64,000 nt of DNA from Eucommia ulmoides (lineage: Eukaryota; Streptophyta; Magnoliopsida; Garryales; Eucommiaceae): assembly GCA_016647705.1 (NCBI GenBank), contig CM028338.1, forward strand, positions 20,605,577 through 20,669,576, read 5' to 3'. Positions 1-64,000 of the stretch are shown here, piece after piece. A model generated the notes under the pieces. That model saw only the letters and a program-made list of their open reading frames with translations. It did not search any database and was not told where the DNA came from. The position numbers and the translations under genes were made by a program. Every line of letters begins with the position of its first letter. Within the stretch, counting starts at the first letter, position 1.

Positions 1-657
1 AGCATGGACTAACCTGCATCAGATCCTTGACAGGCTTATATATTGCTTTCTTTTTTTGGATTAGATTATACAGTTGTATCTTTTTGAAGACATGTATTGT
101 AGTGGACATATTTTTTACATGTATTTATTATTGCATATGCATTATAGTGGATGTATTATTTTTTTTGGGGTATGTATTATGGTGGTTATGATTGTATATG
201 TATTGGGATGGATGTATATATATTTTCCTTTCTTGATGCGCACTTCTCCCTTTCGTTATTGTATTTATGTCTGGGATATATATGTATTGTTTTAGTTTTT
301 TATGTTTATTATCAATGGGATGGCACGTTGGTAGCGCAGATAGTTAAAATTTATCTTCAGTTATTAGCATGTATTTCTTCGAACATGTTATGCTAATGTA
401 AACCAAATCATGATAGAAAAATTTATGCACAAATTTTCTTTATTATATCAGGATATTATGTCTGGTTGCTTTGGACATCGCTCTTCTTCCAAGGCGAAGG
501 GGAAGAGATCGGTCCACCTTTCTACCTGAAAAGGCTAGTCACCTGATCATACTGTCTCTTCCCCGGAGGTGGGGAGACCTAGTGATAGCATAGCTCAGTC
601 TGGAAAAATAGGATTACTTTAATTTTTTATGCATCAGATAAATGTGACATACCTTGT
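1..657. other. No gene recognised; AT-rich flank of the PMD relic
   Basis: This stretch is T-rich. It holds short open frames made mostly of Phe, Tyr, Ile and Cys codons, which I read as composition artefacts. From about 450 to 600 a more GC-rich patch reads in part SKAKGKRSVHLST, which may be the N-terminal leader of the plant mobile domain ORF that becomes recognisable at 658. It is broken by stops. No promoter or RNA gene was seen. Confidence 0.4.
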
Positions 658-1072
658 TTGTTTGGTGTATGTGTGAATGATAGTTCCTATGAGTGGACTT
701 CTTCTTTTTTTCAAGGTGGCTCCTTTGGAGTTATTTGTCTCAGGTATTTGTTCTATCAGCCGAGACGCTTTCATCTATCTGATTGGGTTGAGTCATTGAC
801 TCTGGATGTGTTAGTACTCCTACTATCCACACTCGAACACACCACGAAGCTTTTTCAAGTGACTGTAGATGGTCCATTTATCAAGAGATTGGTACGACTC
901 TGGGTAGTGGCTTCTTCATGCTTTTATTTTGGGGTGACTAAGATGACTCCATGTTTAGAGAATGTGTCCTTTCTGCTAGGACTTTATTTGACATGAGAGA
1001 TCCTTTATCTTCCATTATCATCGTTGAAGAATTGAGTATCACAAGTCCTGGGAGTGAAGCACAAACACCTAC
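658..1072 (+). pseudogene. Plant mobile domain (PMD) ORF, first half
   Basis: An open frame of about 110 codons (658-996) then stops. Its last third reads RLVRLW...SSCFYFGVTKMTPCLENVSFLLGL. This fits the PMD signature (a basic-W-x-...-F-x-F-...-E-MT-x-T-L-x-D-x-LLGL pattern), although the usual Glu before MT is Lys here. PMD proteins are related to MAIN/MAIL proteins and also occur as extra ORFs in transposons. The ORF is cut at 1072 by the Sire1 insertion and resumes at 7773. Frames change and stops are frequent, so it is not functional. Orientation is opposite to the surrounding Tat-like element. It could instead be a host PMD gene, but I see no intron or exon structure to support that. Confidence 0.5.
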
Positions 1073-3155
1073 TGTTGATCCCAAGATTTTGATGAATAAT
1101 TAAGTATTGGTGTTTTGGTGGAACTAATGATTTGTTTGAGTGTTTCAGGGATTTAAGTTCCAGTGATGAAGATGCAAATTAAATGGATGCTAAACTATGA
1201 TGTTGAAGATATTGAAAAATTAAAAGTTTGAAGAAATTAGGGAAAACAACCCAGGTGAATTTTAACTTTTAATATCCCAATTAGGAACATACACATATGG
1301 CACAAAAAGTATTTGTTATTTATGTGTACTTTGATTAAGTGAAATTATTTGCTCCAATATGTGATTTGAAAAGAAATAATTTTAAATGACTAAAATAGAA
1401 TATAAGAAGATTAGTGGAGCTTATTTAGAAGAGAAAATGGTTAAAGGCGCCAAAACGTAAAAGAGAATAAGTTAAAAACGAGTTCAGAACAGAGATACAG
1501 AAGACGTAAGTCGACTGATGAGTCGACCAGACCAAGCAGCATAAAGTCCCTGTATCTATGAGTCGACAGACAGGTCAACCGACCAAGGAAAACTAAACTC
1601 TCTGAATCTATAAGTCGACAGGTAGGTCGACCGATAAAGGTAAAATGAACTCTTTGAATTTACAAGTCGACAGACATGTTGACCGATGCATGCAGCAGTG
1701 ATAGCTTGGCTAAAACCTGAATTGGGCAATCGACTGGGCAGTCGACCGAACGCACTATTTTAGGAAACTGTTTTATCCGAGATTATATCCAAAAGTAGTC
1801 GTTTTTGGTTATGATTTGAGAGAGATTTCAGGGATATTTTTATATTTAAGATATGCTTCACCTAATATCTAAATCCTATAGATACGGTTCATTAATTTTT
1901 ATTATTTCTCAATTTGGTACATAAAATTGTTCCTATTCTAATTAATTGAGTTTGAGAAATATTTGGGGGGCTTAATTGAAAGATTTAAAAGTTGTTATTA
2001 AGTTAATTGAACCAAAATGAAGTCATAATGATATAAGGGGTCTAAGAGAGCATTTAAATGTCATGACACATGGGAATTAGCCGTTAGAGAGCTGATTTAT
2101 TTTCCACATAAATAGACTTGTATTTTTCATTATTAAATGAAGTGATATCAAATCTATCCAGAGAAATTATATCATATCATAAGAGTGAGCTTTTCTAAGA
2201 GTTATCTTTCTAAGAGTTTGTGAGTTATTCTAAAAGTGATCTTGAGAATCAATTGCGATTAATCTTTGCTGCTACCGAATTTGAAGTTACATCGATCTAT
2301 TTATTCTTTCTATGGATTCCGGGTGAGATCTTTCCAATTATATTCTATCATTGCATTACTTGTTTATCTTTTGGAAATTGATATTAGAAATTGTTTCTGA
2401 TTTTTGAAGAAAATATTTTTACAAATAATTTCTTGAATCTGATTACGTTCTCAAATATTTGTTACCCATAAAATTAGATTTTCTATCTCACGTTTTTCTA
2501 TTACTAGTTGGGATATTAATTGAGTTATTATTTATCTGGGATGGTAGAAGCTCTGAGTGAGATTTTCTTCTTATCAATTTGTATTGGTGAGTAGTGTGAC
2601 ATGTTAAATACTGTTGGGGGTATTTAATCAAGAGTAGCTGGGTTTTAGTCTTTTCTTGTAAAGAGATTGAGGTAGTGATTATTCCTGGATAGAATTGTGA
2701 TTTGAGTGATTTGTAAAGATTTCATCCTTACCTGGGAAAATGATAGTTGGAGTGTTTTGTGAGGTTTTGATTCTTGAGCCTTAGTGTTAAAAGAATTAGG
2801 TTATTCTTTAACTTGTAAAAAGTAGAGGTTCTTCCTTAGCCTGAGAAAAGGATATTGTAAAGATTGATTCTAAGTATGTAAAAGAATCGGTGTGAGGGTT
2901 TGATTCCTAACTTTAAAGGGATCTTAGTTTTAGTGGGTGTGACCTCCGTGGAGCTCGGGAGACTGGATTAGCCAAGAGTAGTTTGGTGAAGTAGTATAAA
3001 TCTTTTGTGTGCTGCTATATTTACTTTGTTATTTTTGCTGTTTGGGTGTGCACTTAGTTGATTATATTATTCCGCTGTGATATAAAGATAATAATTAATT
3101 TAGGATTAAAATTAATTATTTGATTTATTGAATTTTATTCTGATAATTTTTTAAA
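1073..3155 (+). repeat. Sire1 5' LTR (3' end truncated)
   Basis: The LTR starts TGTTGATCC and matches 5658-7767 along its whole length, including the blocks around AGCCAAGAGTAG and the ATAATTAATTTAGG near the end. The last conserved part, ATTACCCAATT...CCAACA, is missing after about 3155, where the sequence passes straight into the gag relic. A TATA-like ATAAATAG lies at 2108-2115. Confidence 0.85.
1510..1746 (+). promoter_or_regulatory. GTCGAC palindrome array in Sire1 U3
   Basis: I count seven exact GTCGAC hexamers between 1510 and 1746 plus several one-base variants. They are arranged in spaced pairs (for example AAGTCGACAGGTAGGTCGAC) with intervening CTCTGAATCTA-like spacers, in otherwise AT-rich DNA. 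The array lies about 360 bp upstream of the TATA-like box at 2108. Short repeated palindromes upstream of the TATA box are a known trait of Sirevirus LTRs. The 3' LTR (about 6090-6330) and the solo LTR (about 20940-21170) carry the same array with fewer intact copies. Confidence 0.75.
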
Positions 3156-3239
3156 ATGTCCCTATTGTTATGGAAAAATTACTTTCTTTCACACTACTTT
3201 TTGCTAAAGAAAGCTTGATTTTAAAAAAAAAAATTGGTT

Positions 3240-4070
3240 CTTTTGAAAATGGTGGAAAAAGTATCCAAAAATCTAAAATGCATTTGGATTAATATTGTGG
3301 TACAAAAGAATTTTTGAATGTTGTTTTTGAAATTAACGATTTGTTCTCTAAAGTGGATTCTCTTGAATATGAAAATAGAGTTTTAAAAAATAATTTTGAT
3401 ATGATTTCCAAGCAAAGGTCAGATCTTGTTTCTAAAATTGATTTACTTAAGAAAAATTTTGAAAAATCAAAATCCGACCTCAAGTTTGTTTCAAGAGCTT
3501 CTGAAAATTATTTTTTTAGGCAAAGTGGATATGCTTCACCGTCTCATCTTTCATCACAAGCCTGTGATAGTTAAGCTTTTATTGTTAGAAATGATTTATG
3601 TTTTACATCTCGTGCTTTCTATGATAAATCTGATTTGAGATATTTTTATTGTAATAGGGTTGGGCATTTTAAAGTATCATGTCCGTTTCGGAACCTTAAG
3701 ATTATATCTAACAAAGACGGATCCAAAATGAAATGGATACCAAAGAAAATTGTTGAAATGTTTGGTGTAGAATTATAAAATGTCGGAAGTGAACTTGAAG
3801 GAACAGTTAAGAAGTTTATATCAAATCAAAAACAGGAAGTTACCAAAGATCCACAAGCGACGTGTACAAAGCGAAAATATACACTAAATACAAGAGGTGA
3901 AGTTGTAAAGAAACCATAAGAGATATGTGCTAAGAGAAAAATTGTAACAAAGCCAAGATGGGATATCACCAAAAAACCACAAGCGATATGTGTAAAGGGA
4001 ATCATCAATTAGTCAAATGGAAAAAATCAAAGGAATGGAGGATACGAACATGCCAAGAAGAATTGCACAC
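3240..4070 (+). pseudogene. Sire1 gag relic with CCHC-like knuckle and basic repeats
   Basis: The reading frame from about 3314 is a charged coiled-coil-like region (SLEYENRVLKNNFDMISK...LKKNFEKSKSD), as in Sirevirus Gag. After a stop near 3574 it continues as FYCNRVGHFKVSCP (about 3640-3690), which is a CX2CX4HX4C knuckle whose first Cys is Tyr. A SKMKWIPKK motif follows at about 3725. From about 3835 to 4010 the frame repeats a basic unit about three times (VTKDPQATCTKRK, VVKKP-EICAKRK, ITKKPQAICVKG), with a stop in the middle unit. Gag would form the particle and bind the element RNA. This one is truncated at both ends and cannot work. Confidence 0.6.
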
Positions 4071-5264
4071 CCAAATCAATCATTGCTATAAATGAGGTAA
4101 AGAGCAAAGTTATCTCAAATTATAGAAAATGTACTCTTAATCCCTCGCATTTTAAATTTATTAAATTTGTTAAAGAGGGAGAGTTCCCAACTTGCCAAAT
4201 AGGTAAGTTAGTAATTGTTTCTAAGACCTATTTTAAATGATGTGTTCACTTTTTGTCTTAAGAAACATTGCGTAGTGATTATAATAATCACGTTTAGTTA
4301 GGGATTATTAACATGTTTTTATATCAAGTAGTGATCATGAGTTAATTTTTAAAACATGTTATGAGATTTAGAAATTGAATTAAGTTTGAATATATTTATA
4401 GATATCAAGTATGATAATATGTTTTTCTCATGTCTCTTGATTTTTAAATGCTTATGTTTATGAAGGGATCTTCAAGGATATGAGATAACAATGTTATTGA
4501 TTGAGATATGATTCATGTTCTTGAGCGTTAATGATTATTGTTGAAAAATAGAGCTGAATTTTTATGAAATAAGTATGTGTTATATTGAGAGTTTCATAAA
4601 CTATCTTTGAGAGATGTTTCATGCCTTAGTGCTTCAAAGATTATATTTTTCTCCTTAAAATGAATTAATTTTTTTACACTTGTATAGTGGGATATTGCAT
4701 GTTAAGATTGATGTTTTTGGTGTGGATTTTGTTGGATTGAGTTGAGTTTTTATGCTTCTTAATGTATGATAATATGTTCTTATGTTGCATGTCTATTGAT
4801 TTATAAACGAGTATTAATTCTAAAAGAGAAATGAGATTTTATGAGAGAAATATGCACTTATCCGTATTTATGTATGCACTAGATTTATGATTGATGAAAT
4901 GCTTCAGAAATGCTTCCTATTTTAGTGTGTTAAAGAACATATGTTTTGTTTCTATAAAGGGAAGACATTGTTTGGTATCATTAGTGAGACATGCGGATTT
5001 AACTGAATATGATTACATGCTATATTGTTGAAATATTTTGATTGCCTTAGGATTATTCTTCTATGCATGAATTTACTTGTTTACAATTATTTAGGGGGAA
5101 AAGTTTTTATAAGCAAGGCAATAATGTGTTATGCTGAAGATTTTGATACTTTCAATTAGTTTGTGATACTCACTAAATTTCTAGTAGAAAATTAAAGCTC
5201 ATAACATTTGCCTAGAGTAGTGATGTTTTTGTGTTCCCCCCTCCCTAAATTTTGTTTTTGAAAA
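4071..5264. other. Sire1 internal non-coding DNA
   Basis: About 1.2 kb of AT-rich sequence without a reading frame I can support. Sireviruses often have a long non-coding stretch upstream of the 3' LTR, which fits the position. Confidence 0.5.
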
Positions 5265-5267
5265 TGA

Positions 5268-5280
5268 CAAAGGGGGAGAA
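5268..5280 (+). promoter_or_regulatory. Polypurine tract of Sire1
   Basis: ACAAAGGGGGAGA resembles the purine tract that primes plus-strand DNA synthesis in LTR retrotransposons. A second purine-rich run, AAAAATGGGGAGA, lies directly before the 3' LTR (5644-5656) and is the one expected to be used. Multiple polypurine tracts are a described Sirevirus trait. Confidence 0.6.
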
Positions 5281-5281
5281 A

Positions 5282-5580
5282 TTAGTGATGCTTTATTAAG
5301 GAAGGGGAAGTATTGTTATAAATTTGTGCTTTATTGATAATATCTTCATTATGATGCCTTAACGAGTTAAAAAACTATTAAATTAGTGATGTTTTATTAA
5401 GGGGGAATATTGTTATAAATTTGTGCTTTATTGATAATATCTTTATTACGATACCTTAACGAGTTAAAAAAACCATTAAATTAGTGAAGTTTTATTAAGG
5501 AGGAGTATTGTTATAAATTTGTGCTTTATTGATAATATATCTATTATGATGCTTTAACGAGTTAAAAAACCCGTTCTCGG
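5282..5580 (+). repeat. Triplicated ~100-bp unit before the Sire1 3' LTR
   Basis: Three tandem copies start at TTAGTG (5282, 5383, 5481), with periods of 101 and 98 bp. Each contains TTATTAAGG plus a purine run, then GTTATAAATTTGTGCTTTAT, then CTTTAACGAGTTAAAAAA. Each unit therefore carries its own short polypurine-like segment. Confidence 0.85.
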
Positions 5581-5657
5581 ATTTAAGGGGAGTGTGGTTA
5601 TATTTTCATTTTAAAGAAAACATCAAAGTTAATTGTCATCATTAAAAATGGGGAGAT

Positions 5658-7767
5658 CATTGATCCTAAGATTTTGATGAACAATTAAGTATTGATGTTT
5701 TGGTGGAACTAATAGTTTGTTTGAATGTTTCAGTGATTTAAGTTCCAGTGATGAAGATGCAAATTAAATGAATGCTAAACGATGATGTTAAAGATATTGA
5801 AGAATTAAGAGTTTGAAGAAATTAGGAAAAATAACCCAGATGAATTTCAACTTTTAATATCCCAATTAGGAACACACACATGGCACAAAAAGTATTTACG
5901 ATTTATGTGTGTTTTGATTAAGTGAAATTATTTGCTCCAATATGTGATTTGAAAAGAAGTAATTTTAAATGACTAAAATGGAATATAAAAAGATTAGTGG
6001 AGCTTATTTAGAAGAGAAAATGGTTAAAGGGATGAAAATGTAAAAGAGAATAAGTTGAAAATGAGTTCAGAACAGAGATCCAGAAGACGTAAGTCAACTA
6101 GTGAGTCGATCGGACCAAGCAGCATGAAGTCCATGTATCTATGAGTCGACAGGCAGGTCGACCGACCAAGGGAAGCTGAACATTCTGAATCTATAAGTTG
6201 ACAGGTAGGTTAACCGATAAAGGCAAAATAAACTCTCTGAATCTACAAGTCGACAGATAGGTCGACCGATGTATGCAGCAGCGATAGCTTGGCTATAACC
6301 TGAATTGGGCAATCGACCGAACGCATTGTTTCAAGAAATTGTTTTATCTGAGATTATATCCAAAAGTAGTCATTTTTTGTTAGGATTTGAGAGAGATTTC
6401 AGGGATATTTTTATATTTAAGATATGTTTCACCTAATATCTAAATCCTATAGATATGGTTCATTAAGTTTTATTATTTCTCAATTTGGTACATAAAATTG
6501 TTTCTATTCTAATTAATTGAGTTTGAGAAATATTTGGGTGGCTTAATTAAAAGATTTAAAAGTTATTATTAAGTGAATTGAACCAAAATGAAGTCGTAAT
6601 GATATAAGGGGTCTAAGAGATCATTTAAATGTCATGACACATGGGAACTAGCCGTTAGAGAGCTTATTTATTTTCCATATAAATATACATGCGTTTTTCA
6701 TTATTAAATGAAGTAATATTATATCTACCATGAGAAATCGTATCATATCATAAGAGTGAGCTTTTCTAAGAATTATCTTTCTAAGAGTTTATGAGCTATT
6801 CTAAGAGTGATCTTGAGAATCAATTGCGATTAATCTTTGTTGCTACCGGATTTGAAGTTACATTGATCTATTTATTCTTTCTATGGAATCCGGGTGAGAT
6901 TTTTCCAATTATATTCTATCATTGCATTACTTGTTTATCTTTTGGAAATTGATATTAGAAATTGTTTCTAATTTTTGAAGAAAATATTTTTACAAACAAT
7001 TTCTTGAATCTGATTACGTGCTCAAATATTTGTTACCCAAAAATTAGATTTTCTATCTTACGTTTTTCTATCACTAGTTGGATATTAATTGAGTTATTAT
7101 TTATCTGGGATGGTAGAAACTCTGAGTGAGATTTTCTTCTTATCAATTTGTATTGGTGAGTAGTGTGACGGGTTAAATACTGTTGGGGGTATTTAATCAA
7201 AGGTAGCTAAGTTTCTGTCTCTTCCTGTAAGGAGATTAAGGTAGTGATTCTTCCTGGATAGAATTGTAATTTGAGTGATTTGTAAAGGTTCTATCCTTAC
7301 CTGGGAAAAGAATAGTTGGAGTGTTTTGTGAGGTTTTGATTCTTGAGTCTTAGTGTTAAAAAGAATTAGGGTATTCTTTAACCTGTAAAAAGTAGAGGTT
7401 CTTCCTTAGCTTGAGAAAATGATATTGTAAATGTTGATTCTGATTATGTAAAAGAATCGGTGTGAGGGTTTGGTTTCTACCTTTAAAGGGATCTTAGTTT
7501 TAGTGGGTGCGACCTCCGTGGAACTCGGGGGACTAGATTAGCCAAGAGTAGCTTGGTGAACCAGTATAAATCTTTTGTGTGCTACTATATTTACTTTGTT
7601 ATTTTTGCTATTTGGGTGTGCACTTAGTTGATTATATTATTTCGCTGTGATATAAAGATAATAATTAATTTAAGATTAAAATTAATTATTTAATTTATTA
7701 AATTTTATTCTGATAATTTTTATTTACCCAATTCACCCTCCCTCTTGGGTATTCTAATGGGCCAACA
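5658..7767 (+). repeat. Sire1 3' LTR
   Basis: The full-length LTR of about 2,110 bp starts at 5658, where the terminal TGT has become CAT, and ends CCAACA at 7767. It has a TATA box TATAAATA at 6678-6685 and the GTCGAC-type array at about 6090-6330. Many scattered differences from the 5' LTR show that the insertion is not recent. Confidence 0.85.
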
Positions 7768-7772
7768 CCTAC

Positions 7773-8711
7773 CATTTCTCCATAATGTCGGCGTAGATTC
7801 CCTGGAGTTCGACATGCTCTAGAGGTGGTTTTCGGATGTCCATGGATATCAGGGATATGGGGACATATGGTGCCGCTACGTAGACTGGCGCGAGCACCAG
7901 ATGATCTTATTAGTTGCTTTGTTGCTGCAAGAGACACTATTCCCTACGAAGGTAAGTGATCTCTCAAGCTGGACGATCCTCCTAGCAGAGAAGATGCTTG
8001 ATGATTCGTCCTACCTGATATTACCTCTCGTACTAGTAGAGCTGTACCAATTGTTAACTACTTGTCGGGTGAGGGACCACTACTTCTTTGGGAGCTCTGC
8101 GCTACTACAGATATAGATCATCTCTCATCTGATCAGGCTACCCATAGAGACTTGGTGCTTGTAGGATCCGATATTAGATCGGCTATATTCTCAGTTTCCT
8201 CAGATCACGTAGTGTCTTAGTTACCCACCAGACTAGGCATCACTTTTGGTAGAGATGGTTAGTGCTAAGGTAGTATGGACTACAAGGCGTACGATGTCGA
8301 TTGGTATTTATTTGGATTTCGTGGACTTACATCTCATCCTTCTATTAGGATTCCGAGGTTACATCCCCTACATTCCTAGTCGGGTAATGCATCAGTTCGG
8401 CAGGACTCAATATATTCCGTTGGTTAATGGCACGATTGCTGCTCGTTATACTTTTGAGTTTTGGGGATGAGGCTAGAGACGCAAAAGCTTATGCTCAGTG
8501 GGAGCGTCGTCGCTTGACATCTAACAAGATTCTCTTCTCAGTACATCCATCGGCAACAACAGAGTTTATGATCTGGATGGACCCTTACTATCATCCTGTG
8601 GTCTCACAGTCCATTGAGATATCTATGGATGTGGCTCCTTCTTTGCCGGTAGAAGACGCTCAATCTACCTCAAACTATCCCTCCGCTTTCACGGAGGAGG
8701 AGTTTGCCTAG
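7773..8711 (+). pseudogene. Plant mobile domain (PMD) ORF, second half
   Basis: The PMD reading resumes after Sire1. Recognisable pieces are ALLLQETLFPTKVSDLSS and LAEKMLDDSSYLILPLVLVELYQLL, followed by HYFFGSSALLQI (7901-8116), which fits the middle of PMD proteins (leucine-rich helix, then FFEGCN-LLQ). Then VMHQFGRTQYIPLVNGTIAA (8385-8450) and FWGDEARDAKAYAQWERRRL (8455-8515) fit the C-terminal part with its RxFGRxQ-like motif. A last segment to 8711 is acidic and ends EEEFA. At least three frame changes separate these pieces. The relic lies antisense to the Tat-like element around it. Confidence 0.5.
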
Positions 8712-10739
8712 ATTTTCTCTTGCGTAGAGTCTTCGGATTATGTGTGACTCCTGTGCTCGTCCCTTACTCTCTGATTATATGGCACCAGCTAGTTTTGATT
8801 GGTCTATTTGTTTTTTAACTTTGTATTGTACTTAAAACACTAGTAGTTTTATTTAGTACTTGGTGTTTGACTTTTTATTGTTTGTTTTTTATCTTATGTT
8901 TGTCTCATGTAAAAGTTTGTTATTATTGTATATGAATTATCGTTATCTTTTGTGATTCCGCTTTAGAGAAAGATTAAGTACCCTTTTGCCTTTAGCTATT
9001 GTAAAGTAACTTCCGCTATAAGACAGACGAGAGAAAGGTCACTGACGTTTACTTGAGCTTTCCTCCGGGCTCAAGGATCTTGGTAACGGGAACGCTTATC
9101 TTCCTTTGGATGAAGTAAACTTGGCTTTGTCATTACATTTCCTTCTTCTAGTGTTCTTTGACCCTCTTTGTCTGGTTCTCTGATTATAGCAGTAGTAGAT
9201 CATCTTAGGTTAACTTCTATCCGTTTCATTATCGTACATTGCCTTTAGTTTAAAATTTTAGTGTTTTGTCTTATAGTCCTTGTGATGCCTTTCAATATAT
9301 CTCTCTTTATCTCTTGCAAGATTATTTAATTAAAGTATGCTTTTAATTTATGTATTCTAGTATTCAAAAGTTGATCTACTATCATAATCTCTTACACTGG
9401 AAAAATTTTGGGATATGATAAGTATAGTTTTAACATGAATTTGGAACAATCACGTTAGTAGTTTGTTATCCATCATTATCTAATCCAATACCATCAAGTT
9501 TCAATATTTTAAATTATCTAAGATTGCTATTTGGATTACCTAGGCCCTGAATGCTACCCAAGGTTTCTTTAATGACTCTGCTTCACTTCTTCTATCTTGG
9601 ACTGAGGGTAGGAGGACTAGGCCTTCCTAAGATGACTCAGAGGAGAGAGAATAAAAGTGACGAAAAAACAAGTGTTAGTTACTAACTACTAACAAATGTT
9701 TTTTTCTCTTTGTCCTGGTAGTGTTAAGAGAATTTTCTACTATTTTTCTTCACTCCAGAAAGTAGGGAGTCGTACTTCCTATATAATCCATGTGGCGAGC
9801 TTTGGGTAGTGATCCCAGTCCAGTTGGCCCAAGTCACTAGGTGTTGAGACACCCCCAAGACTTAATACTCGGATCATACAGAGAGCGCGATTCACCTAAT
9901 GGCTTTCGTGTGACCACTCAATGTTTAGAAACTTTTTGGGATCAGTCTTTTTATTTCTCTTAACACTTAATTTTAGGATTTTACATTTTTTAGAGAACTA
10001 GGGTAATTTGAGTCGATCTCGAGGTCTTTGTTGGTTTTGTCTTTATCCCGACTACTTTCCTCGTTTGTTTGATATGTCTTATTGTCTTCTTCTAGTCTTA
10101 AACATCTTTAGTTATGCGAGGTTTTTCTTGTTTTTTTTTTTGTTTTTAAGTCGGTTTTTCACGGTGTTTTTGAATTTGTTATATCTAGATAAAGTCTTAG
10201 CTTATATTAGTCAGTCTTCATTTGTTGAGCTACCCGATCTTTCAAGAATTTTTCTCGGACGGGCCTGGGATCTAAGACTTTATCTATCGTTCTTCGGTCA
10301 TAAGTCTTCAGGATATTTCTTCATTCATTCCGGTTAAGGAAGTTTTCTGTATTTCTTCAAGGTTACTTGGATACTCCCAGGTCGGAACAAGTGTAGCGAT
10401 TTCATAATCAGGGTTCCTAGGTTTTCCTCCTAACTTTCTCAGATTTTATTATCAATATCTCACCATCATTTGGTTGAAATAAGACTTTTCCTTTTAACTT
10501 ATACTTCAGGTTATGTTCCATTTAGATGTTAAAACTATTTTCAGCATAGCCTTATTTTTTTCTGTAGTGTTTAAGTTATGATAGACATGTCAACTGTTGA
10601 AAGCTGGTAATGGAGACTGGAGTCAAGGTTTAAGTAGATAATACTATACTTTATAATAGTAAGGTTATGCCTTAGTCACTTATAGACATCATCTAAACAC
10701 TAAAATTCTTTACTTAAGGCAAACTAGCAAAAAACAAAA
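8712..10739. other. No gene recognised
   Basis: About 2 kb without a protein I can name. One 110-codon plus frame (10008-10337) is rich in Phe, Leu and Tyr, as expected for T-rich DNA, and has no motif I recognise. This is the place where pol of the Tat-like element would be expected, on the minus strand, and nothing resembling RT or integrase remains. Confidence 0.4.
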
Positions 10740-11700
10740 GATAGAGAGATACCAAAATACATTAGAGCATACTATGCCCCGACCCCAGCTTAGTTCATGA
10801 TCCCGTCGAAGTTGATCACTCCATACTAAACAAGGTCCTCAATATGATTCAGAAAGACGAAGCACTAATCGGTATGATGACCCATTCCTCCGGAATGATA
10901 CTCGCAGAAGTTATTCGGTTTGTACTATGGAGAATGCGAGTTAGGTCAATGAGGTGGAAGAGGTGTAAGTAGGTTATCTATGAGGCATTGGTGGTATATC
11001 TAAAGCAGAGCGAGAAGTGCAATAAAACTTATACATTCCTGAGAAGCTCGAGTGTTAGCAAGGTGAGGTGTAGTGGTAAAAGCTTGACGTTTGGGGTACG
11101 GCCACTTTTCAACGGAGGTTGAGTGCAGATTTTTGTTCCTTGACTGGTTCCTAGGCATAGACTTTCCTAGTTCCTTAATGGTCTGACCCAGGTTGCCGAT
11201 CTGATCCCACATCTTGGCAATCTCTCCCTAGACTAAGTCCTGTGTAGGGGTTTCTTCCTCATATTGTTGAAGTACTGGCGTTTCAGCCATTGGTTCAATA
11301 TCAGAGGTCCAAACATTTCCTAAGTATTTTTCATCTTCAGCGTTATCCTCGTACTTGTTTTCCCACTTGATGGCAGTGTTGTCAGCTTACTTCATTGGCT
11401 CCGAATAGGTTACCTAGTAGGCTTCCTTGCAGTTTTCCAAGGCGATCCATTCTCCGTGTGAGGGTTTAGGGTAATTTATCTAGACTCCTAGGTTACCAAA
11501 GTTATTCATTGGTGTTATTTCTGCTATAAATCCAGAAGACTCATCATTGTAGGTCTTAGGTGGGGATACGGGATCTTGCTTGATTTTCTTGAGTAGTGTC
11601 GGGTTATTTTCATTTGTAGATTTATTTAAGGCAACTACTTTATCTTGCATCTTGTTGTGATGACGTGACGTCGATCCCATCTTAATGTCTCTAGCGCACG
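10740..11700 (-). pseudogene. Degenerate gag-like stretch of the Tat-like element
   Basis: On the minus strand a mostly open frame runs from 11680 (start MGSTSRHHNKMQDKVVALNK) to about 11000, interrupted by about four stops. It is hydrophilic and includes TYNDESSGFIAEITP, acidic patches (KYEDNAEDEKYLG) and a short helix-like IAKMWDQIGNLGQTIKELGK. These features are compatible with the N-terminal half of a Tat-lineage Gag, and the position, about 1 kb downstream of the primer binding site, is right. I do not see a capsid motif or zinc knuckle, so the call rests mainly on position. Confidence 0.3.
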
Positions 11701-12518
11701 AGCTTTAGGATGGATGTTCGACAAAAGGTATTTTTAGATGTTTATTCTGAGGTTTTTATTTATGTATTTATTTATTTATTTAAAAGCGAAGATATTGATG
11801 ATTTTATTAAGGTGAATTTTAAGTGAATTATTATGGATAAAATAGGGATTATTATTTTGAAATGTTTTTTGGTGCCAAGCAAGCTAGCAGTGTGTGGGAT
11901 AGAACAAGAATTCTTATACGGATTATTATGTATTTACTTGTCCTAGAAGTTTACTATATATACCTAGTACAATAGTAATATAAATAACTGTACAAAAAAA
12001 TAAAAAAATGATATCTCTCTCCAAGATAAGTGTCCTAAGTAGAACAGGGTTTTGGTTATCCTCTATCCTAGGCTCACTATATGTGGTTTTGGATTTTCTT
12101 CTAGTGTATCCTAAAAAAGCTCGGTTTTGAGACCTTCAAACCTCGAGCATCCTTCCCGGGGGAATATCTATCTCAGGTTGTTGGTCTGAGCGGGAAGAGG
12201 TTCGTAGCCAGATCCCAGGGAAAAAAAACCCCGGCCTTGCTTCTATTAACTTCTCTTTCTAACTTAAGGGTTTTCAGGGCTTAGATCGACATCATGACCT
12301 CGCTAACTTCAGCCCCTACTACTGGCCTCTCTATCCCTAAGAGGGTTACGGCTTGGGTTTCTATCAATAATATGTAATGCAAAGTGAGTGCTTGTACGTT
12401 GGAGAGAGTATACAGTAATATAAATGCAGAAATGTAAAAAGAGTAATGTAAATACAGTAAATAAAGACAGTAAATATGTATGCATGCTGATATATACGTA
12501 CGAAATGATATGTTGTAG
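11701..12518. other. No gene recognised
   Basis: Probably leader DNA of the minus-strand Tat-like element, between its primer binding site and its gag. It contains several short patches of C and G runs but no reading frame or repeat I can support. Confidence 0.4.
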
Positions 12519-12545
12519 TTTTTTTTTCTTCTTTTTCTTTTTCTT

Positions 12546-12620
<75 letters not shown>

Positions 12621-12629
12621 ATTACTATT
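12519..12629. repeat. Poly-T, (TTC)n and (TTG)n microsatellite
   Basis: A poly-T rich start passes into an uninterrupted TTC run (12541-12575), then ACTAT, then an uninterrupted TTG run to about 12620, then TTA/CTA remnants. Compound microsatellites like this mutate fast. The apparent Phe/Leu-rich reading frame here is an artefact. Confidence 0.95.
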
Positions 12630-12738
12630 ATATTTTTGGTAGGGAATTGGTTATGCTTAAAATCAAAGACATAATACTTGGATGTTATTAAACAGTGAAT
12701 CTGAATTTAGACTCCAACCAGACCTAACTCTCTTATAG

Positions 12739-12756
12739 TCCCCAACGAAGTCGCTA
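12739..12756 (-). promoter_or_regulatory. Primer binding site of the Tat-like element
   Basis: On the minus strand the sequence is TAGCGACTTCGTTGGGGA, directly followed by CTATAAGAGAG. I recognise TGGCGACTCC-N-TGGGGA as the primer site type of Tat-lineage elements. Two transitions (TGG to TAG, CTCC to CTTC) separate this copy from it. It sits two bases from the proposed LTR end (CGTCA at 12759). Confidence 0.55.
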
Positions 12757-13379
12757 GCTGACGTACCCCAGATTTTGATAGCAGAAAAAATAGAGAATCG
12801 AGAAAATGGTGAAACAAGTTTAATTCTTTCCTCTCTAAGTCATCCAAATCTATTCATTTTGAAAATTATTTTTCAAGGAATTTTCTAGGCATCGATTTTG
12901 AAAAACTTCTTGGGCGTCGATTTTTGTTAAAAACGGAGTCGCCACCTAGTATAGGGTCAAATGGTGTGCTAGGTCAATGGGATTTTAGAAATTCATTTTT
13001 CCTTTTGAAATTACCTGTGTTTTGACTTCCATAGGTCTATGTGCCAAAGATATTCTTTAAGTTCGGGAGTCAGTTATGCTCGGGAAAGGTGTTAGATGCA
13101 CCAAGACATCCGTCTGAAGACGGTACCTCAGTATAAATAGATATTCACTGTTAAACATTATCCAAGCAGTTTTGTTTGATTACTTAAACAATATAATTCT
13201 CGTTTTAAAAGTTTTTAATCTTTTTATGTATTTTTAACATGATATTATGGAAAGCAAGTAAATACTACAGCTATTATTAGTCAGTGGAACCCAATAATAT
13301 TTTTTATACATACAGATATGTAAATATACAAGCTATACTAAATCAAATACAAACTAAGACTAAATTATTTGGATATGCG

Positions 13380-13800
13380 ACTGAACCCGCACGTGGGTTG
13401 CCTACGTATCTCGAATGAAGAACAGGTCTTTACGTAGTTTGCTCTTGTTAGGGTAAAGGAAATGGTTTGTTATTAAAGGTGTGACCAAACCCTTATGGGT
13501 TACCTACGTACTTTGGGTGGTTACCAAAGATCAAGTCATACGTAGTTCATTCTGGTTAAGTTGAAAACTGGGTTGGGTTTAGTTAAGAGCTGAGTTGGTT
13601 TTAGTTAATTATTGTTTTGTTTTAGTTAATTTCAACTGATTATTAGTTAGTTTTGTTTGTGAACAACTTGAATCACAACCTTAATTAACTATTGTTAACT
13701 GTTTTTAAAGTTGTGAACAACCTGAATCACAACCTTAATTAGGTTTGTTATTAGTTATTTTTAAGTTTTGAACAACCTGAAACATGATATATACATAACA
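13380..13800. repeat. Two small tandem repeat clusters in the Tat LTR
   Basis: Two imperfect copies of a ~115-bp unit lie at 13380-13560 (GAACCCGCACGTGGGTTGCC and CAAACCCTTATGGGTTACC, each followed by CTACGTA and later TACGTAGTT). Three imperfect ~65-bp copies lie at about 13660-13800 (each with GAACAACYTGAA followed, in the first two, by TCACAACCTTAATTA). Confidence 0.75.
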
Positions 13801-14037
13801 CTCTTTGATTTTGTCAAGAACACTTTAAACAAACTCTTTTGTTTTCGATTAGTTAGTATTAGTGTGTGTGAGTTGTTAGTTAAAAGAGGAAAATAAATAC
13901 CATATATTTATGTTAGTCCTACTTGTAACTAGGGCGAATGGGAAAGTTTCTAAAGAAGAATCACATATATCCCGAAGGAATAGAGGCCCTATCTTTATCC
14001 TGAGTTCTTAGCCACAAGGGTCTATCGGTGTAGTGTG

Positions 14038-14043
<6 letters not shown>

Positions 14044-14075
<32 letters not shown>
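14044..14075. repeat. (GT)n microsatellite
   Basis: A run of sixteen GT units, uninterrupted, followed by GCGCC. Confidence 0.95.
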
Positions 14076-14078
<3 letters not shown>

Positions 14079-14923
14079 CAGTCCACAAGCCAACCTGGCT
14101 GTGATCTTGATGTTTAGCAGAGAGTAAATCCATCTATTAACAGTTATATAGTTAGTATAAACAGTTAGTAAAGAGTCGATGTAATGTTCTTGAGAGAATC
14201 ATAGAAACTCTGCACAACTCATAGTGTGATAGAAGTTTTGTTTGAATCCTCACATATTCTTAACATGTTCTTGGATGATTTTATGTTCTTGAATGTTTTT
14301 GAATGTTCTTGAGTGTTTTTGAGATGCTTGGAATGATTTTGTATGATTTGAACATGGTTTGGTTAATATAGCAAAAACTAAGTGTTTGTTTTGTTGTGCT
14401 TGTTTGGTTGTTTAAGTGTTTTTTTGGTTTTTATGTGTTATGTACATGAAATTAAAGTGTGTTATCTACATGATTATGCTATTTACAAGTAATATACACA
14501 AGATTAAACAAAGATCATAGGGGGTTATAAAGAAACATATATACTTAGGGATGTGGTCTTCTCTAAATGTTTACCTCCTTCTCTTCCATGATCTTCTTGG
14601 TTGGTGGATGATCGATGATCATTGATCCCTCAATTTCTTAGCCAAGAACTCAAGAACACCCTACTTAGGGGATATGAACGTCCCTGAGTGGCTAGTCTCA
14701 TTTCCTCATTGATCATCTTTGCTCAGTGTTGATCAGTGGCCATCGATCCTTCGAGTTCTTATTTTAAGAAATTCAAGAACACCTTCCAGGACCGGATTTT
14801 AGTATAATAATGGCGTGTTATTTGAGAAATATGCTTGAGAAACCTAGGACCCAAGAGAGTTGCTCGAGTTCAGAGAGAGAAGCTAGGCCTTCAAGACTTG
14901 CAAAAATAAGAGGAGGACTCCTG

Positions 14924-14931
14924 TATTTATA
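14924..14931 (-). promoter_or_regulatory. TATA box, unit 1 of the Tat LTR
   Basis: Minus-strand TATAAATA in the context GGACTATAAATACAGG, followed downstream by a CT-rich stretch. It is a typical LTR core promoter. Confidence 0.5.
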
Positions 14932-16755
14932 GTCCTAGGGGCTTGTGCATTGGCCAATGTGTAGGCCATTCCAGGTTGTTCCCTAAAGGTTGTTTGTCCT
15001 AGGGGACTAGTTGTCTTGCTTTGGTCTTGTTTAGCTTGGAACGAATTTGGGATGGAAGGTTGGATTCTCAAATATTTGGTAATGATTAACAATCATTACA
15101 AACCATTAGCCTCTCTCCAATCAAATTACTTGCATATGGGTGCATTTATGACTTGATGTGACACATTCGGTTTGGTTTAGTGGTTAAGTAACGGTTAGTT
15201 TCACTATTTCGGTTTGGTCGTTATAAATGCTTCCAAGGTGAATTGTATCTAGTCTTGAGATGTCACTTTGCATTTCTAGGTGATGAGTCAATGCTTGGTG
15301 AGCACTCCTACGGTTGAGTTTGGATGGAATCGGGTTAACTTGCCTTATAATCGATGGTTGATTTCCAAGTTCTTAGTTAAGCCTAAGATATTTTGATGAA
15401 AATATCTACATCAATTGGACCTATCCATTCCATGTCATCCTAAGCATTTATTGCTTGATGGGATGTGCATTTATTGCATTGCTTGGAGGCCACACATTCG
15501 ATTTAGTTTTGGCAATGGGTTGTCCCGATTCAAGGTTTTCGGTTGATTCTAAGATATTTTCTTAAAATATCTAGATACCTTGAATGTGGTCTTGACATGT
15601 CATCCCAAGCATTTAATGCTTGATGGTATGGGAATTCAATGCACATTAATGCTTAACTTAGGTGGTGAACTAAATCGGTTTAGTTTCAATAACGGATGGT
15701 CATACCATAAGTGTCTTGGTTCCCTTTCTCAGCCATTTGGTAGGCAACTTTTAGGAAGGTTCCTTCAACATTTAAAGGCCTTTATGTGGGCCTTAAATGA
15801 TAGCTAGGCCCTGTGGGCCTAGGTTTGTTTGTCAAGACTACTTGAATTTGGTATAAATCTAAATCAAGCCAAGCCCCTTAATTACCCTTGTGATTTAGGG
15901 CTTGTGATGACCTTTACAAGCCTTAATTAAGGTCTCTTAGATTATTTATGGGTGTTATGTGATGTAATATGCATAAATGAAATAAATATTTTTGGTGTTA
16001 AACTGACAAGATTCAATAGAAGTAAATGTTTCAGGGTTAGGGTGGGTAACCGGAGTAATTGTATGAAATATCCTATAATTTAAGGGTAGTGGCTAATATT
16101 TATCTATATTAAATATTATTTAATGAAAATCAAACTTTAATAAAGTCATTTTAGACCCCCTTAAATTATGAGAATTTCGAGGTTGACCCAAAACTTTTAC
16201 TTGACTGTATTTTGTCAAATTTAATAGTTTTGTATTTTTTTTCTCATGTTTTTGTGTATTTTGTATATTATATAGTGTTTATCTTAGGTAGAAATTCATT
16301 ACTTTTTTGAACTCAAGTTTAAAGTTTATCTGAACATGTACTTGATTCGACACTGACTAGACGGGATAAAATGTAGTGTATATAATACGCTATATACATG
16401 AAATGTAAATATGAGAACTACATATACATTCTATATACAAGAAACATAAATGTATTAAATACAAGATCGAATGGAATTTAAGAAGATATACCTTGCTTAG
16501 GGGAGTGGTATTTTCCTAAGCAATTACCTTCTTCTCATTCTTTGGATCCTCTGAGCTGTTCTCGATTGTTTGTCGTCAACCTCTTGAGATCTTCCTTCAA
16601 GATCCTCAAGAACTCCTTCGGGAAGGTAAATTGATAGAATTTCGAGGTGTTTATCGAATAGAAAGATTGAAAACCTAATGGACCCGAGAGTGGAATTCGA
16701 GCCTAGATAGAGAAAGTGTAGGTTCAAGCCCCTTTCCAAATGAAAACAGGACCCT

Positions 16756-16763
16756 TATTTATA
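16756..16763 (-). promoter_or_regulatory. TATA box, unit 2 of the Tat LTR
   Basis: Minus-strand TATAAATA in the context GTGCCTATAAATAAGGG. It occupies the same place in unit 2 as the box at 14924 in unit 1, so the promoter was duplicated with the unit. Confidence 0.5.
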
Positions 16764-18146
16764 GGCACGGGAGGTATGCGCATTGTCCACTGTGCAGGCC
16801 ATCCTAGGTTCTTTCTTAGGGCCTGTTTGGTCTAGTGGTGACTCTTTGATGTATTGTATTTGGACAATTTTGGATGAATCTTGAAGATTATGTAAGATCT
16901 TCAAAGATTTAGTAATAATTACCAAATCTTTAAATATATAAGGGTAATGATGGGCAATCATTGGTCTTCATTGTCAATCATTAGATATTATTGGATTGCA
17001 CATGGGTCATTTATGGCTTGATGTGACCCATATCGATTTTGTTTGGTGCCTAAATATCGGTTACTCGAACTATTTCTGTTTGGTTGTCATTAATGTTTTC
17101 AAGGTGCATTGACCTTAGTTTCCAAGTTTCATTTGACAATTAATACTTGACAATGACCCTTGATGTGATGGGCATTGAATGTTTTCCAATGGGATTGATT
17201 TGGTTTGGTTTGCCTTGTAACCGAGTAGTCACATTTCTAGTAATCCGGTTTCCCTAAAATATTTTGATCAAAATATCTACGTGCCTTGAATGTAGTCTCT
17301 CTAGGCCATCCCAAGAATTAAATGCTTGATGGTATGGGTATTTAGTGGTTCATTAAATGCATGCCTTTGTGGAGAACCGGATCGGTTGGATTTGATAATC
17401 GATAGTTACTTCTCATGTAACTTGGTTTCTCTTCTAGATATTTTGGTAAAAATATCTTAAAAATATCTTGGACATTTAATTTTCATTAATGATTCATTAA
17501 ATGCTTGGTAGGGCCCTTGATTTGATGGGTTTTAATTGCTAGTCATCATGACTTCGATTTGATTGGTTTCGAACCGAGTCCTAAGTCTTAGTTACTTTGG
17601 GTAACTTAGACTTGTCATGACAATTCCTTGGGTTTGATCAAGACTTGTGGCTTCATTTTTTGAGTATTTGATAACTTAAATGAAAAATTAAAGAAATATT
17701 TTTGGTGTCAAGAAGACGAAACTGGTGATAGTAATAGTTTCAGGGGTCAAAATGGGTAACAAATGTAATTGACGAAATTTTCTTAAGTTAAAGTGTAGCG
17801 ACCAATTTTATTCATATTAAAAGTGATTTCATGAAAAATCAACTTTTAATAATATCATTTTAGTCTTCCTTAACTTTAGGAATTTTCGAGATTGACCCGA
17901 AACTTTTACTTACACCGAATTCAGTAAAATTGACAATTTTATATTTTCTTATGTTTTTTGGGTTTTTGTAGTATCTAATGTAATTTAAGACAAAAATTCG
18001 TTCCCTTTAAACATCAACTTAAAATTTATCCGAATTTGCACTTTAAACTTGATACTTTTAAAAACTTAAATAAGAGGGACAAAATAAAGTGCCTACATAT
18101 TAACTACGGGAGTACGTATAAGTCAGTTTATTTTGTAGTTCTGTTG

Positions 18147-18382
18147 GCTATCAGAATACCGAAGCAGAAGCAAGAGATACAGCATATTGCAATGCAATGG
18201 AGGCAAATATGGATAAGGAGGGTGTTTTGGAATCAGTGACGCCTGCAAAACCCATACCAGCAAGGCCAGGGTTGAACCATATTCCGAGTGGAGGGAATTT
18301 AGAGGAGTTTGTGATCCTTAATGCCCGAAGTAAAGATTCGTATAATTTGGAGCCACCATTAACTTCCAAGAAAAAAAAATGA
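18147..18382 (+). pseudogene. DML N-terminal exon
   Basis: The frame from about 18147 reads through NAMEANMDKEGVLESVTPAKP and IPARPGLNHIPSGGNLEEF to a stop at 18380. The VTPAKP-x-PxxP motif is the conserved N-terminal signature of DEMETER-family proteins (usually preceded by Trp, here Ser). An ATG in good context lies at 18197 and could be the start, but the frame is open upstream to the Tat LTR edge. The exon appears to be cut on its left by the Tat-like element. Confidence 0.5.
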
Positions 18383-18463
18383 TTTGAAATTGATTCATGG
18401 GTTGAGAGCAGAGGCTAATCTGGGAATGCATTGATTGGGAAACAAGGAAAACAAACTAACGAA

Positions 18464-19148
18464 GGGCTTGTTGGATAATAACTTAAATAAGTGCTGAAAA
18501 TTTAAGTACTGAAAATTAAGTGCTGAAATTTTAAGTGCTGAAAATTTAAGAAGGTTGTTTGATAAAATTGTGCTGAAAATAAAGTGTTGAATTTTTTTTA
18601 TTTGTTTGATAAGTACAAAATTTGTATGATAAAAATTATTTAATTTACATAACTACCTTTAAGATAATGTGGAAAAAAAAAATTGAGAACAAAACAATAA
18701 AATCAGGGTGCCATTTTTTAAAAAATAAATTATATTAAAATTAAAGTAGAAATTAACCTAAAAATATGTAAATATTATGTGTTTTTATGTAGTTTGATTA
18801 CTTAAATTAAATTATAATAATAATTTAAATATAAAATAAAATTAAAACCATAAAATAATCCAAAATTAATTTAATTCTCATTAATCATAATTTTAATTAA
18901 ACCCTCGTACGGGATCAAGGGTAAAATGGTCAAAATATAATTTTTTTTAAGTAGGAAATAATGGAGTGCATAAGCAAAATAAAATAAGTGAAGGGATTTT
19001 GACTTAATTTTTTATTCACATTTTAACTTAATTTTTAAGTTAACTTAATTAATTAAGTGATACTAATTACATTTATAAAATAAACTTAATTAATTAAATA
19101 TTTAATATAATTAGTTTTAAGTACTTAATTTTTTTATCAAATATGCCC
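18464..19148. mobile_element. AT-rich miniature transposon (MITE) with imperfect inverted ends
   Basis: The left end GGGCTTGTTGGATAATAACT and the right end, read inverted as GGGCATATTTGATAAAAAAA, form an imperfect terminal inverted repeat. GAA flanks both sides (18461-18463 and 19149-19151). The interior is very AT-rich and has several copies of AAGTGCTGAAAATTTAAG near the left end. No ORF is present. The class is unresolved: a 3-bp duplication would suit a PIF/Harbinger or CACTA relative, but the ends do not match either well. Confidence 0.5.
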
Positions 19149-19151
19149 GAA

Positions 19152-19443
19152 CAGTCATGCGGATTCTTAATTAGTCCTCTGTAAGTGGTATTTAGTGCTT
19201 CCTTTAAATTCTAATTTATATATTTATTATTAAAACTTTCTTATGCATATAGCTTTGTGTATATGCTCCCAACAAGAATAGCTAAATCACCAAATAACAT
19301 TTTACAAATTTAGAGGTTAAATATTCTTGTCAAATTAGCATGCATAATCTCACGATTATCATGCTTGCGGACGATCTGAATTCAACTACAGGCACACCAA
19401 CTGATGTAGTTTAAAATTTTAAATGACATGATATCCACTTTTT
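19152..19443. other. Probable DML intron or decayed exon
   Basis: AT-rich sequence between the MITE and the next recognisable DML exon. No protein motif is visible. Confidence 0.4.
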
Positions 19444-19578
19444 GAAGACGTTGCAAATTTTTGTACGCAGATGAAAGTCCGTATCAAAAAAACAAAGAGA
19501 ATGACGTCTTTGATGAGGAGTGTGAATGTGGAGACCCCAATAATGACGAAAAAAAATTCAAAACATGACGATGATAAT
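19444..19578 (+). pseudogene. DML central exon, left part
   Basis: A 45-codon open frame, rich in Lys, Thr and Asn, ends NSKHDDDN exactly at the left edge of CopM. The right part resumes at 52918 with GACAAATTG (DKLSS) in the same frame if two bases (AT) are taken as the remnant of the target duplication. On its own this segment has no diagnostic motif, so the call rests on its continuity with the recognisable part across CopM. Confidence 0.5.
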
Positions 19579-19704
19579 TGGAAATGAGGAGAAGAAAATT
19601 ATTTTTCCATATTATACATAATCTGAGAAGGTGGTCGGACATAGAACAATAAATGGAAGCGGTTGAAAAGATGGCACATTAATGATATGAATTATATTTC
19701 AACA
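19579..19704 (-). repeat. CopM 3' LTR
   Basis: A 126-bp LTR, read TGTTGAAATATAATTCATAT ... CTCCTCATTTCCA on the minus strand. It matches 52795-52917, including CCATTTATTGTTC, CCACCTTCTCA and AAAATAATTTTCTTCTCCTC. At this length it is among the shortest copia LTRs. Confidence 0.85.
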
Positions 19705-19716
19705 CTCCCCCTCAAG
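19705..19716 (-). promoter_or_regulatory. CopM polypurine tract
   Basis: Minus-strand CTTGAGGGGGAG directly abuts the TGTTG start of the 3' LTR, as required for plus-strand priming. Confidence 0.85.
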
Positions 19717-19739
19717 TTGGGGCGAAGATGTTGATGAGT

Positions 19740-20522
19740 TCTTACTTGCTAATAGTTTCTCATGTGAAGTCCCAACTCGGTCAGAAGGGAACGAAGTCAA
19801 AAAAGTTCACACGTTCTATGTGCCATGATGCGATACTCAGCTTCAACAGAAAATCAAGAGACAACGGATTGCTTTTTACTCTTCCATGAGATGAGATGTC
19901 TCCCATGAAAGGTGCACAAGCCAAAGGTTTATCGTCCTTTAATCTTGCATAGTCAGCATCTGTAAAGCATAAGAGACTCTCATGTTCCCCTTTAATGCAA
20001 AAGAGGCCAACACCAGGGTATGTTTTGAGCTACTAAAGGATATGGTAGACAACATCCAGGTGTTGCATGCATGGTGAGTGCATAAACTGGCTCACAACAC
20101 TGACAGCATACGTAAAATCTGACTTTGTATTAGTCAGATAGATGAGGCAACCCACAAGTCGTTGATATACTGATGGATTTAATAATAATTCTCTCGATTC
20201 TGCTGTTAACTTAAGGTTCGGATCCATGGGAGTAGAAGTGAGTCTACATCCAAACATTCCAATGTCCTGAAGAAGATTAAGGGCATATTTTCGCTAAGAT
20301 AGAGATATACCTCACCGAGACCGAGCAAACTGAATACCATGAAAGTTGCGAAGATGACTCAAATCCTTGTTGTCAAAAATCTGTCTGAGATCCTTCTTTA
20401 CCTGCTTAATGCGAGACTCTTTGTCTCCTGTGATAATAATGTCATCCACATAGATTAAGATAATGATGCATTGTCCCTGGTACTAGTGATGGATGAAGCA
20501 GGTATGATTTGAGTAACACTGG
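19740..20522 (-). pseudogene. CopM RT C-terminal part and RNase H
   Basis: The minus-strand reading starts with HTCFIHH and GQCIIILIYVDDIIITGDKE; YVDD, the RT catalytic motif, lies at 20452-20441. It continues QVKKDLRQIFDNKDLSHLR, then GMFGCRLTSTPMDPNLKL and SVYQRLVGCLIYLTNTKSDF (20250-20120), the connection between RT and RNase H, and then LLCFTDADYARLKDDKPLA with the first RNase H Asp pair. The RNase H end is weakly conserved. Several stops and at least two frame changes are present. The RT is interrupted at 20523 by the solo Sire LTR and continues at 22629. Confidence 0.8.
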
Positions 20523-22628
20523 TGTTGATCCTAAGATTTTGATGAACAATTAAGTATTGATGTTTTGATGGAACTAATATTTAATTGAGTGTTTCAGTGA
20601 TTTAAAGTTCCAATAATGAAAACGTCAAATTAAATGGATGAGAAATGAAGATGTCAAGATGATGAAGAAGAATTAAGAGTTTGAAGAAATTAGGAAAAAC
20701 AACTCAGGTGAATCTTAACTCTTAATATCCCATTTAGGAACACACATATGGCACAAAATGTATTTTATCTTTTATGTGTGTTTTGATTAAGTTAAATTAT
20801 TTGCTCCTATATGAAATAAGAAGAAATGATTTTGAATGACTAAAATGGAATATAAGAATATTAGTGGAGCTAATCAAGAGAAGAAAATGGTTAAAGGGGC
20901 GAAATCATAAAAGAAAATAAGTCAGAAAAGAGATCCAGTGACAGCAGTCGACTAGTGAGTCGACCGGACAAAGAAGTTGTAACATCATGTATCTCTAAAT
21001 CGACCGACAGGTCGACCGGCCAAGAAGACTAAACTCTTTGAATCAACAAATCGACCGATAGGTTGACCGGTGAAGTAGTGCTGAACTCTTTGAATCTGTG
21101 AGTCGACAGGGCGGTCGACCTATGCACGCAGCGGCAATAGCTTGGTTGCAACCTGAGTTGGGCAGTCGACTAAATGCGCTGTTTCAAGATACAGGTTGAT
21201 CCTAGATTATATCTAAAAGTAGCCATTTTTTGTTGGAATTTGAGAGAGATTTTGGGGATATTCTCTATATGTAAGATATGGTTCATATACTAATTATATC
21301 CTATTAATAAGGTTCATTAAATATTAATGTTTCTTAATTTGGTACTTAAAATAGATTCTATACTTATTTATTAAGATTGAGAAATACATTGGGGGTTTAA
21401 TTGAGAGATTGGAAAGATATTTTTTAGTGGAATTGAACATAAATGAAGTCCTTATGATATAAGGGGTCTATAAGAGTTTTTAATTATCATGACACATGTA
21501 AACTAGTCGTTAGAATGTTGATTACATATTCCTTTAAATAGACCGGCTGATTTTTATTTGAGGACTAATCATTCATTGAGAGAGAGTTAAAAAAGTTTAT
21601 ATCATTTGTGAGCTTTTATAAGAGTGATCATTCTACGATGTAGTGAGCTTTTCTAAAAGTATTTTTGAGAATCAATTGTGATCAATTTTTGTTGATACCG
21701 GATTTGAAGCTACATTATTCTAATCATTATTTCTGTGGATTCCGAGTGAGATCTTTCCATATTTCTTATTATTTGTTTATTATTCTATATTTGGAAATTG
21801 ATCTTAAAAATTGTTTCTGATTTTTGAAAAAAATATTTTTTTCAAACAATTTTTTGAATCTGATTACGAGCTCCAATTTGCTACCCATATCTTGTTGAAA
21901 TCAGATTTTTGTATCTCACGTATTTCTATTACTAGTTGGAATATTAATTGAGTTAGTGTTTATCTTGGGTGGTAGAAGCTCCGAGTGAGATTTACTTCTT
22001 ATCAATTTTTGTATTGGTGAGTTGTGATGGGTTAAATACCATTGGGGGTATTTAAACAAGGGTAGTCGGGTTTCAGTCTCTTCTTGTAAAGAGATTGAGG
22101 TAGTGATTCTTCCTGGATAAGAATTGCATTGTGAGTGATTTGTAAAGGTTCCATCCTTACCTGTGAAAAGGATAGTTGGAGTATTTTGAGAGGATTTGAT
22201 TCTTGTGACTTAGTGTTAAAAAGAATTAAGTTATTCTTTAGCCTGTAAAAAATAGAGGTTCTTCCTGAGCCTGAGAAAAAGATATTGTAAAGGTTGATTA
22301 TGAGACTGTAAAATAATCGGTGAACGGGTTTGGTTTTTACCTTTAAAGGGATATTGGTTTTAGTGGGTGCGACCTCTGTAGAGCTCGGGGGACTGAATTA
22401 GCCAAGAGTAGCTTAATGAACTAGTATAAATATTTTGTGTGCTGCTATATTTACTTTGCTATATTTGTTGTTTGGGTGTGTACTTAGTTGATTATATTAT
22501 TTCGTTGTGTTATAATGATAATAAATAATTTAGGCTTAAAATTAATTATTTGATTTATTGAATTTTATCCTGATAATGTTTTAATTACCCAATTTACCCC
22601 CTCTTTTGAGTATTCTACTAGACCAACA
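20523..22628 (+). mobile_element. Solo LTR of the Sire1 family
   Basis: A complete LTR, TGTTGATCC ... GACCAACA, 2,106 bp, collinear with the Sire1 LTRs. The flanks ACTGG (20518-20522) and ACTGC (22629-22633) are a 5-bp target duplication with one change. Removing the LTR joins the CopM RT reading ...GKQC with YSNHTCF, as in related RTs. It arose by recombination between the two LTRs of a full element. It retains the GTCGAC-type array at about 20940-21170. Confidence 0.9.
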
Positions 22629-23110
22629 ACTGCTTACCCTATAGTGAGGATAGCTTCGTTGAATCAACTAAACCTTTCACGAAGAGATTGCTTAAGTCCA
22701 TAAATGGATTTTCGAAGTCGATAGACTTTGCTCGAATACTCCCTTTGAGTCCGAAATCCCGATAGAGGCTCCAGATAGTCTTAATAAGGTCACCATTAAG
22801 GAAGGTATTCTTGATATCCAATTGGTGCAGAGGCCAAGAATAGGACGCAACCAATGAAACAAGGAGCCGGACAGTAGTCAGCTGAGCAACCGGGGTAAAG
22901 GTGGCACCAAAGTCTTTCCTCGGGATTTGTGTGTAGGCTTTAGCAATAAGTCATGCTTTGTATCAATCAATCCATCAGTCAGATATTTGACACTAAAGAC
23001 CCACTTACAACCAACCGGCCGTTCACCAGTCGGCAAGTCACAATTCTCATGTCTGATTCTATTATAGGGCATCCATCTCTACTTGCATAGATGCGACCCA
23101 CTTTGGATTT
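22629..23110 (-). pseudogene. CopM RT N-terminal part
   Basis: Minus-strand pieces in order: KWVASMQVEMDAL (about 23100), GCKWVFSVKYLTDGLID (23010), then VASYSWPLHQLDIKNTFLNG (22854-22795), the conserved QLDVKNAFLHG block of copia RT with its first catalytic Asp, and GFRTQ...RLRKSIYGLKQS (22760-22690). The reading stops at the target site of the solo Sire LTR. Stops and frameshifts are frequent. Confidence 0.8.
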
Positions 23111-24373
23111 CAAAGAGCCTCATGAACGGAGTGAGTAATGACAACTGAATCAATTTGTCCAAGGAAATATTTATATTGATACAAGAGATCATGAAAATAT
23201 AAATATTGGGAAATCAAATGATTAGTAGAATATGAAGGGAGATAGAGGGATGGTGGACGACGTTCCCGAGTCGGGTAACGAGGGGGACTAGGGTTAGATA
23301 TAATGGAAGATGGAAAGATACCTGAGTCCGGAGAGGTTGTTGGCTGGGGATTTGAGATATGTGGATGAGAAGAGTAAACCCGTATTGGGGTGGGTGGGGA
23401 GAAGGTGGTGGGTGTGATATGGGTAGAGAATGTATATCTAAGACAAGAATAAGACACAAAAGATGTTCCTCAATAGTGGTTGCCTCAAGAGGTGGAGAAC
23501 GTATTATACCAGAAAAATAGGGTACAGTTTTAAGGAACATAACATCGAGAGAATGGTAAGTATGGTAAATTACTAGATTATAGCACCTATATCCTTTCGA
23601 CATAGAAGAATACCTGAGGAAAACACACTGAATAGATTTATCATCTAACTCAGTGTGAGTAGGGCTCCGATTCTGGACAAAACACGTACAGCCGAAGATG
23701 CAGGGTAATATAGAGGAAAGGGTGCTAGTGGGTTGCGGTATATGCATGGGTATTTTTCCTATAAGGACACGACTCGATGTGCGATTAACAAGATAGGCAG
23801 TAGTAAGAACTACCGTGTGTCAAAAAGATTTGAGAACATTCATTCCTCGCAAAAGATAATGGACTACAGACATGATGTGATGGTTCTTACATTCCGTCAC
23901 ACCATTTTTTTCAAGGGTGTTGGGACAAGTAAGTTGCTTAAGGATGCCTTACTTATTAAGGTCAACCCAAAATTCAACGGGTAAGTATTTTCACCCATTA
24001 TTGGACCCGATATTACAAATGACAATTTATATTGGGTTTTTATTATTTAAAGAAAGTGGGTAAAGTGAGTGTAAACCTCTTATTTGTGATTCATCAAATA
24101 AACCTAAGTACACCAACTATAATAATCCATGAAGGTGACATAGTAACGGTGTTTGGAAATGATTGTAATAGGAGAGGATCCCCAAATATCAGAATGGATG
24201 AGATCAAATACTTGGGAGGCAAGGTGCATGTAAGAAATGTAACAGGTGCGGGGGTGTTTAGACAATTCACAAACCACATATTGAAATTTAAAATCCTTGC
24301 AAACTTTATTAATAGACGAAAACAACCAACGTAAGTAATGAAAATTCGCATGTCCCAGACGGGCATGCCACAA
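23111..24373 (-). pseudogene. CopM integrase and integrase-RT linker
   Basis: Starting at 24373 the minus frame reads WHARLGHANFHYLRWLFSS, the GAG-pre-integrase/zinc region (H...H, then C and C further on), then FDLIHSDIWG with the first catalytic Asp and FMDYYSW. In shifted frames follow LVNRTSSRVLSYR (about 23770) and similar core pieces. From 23457 to 23110 comes a Pro/Ser-rich linker (PPTPIRVYSSHPHIS, RYPTRERRPPSLY) ending near VEMDAL of RT. The integrase would insert the DNA copy. It is broken by multiple stops. Parts of 23700-24090 are nearly unreadable. Confidence 0.75.
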
Positions 24374-24990
24374 GTTTAAATTTTTAAATGAACAAATAGA
24401 AGAATAAAAAATAGGTAATCCAAAAGCTTGGATACTAGAAGGTGGGACGGCTAGATGTGGAGGACTTCCGAAATAGTAAAGACCATCGCATTCATATCAT
24501 CTGCTAAAAATCTTCCTTATAGTTAGGTCTTGTAAGAATTAATGGTCAGGTAAGAATACAACTGTGCAGTTATGATTTTTAGCAAGATGACTAAGCGATA
24601 TAAGATTATAGTTAAATTTAAGAACATAGTAAATAGAGTGAAAAGTGATATCTAGGGGATAAACCGGCATCTTCCTAACAATGAATAATGATAGAGGTAC
24701 TATCTGCAATACACAAAAATTGGTTGATAGGTGAAACATGAGAGGTAAAGGTAGAAAACTCACCAGTCATTTGATTGTTAGCCCTGAAGTCCAAAATCAA
24801 AGTAGGGTAACCAAACTTAACATGGAGCGCAGTAAGAGTACCCGAGGCAAGAGCAGTTGTTGGTCTGAAAGACGATGCCAAAGTGGTTAACTGAGCCAGA
24901 AGTTGGGCAATTTGGGCTTGGACGTGGGAAAGATTAAGGAGAGCTGGTGGTGGATTTGTCGGACCGGGGACAATATCAGTAATAGCACCA
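24374..24990 (-). pseudogene. CopM protease region
   Basis: On the minus strand (24881-24675) the frame reads LILDFRANNQMTGEFSTFTS and HVSPINQFLCIADSTS. This is the copia aspartic protease region, where the family reads LDSGA-x-x-HMTG. Here the active-site DSGA has become DFRA, so the catalytic Ser-Gly is lost. Downstream, 24760-24540 reads PLSLFIVRKMPVYPLDITF and NLISLSHLAKNHNCTVVFLP, the usual bridge to the GAG-pre-integrase domain. Confidence 0.75.
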
Positions 24991-25801
24991 GTACGTGGTA
25001 CTCATTTTCTTTTTCTCCTGCCTAGGTTTTGAGGTTTTTAACTCTGGATGAAGGTTATAATAGCAATCAATGTGATAACCAGGCTTTTATCAATGCTGAC
25101 ATTATGGTCGTGTTCCTGATTGGCGAGGACCGGAGAAGCCCAAAAAGGCTAGTTGCTCAAGAACATAATGAATAACTTCAGGTAGGAGAATGAGTCGGCA
25201 TTTTGAATCATTATCGATAATAGAAAATGCACTATATAGATCAGGCATCGGTGACGATGATCCTGACGCTTGGACTCGATCTCTGTAACATTCTCAGGGA
25301 ATTCACTCAGAGGTTCATACTGCTGAAGTTTCTCCTACCGAGTTTGAAGGTACCCAAAGTAATATGCAACTAATAGTCCCAATGATGCCTGGGAGGCATG
25401 AGAGATCTCATGGTAGTTCTCTGAAATCTAAGATTCACTGTGAGAATGGGCATACATCTTTGTAAGAGCATACCACAAACCTTTGACAGTCTCGTAGAAC
25501 ATGAACATATTATAAATCCATTATTCAATAGAATTGAAGATCCACCTGAGGATGCAACAATTATAGCATTCCACTGAGTAATCTTGGGATCGTTCATATT
25601 TAGTTGTGGCTTAGTTCTATCGAGCCATCTAGTCGTACGTCTTGTACCAAGGTAGAGACGGAGGGAGCGAGACCAGGCATGAAAATTCACTCCATTGAGT
25701 AAGATGGTTGTAACACGTTGGGCTGTGGCCTTAGTTGTACGTGTAGAATGTGAAGCAGGTGGGTAGTTGTGCAACAGGAACAGTTTTAGATGGGATGTCA
25801 C
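24991..25801 (-). pseudogene. CopM gag
   Basis: The minus frame reads RVTTILLNGVNFHAWSRSLR and LYLGTRRTTRWLDRTKPQLN then DPKITQWN (about 25730-25560), a typical copia Gag N-terminal domain (NYxxWSxxxxxxL). In another frame it continues WYALTKMYAHSHSESQISE and EISHASQASLGLLVAYYFG, the UBN2-like part of Gag. The first codons of gag appear to lie on the far side of the Ath5 LTR (32541-32518). Gag assembles the particle. At least three frame changes make this copy inactive. Confidence 0.8.
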
Positions 25802-26884
25802 TGATAGGTTGAATTTACTTATATATTTTTAAGCCGAATTTGGTAGTTTTCGAGTGTTTTTGTAATGTTTTAAATTGTTTATTTCTTTTTATGTAAATCA
25901 GGTGTAGGGATGAAAATGGTGGATAATCAAGCAAATTAGTAGGAAGTCGGTGGAGAAAAGTTGAAAAAGATCCAAGAAAAGAAACTGCAGCGATGAGCCC
26001 CATTACTATAGCGCTAGCGTCAAGGGCTACTGACCCTTGACCGTTGTAGCGGTGAAGAGTCAGTAGGCCTTCTGCCTAACCACCGCTGCAACGATGGCCT
26101 TTATCATTACAGCAATAAAAGGGAAGAAGCCCGACTGACCTCCCATCACTGCAGCAACCCGACATCACTTGGCAAAGATATGTTTGGGATATTTTTAGAT
26201 ATTTTTTTTTATCTCTATGATATCCACCCATTCCCTACACCTATAGAGGACATTTTGGGGAACATTTTTGGAAATATTTGGGATCTCAAGATCAAGAACC
26301 AAGAGGAGAAATCATCAAGAGGAGAAGATAAAACATTCTTAAAGCCGATTTCGCGGAAGTAAAACCATTCACTTCAAGATTTGTTTTCCATTCTTTGTTT
26401 CTCTCTTTGTTCTTCAACTTTTTATATTGTATGATGATATTATTCTCATGTAATGTTGAATATGTGGTTATGATCATGAGTAGCTAAGTATCTATTGTCT
26501 AGGGATTGAATTAGTTCATGAAAACTATGTTCGTTTGAATTGTTGTTTCGTTAACGGTTGTTCATTTGCATTCGATTGTGTTTGCCATTTCATTACATCC
26601 ATTATATGCTTGTTATGATATTGTGGTTGGTTTGAGAATATGGGGTTCGACACTCGGGAGAGGTGATAGGTGTAAAATACTTACGTATTTCCAAATCGGT
26701 TTTGTTAGTTTTCGAGTACGTTTATAGTTATTTTTATGTGTTTTAATTAGTTTTCATACTTTTTGTATAAATCATGTGTATGGGGCATAAAGATAGGAAA
26801 CTGGAGCGAAAAAGATGAGATCGAACCAAAGCGAATCGAAGTTACGGTGAATAAATAAGCTCGGAGGCTAAAATATGAAACAGG

Positions 26885-27180
26885 CCCACCGCCTAGGCGT
26901 CTAGACCACCGCCTAGGTGGTGAAGAAGCTGAGAAAAAAGCAAAATGTTACTGACGGATGAATACCTAGGTGAAGATTCCTTCGCCTAGGCGGAAATCCA
27001 GTAGAAAACGAAGATGAGCTACTGACAACCGCTTGCCTAGGCGAAGATTCTTTCGCCTAGGCGAGAATCCAACAAAATGTTCTTCCACGTCCAACACCTA
27101 CTTCACTGCCTAGGCGGTCAGCCGAACCAACCTAACTTCGCCTAGGCAAAGTTTTCTTCGCCTAGGTGGAAATCCCCTAC
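26885..27180 (+). promoter_or_regulatory. CGCCTAGGCG palindrome array upstream of the Ath4 TATA box
   Basis: About ten CCTAGG cores lie in under 300 bp, most within CGCCTAGGCG or CGCCTAGGTGG, arranged as pairs 15-20 bp apart. The last is about 60 bp upstream of TATAAATA (27233). Each core is a perfect palindrome, and neighbours can pair with each other. The 3' LTR has a shorter array (about 30680-30868). Confidence 0.85.
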
Positions 27181-27232
27181 ACAGTCTTGAGATATTTTTA
27201 GATATTTTTAGGATATTTTGGTTATAAATACC

Positions 27233-27240
27233 CCCTCTCC
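27233..27240 (+). promoter_or_regulatory. Ath4 5' LTR TATA box
   Basis: TATAAATA followed by CCCCCTCTCCTCC, a CT-rich initiator region typical of plant promoters. The same motif lies at 30910-30917 in the 3' LTR. Confidence 0.75.
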
Positions 27241-28396
27241 TCCCCCTTCTCCGGCCTCTCTCTTGCTCTCTTGCATTTTTTAGCCCCTTAGTCTATATCT
27301 AAGGGTATATTTAGGAGTTTTAGAGGTGGATCTCACATCCCGAAGTGGAGAAGACGGCGAATCGATCGTTGAGCGTTCTTAGCGGTTTATCTTCGGACGA
27401 GGCTAAGTTCTTCTATTGTTTTTCCTTATTTATTTATGTTAGGATCATATGAGCATGTTTAGCTCAATTTATATGTTTATGCGGCTATGGCCACGAGTTA
27501 AATATGGATTGTAGTAGGGATTAACGGTATATTTATAAATATATTTGTTTGGATGATTTCGGTGTTGCGTTTATGTTTGTTCTTCGTAGTTTGATTGTGA
27601 TTATCGTATTGTTTGTTTATTATGATTAGAATGGTAAATGGAGAATACGGGATTTTGACAAACCTCGGATTCGGATTAGGGTAAACAAACGCCACGATTC
27701 TATAACCCGGTCGAGGTTTGAATCGTGGACAATCGATGACGTTGGGGTAAGACGCACGCGACCCAGGGTCGTTAAGACATTGAGGGGGACTTAATGGTTG
27801 ACACAAAGTTGCGTTATATCCCTCGTCTTACACTCGAGAGAGGTGGAGAGGGAGTTTTAAAACGAAGATTGTCGATAGGGTAAATACAACGCGGCGATCC
27901 AATAACCCGGGAGGGAGTTGGATTGTGTTCAATCAATGATGCTGGGTGAGACTCACGTGACTTAGGGTCGTTAAGATGTTGAGGAGAACTTCTTCGTTGA
28001 CTCGAAGTCATGTATTCCCCCATCTTACACTAGGGACAGGTGGCGGTGGAGTTTACGTACCGAGGTTGTCAAATAGGTCGAACACCGTAAACGTGAGTAA
28101 ATCAAGATCGAACACGTATTTGTAAACACATTAATCCCTAGGCAATTATTTACCCTAAAACATATTAACATAATAGTGTAGTTAATTTAGGTTATATTAG
28201 TATTAGATTAATTAATTAAATACATTTGTTTTTTTCCTAGATAAAATTAGGTCACGACAAACGCGGTATTCGATAGTAACGACACCAATCCCTGTGGATG
28301 CGATAACCCAATCTTAACGATCACACTATACTAAAACTTAAATCTCGTATACCTGCGAGTGTAAGTAGCGGCGTATTTTATGCTTTACCAAGTTTT

Positions 28397-28414
28397 TGGC
28401 GCCGTTGTCGGGGA
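28397..28414 (+). promoter_or_regulatory. Ath4 primer binding site
   Basis: TGGCGCCGTTGTCGGGGA, one base from TGGCGCCGTTGCCGGGGA, the complement of the plant tRNA-Asp 3' end that Athila elements use. It lies six bases after the LTR end. Confidence 0.85.
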
Positions 28415-28521
28415 TTGTTTTGATGTTATTGTCAGAGAAATGAGGTAACGGCTCAGGACTTAAGTTTTAGATAGGAAAAGCAAGTTTATCGTATTCTAGT
28501 CCCGTCAATGTAACAAGTTTT

Positions 28522-28539
28522 TGGCGCCATTGCCGGGGA
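28522..28539 (+). promoter_or_regulatory. Second primer-site copy in Ath4
   Basis: TGGCGCCATTGCCGGGGA, preceded by the same CAAGTTT context as the first site and lying 125 bp downstream. It too differs by one base, a different one, from the tRNA-Asp complement. Confidence 0.85.
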
Positions 28540-28565
28540 TTGGCAAAGTGGTTATTGTCGATATC

Positions 28566-28647
28566 GTGAGTAAATGACCTGATTTTAATTTAGGCATTTC
28601 TTTGTATATAATTTTTGTCTGTAGTTTTGTTTTTGTTTCTTATGCAG
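28566..28647 (+). other. Leader intron of Ath4 (predicted)
   Basis: Donor ATC|GTGAGTAAA and acceptor TTTCTTATGCAG|G enclose 82 T-rich bases. The same donor and acceptor flank 89 bases at the same place in Ath3 (34698-34786), just before the gag start. Conservation of both splice sites with a diverged interior suggests a functional intron in the leader. Confidence 0.5.
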
Positions 28648-28935
28648 GTACTTGCCGATATTAGATCATCGGGTATTGATGCATCCCTTTCGACGGGATT
28701 CCAAGTCGTTTTATGTTGCTTGGCCAAGCACATAAGGCAATAAGGTGTTTCGTTGAGAGATTGAGCCATTCAAAGAAAAACCTCGCCAATCTGGAGGGCG
28801 TTCTGAAAATGTTGGGCCGAGGACATTAAACCACGCGCTTCTTGGGAGGCAACCCAAGGTCAAAATAAGTTAAATCCGTTACATCCGACTTGATTTGGAG
28901 GTGAGACCCTCTCGCCTCCCAGGTAAGTGTTCTAA
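28648..28935 (+). pseudogene. Ath4 gag start fused to the 3' internal region
   Basis: An ATG at about 28679 begins MHPFRRDSKSFYVAW, matching the Gag start of Ath3 (HFFQRDSKPFY). After a few codons the frame stops. The text then matches the end of the Ath3 coding region (NLANLEGVL and a conserved block up to CGCCTCCCAGGTA). So nearly all of gag and all of pol were deleted. The product would be a short nonsense peptide. Confidence 0.6.
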
Positions 28936-30431
28936 ACACCCTTCGCCCGCATGCTTTAAATTTCATATGTTGAGATTGATGATTGGGAACACTGAGGACA
29001 CTGTCCATTTTGAGTTCGGAAATGATGTGTAGTATTTAGTATTGTTAGTTTATGTGTTATCGTTTTTTTGTTTTTTATTTTTATTTTTTTCGTATTGCAT
29101 GTGTGTTTAGGTTAGAATATGTTTATGTTTTTGTGTTGTTGTTTTCATGCTGAGTTTTGTGTTGATCTGGGTCGTTATCCAATTATGATAACTACCCCTG
29201 GTTGTTTTCAAGGTTAAGGGTAATACCCATGCATGTGTGATTCTGTGTGCTTGACTATGTTTTTTGGAAAAAATTATTATAGATCCTAATTTGCACGAGC
29301 ACATAGACTCAATGTATTTATATTCAATTGATTTGAAGACAATTATCGATTAGCTAAATTCATGACACATTAAGGATTCTAGAACTTGATTGAGGGGAAG
29401 CTTGAGGCGAAATCCTAGGCGAGGTAGTTCAGGAGACGTGATTTAGGCATTCTCTTTGTCGCTTGAGCCTTTGAAGCCTACCTTGTAACATGATTATCCC
29501 TCGTCACCCTGTCCAAGCCTAAATGAAAATTCAATTCAGAACACATAAACCAATACCATGGCCAATTGAATTTCTTCCAGTCCTTTATCGCTAAACCAAA
29601 GGCACAATTTAAACGAATCAAGTTAGCATTCATTATGCTACTTGAAGTGAGCGGTTGGGTTTAGGGAGAACTTATAATTGGTTTGGTATTTAAGTACTCA
29701 CTTGTCATTTTTCGTTTGTATTTGACACACCCCTTCAATTGTAACAATCAAATAAATTTAGGGGTGTGTTCGTTGAAAAGAAAAGGGAAAAAAAAAAAAA
29801 AAAAAAAAAAAAAGAATCAAATGTAAATACGGTTTTTATTTCCGTTTCTTTTGACAAGTGAGTACGTCGGTCTTAAATGCATGTTCGAGATTGTTTCCAA
29901 TCTTTCTATGGGGATTCGAGAGTGAATGTGTCAAGCGTTGAATCTTGGGTAACGTTAACCCGTTTTCTATTCCAAATTACCCTTGGCCAAATATACCAAA
30001 ACCGAACCAAGTCCTAATGATCTTCATGAACTACTAAACCTACATTAGTGGAGAGTAGACCCTAATCCAGCTTATGGTAGTCCTTAACTCATAAATTTTG
30101 TTGGGGGATAATCCAATCCGATCGTTGTATAGCCATATTATTGAGTCTCGCACTAACACGTTTACAGGATCTAGAATAGTGTTCCCCATTATTGCATGTC
30201 AAAAATCTAGAACATCACATGATGTGTGTTACCGCCTGAAATCGATTTAACTAGCGGTTGTTGAGGGCAATAATAAATAGGCCGTTAGAAGAAGTCAAAA
30301 CTCGCATGTTGTTATGTGTAGATTGTTTTTAGGTTGTTTGTTATTTAATTTAGTTTATTGTTTATTGTATTTTTCATTTTAGTATGTATGTTTGGCTCAA
30401 GAACTAGCCAAATTCTGAGTTTAGGGGTATT
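28936..30431. other. Ath4 3' internal non-coding region, with poly-A run
   Basis: About 1.5 kb of non-coding DNA homologous to 35890-37205 (Ath3) and, inverted, to 39860-41480 (Ath2) and 57869-59450 (Ath1). Landmarks are GAGGACACTGTC, CACGAGCA-ATAGACTCAATG, TTTAGGGAGAACTTAT and the sequence before TGATAGG. A run of 26 A lies at 29788-29813. The conservation over four copies is strong for DNA with no ORF. Confidence 0.6.
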
Positions 30432-32074
30432 TGATAGGTGTAAAATACTTACGTATTTCCAAATCGATTTTGTTAGTTTTCGAGTATATTTATAGTTATT
30501 TTTATGTGTTTTAATTAGTTTTCATACTTTTTGTATAAATCAGGTGTGTGGGGCATAAAGATAGGAAACTGGAGCGAAAACAATGAGATCGAAGCAAAGC
30601 GAGTCGAAGTTACGAAGCAAAGCGAGTTGAAGTTACGGTGGATAAACAAGCTTGGAGGCTAAAATATGAAACAGGCCTACCGCTTAGGTGTCCAGACCAC
30701 CGCCTAGGTGGTGAAGAAGCTGAGAAAAGAGAAATATTACTGACGACCGCTCGCCTAGGCAAAGATTCCTTCGCCTAGGCGAAAATCCAACAGAATGTTC
30801 TTCCACGTCCACCGCCTACTTCACCGCCTAGGCAGTCAGCCGAACCGATCTAACTTCGCTTAGGCGGAAATCCCCTGTACAGTCTTGAGATATTTTTAGA
30901 TATTTTGGTTATAAATACCCCCTCTCCTCCCCCTTCTCCGGCCTCTCTCTTACGCTCTTGCATTTTTTAGCCCCTTAGGCTATATCTAAGGGTATATTTA
31001 GGAGTTTTAGTGGTGGAGTCATCCCAAAGTGGAGAAGACGGAGAATCGATCGTTGAGCATTCTTAGCGGTTTATCTTCGAACGAGGCTAAGTTCTTCGAT
31101 TGTTTTTGCTTATTTCTTTATCTTAGGATCATGTGAGCATGTTTAGCTCAATTTATATGTTTATGCGGCTATGGCCATGAGTTAAATATGGATTGTAGTA
31201 GGGATTAACGGTATATTTATAAATATGTTTGTTTGGATGATTTCGGTGTTGCGTTTATGTTTGTTCTTCATAGTTTGATTGTGTTTAACGTATTGTTTGT
31301 TTATTATGATTATAATGGTAAATGAAGAATATAGGGTTTTGACAAACCCCAGATTCGGATTAGGGTAAATAAACGCCATGATTCTATAACCCGGTCGGGG
31401 TTTGAATCGTGGACAATCGATGATGTTGGGGCAAGGTGCACGTGACCTAGGGTCGTTAAGACATTGAGGGGGACTTCTTCGTTGACATAAAGTTGCATTA
31501 TATCCCTCGTCTTACACTCGGGAGAGGTGGGGAGGGAGTTTTAGAATGGAGATTGTCGATAAGGTAAATACAACGTGACGATCCAATAACCTGGGAGGGA
31601 GTTGGATTGTGTGCAATCAATGACACTAGGCGAGACTCACGTGACCTAGGGTCATTAAGACGTTAAGAGGGACTTCTTTGTTGACTCAAAGTCATGTATT
31701 CCCCTGTCTTACACTCGGGAGAGGTGGCGGTGGAGTTTACGTACCGAAGTTGTTATATAGGTCAAACACCGTAAAAGTGAGTAAATTAAGATCGAACATG
31801 TATTTGTAAACACGTTAATCCCTAGGCAATTCTTTACCCTAAAACATATTAACATAATAGTGTAATTAATTTAGGTTATATTAGTATTAGATTAATTAAT
31901 TAAATACATTTATTTTTCGCCTAGATAAAATTAGGTCACGACAAACGCGGTATTCGATAGTAACGACACCAATCCCTGTGGATACGATAACCCGATCTTA
32001 ATGATCACACTATACTAAAACTTAGACCTCGTATACTTACGAGTGTAAGTAGCGGCGTATTTTATGCCCTACCA
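30432..32074 (+). repeat. Ath4 3' LTR
   Basis: A 1,643-bp LTR, shorter than the 5' copy mainly because one ~70-bp unit and part of another are missing from its CGCCTAGGCG array. It also has a private tandem duplication of 23 bp, GAAGCAAAGCGAGTYGAAGT plus TAC (30591-30636). Confidence 0.9.
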
Positions 32075-32517
32075 AGAGGTAACCCCGGATTTCTGACTAG
32101 GGTTTAAACACAACGCGACGATCTAATAAATCGGGAGATTATTAGAAATGTGCAGTCCGTGAGGTTGGTGCGAGACTTATGTGATCATTTAGACGCTAGA
32201 TAGGGATATCAATGTTGACACAATTCGCATATTCATTCACTTTACACTCGAGAGAGGTAGTTAGTAAGTTTTCGATACCTAAATTATTGGATAGTTTGAA
32301 TACCGTTAATGTAAACTAGACTAATTTAAACATGTTTAAGTGAACGAAGTTAATCCCTAGATTATTTATACCCATAAAAATCATTATTAGTATTGTAGTT
32401 TAATTTGTTACAATTTTATCCAATTCCTGTGGATACAACAATCCTACTCATTATTATTCTATTAAAACTTGACCTGTACACTTGCGAAAAAAGTAGCGAT
32501 GAATAATTCTACTACCA

Positions 32518-32794
32518 GTCACCTTATTTTCCAAAGGCCATGGAGACAGATGAGATAAGATCGTAGCAATGAAACAATCGGACAAATGCTTAGTAAGATG
32601 GACTGGACTCCTAAAAAGAAGGGACAATATGAGAAGGGTAACCAAGGACATAATTACCAAATCATACAATAAATAGAAGACATGGTCATGTATTTAAGAC
32701 ATCCATAACACCAACTGTTGAAGAACAATAGCAACAAGCAGCAAAGATTTATGGACGATGAACAATCTGCAACTTGCAGTTGTGGACAACTTGC
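32518..32794 (-). pseudogene. CopM leader and gag start codon region
   Basis: On the minus strand this segment ends TCTCCATGGCCTTTGG...GTGAC and, with the Ath5 LTR removed, runs into the gag reading DIPSKTVPVAQLPT at 25801. The ATG at 32541-32539 has a good plant context (TCTCCATGGCC) and would be the gag start, although a TAA follows five codons later. Its right edge is the start of CopP. The remainder of the leader is at 52368-52777. Confidence 0.5.
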
Positions 32795-33025
32795 TGATAA
32801 AACGTGATCCTAGTCCAAGTCCTAGTCTCCACAATTTCCACATGCAACCCACACTCCAACTCTCCATAGTGATTACATCCTAACCACATCTTCTATTTTG
32901 TGGTTTTCATGCATTAGGGGTTATTATACTTTTAGAACTTTACTTGTTGATAACATTTCATATACACTGTAATATAAATTGGTTGAAAACTTTGATGGAT
33001 AAAGTAAGCCATTTTTCTATTGTCA
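32795..33025 (+). repeat. CopP 5' LTR
   Basis: A 231-bp LTR, TGATAAAACGTGATCC ... TTCTATTGTCA. It matches 51364-52367 once the insertions in that copy are removed. Confidence 0.85.
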
Positions 33026-33039
33026 TATGATATTCTTTA

Positions 33040-33051
33040 TGGTATCAGAGC
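33040..33051 (+). promoter_or_regulatory. CopP primer binding site
   Basis: TGGTATCAGAGC, the standard complement of initiator tRNA-Met used by copia elements, 14 bases after the LTR end. Confidence 0.9.
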
Positions 33052-33102
33052 TTCGACTGTCTTGAATAGATTTCTTCTTCACTTCTTATCTCTATCTTCA
33101 AA

Positions 33103-33296
33103 ATGTATACTCCATCTTCTCCTCAATCAAATTCTACTTACCGCTGAAATTTCTTCTCAAATAGGAGGTCAATTGAGGGATCTCTCAATCAACAACACAA
33201 AGTTATTTGTCAATTGTGTGACAAAATAGGCCACGCCGGTAAGGTTTTTTGCTCAAAATTGAAACCAATCCACCAACAATCAATGTCGCAGGCTAA
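33103..33296 (+). pseudogene. CopP gag relic with zinc knuckle
   Basis: An ATG at 33103 starts MYTPSSPQSNSTYR and hits a stop. A few dozen bases later the frame reads ICQLCDKIGHAGKVFCSKLKP, a CCHC knuckle with one residue too many before the last Cys. Most of gag between is deleted. The frame continues HQQSMSQAN up to the Ath3 insertion and resumes MIASTDDTSNG at 37217, leading into protease. Confidence 0.7.
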
Positions 33297-34647
33297 TGAT
33301 AGGTGTGATTTACCTATCTATTTTCAAACCAAACATTGTTAGTTTTTTAGTATGTTTTATTACGTTTTAATATGTTTTTATGTATTTTTGTGTAAATCAG
33401 GTGTAGGGGATGAAAAGGCATAAAAATGGATCATAAACGATCAAATCGGATCAAGAACGGTGGGAAAACAAGTATGAGGGCAAAATTCTGAAAACCAACC
33501 CACCGCCGCAGCTTCCAGACCATGGCCACGATGGTCAATATACAGAAAAGGCCTTAAACTGGCTGAAAGCCCACCACCGAGGCGGTGAAACAACAGTGAG
33601 GTCCCTGATCCCACCACCGAGTCCACCGCCACGATGGTGACTCTGCACATAGATTAGACATTTTTTAGATATTTTGATCCTTATTTAAGGCTCTCTCTTC
33701 TCTTCTTCTCTAAGCCCTCAGCCATAGGAGACCCCTTAGGGTTTTGATAGTGTTTTGGGGTGTGCTTAACCAATTCCGAATGAGAAGAACACGTTGCAAA
33801 GAATAAGAAGTGATCGTTGGACAGTTTTAGCGCCAAATCTTCGGATTACGGCTAAGTTTTCTTCATTTCTTCATTATTTTCTTATCTTTGGTAGGTTGTT
33901 GAGAATTTTAGCTCGATTTTCATTGTATAAATGGTTATGGCCATAAGCTAAACATATTTTATTTAGGGATTAATATATTTTATGAAATCATTGTTTGTTT
34001 GAGTTGGGTTTCGTTAATGGTTGTTCTTCGCTATTTCGATTGTATTTACCGTTATTCTTTGATATTATACTTGTTTAGATAATTAGAGAATATGGGGTTT
34101 GATACTCGGGAAAGGTAATCTCGAATTCGGACTAGGTTAAACACAACGCGACGATCTAATAACCCGGGAGAAAGTTAGAAAGTATGCAATCAATGACGTT
34201 GGGGCAAGACTCATGTGATCTAGTGTCGTTAAGGCGTTGATGGGGACTTCTTTATTGATGCGAAGTCACATACTCACTTTTCTTACACTCGGGAGAGGTG
34301 GAAAGTGAGTTTACATTACAAATATTGTCGGATAGGTTGAATGCCGTTATTGTAAACTAAACGAGACCAAACACATTTTTGTAAACAAAGTTAATCCCTA
34401 GGAAATATTTTCCCTAAATATCTCAATATAATATTAGTATAGTTAGTTTAATTAACTTAGTATTAGTATTAATTAATTATAAACTTCATTTTTATCTCCT
34501 AGATAAAGTTAGGTTACAACAATCGCGGTACTCGAGAATAATCTCAACCAATCCATGTGGATACAACAACCCCTACTCCTTCCCATCTATACTAAAACTT
34601 GACTCGTACACTTGCGGTGAAAGTGGAGACGTAATATTTCGCCACCA
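33297..34647 (+). repeat. Ath3 5' LTR
   Basis: A 1,351-bp LTR, TGATAGGTGTGATTTACC ... TTTCGCCACCA. It shares the closing half with Ath4 and Ath5 LTRs. Its U3 (33490-33640) carries CCACCGCC, CCACGATGG and ACCGAGGCGG motifs instead of the CGCCTAGGCG array. A weak TATA-like TTATTTAAG lies at about 33681. Confidence 0.85.
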
Positions 34648-34653
34648 AGTTTT

Positions 34654-34671
34654 TGGCATCGTTGTCGGGGA
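34654..34671 (+). promoter_or_regulatory. Ath3 primer binding site
   Basis: TGGCATCGTTGTCGGGGA, two bases from the tRNA-Asp complement used by Athila, seven bases after the proposed LTR end. Confidence 0.8.
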
Positions 34672-34697
34672 TTGTGTTTTAGATTATTGTTGATATT

Positions 34698-34786
34698 GTG
34701 AGTAAATAACTTGATTTTAATTTTGGCATTTTTTTAGTGTTTATAATTTTTTTTGTTTATAGTTTTGTTTTTTATTTCTTATGCAG
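34698..34786 (+). other. Leader intron of Ath3 (predicted)
   Basis: Donor ATT|GTGAGTAAA, T-rich interior, acceptor TTTCTTATGCAG|GG, 89 bases. Same position and splice sites as the predicted intron in Ath4. It ends twelve bases before the gag ATG (34798). Confidence 0.5.
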
Positions 34787-34797
34787 GGTACTTGACA

Positions 34798-35301
34798 ATG
34801 TTAGATCAACAAGTGATTTTTCATTTCTTTCAACGAGATTCTAAGCCGTTTTATAGTGTTTGGGATCGTTACAAGGAATTGCTATTCCAGTTTCCGAACC
34901 ATGGTTTCCCGAGAGAGTGTCAACTACTGAACTTCCTTGATGGGTTATTAGCCACAACCAGAAATTGGGTTGAAAGAGATAACGGTACCACCTCTTTCGA
35001 CCAATTATCCGCGGATGAAGCCTATTGGTTGTTGGAAGACATGACCGAGTACGATTTTCAAAAATGGAATTATTCACCAAGTTATCAAAGCTTGGGGGAT
35101 ACTTTCACCACGCCATGGATTGACACACAGAGGAAATATGTTGAGTCTTCCCTCGCCCTAGAGGAAATATTCGCTGATTTTATTGGGGAAACTCAAGCGT
35201 TTTGGAGGAAAATGAATGACCGGATCTATGAGCACGAGGTTCATCTTGACACAATTGAGACAACCTGCACCGAAATTGATGCGATTGTAACGTCTCTTTA
35301 G
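34798..35301 (+). CDS. Athila gag, N-terminal part (Ath3)
   Basis: ATG at 34798 opens a 167-codon frame beginning MLDQQVIFHFFQRDSKPFYS. It contains VWDRYKELLFQFPNHGFPRE, LLNFLDGLLATTRNWVERDN and EAYWLLEDMTEYDFQKWNY, which is the retrotransposon Gag capsid domain as found in Athila (WERYKxLLxxCPHH, FYxGL, A-x-ELLExMA-x-N). A C-terminal helical stretch RKMNDRIYEHEVHLDTIET would form a coiled coil. Gag forms the cytoplasmic particle. A full Athila Gag is much longer, and here a stop at 35299-35301 ends it before any zinc knuckle. Protease and all of pol are missing. It is uncertain whether this truncated protein is ever made. The preceding intron and primer site support this start. Confidence 0.6.
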   Translation: MLDQQVIFHFFQRDSKPFYSVWDRYKELLFQFPNHGFPRECQLLNFLDGLLATTRNWVERDNGTTSFDQLSADEAYWLLEDMTEYDFQKWNYSPSYQSLGDTFTTPWIDTQRKYVESSLALEEIFADFIGETQAFWRKMNDRIYEHEVHLDTIETTCTEIDAIVTSL

Positions 35302-35890
35302 ATGCAAATTGGTAACCTAATTTTCTTAATTGAGGCCGAGTGAGACGCAGTGGTGCTAGGAGATTCACAAGACATTCAATAAAAGCCACCGTGAAGAGCC
35401 AGAAACGAGCGGAAGGAACTTGGGAGCATTCAAGTATGATTATCCGAATGAGCTGGAAACCCAAGACTGGATCAACGATTGTGATTTTTTACCATTGGAG
35501 ATCCAAATAGCAATTCCACCATTGATCTCAGATGCTCATATTTATGAGGATCTAATGTGGCTCACTTATCCTTCGTCATCATTAGCAACGTTCTTGCATG
35601 CCCACCAAGTACATGAGCCAGTGGAGCATCTTGTTAAAAGCTTGAGCCAGTTAGAGCCAAATCTCGCCAGTCTTGAGGGCGTACTGAATCAAGACCCGTG
35701 TGTAGTGTTATTTGACACTTACTACAGGTAGAAGCTGCTCTTTGACGAGCCGTTCTCCATGTTGGGCCGAGGGCAATAAACCACGTACTTCTTGGGAGGA
35801 ACCCAAGGCAAAAATAAATTAAATCCATCACAGCCGATTTGATTCGGAGGCGAGATTCTCTCGCCTCCCAGGTACATGTTCTAAACCCCC
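35302..35890 (+). pseudogene. Ath3 downstream coding remnant
   Basis: A second open frame (35420-35728) reads FKYDYPNELETQDWINDCDF and EPVEHLVKSLSQLEPNLASL. I do not recognise a domain. The NLA-LEGVL part recurs in Ath4. After it comes a block conserved in Ath4 and, inverted, in Ath1 and Ath2, ending CGCCTCCCAGGTACATG. It probably joins the far end of a deleted pol/extra-ORF region to gag. Confidence 0.4.
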
Positions 35891-37211
35891 GTCTTTAATA
35901 TTATGCTTTATGCTTTCATTGGGATCGCTGATGGGTCGTTTTGGGTACTGCTTGTTTTAAATTCGGAAGTGATGTGTAATATGTTAGTATTTTTTAGTTT
36001 ATGTTGCTTTGTTTTTATTATGTGCATGTTTGTTTAGGTTAGTTGTTATTGTGTGCTGAGTTTTGACTTTATCTGGGTCATTACCCGATAATGAGTTTGT
36101 CCCCTAGTTTTTTATTAAGGTCGAGCTTAAAGCTCATTCACGTGTGTTTTGTGTGCTTGACGTATAGTTTTAGTAAAAGTTATTGTAGATCCTAAATGCA
36201 CGAGCATGTAAACTCAATGTATAATTGTCTATTTGATTTGAAAACGATTATCTGTCAATCAATTTCATGACAATAGGGATTTTAGAACTTGATTTGGGGA
36301 AAATTCGAGGCGAAATTCTAGGCGAGCTAGTTCAGGAGATATGATTTAAGCATTCGTTTTCATCGCTTGAGCCTTTAAAGCTTACCTGGTTAAATGTTTA
36401 TCCATCGTTACCCTATCAAAGCCTAAAAACCATTTCAATTCTGAACACTTAAATAAATACCCTAGCCGATTGAACTTTTTCCAAACCTGTATTGCTGAGC
36501 CGAAGGCACAATTAGAGCTAATCAAGCTAGCAGTTGCACATGCTACTTAAAGTGAGCGGTTAGGTTTAGGGCGAACTTTTAATTGGTTTGGTATTCAAGT
36601 ACTCACTTGTCATTTTTCTTTCGTTTTAACCACACTCGAGAAATTCTAATAATCAAATAAGTTTGGGGGTGTGGTAAGTTGAAAAGAAAATTACATTTCT
36701 TTTCACAAGTGAGTACGTCATTCTTAAATATACGTTCAGGGTTGTTTCAATTTATCTATGGGGTTTCGGGTGTGAGAGTGTCAAGAATGTGCCTCGGGTA
36801 TCGTCAAGTTAATGATGTTAAACTATTTTCTCATTCCAATATACCCTTGGCCATTTGTTCAAAATCGAATCAAGTCCTAATGATCTTTTTGGATTTCTCC
36901 GAGCCTACATTAGTGGAGAATAGAACCCAGGTTAGGCTTATGGATTCCCTATACCTTAATGGTTTTAGTCATGAACTTTATTGAGGGATAATCCCATCTA
37001 ATCAACGAACAGTTGTATATTTGAGTTTTATCACACACACTTTAACAAGATCTAGAATGGCGCTTACTATTATTGAATGTTGAAATTCTAGAACACCACA
37101 TGGTGTGATTTATTCTTGAACTTGATAGGATTGGGGACTGATGAGAGAGAAAATCATTTGGCAGGTAGATGATAATTAAAACTTGCACATTATTGTTTTT
37201 AGTGTTTTCCA
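35891..37211. other. Ath3 3' internal non-coding region
   Basis: Homologous to the non-coding region of Ath4 (28936-30431), with the same landmarks (ACGAGCATGTAAACTCAATG, GAGCGGTTAGGTTTAGGG, AGTGAGTACGTCA). It ends abruptly at TTTTCCA, where the 3' LTR is missing. No gene. Confidence 0.6.
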
Positions 37212-38378
37212 GCTAACATGATCGCTAGCACTGATGACACCTCGAATGGCAATTAGGTACTTGACTCTGGTGCAACGCATCACTTTACCTTTGATCTGTA
37301 AAATCTCTCCATGTACTCTGACTATGCAAGGAATGATGACACTATTTTTGGCAACGACACTAGTATTTCTATCTCTCATATTGGATCTTCTATGATTCAT
37401 ACATCTACTACCACATTTACTTTAAACAATATCTTATGTGCTCCTTCTATTAAAAAAATCTTATATCTGTAACTAAAATAACAACTCCATTGAATTTTTT
37501 CCTTACCATTTTCTTGGGAAATTCTTGAGCACGGGGGCATCCTTGGCAAGAGGTCAAAATAGGAACAACCTATATGAATGGCCTACATCAGCTATCCCAT
37601 CTCTCTCTTCTCATCTCACCGCAACATCTACCTTGTGGCATCAATAACTCGGTCATCCCTCTCTTCCCATCCAACAAAAGCTTCTTGAGAGTCACTAAAT
37701 CTCTTGTCAAAACTCTGCATCCTGTAGGTTTCTTTACGCTTGTAATAAAAGCCACAAATTTCCTTTTAAAGCTTCTTCCATTCAATGTTATGAGCCTTTT
37801 CAAGTTATTTATTCAAATGTTTGGGGACCATCTCCAATTATTTCGGTCAATAAAAATTATTATTACGTAATTTTTGTCGACTATTTCACGAAATATACTT
37901 GGTTTTATCCTATTAAAGTCAAATTTGAAGTTCCCGCTATCTTTGAGCGCTACAAAACATTAATTGAAAATTTTTTCTCCACAAAAATTAAGACGGTTTA
38001 CATTGATGAAGGTGGTGAATATTAATCCTTAGCACAAGTCCTTGCCAAATATGGTATTCAACATCTCACATCGCCTCCTTATACTCCCAAACATGTCGGT
38101 TTCGCCGAATGAAAACATTGTCATATCATTGAAACAAGTCTCACTCTTCTTTACCAAGCTTCTATCCCCCTTCAAATTTGGTCATTTTCTTTCCAAACGC
38201 TACTTATCTCATAAATCGCATGTTGTCACCCACAATCAATTTTGACACCTCTTTTCACAAATTATTTCATCACCATCCTAATTACATTTCTTTGCGTGTT
38301 TTTGGTTGCCTCTGTTATCCATGGCTTCGTCCCTACACTTCCTACAAATTGGAACCTAAATCTCAACCTTGTGTGTTT
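37212..38378 (+). pseudogene. CopP protease and integrase
   Basis: The frame reads MIASTDDTSNGN-stop-VLDSGATHHFT; the protease active site DSG is intact at 37263, but the Trp usually found before VLDSG is a TAG stop (37254). After SIKKNLISVTKIT come the GAG-pre-integrase (LWHQ-stop-LGHPS), then VIYSNVWGPSPIISVNKNYY with Asn where the first catalytic Asp is expected, VDYFTKYTWFYPIK, VYIDEGGEY with the second Asp, TPKHVGFAE with the catalytic Glu, and NYISLRVFGCLCYPWLRPYT to QPCVF. Ath2 is inserted in the codon after CVF. Several stops and frame changes. Confidence 0.85.
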
Positions 38379-39859
38379 TGTACGGTGAGGATTTAATCGT
38401 TCGCGTATTGACTACTCGCAAGTGCACAAGGTCTAGTTTTAATATAGTGGATCTTTTAAGATCAGATATCGTTCCACTGGGAATGGTGTAATTTTGTTGA
38501 ATATTTTAATTGGTATAGTCTCATATTATCTCGACTATTCAAGAATTGTTTGTATTTTAATTAACAACTAAGATAAATGACAACTATTAGGTTAGTTCTA
38601 GCTACATTAATTACCTAGGTATTCATTTCTTTCACGTAATACATATTTGGCTTCGTTTAGTTAGCTATAACAGTGTTTATCTATTCTGACAATCTCTGTA
38701 TCTATAACTCCTCCGCCACCTCTCTTCGAGTGTAAGACGGGGGATTACGCGACTTTGTGTCAATGAAAAGTCCCCCTTAATGCCTTAATGACCCTAGGTC
38801 GCATGAGTTTTGAGCCAACGTCATGGATTGCACACGTTCTAACGCCCTCCCGGATCGTTAGAACGTCATGTTGCATTTACCCTAATCTGAATCCGGGGTT
38901 ACCTCTCCTGAGTGTCAAACCCCGTATTCTCGGTTTATCAATACAAGCATAATATCAAGAATATCGGTAAACACAATCGGATTTAGACAAACATCAATTA
39001 AAGTAACATTAATTCATTCAAAATGGCATTTACATGATTTCAACAACACCTAAGTAATATTTAACTAATACTATATGATATTAGCCATATACCATACAAA
39101 ACAAGAGTGATTCAACATCATTAGATATAGAAAAGTAATTACAAAGATAAAAACAAGAGAAGAACGATCAAATCTAAGAGTGAAACGGTCCACTGTTGCT
39201 AAAGATCACTCCGTAAATGATTCATCTTTGCCCAAATGATGAACCTCCTTCTTGATCTCTCAAAGATGGATTAAGAACACTATATTAGAGTTAGGGATGT
39301 TGAACAATCACTTTCAGATATGGGAAAGGGGTATTTATAGGCCTAAGATTTCAAAAAGATCTAAAAATATCTTTTTGTCTGAACAGATATTTCCGCTTAG
39401 GCGGTAGTTTCTCCGCCTAGGCGAAGGAGTGAGTCGGTTAACTTTCCGCCTAGGTGGTGGTTTTTCGGCCTAGTCGAGGGCTAATATAAAACATTCTGAC
39501 AGTTATCCGCCTAGGCAGTAGTTCTCTCGCCTAGGCGGAGGTTCAACAATCCAACTCCCTGACGGTTCTCCACCTAGGCGGAGTTTTAGCACTCCAACTC
39601 TCTGACAGAACTCCAACTCTCTGACATAACTCCGCCTTGGCGGTGGTTACTTCGCCTAGGCAGAGGTTCTGCAGGTCTTGAAACCTCATTTTTTCATCTT
39701 TTCTTTACCATTTTCCCACCGTTTCGCTCGGTTTGTCAATTGTTTACGTCCCTACACCTGATTTATATAAAAACAACTAAAACACAATTAAAACATTAAT
39801 AAAACACTCGAAAACTGGCAAATTCGACTTGAAAGTAGATAGATATTTTAAACCTATCA
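38379..39859 (-). repeat. Ath2 3' LTR
   Basis: A 1,481-bp LTR, reading TGATAGGTTTAAAATATC on the minus strand from 39859 and ending CCTCACCGTACA at 38379. It matches 56295-57868 and 44321-44963. TATAAATA on the minus strand at 39339-39332. Confidence 0.9.
39385..39670 (-). promoter_or_regulatory. CGCCTAGGCG palindrome array in the Ath2 LTR
   Basis: Nine or so CCTAGG cores, mostly CCGCCTAGGCGG-like, in spaced pairs with TGGTTTTT or TAGTTTCT between. On the minus strand they lie just upstream of the TATA box at 39339. The partial 5' LTR carries a shorter version (about 44535-44740). Confidence 0.85.
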
Positions 39860-41590
39860 AATACCCCCAAACTTGGAATTTTGCTAGTCCTTGAGCAAAA
39901 CACCCAACACTAAATAGAACTAAATACACTAATTAGCTAATTTCTAAACTAAAAATAAATAAATATTAACAAATAGGAAGTAAACACCTGTGAGATTCAA
40001 GTTCAATCGAAGAAACCATGTGGTTCTTCTCTCAACAACCCGTAATCAGATCAAGTTAAGAAATAACACACACCACGTGGTGTTCTAGAATTTTAACACT
40101 CAATATTAGTTAAAACTATTCTAGATCCATTTGAAATGTGTGTGTATGGGAACTCAGATGTATAACTAATCAAACATCAGATTGGATTATTCAATAAATA
40201 AGGTCATGACTTAAACTTTTAAAATATTCAAGAAAGCCATATGCTTGACTGGGCTCAACTATCCACTAATGTAGGTGCGGACATTCACAAAGATCAATAG
40301 GGTTTGGCTTGGGTTTGGAGAACGACCAAGGGTATTGTAAGAATAGAAAACAGAAACTCGTTATAATTTAACGATACCCGAGGCATAAACCCTTGTCGCT
40401 ATGTCTCTCTCGTAACCCCCTAACTTTGAAAAATACAACCCTGAATAAGATTGAATAAACCTGTATTCACTTGTCACAACAACTGAAATTGAAAACTATA
40501 TTCACATAGTTTTGTTGTTCTTTTTTTTTTAAAGTACACCCCCAAACTTATTCGAATTTGTACAATTTTAGGGGCGTGCAAATAGAACTAAAAGACTGAC
40601 AAGTGAATACTCTTATACTTAACCAATAACATTTTGTCCAAAATCCCAATCGCTCACTTCAAGTTAGCATAAACTAATGCTACTTGATTTCACGCAATTT
40701 TGACTTTTATCCTTAGCGACAATGGTTTTGAAAGATTTAATTGGCTAAAGTATAGAAACAAGTTCAGAATTGAAAAGTTTATGGGCTTTGACAGGGGAAC
40801 GAGGGAATAAATTTTCAGGTTAGTTTCAAAAGGTTCAAGCGATAAAAATGAACGCCTATATCATGCCTCCGGAATTACCTCACCTATAATTTCACCGCAA
40901 GCCTCCCCCAATCAAGTTCTAGATTCCTTATTTCTGTCATGAACTTATTACTAAATAATCGGTGTCAAATCGTTCAACTAATTATACAATGAGTCTATGC
41001 GATCGTGCGATTTAGGATCAAAATAATGTTTACCTATTCGACATGCTAAACACACAAAACATACATGAATGGCATTATCCCCAAACTCAATATACAATTT
41101 GGGGATAATTTTCATCATCGGGACATGGTTCAGACGAACTCAAAAACACAACATGCACATACAACTACATTCATTAACAATTCTAAACTAAATCTAATAC
41201 TAACATACATACTAATCTAAAAACTACACATGCAAAAACAAGGATTAAACTAAAATAGAAATTAAAAACTAAAACATTAATTAAAATAATAAAATACATA
41301 CATAAACATAATTCTGTACATAAAAAAAAATTGCATTTTGTTCAAAAAATAATGGTTCATCATTTTCTACAAAAAATTCAAAATGGATGAACATCTACTA
41401 TACTAACATCCATTATATCCGGAAAAAAAAAATTATCCTTCATATGCTCAATAAATACCCCCAAACTTGAACGAGGCAGTGTCCTCACTGTCTAGGCAGC
41501 GAACCCAATAACAAATTAGAGAATTAAAAATGAAAAACTGGGTTCCGACATATACCTAGGAGGGAAGACATAATAGTCTAAACTCCTACC
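39860..41590. other. Ath2 3' internal non-coding region
   Basis: Inverted counterpart of the non-coding regions in Ath3 and Ath4. It holds GTGAGGACACTGCC and CTTGAAGTGAGCGATTGG on the minus strand. No gene. Confidence 0.6.
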
Positions 41591-41599
41591 GTTCATTGG

Positions 41600-42737
41600 G
41601 GAGGAAATGGTGGCTATAGCTCATCCGAATCGAACTAGGGTAGTGGAGAATAAAGTATCATGTCGAATCCAAGATGCTTAAATAAACGCTGTTGGTTTTG
41701 ATCCTGCTACCTAGTGTAGTGATCCAAGAAAATCCCACTACGAGAAAAATTATTTCGAAGATGGCTCATGTCGGATCGGAGATCCTGGATATCACGGGAA
41801 ATCTAATTTTGTTGGTGGTAGCGGGCTGAGGGTATCGGTGCCTCCGATGGGTTCCTCCATATCAAGACCCTCATTTCCCTCAACTTCCTGCTTAGCCGGG
41901 TCTAATGCTCCTCTCTTCCACAATCAGGTAATAATTGCAAAATCAAGTGGACGTATAGGGGGCCAGGGGCTGTTCTCTATGATGGGAACTCCGGCGCGTA
42001 TGAAAAGAGCAGTCAGGAATGAGGGAAAATAAAGGCCACCATTCGTCGTTCTGGCCGCATGAAGTATTGAAGAGTAGATGTGCCAACCGACATTGATGGG
42101 TATCCCCCTATAGATGCCATATAACATATAAGCCCACTCCTTGGAAACATCTGACAAGTGGGATTTGGGAAGCAGACTCCTGCATATGAAGTGATGCCAT
42201 ATCTTTGGAACAAGCTTCAGATACCACGTTGTAAAGATAGCCTAACCCTGCCATATTTCTTTCCATGCAATGTTGCCCGTGGTCAGGGCTCGGATCACAG
42301 TAGTCATCGTTGGCATGGGAACGTCAGACAAAATCCCGTGAGGCGTCTGGCCCCGTCAAACCTAACAGATCATTAAACTGCTCTACACTGAACAGGATTG
42401 GCCAGTTTTGGACCTTTGTCTGGTAGCCAATGGCCTTGCTAATATTAGCATAGAATTTGCGTACCAAGGCCAACTCGCCTGGTTGGGGTGAAGCGCAAAA
42501 TTTCTCCCATCCTCGGCTCAGTATAACAGTTCTGAAATCTTCTGGAAGGTCTTCTAAAGGTCCGAACCCCCGTTGACGAATGCCAGTGCATTTGCTCTCA
42601 TGTTTGTTGAAATGATCTTCGGCTTGTTTGGATACGAATTTTGATGAATCGTAATTTGTGGCGGCCGAGGATTCTTCTATGCGTGGCTTTTTAGATGTAG
42701 GACGCTTCGGTATTTTTCCTATCAATCAAATTCACAA
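41600..42737 (-). pseudogene. Ath2 extra ORF downstream of integrase (putative plant transposon protein type)
   Basis: On the minus strand the frame from about 42725 reads KIPKRPTSKKPRIEESSAAT, then HFNKHESKCTGIRQRGFGPL, GWEKFCASPQPGELALVRKF and FSVEQFNDLLGLTGPDASRD (to 42324). In another frame it continues SDVSKEWAYMLYGIYRGIPI, NVGWHIYSSILHAARTTNGG and LYFPSFLTALFIRAGVPI (42157-41940). This is the putative plant transposon protein domain (I believe Pfam PF20167), which accompanies Athila-group elements. Its function is unknown. The N-terminus is strongly basic (KRPTSKKPR) and could be a nuclear localisation signal. The start ATG is ATA in this copy, and there is at least one frameshift near 42250. 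Confidence 0.65.
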
Positions 42738-43734
42738 CACAAGCCACAACAATAACAATAGAACATAACAAATCAACTCATTTTCAGCGAACACACATTG
42801 TCATTATAAGAACTGCATACCAACCAAAACCGCATCAACAGTAATTTCGTAATATAGCATACCAACCAAAACCGAATCAATAATAAATTTGCAATGTAGC
42901 CTAATATATACCATTTCCATAGTGTATTTACACATAAACATGATAATCTTCACCAAAAATCAACCCTAAAACCCTAAGAACATGAAAAACACGAAACTAG
43001 GGCTTGAAGGGTTTAGGGTTCATTCCAAATCCAAATATTTTTATACTATACATGCAAATCAATCAAATATTTCAACAATTTGATGAAAAGTAGGATCATA
43101 AACACTTGTTGAAAATGTTCGGTCCAATCGTTTGAAGATGGCGATTTCGTATTGTTCACCTCTTAAACCCTAGATTTTCGAAAATAGGGGAAGAGAATCC
43201 GACTTTTGGAGGAAGGTTGTTGGTGGAAATCCAAGTTTTTCTCAAATGGAGGATGATTTTTAAAGTGTGCAATGGATTTGGAATGGTGAAGTTGAGAGGT
43301 TTTCGAAATTTTTAGGGGAGAAGAGCCGTTTTGCGAAGGGGAAATGGCTTATTTTAAAAACTGTCTGATGCTAATTCGCCTAGGCGGTGGTTTTTCCGCC
43401 TAGGTGAAGTAGCGCCTTTTTGTTTAAAGACCTTTCTGACATTTATTTGCCTAGGCGGTAGTTTTTCCGCCTAGGCGAAGGTACGTCAATATGAAAAAAC
43501 ATTTGGTTCTGACGCTAATCCGCCTAGGCAGTGGTTTTTTTTGGCCTAGGCGGAGGTACATCAGTGTGAAAAACCTAGCCTACTGCGCTTTTTCCGCCTA
43601 GGCGATGGTTTCTCAGCCTAGGCGATGGATTTCATGCTCATTTTGGCTAGATTTCTTCATGTTTTCACAACTTTTCTCTACGCCACTTACTTCCACTTCG
43701 TTCCTTAAACGATTTTTTAGCATGCAATTCAACT
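42738..43734 (-). promoter_or_regulatory. Ath2 internal spacer with palindrome array and TATA-like motif
   Basis: Between integrase and the extra ORF lies about 1 kb of non-coding DNA. On the minus strand a CGCCTAGGCG array (43630 down to 43375) is followed by TTTTTAAAATAAGCC (43360-43346) and CCCCTTCGC, then a long leader. This copies the order seen in the LTR: palindromes, TATA-like box, pyrimidine run. The likely splice donor found in Ath1 is altered here (CAAGTGTTT in place of CAAGTAAGT). Confidence 0.5.
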
Positions 43735-44320
43735 CTAAGTATTTATCCTCATCAGTTCACCAAAAAAATATTTCGAGATCAATATGATCTCTAAAAAGTA
43801 ATTTATACAAAAGTTGGGAATGTTTGTTACCCTCGATGACATATCAAAAGATTTTGCTTGATTTAACATCCCTAGTTGGACGTTTATGAATTCCGGCTTT
43901 AGCCTTCGACGAGGGATATGTTCTCCACAACTCGCTATTCGTTTTTGAATTAGTGCTTGATCTACTCCCCGTTGACTCGGAAAGTTCATCCGTCTTCGCC
44001 TTCCAACTCGATAGAACCGAATGGATAAATATGCTTGATCTGGAACGGTCCAGACCACCGGGACTTCAACTTTCTAGGAAAGAGTCTCAGCCTTGAATTA
44101 AACAACAAAACTTGCTGGCCCAGACTGAACTCCCTCCTGACTATCATTTTATCATGCCACCTCTTCATTTTTTCCATGTACAGCTTGGCATTCTTATAAG
44201 CCTCGTGCCAGAATTTCTCCATTTCATTCAATTGGAGGAGACATTGCGCACCAGAAGCTTTGAGGTTAAAGTTGAGTTTCTTTATCGCCCAGAATACACG
44301 GTGTTCCAATTTAAATTTGA
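43735..44320 (-). pseudogene. Ath2 integrase C-terminal part
   Basis: The minus frame reads [60 protein letters not shown] and [20 protein letters not shown], the Athila integrase C-terminal domain with the GPFxI/V motif. It begins abruptly at KLEHRVFW, where related Ath1 reads ELEYHAFW; the bases before come from LTR DNA. Everything upstream, including the catalytic core, is gone. Confidence 0.85.
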
Positions 44321-44963
44321 GAGTGAAACGGTCCACTATCGCTAAAGATCACTCCGCAAATGATTTCTCTTTGCCCAAATGATGAACCTCCTTCTTGATC
44401 TCTCAAAGATGGATTAAGAACAATATATTAGGGTTAGGGATGCTGAACAACCACTTTCAGACGTGGGAAAGGGGTATTTATAGGCCTAAGGTTTCAAAGA
44501 GATCTAAAAAAAAAAAATTGTCTGAACAGAGATTTCTGCCTAGGCGGTAGTTTCTCCGCCTGGGCGAAGGAATGAGTCGGTTAACTTCCCGCCTAGGTGG
44601 GGGCTAACATAAAACATTCTGACGGTTATCCTCCTAGGCGGTGGTTCTCTTGCCTAGGTAGAGGTTCAACAATCCAACTCCCTGATGGTTCTCCGCCTAG
44701 GCAGTGGTTTTCTCGCCTAGGCGGAGTTTCAGCACTCCAACTCTCTGACGGAACTTCAACTCTCTGACGGAACTCCGCCTCTTGAAATCTCATTTTTTTA
44801 TCTTTTCTTTACCGTTTTCCCACCGTTTCGCTCGGTTTGTCAATTATTTATGGCCTTACACCTGATTTATACAAAAACAACTAAAACGCAATTAAAACAT
44901 TAATAAAACACGTGAAAACTGGCAAATTCGACTTGGAAGTAGATAGGTATTTTAAATATATCA
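44321..44963 (-). repeat. Ath2 5' LTR, first ~640 bp only
   Basis: Matches 39178-39859 of the 3' LTR. It contains the U3 start, a palindrome array and TATAAATA (44482-44475, minus strand). It stops at GAGTGAAACGG (44321), where integrase sequence begins. Confidence 0.9.
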
Positions 44964-45112
44964 TGTTTCCCAGCTATTCCATTGTCAATCACTTTTTTTA
45001 TTGTTTCGACCCACAAACCAATAACACATTTGTGTCTCGCCATGTTAAATTTGAAAAAAATAATATTTTCTTTTAAAACAAATTCTCATATGTCTTCTTG
45101 GGTTAACCCTAT
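44964..45112 (+). pseudogene. CopP integrase end
   Basis: After Ath2 the CopP frame continues PSYSIVNHFFYCFDPQTNNT and FVSRHVKFEKN, the end of the integrase core region before the linker (family: CFDPxTxKxFVSRHVxFDE). It runs to SSWVNP and is cut by the insertion at 45113. Confidence 0.85.
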
Positions 45113-47883
45113 TGATGACCCAAGAATTACCCAAGAGGGGGGTGAATTGGGTTTGACAAATTTTTCTTAATCGTTTCTACTCAATTTAGCTAAGTGTTTA
45201 TGTGATAGTGTTAAGTGCAGAGCTGATATTCAGTCAAACCAATAATCACAAACACAAATATAAACAAAAAAGTAAATAGTAGAGTTAGAGAGATTGACAC
45301 CGGTATTTGTAGTAGTTCAACAAAAACTCTTTGCCTAGTCTACTCCCCCGAGCTCCTTCGGAGATTTCACTATCTTTGATCTTCTTTCGGGTAAAGATCA
45401 AATCTTCTATAGTCACCGCTTCAGAAGTTCGTATCTCAAGACTTTACAATCTAGAGTGAATATATTCCACTCACAAATCTCTCCTTTTGATCAAAACTCT
45501 TACTCAAGATTTACAATCAAATTCTCATTGTCTCACAAAATAGACCTTCAACACTCACAAGATAAAGAACTTAAGAATCTATGTGTGTGAATCTATAATA
45601 CAACAATCACTCAAGAATAATCAAGAAAGTGTGAAGGTGATGTTGCACAAAATTTTGCTTGGAAGCTTTTGTAGTATATTTCTTTGAAGCTCTTTGGTGT
45701 GATTGATCTTTGTAACTCAATTGGTTAATTGATTCTTCCAGCAATCGTTTCTCCTTTTATATATGTAGAAAAGTATTGGGAATATTTCACAATTAAATTT
45801 TAGAGAGGATATGATCGTTGGAATGTGATCTCTTCAAGTGTCAAGACATAGGTGTCTTTCCACTTTCAATTCTCTGCAGATTTGTCAAGAATCCAACCAC
45901 TTTTTTCAATACCATAAATGCTAATCATATCTTATTAATTGTATAGGACCCATTCATGATGGTAGTGTAAAAATATAGCAAAGTATTCAGATATTCAAAA
46001 TGTATGTAGAGAGTATGGTTGGTCATTATTGTATTTAGACAAATCTTGATGGAGGTCTTTAAAAGTAGGTATGGATCATTAAAAGCATGGCTCCTCCAAT
46101 TTGAAATGTGATCAAGATATTAAAAAGTATGTTTTGCATGGGATAAGATATGGTAGACCATAACTAGCCAACTCTACCATAAAGTAGGTATGCATTTAAT
46201 ACTCCATCTACTTGTACATGTTGGTCAAGTTCATATATCTCATGTGTATAATATTAGGACCATAAATTTATACATCAAATACATGATGTATAATGATATT
46301 TATACATCAATACAACATACTTTGTCATTTAGAAAGATTCCAAACAAGTTCCAACACTTAATCACATTTTGCATGAAAAAACAGAATTTTCAGAGTAGTT
46401 CAACCAATTTGTCAATTAAACATGGATATAATATTAAACATATCAATTAATCATGAATATATCATATAGACACATTAAAATAATATATCATAACATGAAT
46501 TAAACATTTCGAACAAGATTTGATATATAAATCCAATTTTTAGTTCATGACAAAGGCTGGAAAATGAGTTCTTAAGAGATTCAAAATGTTTTGATCAATT
46601 CTCTTTAATTCAGTGTTGTTTTGATCAAATTGAATGATGATTAAGATGTTAAACATTCAATATAATATTTAAGAACCATCATACAGCACATAGAACAAGC
46701 AAAGATCACCAAAATGTCAAGCCGAAAACAGAGCAGGAGAGAAAAAAGCTATTGACTTTTTAACAAATGACTAATCTTTTATAGGAATAATATATCCAAA
46801 GTAGGTCTACTATGCACAGAAATAAAATATATTGTGTTAGGGTTTCATATAAAAAAGAATCACTTCAGTTGGACTCTAAATGAGTGAGATCTAATCAAAT
46901 GAATGAACAAATGTCTAGATAGGATTTTCTGCAAAACAAAATAGTTAATGACTTCTAGAAAATTGTTGAAATTTGAATAGCTAAAACAACTTAAATCGAT
47001 ATGAAATTTATATGATTTTAAAAATATTTGAATTAACTTTTCAACCATATAAGATTAATCAGATTTGGACAAGTAATAAGAGAGATATGTTCAATTTACT
47101 ACCAAATGATAATTCTTTTTTTTTTTTTGGACACCAACAGTCAATTGCTACAATGATTTCGCCACAATTCTATTTTTTTTGCCCGTTCTTGGTTTTGTTC
47201 GATGTCTATGATTATTTTTTAGTCAAACACCTTAAAAACAGTATTTTAATGATGTTCAAAGTGTTTCAATGATCCAAATATACAATATACCTTATGATCA
47301 TATTGAAAACCTAAATTTTCAATTTTTTACATAGTTATGATCAAAATGTGAAATTTCCAATTGAGTAAGGTATAAACAATCTTATTGCATGAATCAAGAT
47401 ATAATAATGATAAGTACATATTCAAAACATTATATCAATGATATTTGAAGTGTTTCTATATTGAGATCATGCAATGTACTATATAATCATATTAAATTCA
47501 AGTTTAAGTATATTAAACACATTTGTTATCAAGATATGAATTTTTTAAATTTGCATGATATGATCAAACAAATAATATACATTGTGATATTTAGGTATAT
47601 TGGACATGTTAGAAACAAAATATAAAAAATATATGCACACTCGGTGTGTGTGTGCAATTTATGGAGTTTCGAATTCAATATCTTGAGTAATGTTATCTAA
47701 ATGAAAAATTATATTATTTAAATTATACTTTTCGACATAAATGCGTCTCTATAATGTATTTCCATAATGTGTGGATAATCTGTACTTAAAAATAATGTTA
47801 ATTCATTTAAAATGTCAAATGAGACATTATCGTCAAAATCACATTTTCTGAAGATCCTATGATTGAAATCGCTTAAGCTAACA
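45113..47883 (+). mobile_element. Unclassified 2.77-kb insert with LTR-like ends (probable solo LTR)
   Basis: It starts TGATGACCCAAGAATTACCC and ends CTTAAGCTAACA, with the exact 5-bp duplication CCTAT (45108-45112 and 47884-47888). Removal restores the CopP reading SSWVNP|IKTQNF. The TG...CA ends and 5-bp duplication indicate an LTR element. No coding remnant, primer site or internal LTR repeat was found, so it is most simply a long solo LTR. The start, CCCAAGAGGGGGGTGAATTG, resembles LTR starts I associate with copia elements. Orientation is a guess. Confidence 0.7.
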
Positions 47884-48365
47884 CCTATAAAAACCCAAAA
47901 CTTCGTCTCAAGTCTCTACCATCCTCCCCGAAATGACTCAACTATGCTCAATCAGCAGGCCCAACGTTCCCCAAGCCCAACAAACCCAAAGCCCACCCAT
48001 ACCAATCCAAACAAACTTACATCATCCTTACCAAAACAAAGTAGGCCCAACGAATCCCCCACACTCATTAACTCCTCACCCGGCCCACTAACCAACCGGC
48101 CCAACCCCACTAAATCACCAACTCTCATCACCTCCTCACCAAAGCCCCTACAAAGCCAACCCACTTATTCTCCTCCTTTCCATGACACAAATGACCACTA
48201 ATTCTTCCACTATCCATAATCATAGGCCACTTCAAATTAACAATCTCCACTGTCCACTACTCTACATAATTGCAAACCTACTTCCTTATCCACTCTCCAA
48301 GATAACCGATCGACCCTCTCTCCCAAGCAAACTAAAAGACCACGTGGGCCCCCAACTCTTCATTC
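47884..48365 (+). pseudogene. CopP Ser/Pro-rich linker, first part
   Basis: The frame reads IKTQNFVSSLYHPPRNDSTM and then many Pro, Ser, Thr and Asn residues (SPTNPKPTHTNPNKLTSSLP). Such a low-complexity linker lies between integrase and RT in copia polyproteins. Cut at 48366 by the hAT-like element. Confidence 0.7.
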
Positions 48366-49145
48366 TAGGTTTCAGTTGGGCGGGTCGGAGGATGGGGATT
48401 TTTTTGGCTGACCAGAATGTTTTTGGAGGGTATAATTCCGACCGACCCCGTAGCCGACGGGATTGGCCACCGTCGGGTTTTGGGATGTTCGGGTTTCAGT
48501 CAGTATCGGTCGGATTTCAGGTGAGTAATGAAAAAGAAAACTCTAACACTAACAGATTCTTAGAAACACATTCAACAACAATGGCAACAACAAGAAGCTT
48601 ACAGATTGTGATTTGCGACGAATAACAAAAAAGGCGACGAACAACGTCGACGGCAACGAGCAACATCCATGGCAAAGAACAACAACGACAACGAACAACA
48701 ACAACCGCAACGAACAACATCCACGGCAATGACCAACATTGACAGTGACGAAGAACATTGACGGTGATGAACAATCAACATTAAGGTTATAATTTTGAGA
48801 TCAAGAGATGATGAGATTTTGAGATCTGAAGTGATGAAAGAATGAAAAATGAGAGAGGTGGCGCATCGCAAATCGCAATGGGAAATTAGGATTATAATTT
48901 TCTATATATAGTGGGGTTTTTTGTAATAAACAATTGTCAGGGGGTGGGGAATGTAATATGAGCGCCTCTTTTTTTTAAGTCGGTCGGATTCGGGCAGGGC
49001 GGGCGGTGGGAGTAGTAAATCCGACCCTTTTCCTCTCTCTTGTCAGGCGGGCGAGTCGGGTAAAAAACAAAAAAAAAAATAGAAGCTAAATCCGACCGAA
49101 CCCGAGGCGGGTCGGGCAAGGCGGCGGGTTTTTCTTTCACCCCTA
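48366..49145. mobile_element. Non-autonomous hAT-like element
   Basis: A 780-bp insert with an exact 8-bp target duplication CTTCATTC (48358-48365 and 49146-49153), the size made by hAT transposases. Ends are TAGG... and ...CACCCCTA. Near both ends GGCGGGTCGG-type motifs recur (48377, 48968-49110), which may be subterminal transposase-binding repeats. The interior has a CAACGACAACGAACAACA-like low-complexity stretch (48625-48770) and no transposase. The terminal inverted repeats are short and degenerate. Confidence 0.65.
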
Positions 49146-49835
49146 CTTCATTCTACTCCCATCAACCACACATCCGCTCCCTCTACCCAACTAAATATTA
49201 ACCGGCCCACTACTTCCTCCACTCTCAATGATACTCAACCCAACCACTCTACCACACTCTATGATATTAAACGTGGGGCCCACAATTTCCCATAATTCTA
49301 CAACTCTCCATAACGCATCACCATATCACCAACCATGCAAGTCATTTTTTCTCCCACACTCACTAATCTTAACTGTGGGCCATTCACTCTCCATGCTTCA
49401 CCGGCTATCAACAACTACTCACCAATTCTGCGAAATATGCGGCCCAACTCCTCTCTCCCTCTAAATGATCTTACACGTCCGGGAGAGTGTACTTCGCCAA
49501 CTGCATCTGCTAAACTGTCAGTTCCCAATCCATACTCCAACCCTCCTACACTCTCGGCGCCCCCATCCACCCTATCCACCGATCACTCAACCACTAACAC
49601 AAAGTCGGCTACCTCAATAGTTCCTATCTCCACTACTCATGTACCACGGAATGTGTCCACCTCTCTTCCGGATCCAAATCACTCCTCTATACCCTCATCT
49701 CCAATCCAACAAGCCACCTCTTCTCTCATCATCACTCAGTCTCACCACAATATATTCAAACTTAAAAAAAAAAAAATTGACCTCAACACCTCTCTCTCCT
49801 TTTCTACCCAATCATTTCTGAGCCTACTCCTTTAC
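49146..49835 (+). pseudogene. CopP Ser/Pro-rich linker, second part
   Basis: Pro/Ser/Thr-rich frames (SPTASAKLSVPNPYSNPPTL, VPRNVSTSLPDPNHSSIPSS) lead to a region with SLIITQSHHNIFKLKKK, the end of the linker just before RT (family: HxMxTRSxxxIxKPxxK). Confidence 0.7.
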
Positions 49836-51363
49836 CCAAGCCCAGAAACTGAAACCGTGGCGGCAGGCTATGTGCGAAGAGTATGTTGCTCTTCACAACA
49901 ACTCCACGTAGTCTCTTGTTCTCTTTCTCTCCTACACAAAATATTATTGGAAGTAAGTGTGTGTATTAAATCAAACAAAATCCAGATAGTTCTATTGCTC
50001 GTTACAAGGCTCGTCTTGTTGCTAAAGACTTTCATAAACGGTCTGGAGTTGATTTCACTGAACATTTAGTCCGATTGTTAAACCAGCCATAATTCGTCTT
50101 GTTCTTAGCATTTTCGTCTCTCGAGGATGGTCCTTATGTCAATTGGATGTGAACAATGCCTTTTTGCAAGCCCGACTGTGTGAAGATGTCTTTATGCAGC
50201 AACCTCAAGGGTTTGTGAATCCTCAGTTTCCAAACTATGTGTGTAAGCTCAACAGAGCCATTTATGGCCTTTGCCAAACCCCTCGTGCATGGTGCAATGA
50301 GCTGCGATCTTTTCTCACTCTCAAAGGCTTCTGTAATTCTCGCTATGATACTTCTATATTTGTCAGCTGCACATTTACTGTTAGACTCTATCTTCTCGTA
50401 TACGTGGATGACATAATTATAACGGGCAATAGTGAGGTGGCTATTCAAGAGTTTATTGCTACTCTCTCCCGCCAATTCTCTCTCAAAGACTTAGGCTCCT
50501 TGAGTTATTTTCTAAGTGTTGAAGCTACTCATACATCTTCTGGTCTTCATCTCTCACAGCAAAAGTGAATTACTAATCTTCTCGATAAAACAAAAATGCA
50601 TGAGGCTAAACTCGTCAATACCCCCATTGACTTCGACCGAGTCTCTCATGCTTCATGATGAGTTCCCATATCACAATGTCATGGAGTATTGACAAGTTCT
50701 TGCATCTCTATAATACATGTCTCTTACTCGTCCTAATGTATCTTTTGCAGTTAATAACCTATCTCAGTTTATGCATCGGCCGTCTACCAATCATTGGAAT
50801 GTAGTCAAACAAATTCTTCGTTATCTTAAGGGTACACTACACTTTGGCTTGTTTCTTCGACGTCACTCGTCTTTGTCTCTTTATGTCTTCACCGATGCTG
50901 ATTATGCTCGCAACAAGGACAAATATTCATTTATATCTGCCTGTGTAATCTTTCTCGGTCCTAATCTCATCAGCTGGATCTCTAAGAAAGAACTGACTGT
51001 TGCTCGGTCCACTACGAAAGTTGAGTATCGAGCCATAGCTTCGACTACTGCTGAAGTTAACTAGCTATATTACCTACTCCAAGAGCTTAGTTTCTCTCTT
51101 CGCATTACTCCAACCATCTACTACAATAATGTTGACGTAATTTATGTTTGTGCTAATCCGGTCTTCCATTCCAGAATGAAGTATGTTGCTATTGATTTTC
51201 ACTTTGTTCGAGATCAAATCTTCAAAAAACAACTTTGAGCCACACATGTACATACTTTGGATCAATTGGCCAACTCTCTCACCAAGCCACTAGACCGAGC
51301 CTAATTTCAATCTCACTGTTCCAAGCTTAGCATTCTTCTAAATGGCTTGCACTTGCAGGGGCA
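49836..51363 (+). pseudogene. CopP reverse transcriptase and RNase H
   Basis: The reading, with frame changes before 50100, has ARYKARLVAKDFHKRSGVDF, then QLDVNNAFLQARLCEDVFMQ with the first RT Asp, FPNYVCKLNRAIYGLCQTPR, YVDDIIITGNSEVAIQEFIA with YVDD intact at 50401, and LKDLGSLSYFLSVEATHTSS (to 50568). After a stop-ridden stretch come SLTRPNVSFAVNNLSQFMHR, ILRYLKGTLHFGLF, FTDADYARNKDKYSFISACV, SWISKKELTVARSTTKVEYR (RNase H) and DQLANSLTKPLDR near 51290. The central RT (50143-50568) is one uninterrupted frame. A short purine run, GCAGGGGCA, precedes the 3' LTR. Confidence 0.9.
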
Positions 51364-51477
51364 TGATACAATGTGATCCTAGTCCATGTCACAATCTCCA
51401 CAACTTCCGCATGCAACCCATACTCCAACTCTCCACAGTGATCACATTCGACTCACGTCTCCTATTTTGTAGTTTTA

Positions 51478-52189
51478 GGTTGTGTTTGGGTAAAGGATTT
51501 GTAGGGAGAATTTAATTTGTTTAGAGGATTTTAAAATCATCTTTTGACAAATTCTTTGTTTGAGTTTTAGGAGGGAGAGAATTATAAAATCCTTTAAACT
51601 TAAAAAAATGGTAAAAGAAGGGATTTTGAAATCCTTTTGAAATAGACCGACTTTAACAAATCATTCTTGCTCATCAATCATCTTCGTCGCGTCTTCGTTC
51701 ATTGATCATCGTTGCCATCTTCTTTGTTTGTTTTCGTCTATGCCGTCTTCTTTGTTGATCGTCTTCACCATCTTCGTCGTCGTCGTTCATCTTCGTCGTC
51801 ACTGTCTTCTTCGTCGATCGTCTTCTTCGTCTTCGTCGTTTTCGTCGTCGTCCCAGCTTCATCTTCGCCGTTGCCTTCATCGATCGTTCCTTCGTCTTCA
51901 TGTAAGGGTTTAGGGTTCAATTTCGTGGGGTATTGTTAATTAGGGTTCTCAATTTAGGGTTCCGATTTCGTGGTTCTCAATTTTTGATTAGGGTTCCAAT
52001 TTCATGGGGTATCCCGATTTCTGATTTCGATTCCTGTTTTCATTTTCGTTATGGTGTTCATAGTTCATCCAATTGAGGTGATGTTTGGTTTTTGTTCTAT
52101 CCAAATAAGGAATTTGTTAAATGATGGGATTTCAAAATCTAAAATTTCGAAATTCCATCATTTAACAAATTCTTCCCCCAAACGCAACC
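51478..52189. mobile_element. PIF/Harbinger-like miniature element
   Basis: The ends GGTTGTGTTTGGG and, inverted, GGTTGCGTTTGGG form a terminal inverted repeat, flanked by TTA on both sides (51475-51477 and 52190-52192), the target duplication of PIF/Harbinger/Tourist elements. Further inward, TTTGACAAATTC and its inverted partner GAATTTGTTAAATG also pair. The interior (51665-51900) is a TCG/TTC-rich Ser-coding stretch, followed by TCTTCATGTAAGGGTTTAGGG and repeated TAGGGTTC blocks. No transposase is present. Confidence 0.75.
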
Positions 52190-52217
52190 TTAGTTTTTAT
52201 ACATTATTATACTTTTA

Positions 52218-52266
52218 GATTTTGAAATCAATCATTTAACAAATCCCTCGCTCATACGCAACGTCA
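52218..52266. repeat. Truncated second copy of the PIF-like element end
   Basis: ATTTTGAAATCAATCATTTA then ACAAATCCCTCG...ACGCAACG resembles the right end of the element at 51478-52189. It is followed by a duplicated piece of LTR (TTATTATACTTT), so a second insertion or a gene-conversion event is likely. Confidence 0.5.
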
Positions 52267-52367
52267 GTGGTTATTATACTTTACTTGTTAATAGCATTTC
52301 AATATACACTGTAAGATAAATTGTTTGAAAACTTTGAGGAATAAAGTAAGCCATTTTTCTACTGTCA

Positions 52368-52777
52368 GGATATCCCGCAACGTGCGGCTATACAAAACAG
52401 GTGCTGGACGACAGCCTTGGTTCGCGAAGAAAGCTGGAGGTGATTCGCAAAACTAGGGTTCGCGAAGCTGCTGAAGTTAGTTCGCGAAACGAGGCGGAAC
52501 ACGATCTTGTTCGCGAAGTTGTCAAGTTGCTGAAGTTGGGTCGCGAAACGAGGTTGAACCCGATTTGGTTCGCGAAGGTTGCAGCCTGTGGTGGCTGGTA
52601 GCGTTGCAGCGAGGTTCGCGACCTGACGAGGGTGGCGGTGGGTTAGGGGCTCGCGAGATCTTGCGGCGGCGGCTTCGGTTTCGATAGGTTGGGTTGCGAT
52701 CGGACAGTGGCTGTGCGAAGGTGGTGCGAAGAAGGTGCAGCGGCGGCTGGTCTGGGTTTGGGTGGGAAATTTTGTTT
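52368..52777 (-). other. CopM leader with TTCGCGAA palindromes
   Basis: GC-rich leader between the CopM primer site and CopP. On either strand it holds about five TTCGCGAA palindromes (52419, 52450, 52480, 52509, 52569) and several TCGCGA variants up to 52650. Part of it is an open minus frame (52881-52522) rich in Pro, Arg and Ser, but it starts inside the LTR and is not a known protein. Confidence 0.6.
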
Positions 52778-52791
52778 GGCTCTTGATACCA
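52778..52791 (-). promoter_or_regulatory. CopM primer binding site
   Basis: Minus-strand TGGTATCAAGAGCC, the initiator tRNA-Met complement with one extra base, three bases after the LTR end. Confidence 0.85.
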
Positions 52792-52794
52792 AAT

Positions 52795-52917
52795 TGGAAA
52801 AGAGGAGAAGAAAATTATTTTGCCATATTGAACAATTACATATTTATACATAGTTTGAGAAGGTGGTTGGGCATGGAACAATAAATGGAACTAGTTGATA
52901 TGAATTATATTTCAACA
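52795..52917 (-). repeat. CopM 5' LTR
   Basis: A 123-bp LTR, TGTTGAAATATAATTCATAT ... CTCCTCTTTTCCA on the minus strand, matching 19579-19704. It borders the DML reading DKLSSATDS directly. Confidence 0.85.
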
Positions 52918-53385
52918 ATGACAAATTGTCTTCTGCCACTGATTCAACTCCATCACCATCAGAGAAGCTGACTTCAAGTGAAAGGCGTAATAATAGCGCA
53001 GACTTGTACGAGAAACCCAAAAAGAGACCCAAAGAGAAAAAGTGTAGACCCAAAGTGGTAGTTGAGGGCACACAGAGAAAGTCTCCCAAAAGCCTTCAAC
53101 TCCGAAGCCTGTTACCCCAAAGCATGCTACTAAAGCATAAAGTACTCAAGGGACGAGAAATTATATTAGGAAGCACATCCTTAAAAACACGGCGAATTCC
53201 TTTAATGGGCAAGTGGTTTATATAAATTTTGAACATTCTTCAAAAACAGTCAAGCGGTCTCTGAATTTTCGGTTACGAAACTAGCTGGGAGATGATAATG
53301 ACACAGAAATTGTTGAACATACTTAATCTGCCAAGGTGAGTACATCTGATAAAGAGAGAGCCTAGTCCTAGAGTGTCAACAAATT
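52918..53385 (+). pseudogene. DML central exon, right part
   Basis: The reading DKLSSATDSTPSPSEKLTSS is followed by KPKKRPKEKKCRPKVVVEGT (about 53010-53070), a conserved basic block of DEMETER-family proteins. Near 53085 the frame shifts, and the reading becomes KPSTPKPVTPKHATKA-stop-STQGTRNYIRKHILKN, then EHSSKTVKRSLNFRL (53231-53275), the RSLNF block, with another stop. The Lys-rich part binds DNA non-specifically in this family. Two frame changes and two or more stops are visible. Confidence 0.8.
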
Positions 53386-54232
53386 CCTCTAATGATGCTG
53401 ATGCCCAAGGGCAACCTTCTTCTAAAAATTTAGGAATATCACGTTGGAGAGATGTAAATTCCAATTAAGAAAACCTAAAAAATATGCAAAATTTGGGAAA
53501 AAAAAATGATCATCAATCTCAACATCACACTATGCATATCAACAAACCTTCATGTAAGCGGAATTTTACAGTTGCGTACTTATGCTTCTTTTTCTTTGTT
53601 CGTTTCTTTTAGAACGGAGGAACTAATGCTTGAAAATTTGGCAGACATGGCATCTAATGTATCTAATGTCAGCCACCTTGAGGATTGTACTCAGCCTAGT
53701 TACATGTCACTGGTAGGAAGAGGAGATTGTATTTACTAGAATAATTGTCGGTACATAAGACAACTGTTGCGTGTCTATCTAAGAACATTCCAAAGGGATC
53801 AAAGTCAGAAAAATAGCAAAAAATTAGGACCGAACTTTCCAGACATATTTAAGAAAGTAGAACAAGGAGACAGTAGACAACGAGGCTTGAGGCTAACAAT
53901 TATTCTGGTAAACACAATCTCCTCTTCCTACTAGTGACATGTAACTAGGCTGAGTACAATCCTCAGGGTGGCGGACATTAGATGTCATGCCTGCCAGGTT
54001 TTCAAGCGTTAGTTCCTCTGTTCTAAAAGAAACAAACAAAGAAAAGCGTAAGTACGCGACTGTAATACATGAAGCTTTGTTGATATGCATAGTCTGATGT
54101 TGAGATTGATGATAATTTTTTTTCCAATTTTGCATCATTTTTTAGGTTCTCCAAATTGGAATTTACCTCTCCAACATGATATTCCTAAATTTTTAGAAGA
54201 TGGTTGCCCTTGGACATCAGCATCATTAGAAA
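53386..54232 (+). repeat. Inverted duplication inside the DML pseudogene
   Basis: The left arm (53386-53755) and right arm (54232 back to 53894) are inverted copies of about 340-370 bp. They share GATGCCCAAGGGCAACC, CTAAAAATTTAGGAATATCA, ATCAATCTCAACATCA and GAGGAGATTGT. The loop (53756-53893) ends with a block (GGACCGAACTTTCCAGACAT) that recurs as a direct copy right after the right arm (54239). The translated arm includes EELMLENLADMASNVS and SYMSLVGRGDC. A transcript across it would fold into a long hairpin. Confidence 0.85.
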
Positions 54233-54690
54233 ATTAGGACCGAACTTTCCAGGCATGTTTAAGAAAAGTTGAACAAGGAGACAGAAGACAACCAGGCCTG
54301 ACGCTTTGTGGTCTACTGTACTTGGCATTAAATTGCTGAAAGAATGTAAAAGCAGTGACAGTCAAGCCTAGTAAATCTGAAATTGTAAAAAAAGTCACCT
54401 TAACAAGAAAGCAGAAAGTCGCTAGAAACTCTGAAGTGAACTGCAATTATGTTGACAGCTGCAATATCAACATGAGAAAGAAGTTTGCCAGAGTGATTTT
54501 ACCCATAGAAAAACAAATCAAGGCAGCAGTTAGTGATCCAAAATCTTTCAGTTGCATGCTGAATTTATACCTGATAGTACAAGTTAAGAAAAAAAGATTA
54601 AAGGGACTCAAGGGACTCACTCGGAGGCCCAATTACGCTGCCCTAACAGAATTTTCTAATAGAAAATCAATCAAGGGGAATAATTAATGA
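54233..54690 (+). pseudogene. DML middle segment
   Basis: An open frame from 54355 to 54687 reads VKPSKSEIVKKVTLTRKQKV, NYVDSCNINMRKKFARVILP and KKRLKGLKGLTRRPNYAALT. The Lys/Arg-rich end followed by ALTEF resembles the segment of DEMETER-family proteins ahead of the domain that starts GALVP. Similarity is weaker than in the flanking parts. Confidence 0.5.
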
Positions 54691-55089
54691 TTAAGAACTC
54701 TTTAAGTGCATTAAGGCTTTGCACCCACTTGTACAATTTAGAAAGAAGAGATCCAAGAGATTTGCCAAAAGGCATGAGATCCTTGAATCTAAAGCTTCCA
54801 TTGATCAACTTGCAGAGAATCAAAGTTTGGTGACAGGGAGAGAGAAATATTAGATCCTTCCTTGGGTGCAAGGCAAACTCTCTTGGAAAGCCATTGCAAG
54901 ATAACGTTGGCGCTATCCAGTCTTCCTTTTGGAAAGAAAAGAATTTTGTAATTGATATCCGAGGCTAAAAACTGCAGCATGGAGGTGCCTCACGTGCTCG
55001 GCAAGATGAGGAGGCTTTGCGTGGTATTGAAGGTAACTTGAATAAGATCATATTTTTATTCAAAGCAAATCTTCACCAAGGAGAGAACA
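54691..55089. other. Unassigned part of the DML pseudogene
   Basis: About 400 bp with short frames on both strands and no motif I can name. It may be decayed exon, intron or a small insertion. Confidence 0.4.
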
Positions 55090-55460
55090 ATGACTTCTTC
55101 TAATTTGAATTTTGGTGCAGATTCGGATGATGCCTTTTTAAACTTGTTTGATTATGTTATTTCTAAATTCAATTCTTTGAGTATTAGTGGAATATGTGGC
55201 CACCTTGTGGTGCGAGCTCAAAATGATCCTGGTGCACTAGTTCCCCATGGGGGCCGCACTGTTCGAGTGAAGAAGCCTAAAATACTTGCAAAGGTCTATC
55301 TTGACCCAGAAACATTGAGGATATGGAAGCTGCTGATGGAGAATGATGGAAGTGATTTCAATAAAGCAGCCAAATAAGAGAAGGAGAAGTGGTGGAGTGG
55401 ACAGAGAAGTATTCCGTGGACGGGCAGAGTTGTTCATTTCCTGCATGTATCTGATCCAAG
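55090..55460 (+). pseudogene. DML exon with the GALVP to FRGRAELF block
   Basis: The frame reads ISKFNSLSISGICGHLVVRA, NDPGALVPHGGRTVRVKKPK and AKVYLDPETLRIWKLLMEND, the start of the conserved region A of DEMETER-like enzymes (family: GALVPYDGxxDPxKKRKPRPKVDLDPET-x-RVWKLLM). A TAA at 55375 replaces a Glu codon, EKEKWW follows, and one extra base at about 55396 shifts the frame into DREVFRGRAELFISCMYLIQ. The exon ends CAAG|GTATTG at 55460, the expected splice point. These two lesions alone would remove the catalytic domain. Confidence 0.85.
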
Positions 55461-56019
55461 GTATTGTTGTACACTAAATTACACCTAAAAGACATTTTCT
55501 TTCAATGAAAATGAGGTAATTTTATAAAATTGAACCATCCTAATAATTGATGATGTCCCATAACTTTTTGGGCCTCGTTAGATATTTCCCTTTCATAACT
55601 TGCGTAAAAAAACGTCACCCCTATTCTGTCGCCACTAAGTTAGGGTGAGGGCCTGGGAAGGGATAATTTTTTCGTAAAAGGATCAGTACATTTATGGTTC
55701 TATGCAATGGACTCTTTAACATGCAAAATTGTAAAAATCGACCCACGTGAACAAAATCTGTTCAGCAAGAATATCAAGGTACGGTTCTAAAAGGTACATT
55801 TGTCTATTTAAACGTTATTGTATGCCTAAAACAGATCAACCTTAATTGGATATCTTGATTGCCGGTTTTAGATTCCTAGTATTAGGTTATTGACGTGTAG
55901 AAGGGCCTCTTTACGCACTAAACCATCTCTTTGTCAGAAAAATGTGGTCACAAATAGATGCATAATTTTCAGTTCACAGGAAGATGCAATTTTATTAACC
56001 ATAGAAGGATGTTGCACAG
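55461..56019 (+). other. DML intron (predicted)
   Basis: GT at 55461 and AG at 56018-56019 enclose 559 AT-rich bases. Joining the exons in phase gives ...YLIQ|GDRRFSP, which is how the family reads at this place. Confidence 0.65.
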
Positions 56020-56039
56020 GGGATAGACGTTTCTCACCT
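56020..56039 (+). pseudogene. Start of the next DML exon (GDRRFSP)
   Basis: Twenty bases read GDRRFSP in the phase set by the preceding exon. The family continues W-K-G-S-V-V-D-S-V, but here the next codons are antisense copia integrase, so the exon was cut right after FSP. Confidence 0.65.
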
Positions 56040-56294
56040 AAGAAACTCTCAAGACATGATGAAGAAATGAGTAGAGCATGAACAATGTCAAGAATGTGTC
56101 TATGTTTGTGTTCTGCTCGTCCATTTTGTTGGGAGGCTCCAAAACACAAACGGTGGGGGAGCGTGCCATTTTTGTGAAGTAGGTTTAGAAAAACACGGTC
56201 TTTGTATTCCATTACATTATCTGAACGAATTTTTTTGATATTTCAAGATAATTGAGTTTGAACCATGTACGCGCGAGGAGTTCATCATCGTCCT
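56040..56294 (-). pseudogene. Copia integrase fragment
   Basis: The minus frame reads KKIRSDN, MEYKDRVFLNLLHKNGTLPH, GASQQNGRAEHKHRHILDIV and HALLISSSCLESFLGE, the copia integrase from the second catalytic Asp (RSDN) to the region after the catalytic Glu (family: PQQNGVAERKHRHLL, FWGE). It ends at GE where DML sequence begins, sharing about seven bases with it. The other side is cut by Ath1. It is a fragment of yet another minus-strand copia element. Confidence 0.8.
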
Positions 56295-57868
56295 TGCGGT
56301 ATTGACTACTCGTAAGTATACGAGGTCTAGTTTTAATATAATGGATCTTGTAAGATCGGATATCGTTCCACTGGGAAACACGTGTAACTTGGTTGAATAT
56401 TGTGATTAAAATAGTTTCATATTATCTCGACTAATAAAAATTTGTTTGTATCCTATTTAATCTACTAAGATAAATTACAACTATTAGGTTAGTTTTAATT
56501 ACATTAATTACTTAGGTATTGATTTCTTTCACATAATGCATAATTGACATCATTAAGTTAGCTATAACGGTTTTTATCTATTCCGACAATCTCTATATCG
56601 ATAACTCATTCGCTACCTCTCCCGAGTGTAAGACGGGGGATTACACGACTTCGTGTCAACGAAGAAGTCCCCCTCAACACCTTAACGACGCTAGGTCGCA
56701 TGAGTCTTAAGCCAACGTCATGGATTGCATATGTTTTAATGCCCTCCCGGGTCATTAGAACGTCATATTGCATTTACCCTAGTCCAAATCCAGGGTTATC
56801 TCTCCCGAGTGTCAAACCCTGTATTCTCGGTTTATCAATACAAGTATAATATCAAGAATAACAGTAAACACAATCGGATTTAAACAAACAACACGTTAAA
56901 GTAACATTAATTCATTCAGCTTAACATTTATATGATTCCAACTACACCTAAGTAATATTTAACTAATACTACAAGATTTTAGCCATATACCATACAAAAT
57001 AAGAGGGATTCAACATTATTAGATATTAAAAAGTAATTACAGAGATAAAAACAAGAAAAGAATTATCAAATCTGAAAGTGAAACGATCCATTGTCGCTAA
57101 TAATCGATCCGCAAGTGATTTGTCTTTGCCCGAATAATGAATCTCGTCCTTGATCTCCAAAATATAGCTTAAGAACTCTCTACTAGAGTTAGGGATCATC
57201 AACAACTTTTTTCAGACGTGAGAAAGGGGTATATATAGGCCAAAGGTTTCAAAAATATCTAAACAGATATTTTGCCATGTTCTGGGAAATTTGCCTAGGC
57301 GGTAGAATCTTCGCCTAGACGGAGTTTAAGTTGGTTAGAAATCCGCCTAGGCAATAGTTTATTCACCTAGGCGGAGTATTAACTTCTTCGTCTTCTTTCA
57401 TTCTGGCGAATTTCCGCCTAGGCGGTGGAAACTTCGCCTAGGCGGATTTCAGCATTTAAGCACTTCCAGCATTTTAGACTTCCAGCATTCTGACGAAATT
57501 CTGCCTAGGCGGTGTAAACTTCGCCTAGGCGGATTTCAACATTTCAACACTTCCAACCTTCCGATGGATTTTCGCCTAGGCGGTGGAAACTTTGCCTAGG
57601 CGGATTTCAACATTTTAGCTGTTTAACCTTCTGACGGATTTTCACCTAGGCGGTGGAAACTTCGCCTAGGTAGATTTTCGCTATTCTTGAAACTTCCATT
57701 TTTTTATCTTTTGGCTACCATTTTTTTCACTATTTCGCTCAGTTTTTCGATTGTTTACGTCCCTACTCCTGACTTATAAAAACAGCTAAAAAAATATTAA
57801 AACTTAAATAAAATACTCGAAAACTGGCAAATTTGGTTTAGAAATCGATAGGTATTTTACACCTATCA
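56295..57868 (-). repeat. Ath1 3' LTR
   Basis: About 1.57 kb, TGATAGGTGTAAAATACC on the minus strand from 57868 to ...CAATACCGCA at 56295. Collinear with the Ath2 LTR. TATATATA at 57237-57230 on the minus strand. Confidence 0.85.
57285..57680 (-). promoter_or_regulatory. CGCCTAGGCG palindrome array in the Ath1 LTR
   Basis: Eleven or more CCTAGG cores in under 400 bp, in a regular pattern: CGCCTAGGCGGTGGAAACTT then CGCCTAGGCGGATTTCA, repeated with ~20-bp spacers. On the minus strand the array ends about 50 bp upstream of the TATA box (57237). Confidence 0.9.
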
Positions 57869-58512
57869 AATACCCCAAAACTTGAAATTTTGCTAGTTCT
57901 CGAGCAAAATACCTTAATACTAAATAACACTAACTACACTAATTAACTAATTTCTAAACTAAAAATAAATAATCATTAACAAATAAGAAGTAAATACCTG
58001 TGAGATTTAAGTTTAATCAAAGAGACCATGTGGTTCTTTCCTCAACAACCCGTAATCAGATCCGGTTAAGGAATAACACACACCACGTGATGTTCCAGAA
58101 TTTCAACACTCAATATCAGTTAAAATCATTTTAGATCCAATTGAAATATGTGTGTGTGAGAACTCGAATGTATAACTAATCAACACCGGATTGGACTATT
58201 CAATGAATAAGGTCATGACTTAAATTTGTTAAAACATTCAAGAAAGTCATATGCTTGACTGGGCTCGACTATCCACTAATGTAGGTTCGGACATTCACAA
58301 AGATCAATAGGGCTTGGTTTGGCTTTGGAGAACAACTAAGGGTATCGTAGAAATAGAAACTCGTTATAATTTTAGCGATACCCGAGGCACAAACGCTTGT
58401 CGCTAAATCTCCCTCATAACCCCTATCTTTGAAGATATAACCCTAAACAAGATTAAGTAAACTTGTATTCACTTGTCACAACAATCGAGATTAAACACTA
58501 TATTCACATAGT

Positions 58513-58547
<35 letters not shown>

Positions 58548-59550
58548 CACACCCCCAAACTTATTCAATTTTGTACAATTTTAGGGGCATGTAAATATAA
58601 CTAAGGGATTGACAAGAGAATACGCTTATACTTAACCAAAACATTTAAACTGAAACCCCGATTGCCTGCTTCAAGTTAGCATAATCTAATGCTACTTGAT
58701 TTCACTTAATTTTTACTTTTATTCTTAGCGACAATGGTTTTGAAAGATTTACTTGGTTAAAGTATAAAAACAAGTTCAGAATTGAAAAGTTTATGGCTTC
58801 GACAGGAGTACGTGGGAATAAATTTTCTAGTTAGTTTCAAAAGGTTCAAGTAAAAAAATTGAAGGCCTATATCATGCCTCCGGAATTACCTCACCTATAA
58901 TTTCGCCTCAAGCCTTCCCCAATCAAATTCTAGATTCCTCATTTCTGTCATGAACTTATTACTAAATAATTGGCGTCACTTCGTTTAACTAATTATACAA
59001 TGAGTTTATGCGATCGTGCGATTTAGGATCAAAATAATTTTTTACCTAATCGACATGTTAAGCACACAAAACACACATGAATGACATTACCCCTGACCTC
59101 AATATGCAATTAGGGGATAATTTTCATCATCGGGACATGGTTCGGACGAACTCAAAAACTCAGCATGCACGTACAACTACATTAATTAACATATCTACTC
59201 TAATTCTACAAATTAACATTACTTATACTAATGATCCTTACACATGCATAACTAATCATTACACATGCACAACAAAAAGAATTTCAAAATTTACAAAAAT
59301 TAAACATTAATATCATTATAAGAAAAAATTTGTCCACAAAAAGAATTTTGTCCCATTCACATAAAAAAAATTCATCCTTCATATTCCAAAAAAAACAAAA
59401 ACTACATACTTGCATGTTTAATACCCCCAAACTTGAATGAGATAGTGTCCTCACTGTCTAGGCAGCAAACCCAATAATAGAATAGAAATCTAAGTATTGA
59501 AAACTGGGTCGGACACATACCTAGGAGGGAAGACATATAAGTCTAACCTC
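57869..59550. other. Ath1 3' internal non-coding region, with poly-T run
   Basis: About 1.7 kb without a gene, homologous to the matching parts of Ath2, Ath3 and Ath4. A run of 29 T lies at 58515-58543, at the same place as the poly-A run of Ath4 in mirror orientation. Confidence 0.65.
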
Positions 59551-59557
59551 CTACCGT

Positions 59558-60659
59558 TCATTGGGGAGGAGATGGTAGTTGCGGATCATCGGTCTCGAAA
59601 GGCCGCATGGGTGTATAACGCATCATATCGATTCCGAGGTGCTCAAATAAAACCCTTTGATTTTGATCTTGCTGCCTAATGTAGTTATCCATGTAAATCT
59701 TCATCCGAGAAAAAATATTTTGGAGTTGGCTCATGTCAGATTGGAGACCACGGATATCTCGTGAAATCTGGTTTAGTTGGTCACAGCAGGTTGTGGGTGC
59801 CTCCGAAGGGCCGACTTCTTCCTCGTCAGGACCCTCTTCTCTCTCAACTAGTCCTTCCTTCCACAATCGGTTAATCATTGAAAAATCGAGCGGCTGTTTA
59901 GGTGGCAAGGGGCTTGTCGTTGTGACACGAACTCCTGCATGCAGAAATAGAATGGTTAGGAAGGAGGGAAAAGGAAGGCCACCCTTCGTCGTTCTGGCAG
60001 TATGAAGTATGTAAGAGTAGATGTGCCAACCGACATTGACGGGGGTCCCTCTATCGATGCCATATAGCATAAAAGCGCGCTCCTTGGAAACATCTGAAAC
60101 GTGGGAGGTAGGGAGCAGATTCGCGTAGATGAATTGATGCCATATCTTCGGGATTGGTTTCAGAAACCGCACATTAAAGATGGCCTAACCTGCCATGTGT
60201 TTTTACATTAGGCGTTACCCGTAGTCAGGGCCTGAATCACAACATTCATCGTTGGTGTGACAGCTTCGAATAAATCCCGCGAGACTTCCGGCCCCGTCAA
60301 ACCCAACAACTCATTGAAGTGGTCCGCACTGAACAAAATTGGGATGTTTCGGACCTTCGTTTGAAAGCCAGTGGCCTTGGTAATATTTGCGTAAAATTCG
60401 CGTACCAGGGCCAACTCTCCTGGTGGGGGTGAAGCGCAAAACTGTTCCCATTTTCGACTTTGTATGACTGTCCTAAATTCTTCAAGGAGTTCTTGTAAAG
60501 GTCCGAACCCCCTTTGGCGAATGCCGGAACGCTTACTTTCATGTCTGTTGAAATGGGCTTCGGCTTTCTTGGAAACAAATTTTAAGGAGTTGTAGTCCGT
60601 GGCAACCGAAGATTCTTCTGTGCGTAGTTGCTTAGATACTCAACGCTTTATCATTTTGC
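59558..60659 (-). pseudogene. Ath1 extra ORF downstream of integrase (putative plant transposon protein type)
   Basis: On the minus strand an ATG at 60654-60652 begins MIKR, then a TGA, and the frame goes on EESSVATDYNSLKFVSKKAE, ESKRSGIRQRGFGPLQELLE, PGELALVREFYANITKATGF and ADHFNELLGLTGPEVSRDLF (to 60208). After a frameshift near 60190 a 204-codon frame (60172-59558) reads PKIWHQFIYANLLPTSHVSD, ERAFMLYGIDRGTPVNVGWH and ARTTKGGLPFPSFLTILFLH, then an acidic EREEGPDEEEVG and a coiled-coil-like SDMSQLQNIFSRMKIYMDNY. This is the putative plant transposon protein domain (I believe PF20167). No transmembrane segment is seen, so it is not a classical envelope protein. Role unknown. Confidence 0.7.
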
Positions 60660-61049
60660 CTATAAATCACAATCACAACACAAGCCACAACAATAACAAT
60701 AGAACACACAATTCAAACCATTGTCAGTGAACACACAATGCCTTTTTAAAAACCACATACCAACCAAAACCAAACAATATGAATTTCACAATATCTCATA
60801 CCAACCAAATCCAAATCACATTTTTTTTCACAATGTTGCCCAAAATAAATGATTCCCATTGTGTATCTACACATAAACATGATAGGCTTTACCAAAAATC
60901 AATCCTAAATCCCTAATAGCATGAAAAACATAATACTAGAGTTTTAAAAGGTTTAGGGTTCTATCCAAATCCAAGGATTTTTGAAATAAATGAGCAAATG
61001 AAGCAAAGATTTCAACAATTAAATGAAAAATAGGATCATTGATACTTAC
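60660..61049 (-). other. Predicted intron in the leader of the extra ORF (Ath1)
   Basis: On the minus strand the donor reads TTCAACAA|GTAAGTATC (61049) and the acceptor TTTATAG|GCAAAATGA (60660), 390 bases apart. The acceptor is five bases before the ATG of the extra ORF. The donor is a near-perfect consensus. Confidence 0.45.
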
Positions 61050-61279
61050 TTGTTGAAAAATTTCGGTCAAATCACTTGAAGATGGCGATTTCGCACTGTT
61101 CACCGCTTAAACCCTAGATTTTTGAAAATGGGAAAGAGAAATCCAACGCTTGGATGAAGATTCTTTGTGGAATTCCAAGTTTTTCACAATTGAGGATGAA
61201 TTTTTAAAGGGAGGAAAGGATTTGGGATGGTGAAATAGAGAGGTTTTTGAAAATTTTAGGAGGGAAGTGCCGTCTGCGA

Positions 61280-61650
61280 AGGGAAAGGCTCCTATTTAAA
61301 ACAAGGCTACCGTAAATTCGCCTAGGCGAAGGTTTTTCTGCCTAGGCGAAGTAGCGCCTTTTGTTTTTTTAAAAAAACTTTCCGATGTTAATTCGCCTAG
61401 GCAGTGGTTTTTTTCGCCCAGGCGAATTTTCGTCAGTATGAAACCCTTTGGTTCTGTTGTAAATCCGCCTAGGCGGTGGTTTTTTTTTTTTGCCTAGGCG
61501 AATTTACGCCAGTATACTAACTCAGCCTTCTGTCTTATTTCCGCCTAGGTGGTGGTTTTTCTGCCTAGGCGAATTTATGCCAGTATACTAACTCATCCTT
61601 CTATCCTATTTCCGCCTAGGCGGTGGTTTTTCCGCCAAGGCAAAGTTACG
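61280..61650 (-). promoter_or_regulatory. Internal palindrome array and TATA-like box (Ath1)
   Basis: On the minus strand, after integrase ends (61868), a CGCCTAGGCG array runs from about 61640 to 61317 with about eight cores, followed by TTTAAATAGGAGCCTTTCCC (61300-61281). The LTR has the same order: array, then TATATATACCCCTTTCTC. This looks like a second promoter placed to transcribe the extra ORF. Confidence 0.5.
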
Positions 61651-61867
61651 GTAGTGTGGACTTTGACTGGATTCTTTTATATTTTCACAATTTTGCTCTA
61701 CACCTCTTGCTTCTATTTGGTTCCTCAAACGATTTTTAGCATGCAATTCAACCCTAAGTATCTAGCCTCATCAATTCACCACAAAAAAATAATATTCCGA
61801 GATCAATACGATCTCCAAAAAGTAATTTATACAAAAGTTGAGAATGTTCGTTACCCTCGACGGCATA

Positions 61868-64000
61868 TCAAAAGATGTTGCTTGGTTTTATGTCCCTAAC
61901 TGGACGTGTATGAATTTTGGCTTTATACTTCAACGAGGGAGATGTTCTCCACAACTCGCTCTTCATCCTTGAAGTAGTGCTTGATCCGCTCCCCGTTGAC
62001 TCGAAAGTTCGTCCGTCTTTGCCTTCTAACTCGATAGCACCAAATGGATAAATATGCTTGATCCAGAAAGGTCCAGACCACCAGGACTTCAACTTTCCAT
62101 GAAAGAGTCTCAGCCTTGAGTTAAACAACAGAACTTGTTGGCCTAGACTGAACTCCCTCCAGACTATCATTTTATTATGCCATCTCTTCGTTGTATCTTT
62201 ATAAAGCTTGGCATTCTCATAAGTCTCGTGCCAGAATTCCTCAATTTCATTCAATTGGAGGAGACGTTGCTCACCAGAAGCCTTTAGGTCAAAGTTGAGT
62301 TTCTTAATCGCCCAAAATGCATGGTACTCCAATTCAACGGGCAAATGACACGCTTTCCCAAATACTAATCTATACGGGGACATGCCAATCGGTGTCTTAA
62401 AAGCCGTGCGGTTCGCCCATAAAGCATCATCATGCTTCACCACCCAATCCTTGCAATTAGTATGAACCGTTTTCTCCAGAATTAGCTTGATTTCTCAGTT
62501 TGAAACTTCAACTTGGCCATTTATCTGTGGGTGGTATGGTAGCGCCACCTTGTGCCTAACCCCATATTTTGCCAACAAAGCACTAAGCATTTTGTTACAA
62601 AAGTGGGTTCCCTCATCACTGATTAAGGCTCGAGGTGTCCCGAACCATGTCATGACATTTTATTGAAGGAACTTTAAATCCACTTTGGCATCATTGGTAG
62701 GTGTTGCCACGGCCTCGACCCATTTGGACACATAATCCACCACTAACAGAATATACTCCTTGCCAAATGACGGCGAAAATGGCCCCATGAAATCTACGCC
62801 CCACACATCAAACAACTCAAGCTCAAGAATAGACGTCAATGACAATTCATGCCATCTCGATATGTTACCCACCCTTTGACATCTATCACAGGTTTTCACA
62901 AACGTGTACAAATCTTTCAACAAAGAAGGCCAGTAAAAACTTGATTGAAGTACTTTAGATGCTGTCCGAGTCACATCAAAATGGCTGCCACAAGATGATG
63001 AATGGCAATGGTAGAGAATACTAGCCATTTCCTCCTCCGAAACATATCTCCGGATCACCTGATCAACACATTTCTTGAATAGCAATGGCTCGTCCCATCG
63101 ATAATACTTTGCATCAAAATGAAATTTCTTCTTTTGGGCTCTAGTCAAATTAGGTGGTAACACATTACATGCAAGATAGTTCACAATGTTCGCATACCAA
63201 GGAAGTGTATTTTTAACTAAAAATAGTTGTTCGTCAGGGAATACTTCCATGATGCTAGACTCCTCACCAATGTCTTCTTCAATCAACCTTGACAAATGGT
63301 CGGCAACAACGTTCTCACTCTCCTTTTTACCCCTTATTTCAACATCAAACTCTTGCAATAGAAGAATCCACCTTATCAATCTCGGCTTGGCATCTTTCTT
63401 TGCGAACAAGTACTGGATAGCCGCGTGATCCGTGTAGACGATCACTTTTGACCCAATGATATAAGACCGGAACTTATCATAAGCAAAAACAACAGCTAGC
63501 ATTTCTTTCTCAGTCGTGGTGTAATTCTCCTGGGCATCATTCAATGTCTTACTTGCATAATAGATTAAGCAGAAGATCTTCTCCTTCCATTGGCCTAACA
63601 CCGCGCCAACGACATAGTCACTCGCATCGCACATAATCTCAAATGGCATCTCCCAGTCCGGAGCGATCATTATTGGAGCCGTGATCAACTTCTCCTTTAT
63701 CGCCTTAAAAGCCTTAATACAAGCCTCATTGAATTCAAATGAAGTATCCTTCTCAAGAATGTGACATAACAGCTTCACCGTCTTCGAGAAGTCCTTAATA
63801 AAGCGCTGGTAAAAGCCGGCATGCCCCAAGAAACTTCGAACTCCTTTCACATTAATCGGTGGCGGAAGCTTCTCAATCATTTCAATCTATGCTCGGTCTA
63901 CCTTAAGCCCCTTGAAAGAGACTCGATGACCCAAAACGATCCCCTCTTTAACCATAAAGTGACACTTCTCCCAATTAAGAACTAAATTCTTCTTCTCACA
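61868..64000 (-). pseudogene. Ath1 pol: RT end, RNase H, integrase
   Basis: One minus-strand frame runs from the window edge to a stop at 61868. In order: RT thumb (NLVLNWEKCHFMVKEGIVLG), [20 protein letters not shown], RNase H ([18 protein letters not shown] with catalytic Asp, [19 protein letters not shown] with Glu, [11 protein letters not shown]), integrase zinc region (H and H, then CDRCQ), core ([20 protein letters not shown], then ISDEGTHF, then QVEVSN with the catalytic Glu) and C-terminal [12 protein letters not shown]. Stops: TAG at 63889, TAA at 62662 and TGA at 62497, all in the same frame, no frameshift. It is the only pol here with recognisable catalytic residues throughout. It copies and integrates Athila DNA in the family's active members. 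Confidence 0.9.

Follow-up and report, generated by a model that had tools for sequence, protein, structure and literature searches.

A DEMETER-like DNA glycosylase pseudogene of Eucommia ulmoides with a nested retrotransposon stack in a coding exon

On the evidence of sequence comparison, the window (the whole 64,000-nucleotide stretch of DNA analyzed here) very probably holds a C14 pseudogene of the DEMETER-like DNA glycosylase (DML) family, a duplicate that contains introns, with a sister that keeps open exons at C11:43.313-43.337 Mb. Exon 2 of the pseudogene is interrupted in its coding sequence by CopM, a Copia LTR retrotransposon that carries further elements nested inside it. The initial annotation had described a demethylase gene turned transposon graveyard by a 33-kb stack inserted in coding sequence; the stack and its placement are borne out, and the description suits the C14 copy, but with less drama, as this is a duplicate with an open sister and the gene was perhaps already dead. 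Events of this kind are familiar, and the locus illustrates an ordinary process clearly. It is also a well-resolved case history of a plant gene copy dying: the sister gene provides the empty site and a clock, which allows a partial ordering of the duplication, the rearrangement within the gene and the retrotransposon insertions.

Family identity and exon structure

Assignment to the DEMETER-like family relies on protein searches and a tree, both of which had been suggested with the initial annotation. In a window-wide search all 120 DML proteins match at E <= 0.01 (best E 3e-17); all of these matches fall between 53.0 and 55.5 kb, and 117 of 231 rows are centered on exon 4 at 55.2-55.4 kb in frame 1. 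The piece at 55.1-55.4 kb matches ROS1 of PDB 7yhq/7yho (E 7.6e-9), and the tree groups the pseudogene with nine DMLs in one clade (support 1.0). Pfam returned nothing useful for the broken DML pieces of the window. The exons and the lesions within them are as follows.

18197-18310, plus strand: exon 1, with start codon and the DML N-terminal motif VTPAKPIPARP (tblastn of DML N-termini, C11 alignment; 3' end not settled)
19471-19575, plus: exon 2, 5' part up to the Copia insertion (acceptor CAG in front as in C11; C11 alignment)
19571-19575: left target-site copy ATGAT, the last 5 bp of that part
From 52918: right target-site copy ATGAC, the first 5 bp of the 3' part
52918-53553, plus: exon 2, 3' part, DKLSSATDS...RPKVVVEG...RSLNF (tblastn; 87% to C11 over 52924-53894)
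53613-55032, plus: exon 3, interrupted by an inverted duplication (flanking introns align to C11 introns)
53388-53748, plus: arm 1 of the inverted duplication, comprising exon 2 end, intron 2 and exon 3 start
53820-53894, plus: 75-bp segment, with a direct repeat at 54230-54305 beyond the inverted copy
53896-54230, minus: arm 2, the inverted copy of arm 1 placed in exon 3 (absent from C11)
55121-55460, plus: exon 4, GALVPHGG...FRGRAELF...LIQ, then a phase-1 donor (ROS1 and DML protein matches)
56020-56039, plus: start of exon 5 (GDRRFSP), broken off by a second Copia fragment (same acceptor and phase in C11)

The RPKVVVEG, RSLNF, GALVPHGG and FRGRAELF blocks lie where the initial annotation had placed them. 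Exon 1 is weak in the protein search: window-wide, 13 of 120 proteins match it, with E 0.076 at best, and limiting the search to 17.9-19.6 kb brings the best E to 2.1e-4. Against C11 exon 1 its identity is 93% over 43 bp, and VTPAKPIPARP, at 18239, occurs once in the six frames of the window and in none of 100 shuffles. Introns 2-4 of the C14 copy align to C11, those at 53554-53612 and 55033-55120 with GT..AG, so the copy retains the introns of a parent that has introns and open exons in the same genome.

With the Copia element removed, exon 2 reads SKHDDDKLSSATDS in a single frame, and from the beginning of the exon as far as KKNSKHDDDKLSSATDSTPSPSEK one frame stays open. The coding frame to the left of SKHDDD differs (DESPYQKNKENDVF... 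vs DERLPYPNNKEDQVF... in C11), and therefore a frame change precedes the insertion site. The earlier reading, ...SKHDDDN up to the element and DKLSSATDS from 52918, thus holds for the right resumption and for DML sequence up to the Copia border, but not for the coding frame further left; exon 2 starts at ~19471 rather than 19444, and the element at 19576.

The copy resembles the DEMETER, ROS1 and DML glycosylases (ROS1 structure 7yhq) in its N-terminal motif, RPKVVVEG basic block, GALVP...FRGR block, GDRRFSP exon start, phase-1 intron and FeS exon. It differs from them in its frameshifts, stops, exon 3 insert and retrotransposons in exons 2 and 5, and in that its glycosylase exons are mostly missing and its post-FeS exons were not found.

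CopM, Ath1 and the remains beyond the window

DML sequence halts at the CopM border and picks up again on the other side. Rather than matching unrelated genes, the outcome named beforehand as refuting the initial annotation, the two flanks align in order to one C11 gene, which is contiguous across the CopM site and lacks both the Copia and the inverted copy. CopM has the features of a Copia element (LTR pair, PBS, PPT, target-site duplication, integrase before RT), although its target-site duplication agrees at 4 of 5 bases only with LTR ends AATTGG...CAACA, and at 3 of 5 with TGG...CAACA. The stack in exon 2 and the elements to its right are listed below.

19576-52917, minus: CopM with further nested elements (LTR pair, PBS, PPT, TSD 4 of 5, RVT_2, SH3_retrovirus, gag_pre-integrs)
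19576-19704, minus: CopM 3' LTR
19705-19713: CopM PPT, CTCCCCCTC on the plus strand
20525-22631, no strand: solo-like 2.1-kb LTR nested in CopM (blastn self-comparison, 80-81% to LTRs at 1073-3154 and 5660-7770)
22642-25828, minus: CopM internal remains in Copia order (Pfam for three of four ORFs)
22642-22950, minus: RVT_2 (Pfam)
23217-23819, minus: integrase SH3 (Pfam)
24107-24496, minus: gag-pre-integrase (Pfam)
25373-25828, minus: ORF, gag-like by eye only (no Pfam match)
26664-32405, no strand: nested element (repeats 27020-28392 and 30738-32076 taken as LTRs, 92% by substitutions; ends not settled)
38405-44963, no strand: Athila-like relative of Ath1, nested (39170-39859 and 44313-44963 are repeats interpreted as parts of LTRs; minus-strand Transposase_32 ORF)
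50062-50565, plus: nested Copia reverse transcriptase remains (RVT_2 E 2.2e-39)
52778-52791: CopM PBS, TGGTATCAAGAGCC (minus), immediately inside the 5' LTR
52792-52917, minus: CopM 5' LTR
56040-56265, minus: second Copia fragment, integrase (tblastx to the CopM integrase stretch, 36% over 66 aa, E 3.7e-6; no Pfam match)
56266-64000 in the window, 56266-69132 in full (window numbering), minus: Ath1, Athila-like (TSD AACCA on both sides)

The ORFs at 49314-50066 and 50714-51061, beside the nested reverse transcriptase, have no Pfam match.

On the right, DML sequence in the window stops at ~56039, where the second Copia fragment starts. This fragment apparently continues beyond Ath1, outside the window, and the 12.9-kb Ath1 is held inside it. 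Ath1 shows the LTR pair, perfect AACCA duplication and pol homology of an Athila-like Gypsy element, together with a PBS that we take to be of the TGGCGCCGTTG type; the best two database matches of its pol piece have 57-67% identity, and none is close. By eye, the weak matches at 69.2-69.9 kb look like Copia sequence.

Decayed DML exons persist past the window. The initial annotation had proposed looking for exons beyond Ath1, and one of those found is an FeS exon, decayed, at 74701-74763 (window numbering, outside the window), which carries the C-X6-C-X2-C-X5-C cluster as VFCTKKQPKCNACPMRGECR, is matched by 119 of 120 DMLs and is followed by a frameshift; later exons were not found in the C14 copy. 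The glycosylase domain that it also named is mostly missing: of the helix-hairpin-helix domain, whose residues include the catalytic Lys and Asp, only the exon 5 start and a decayed YELHCQLIAFEKV exon were found in the copy.

Decay, order of events and alternative readings

Comparison with C11 (87-92% DNA identity) supports the pseudogene status claimed for the C14 copy: exons 2-4 carry 13 indels, 9 of them frameshifting, 10 stop codons occur among 634, and pairwise omega is 0.65 (0.44-0.98), with K2P of 0.076 in exons and 0.062 in introns. C11 keeps the outgroup state at 27 of the 66 differing residues for which five or more outgroup residues exist, and C14 at 13, with 19 ties and 7 C14 stops; across 185 conserved columns the difference is small (119 matches in C11, 109 in C14). 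C11 itself has lost conserved residues, including 13 of the 66 differing sites. There is no methylation-type C-to-T excess in C14 vs C11 (62 vs 58).

The 335-bp inverted duplication inside exon 3 is new here and lethal to the gene by itself. With 13 and 11 changes unique to its arms and 14 shared, of 333 columns compared with C11, it arose early in the life of the C14 copy; the retrotransposon may therefore have entered an already dead gene. After duplication, the copy would have evolved at a near-neutral rate, probably from birth. Early on, break repair may have pasted the inverted copy of the exon 2/3 border into exon 3, doubling 75 bp; then, or around the same time, Copia would have entered exon 2 and been hit by further retrotransposons, giving the 33.3-kb insert. 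Later, the second Copia, with the Athila-like element inside, would have cut exon 5.

Transversion distances are 0.029 (0.023-0.036) for the duplication, 0.028 (0-0.068) for CopM and 0.011 (0.006-0.016) for Ath1, which is younger than the duplication; the point estimates give a possible order, with overlapping intervals except for Ath1. Counting against the proposed history, K2P of nested LTRs (0.084, 0.098) exceeds that of the duplication (0.062-0.076), with overlapping intervals, and the CopM LTRs, at 0.098 (0.047-0.167), are too short for dating. A caution follows for such work: point estimates of all-substitution LTR distance exceed that of a duplication necessarily older than the LTRs, and transversions restore an order that could have occurred, which would be expected of faster mutation in methylated LTRs.

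In the main competing account CopM killed the gene: a working DML would have been lost through the insertion in coding sequence, and the other lesions would have come afterwards. Since its transversion distance matches the duplication's, CopM can be very early, yet its interval is wide, the inverted copy is early too, and the pairwise omega leaves little time under constraint; we hold this account to be possible but unlikely. Misassembly of retrotransposon sequence into a real gene might be suspected in a region so rich in repeats, and is highly improbable: both CopM borders are those of an element, with PBS, PPT and target-site duplication (4 of 5), the duplication around Ath1 is perfect, and the within-exon lesions are independent of the junctions. 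At first C14 seemed to end at the FeS exon and C11 to start at the next, as if one gene were split over two chromosomes, with its N-terminal half on C14 and its C-terminal half on C11. That reading is refuted and its chance practically nil: behind the apparent split is a 10.4-kb intron, and C11 has the earlier exons, its own FeS exon included, within 10 kb further upstream.

A further proposal concerns function in the dead copy. The inverted duplication has a stem of 334 aligned bp and a loop of 147 bp, and its predicted hairpin (-514 kcal/mol vs a mean of -185 for 15 shuffles) might be transcribed by minus-strand read-through from the elements to the right, Ath1 being oriented toward it by its minus-strand PBS and pol; diced siRNAs could then silence the C11 demethylase, with which 29 of 341 and 18 of 315 arm 21-mers are exact. 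According to an excerpt of PMC2708354, rice pseudogene pairs with potential stems > 100 bp and loops < 2 kb are linked to siRNAs, and the likeness to those loci lies in hairpin-capable inverted pseudogene copies with an existing parent gene. The inverted duplication is, however, old and decaying, with arms now 7% different; only 17 of 341 21-mers pair perfectly between them, none of those exact in C11. A role as hairpin source, present or past for a time, is thus very unlikely; if true, a retroelement graveyard would feed back on a gene acting on transposon methylation. Trans-silencing of C9 or C12 is rejected, as neither has any arm 21-mer in common.

Related systems and paralogues

Nested LTR retrotransposon stacks, with younger elements inside older ones, are a feature of plant genomes. 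The C14 stack shares this order and differs in that its base lies in a coding exon and that an empty-site paralogue is available for comparison. The excerpted account of the Arabidopsis UNG pseudogene At2g10550 (PMC10573277) describes a DNA glycosylase gene duplicate broken, similarly, by two transposon insertions; UNG is another glycosylase, and the C14 locus has in addition a 33-kb nest and an inverted duplication. Salvia SmDML5 and SmDML6, called probable pseudogenes in an excerpt of PMC5940787, are likewise asterid DML duplicates with near-neutral evolution, but they are expressed, and that excerpt describes no retrotransposon split for them.

Window DML DNA was found at only two genome places, C14 and C11. 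All 31 of 31 DML protein matches are at C9, C11, C12 and C14 (32 of 45 candidates scored), and RRM_DME (PF15628) has 9 genome matches, on C9, C11 and C12 only, with none on C14. The search for intact paralogues suggested earlier thus yielded the open-exon C11 copy and two more distant DMLs on C9 and C12, and therefore the plant still has genes of this kind. No C11 vs C14 alignment was obtained upstream of exon 1, and outside the gene only transposon-looking matches were seen between the two places. Several C11 matches show stops in the search tables, and those inspected lie at the edges of matches, in introns; the C11 splice sites checked are canonical, and C11 has GLGLKS and VDTNVGR. Many of the DMLs listed carry the permuted CXXC domain (PF15629), and the best matches of the C9 and C12 DMLs are Nyssa proteins.

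The family of the broken gene and its sister on chromosome 11

The initial annotation had proposed a DEMETER-like DNA glycosylase (DML) encoded at ~19.4-19.6 kb and 52.9-56.0 kb, and this family is confirmed by matches to ROS1 and to all 120 DML proteins of a comparison set. The 55.1-55.4 kb segment has a PDB match to ROS1 (E 7.6e-9). A conceptual read-through of the broken protein, with X at stops, matched a single protein, a Rhododendron molle DML (E 6.3e-21); used as query, that DML returned 1179 relatives, the best 120 of which (P0001-P0120) form the comparison set. The window is matched by 120/120 of these at E <= 0.01, with all such matches within 53.0-55.5 kb. Exon 1, at 18197, was recognised from the N-terminal motif VTPAKPIPARP, which occurs once in the six frames of the window (at 18239), in 0/100 mononucleotide shuffles, and near the N-terminus of 13 of the 120 DMLs. 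A window-wide search for exon 1 gave matches to 13/120 DMLs at E <= 10 (best E 0.076), and a search confined to 17.9-19.6 kb gave a best E of 2.1e-4.

In a tree of 355 columns, the pseudogene falls inside a clade with nine DMLs (Liquidambar, Bertholletia, Camellia, Rhododendron, Actinidia, Cornus, Nyssa, Sesamum, and Cinchona) with support of 1.0, while its closest neighbour has support of just 0.27. The deep grouping alone is reliable because seven of the 120 proteins, three of them from Actinidia, were left out for gaps and some pseudogene pieces are loosely placed in the alignment.

The window corresponds to C14:20605577-20669576. Across the 947-Mb assembly, a DML protein query gave at least 31 matches, all on chromosomes C9, C11, C12, and C14 (32/45 candidates scored), and the nine RRM_DME matches are limited to C9, C11, and C12. 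Nyssa DMLs are the closest matches of both the C9 and the C12 DML; judged by how other close matches are named, the C9 gene leans towards ROS1 and the C12 gene towards DEMETER. The pseudogene's own DNA was found in only two places, C14 and C11; in the alignment of these two copies, identity is 87% over 52924-53894 and 92% over 54228-56038. C11 at first seemed to carry just the exons missing from C14, as if a translocation had split the gene, a reading rejected once earlier exons were found further upstream on C11.

The C11 exons that could be placed have open frames, and the splice sites inspected for exons 1-5 are canonical. Both GLGLKS and VDTNVGR are present, as are the FeS cysteines and the RRM exons, and close to the end of the gene there is an exon of 14 residues. 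Some C11 matches were listed with stops; those inspected are match edges inside introns. The C11 gene (C11:43313000-43337265) has a ~10.4-kb intron after the FeS exon. In its FRGR block a conserved Arg has been replaced (FCGR), and further conserved residues have been lost too; the gene may itself be under relaxed constraint.

Elements in and beside the pseudogene

A 33-kb retrotransposon stack had been claimed between the DML pieces, and the intervening element is indeed a minus-strand Copia, CopM, with further elements nested in it.

Elements and exon remains (window numbering, continued past the window end)
19576-19704 and 52792-52917, minus-strand element: CopM LTRs, 100/110 aligned positions identical, 35 gap columns
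20525: solo-like LTR of 2.1 kb, nested in CopM
27.0 and 30.7 kb: repeats of an element nested in CopM
38.4-45.0 kb: Athila-like element, nested in CopM
50.1 kb, plus strand: Copia RT, nested in CopM
56266-69132: Ath1, Athila-like, perfect AACCA duplications on both sides
71850-71912: decayed YELHCQLIAFEKV exon, best E 0.009
74701-74763: FeS exon, matched by 119/120 DMLs, frameshift after the exon

CopM has a PBS immediately inside its right LTR and a PPT immediately inside its left one. Three Pfam domains of its interior, all encoded on the minus strand, follow one another as expected of a Copia element: gag-pre-integrase, integrase SH3, and RVT_2; an ORF further up is gag-like in appearance and without a Pfam match. 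The flanks ATGAT and ATGAC agree at 4/5 bases if the LTR starts with AATTGG, and at 3/5 if it starts with TGG. With CopM and one target copy removed, a single frame is open through KKNSKHDDDKLSSATDSTPSPSEKLTSS; the true coding frame to the left of CopM differs from this frame, and a frameshift therefore lies upstream of the insertion site. C11 is continuous across the site and lacks the element, with some bases missing there.

Exon 5 starts at 56020 (GDRRFSP) in the correct phase and is broken off at ~56040, where a fragment of another Copia (integrase, minus strand) begins. Ath1 is probably nested in this second Copia, because a stretch to its right (69.2-69.9 kb) resembles, by eye, gag-pre-integrase sequence of a Copia on the minus strand. 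The YELHCQLIAFEKV and FeS exon regions are 87 and 93% identical to C11. Apart from the FeS exon, the 80 kb to the right gave no match to DML proteins at E <= 1e-4.

A separate element at 1073-7770 has 2.1-kb LTRs (1073-3154, 5660-7770; 92.6% identical by substitutions) and an internal part of just 2.5 kb; relatives lie at 20525-22631 and, in window numbering, at ~136.6-138.8 kb of C14, and a further one is found downstream of the sister gene on C11.

Decay, inverted duplication, and order of events

With C11 as reference, exon 2 right of CopM, exon 3 without its inverted insert, and exon 4 contain 13 indels, nine of which are not multiples of three, and stops occupy 10/634 aligned codons of the C14 copy. 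Between the copies dN is 0.069 and dS 0.106; the omega of 0.65 (0.44-0.98) is about that expected for one free and one constrained lineage. Exons are not better conserved than introns (K2P 0.076 vs 0.062, overlapping intervals). C11 is thus under stronger, if not strict, constraint than C14: among the 66 differing residues for which five or more outgroup residues were available it holds the outgroup state at 27 vs 13 for C14 (ties, 19; C14 stops, 7), and it matches 119 vs 109 of 185 conserved columns.

An arm at 53388-53748 is repeated in inverse orientation at 53896-54230, inside exon 3, and 75 bp (53820-53894) are repeated directly at 54230-54305; C11 has neither copy. The event occurred at the DNA level because the arm includes intron 2, and it destroyed exon 3 by itself. 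Direct duplication around filler copied from nearby would be the product expected of staggered breaks and patch repair, a model that PMC7407515, with reference to Vaughn and Bennetzen 2014, reports for insertions in rice. Over 333 columns the arms have 13 and 11 unique changes and share 14 against C11, which would place the duplication early in the C14 lineage if C11 evolved no faster than the arms.

Nested LTR pairs have K2P distances of 0.084 and 0.098 vs 0.062-0.076 for the gene duplication, with overlapping intervals; by these point estimates the nested LTRs are older than the duplication, which cannot be so if they are nested in CopM. The ts/tv ratio is 3.1-3.6 in nested LTRs and 6.1 in Ath1, vs 1.4 for C14-C11, and K2P therefore overdates elements relative to the gene duplication; across all LTR pairs the ratio is 2.3-6.1, and in the inverted duplication 3.0. 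Transversion distances are 0.029 (0.023-0.036) for the gene duplication, 0.023 (0.011-0.036) and 0.018 (0.011-0.025) for nested elements, and 0.011 (0.006-0.016) for Ath1, and by these values Ath1 is the sole element clearly younger than the duplication. The CopM distance of 0.028 (0-0.068) is too wide to place in this order, and CopM may thus have entered either a living gene or one already dead.

Known cases and possible hairpin activity

Duplicated pseudogenes carrying transposon insertions are common. An Arabidopsis glycosylase pseudogene disrupted by two transposons is mentioned in PMC10573277, and two Salvia DMLs are termed probable pseudogenes in PMC5940787. No comparable case was found by title or abstract among the literature matches listed, a coverage outside which most subscription journals fall.

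The inverted duplication has a predicted hairpin of -514 kcal/mol vs a mean of -185 for 15 shuffles. Exact 21-mers common to C11 and the arms number 29/341 and 18/315, with none of the arms' 21-mers exact in C9 or C12, and Ath1 is oriented towards the duplication. Silencing of C11 by this hairpin is conceivable given its predicted strength, the 21-mers exact in C11, and the direction of Ath1, and would nonetheless be very improbable.

The C14 copy has a longer exon 1 (18197-18475), with a weak full-length match to Cornus P0010, than C11, and C14 could be the older locus of the pair. Immediately upstream of this exon lies an old degenerate direct repeat of ~1.2 kb (15130-16343 vs 16996-18043, 67-76%).
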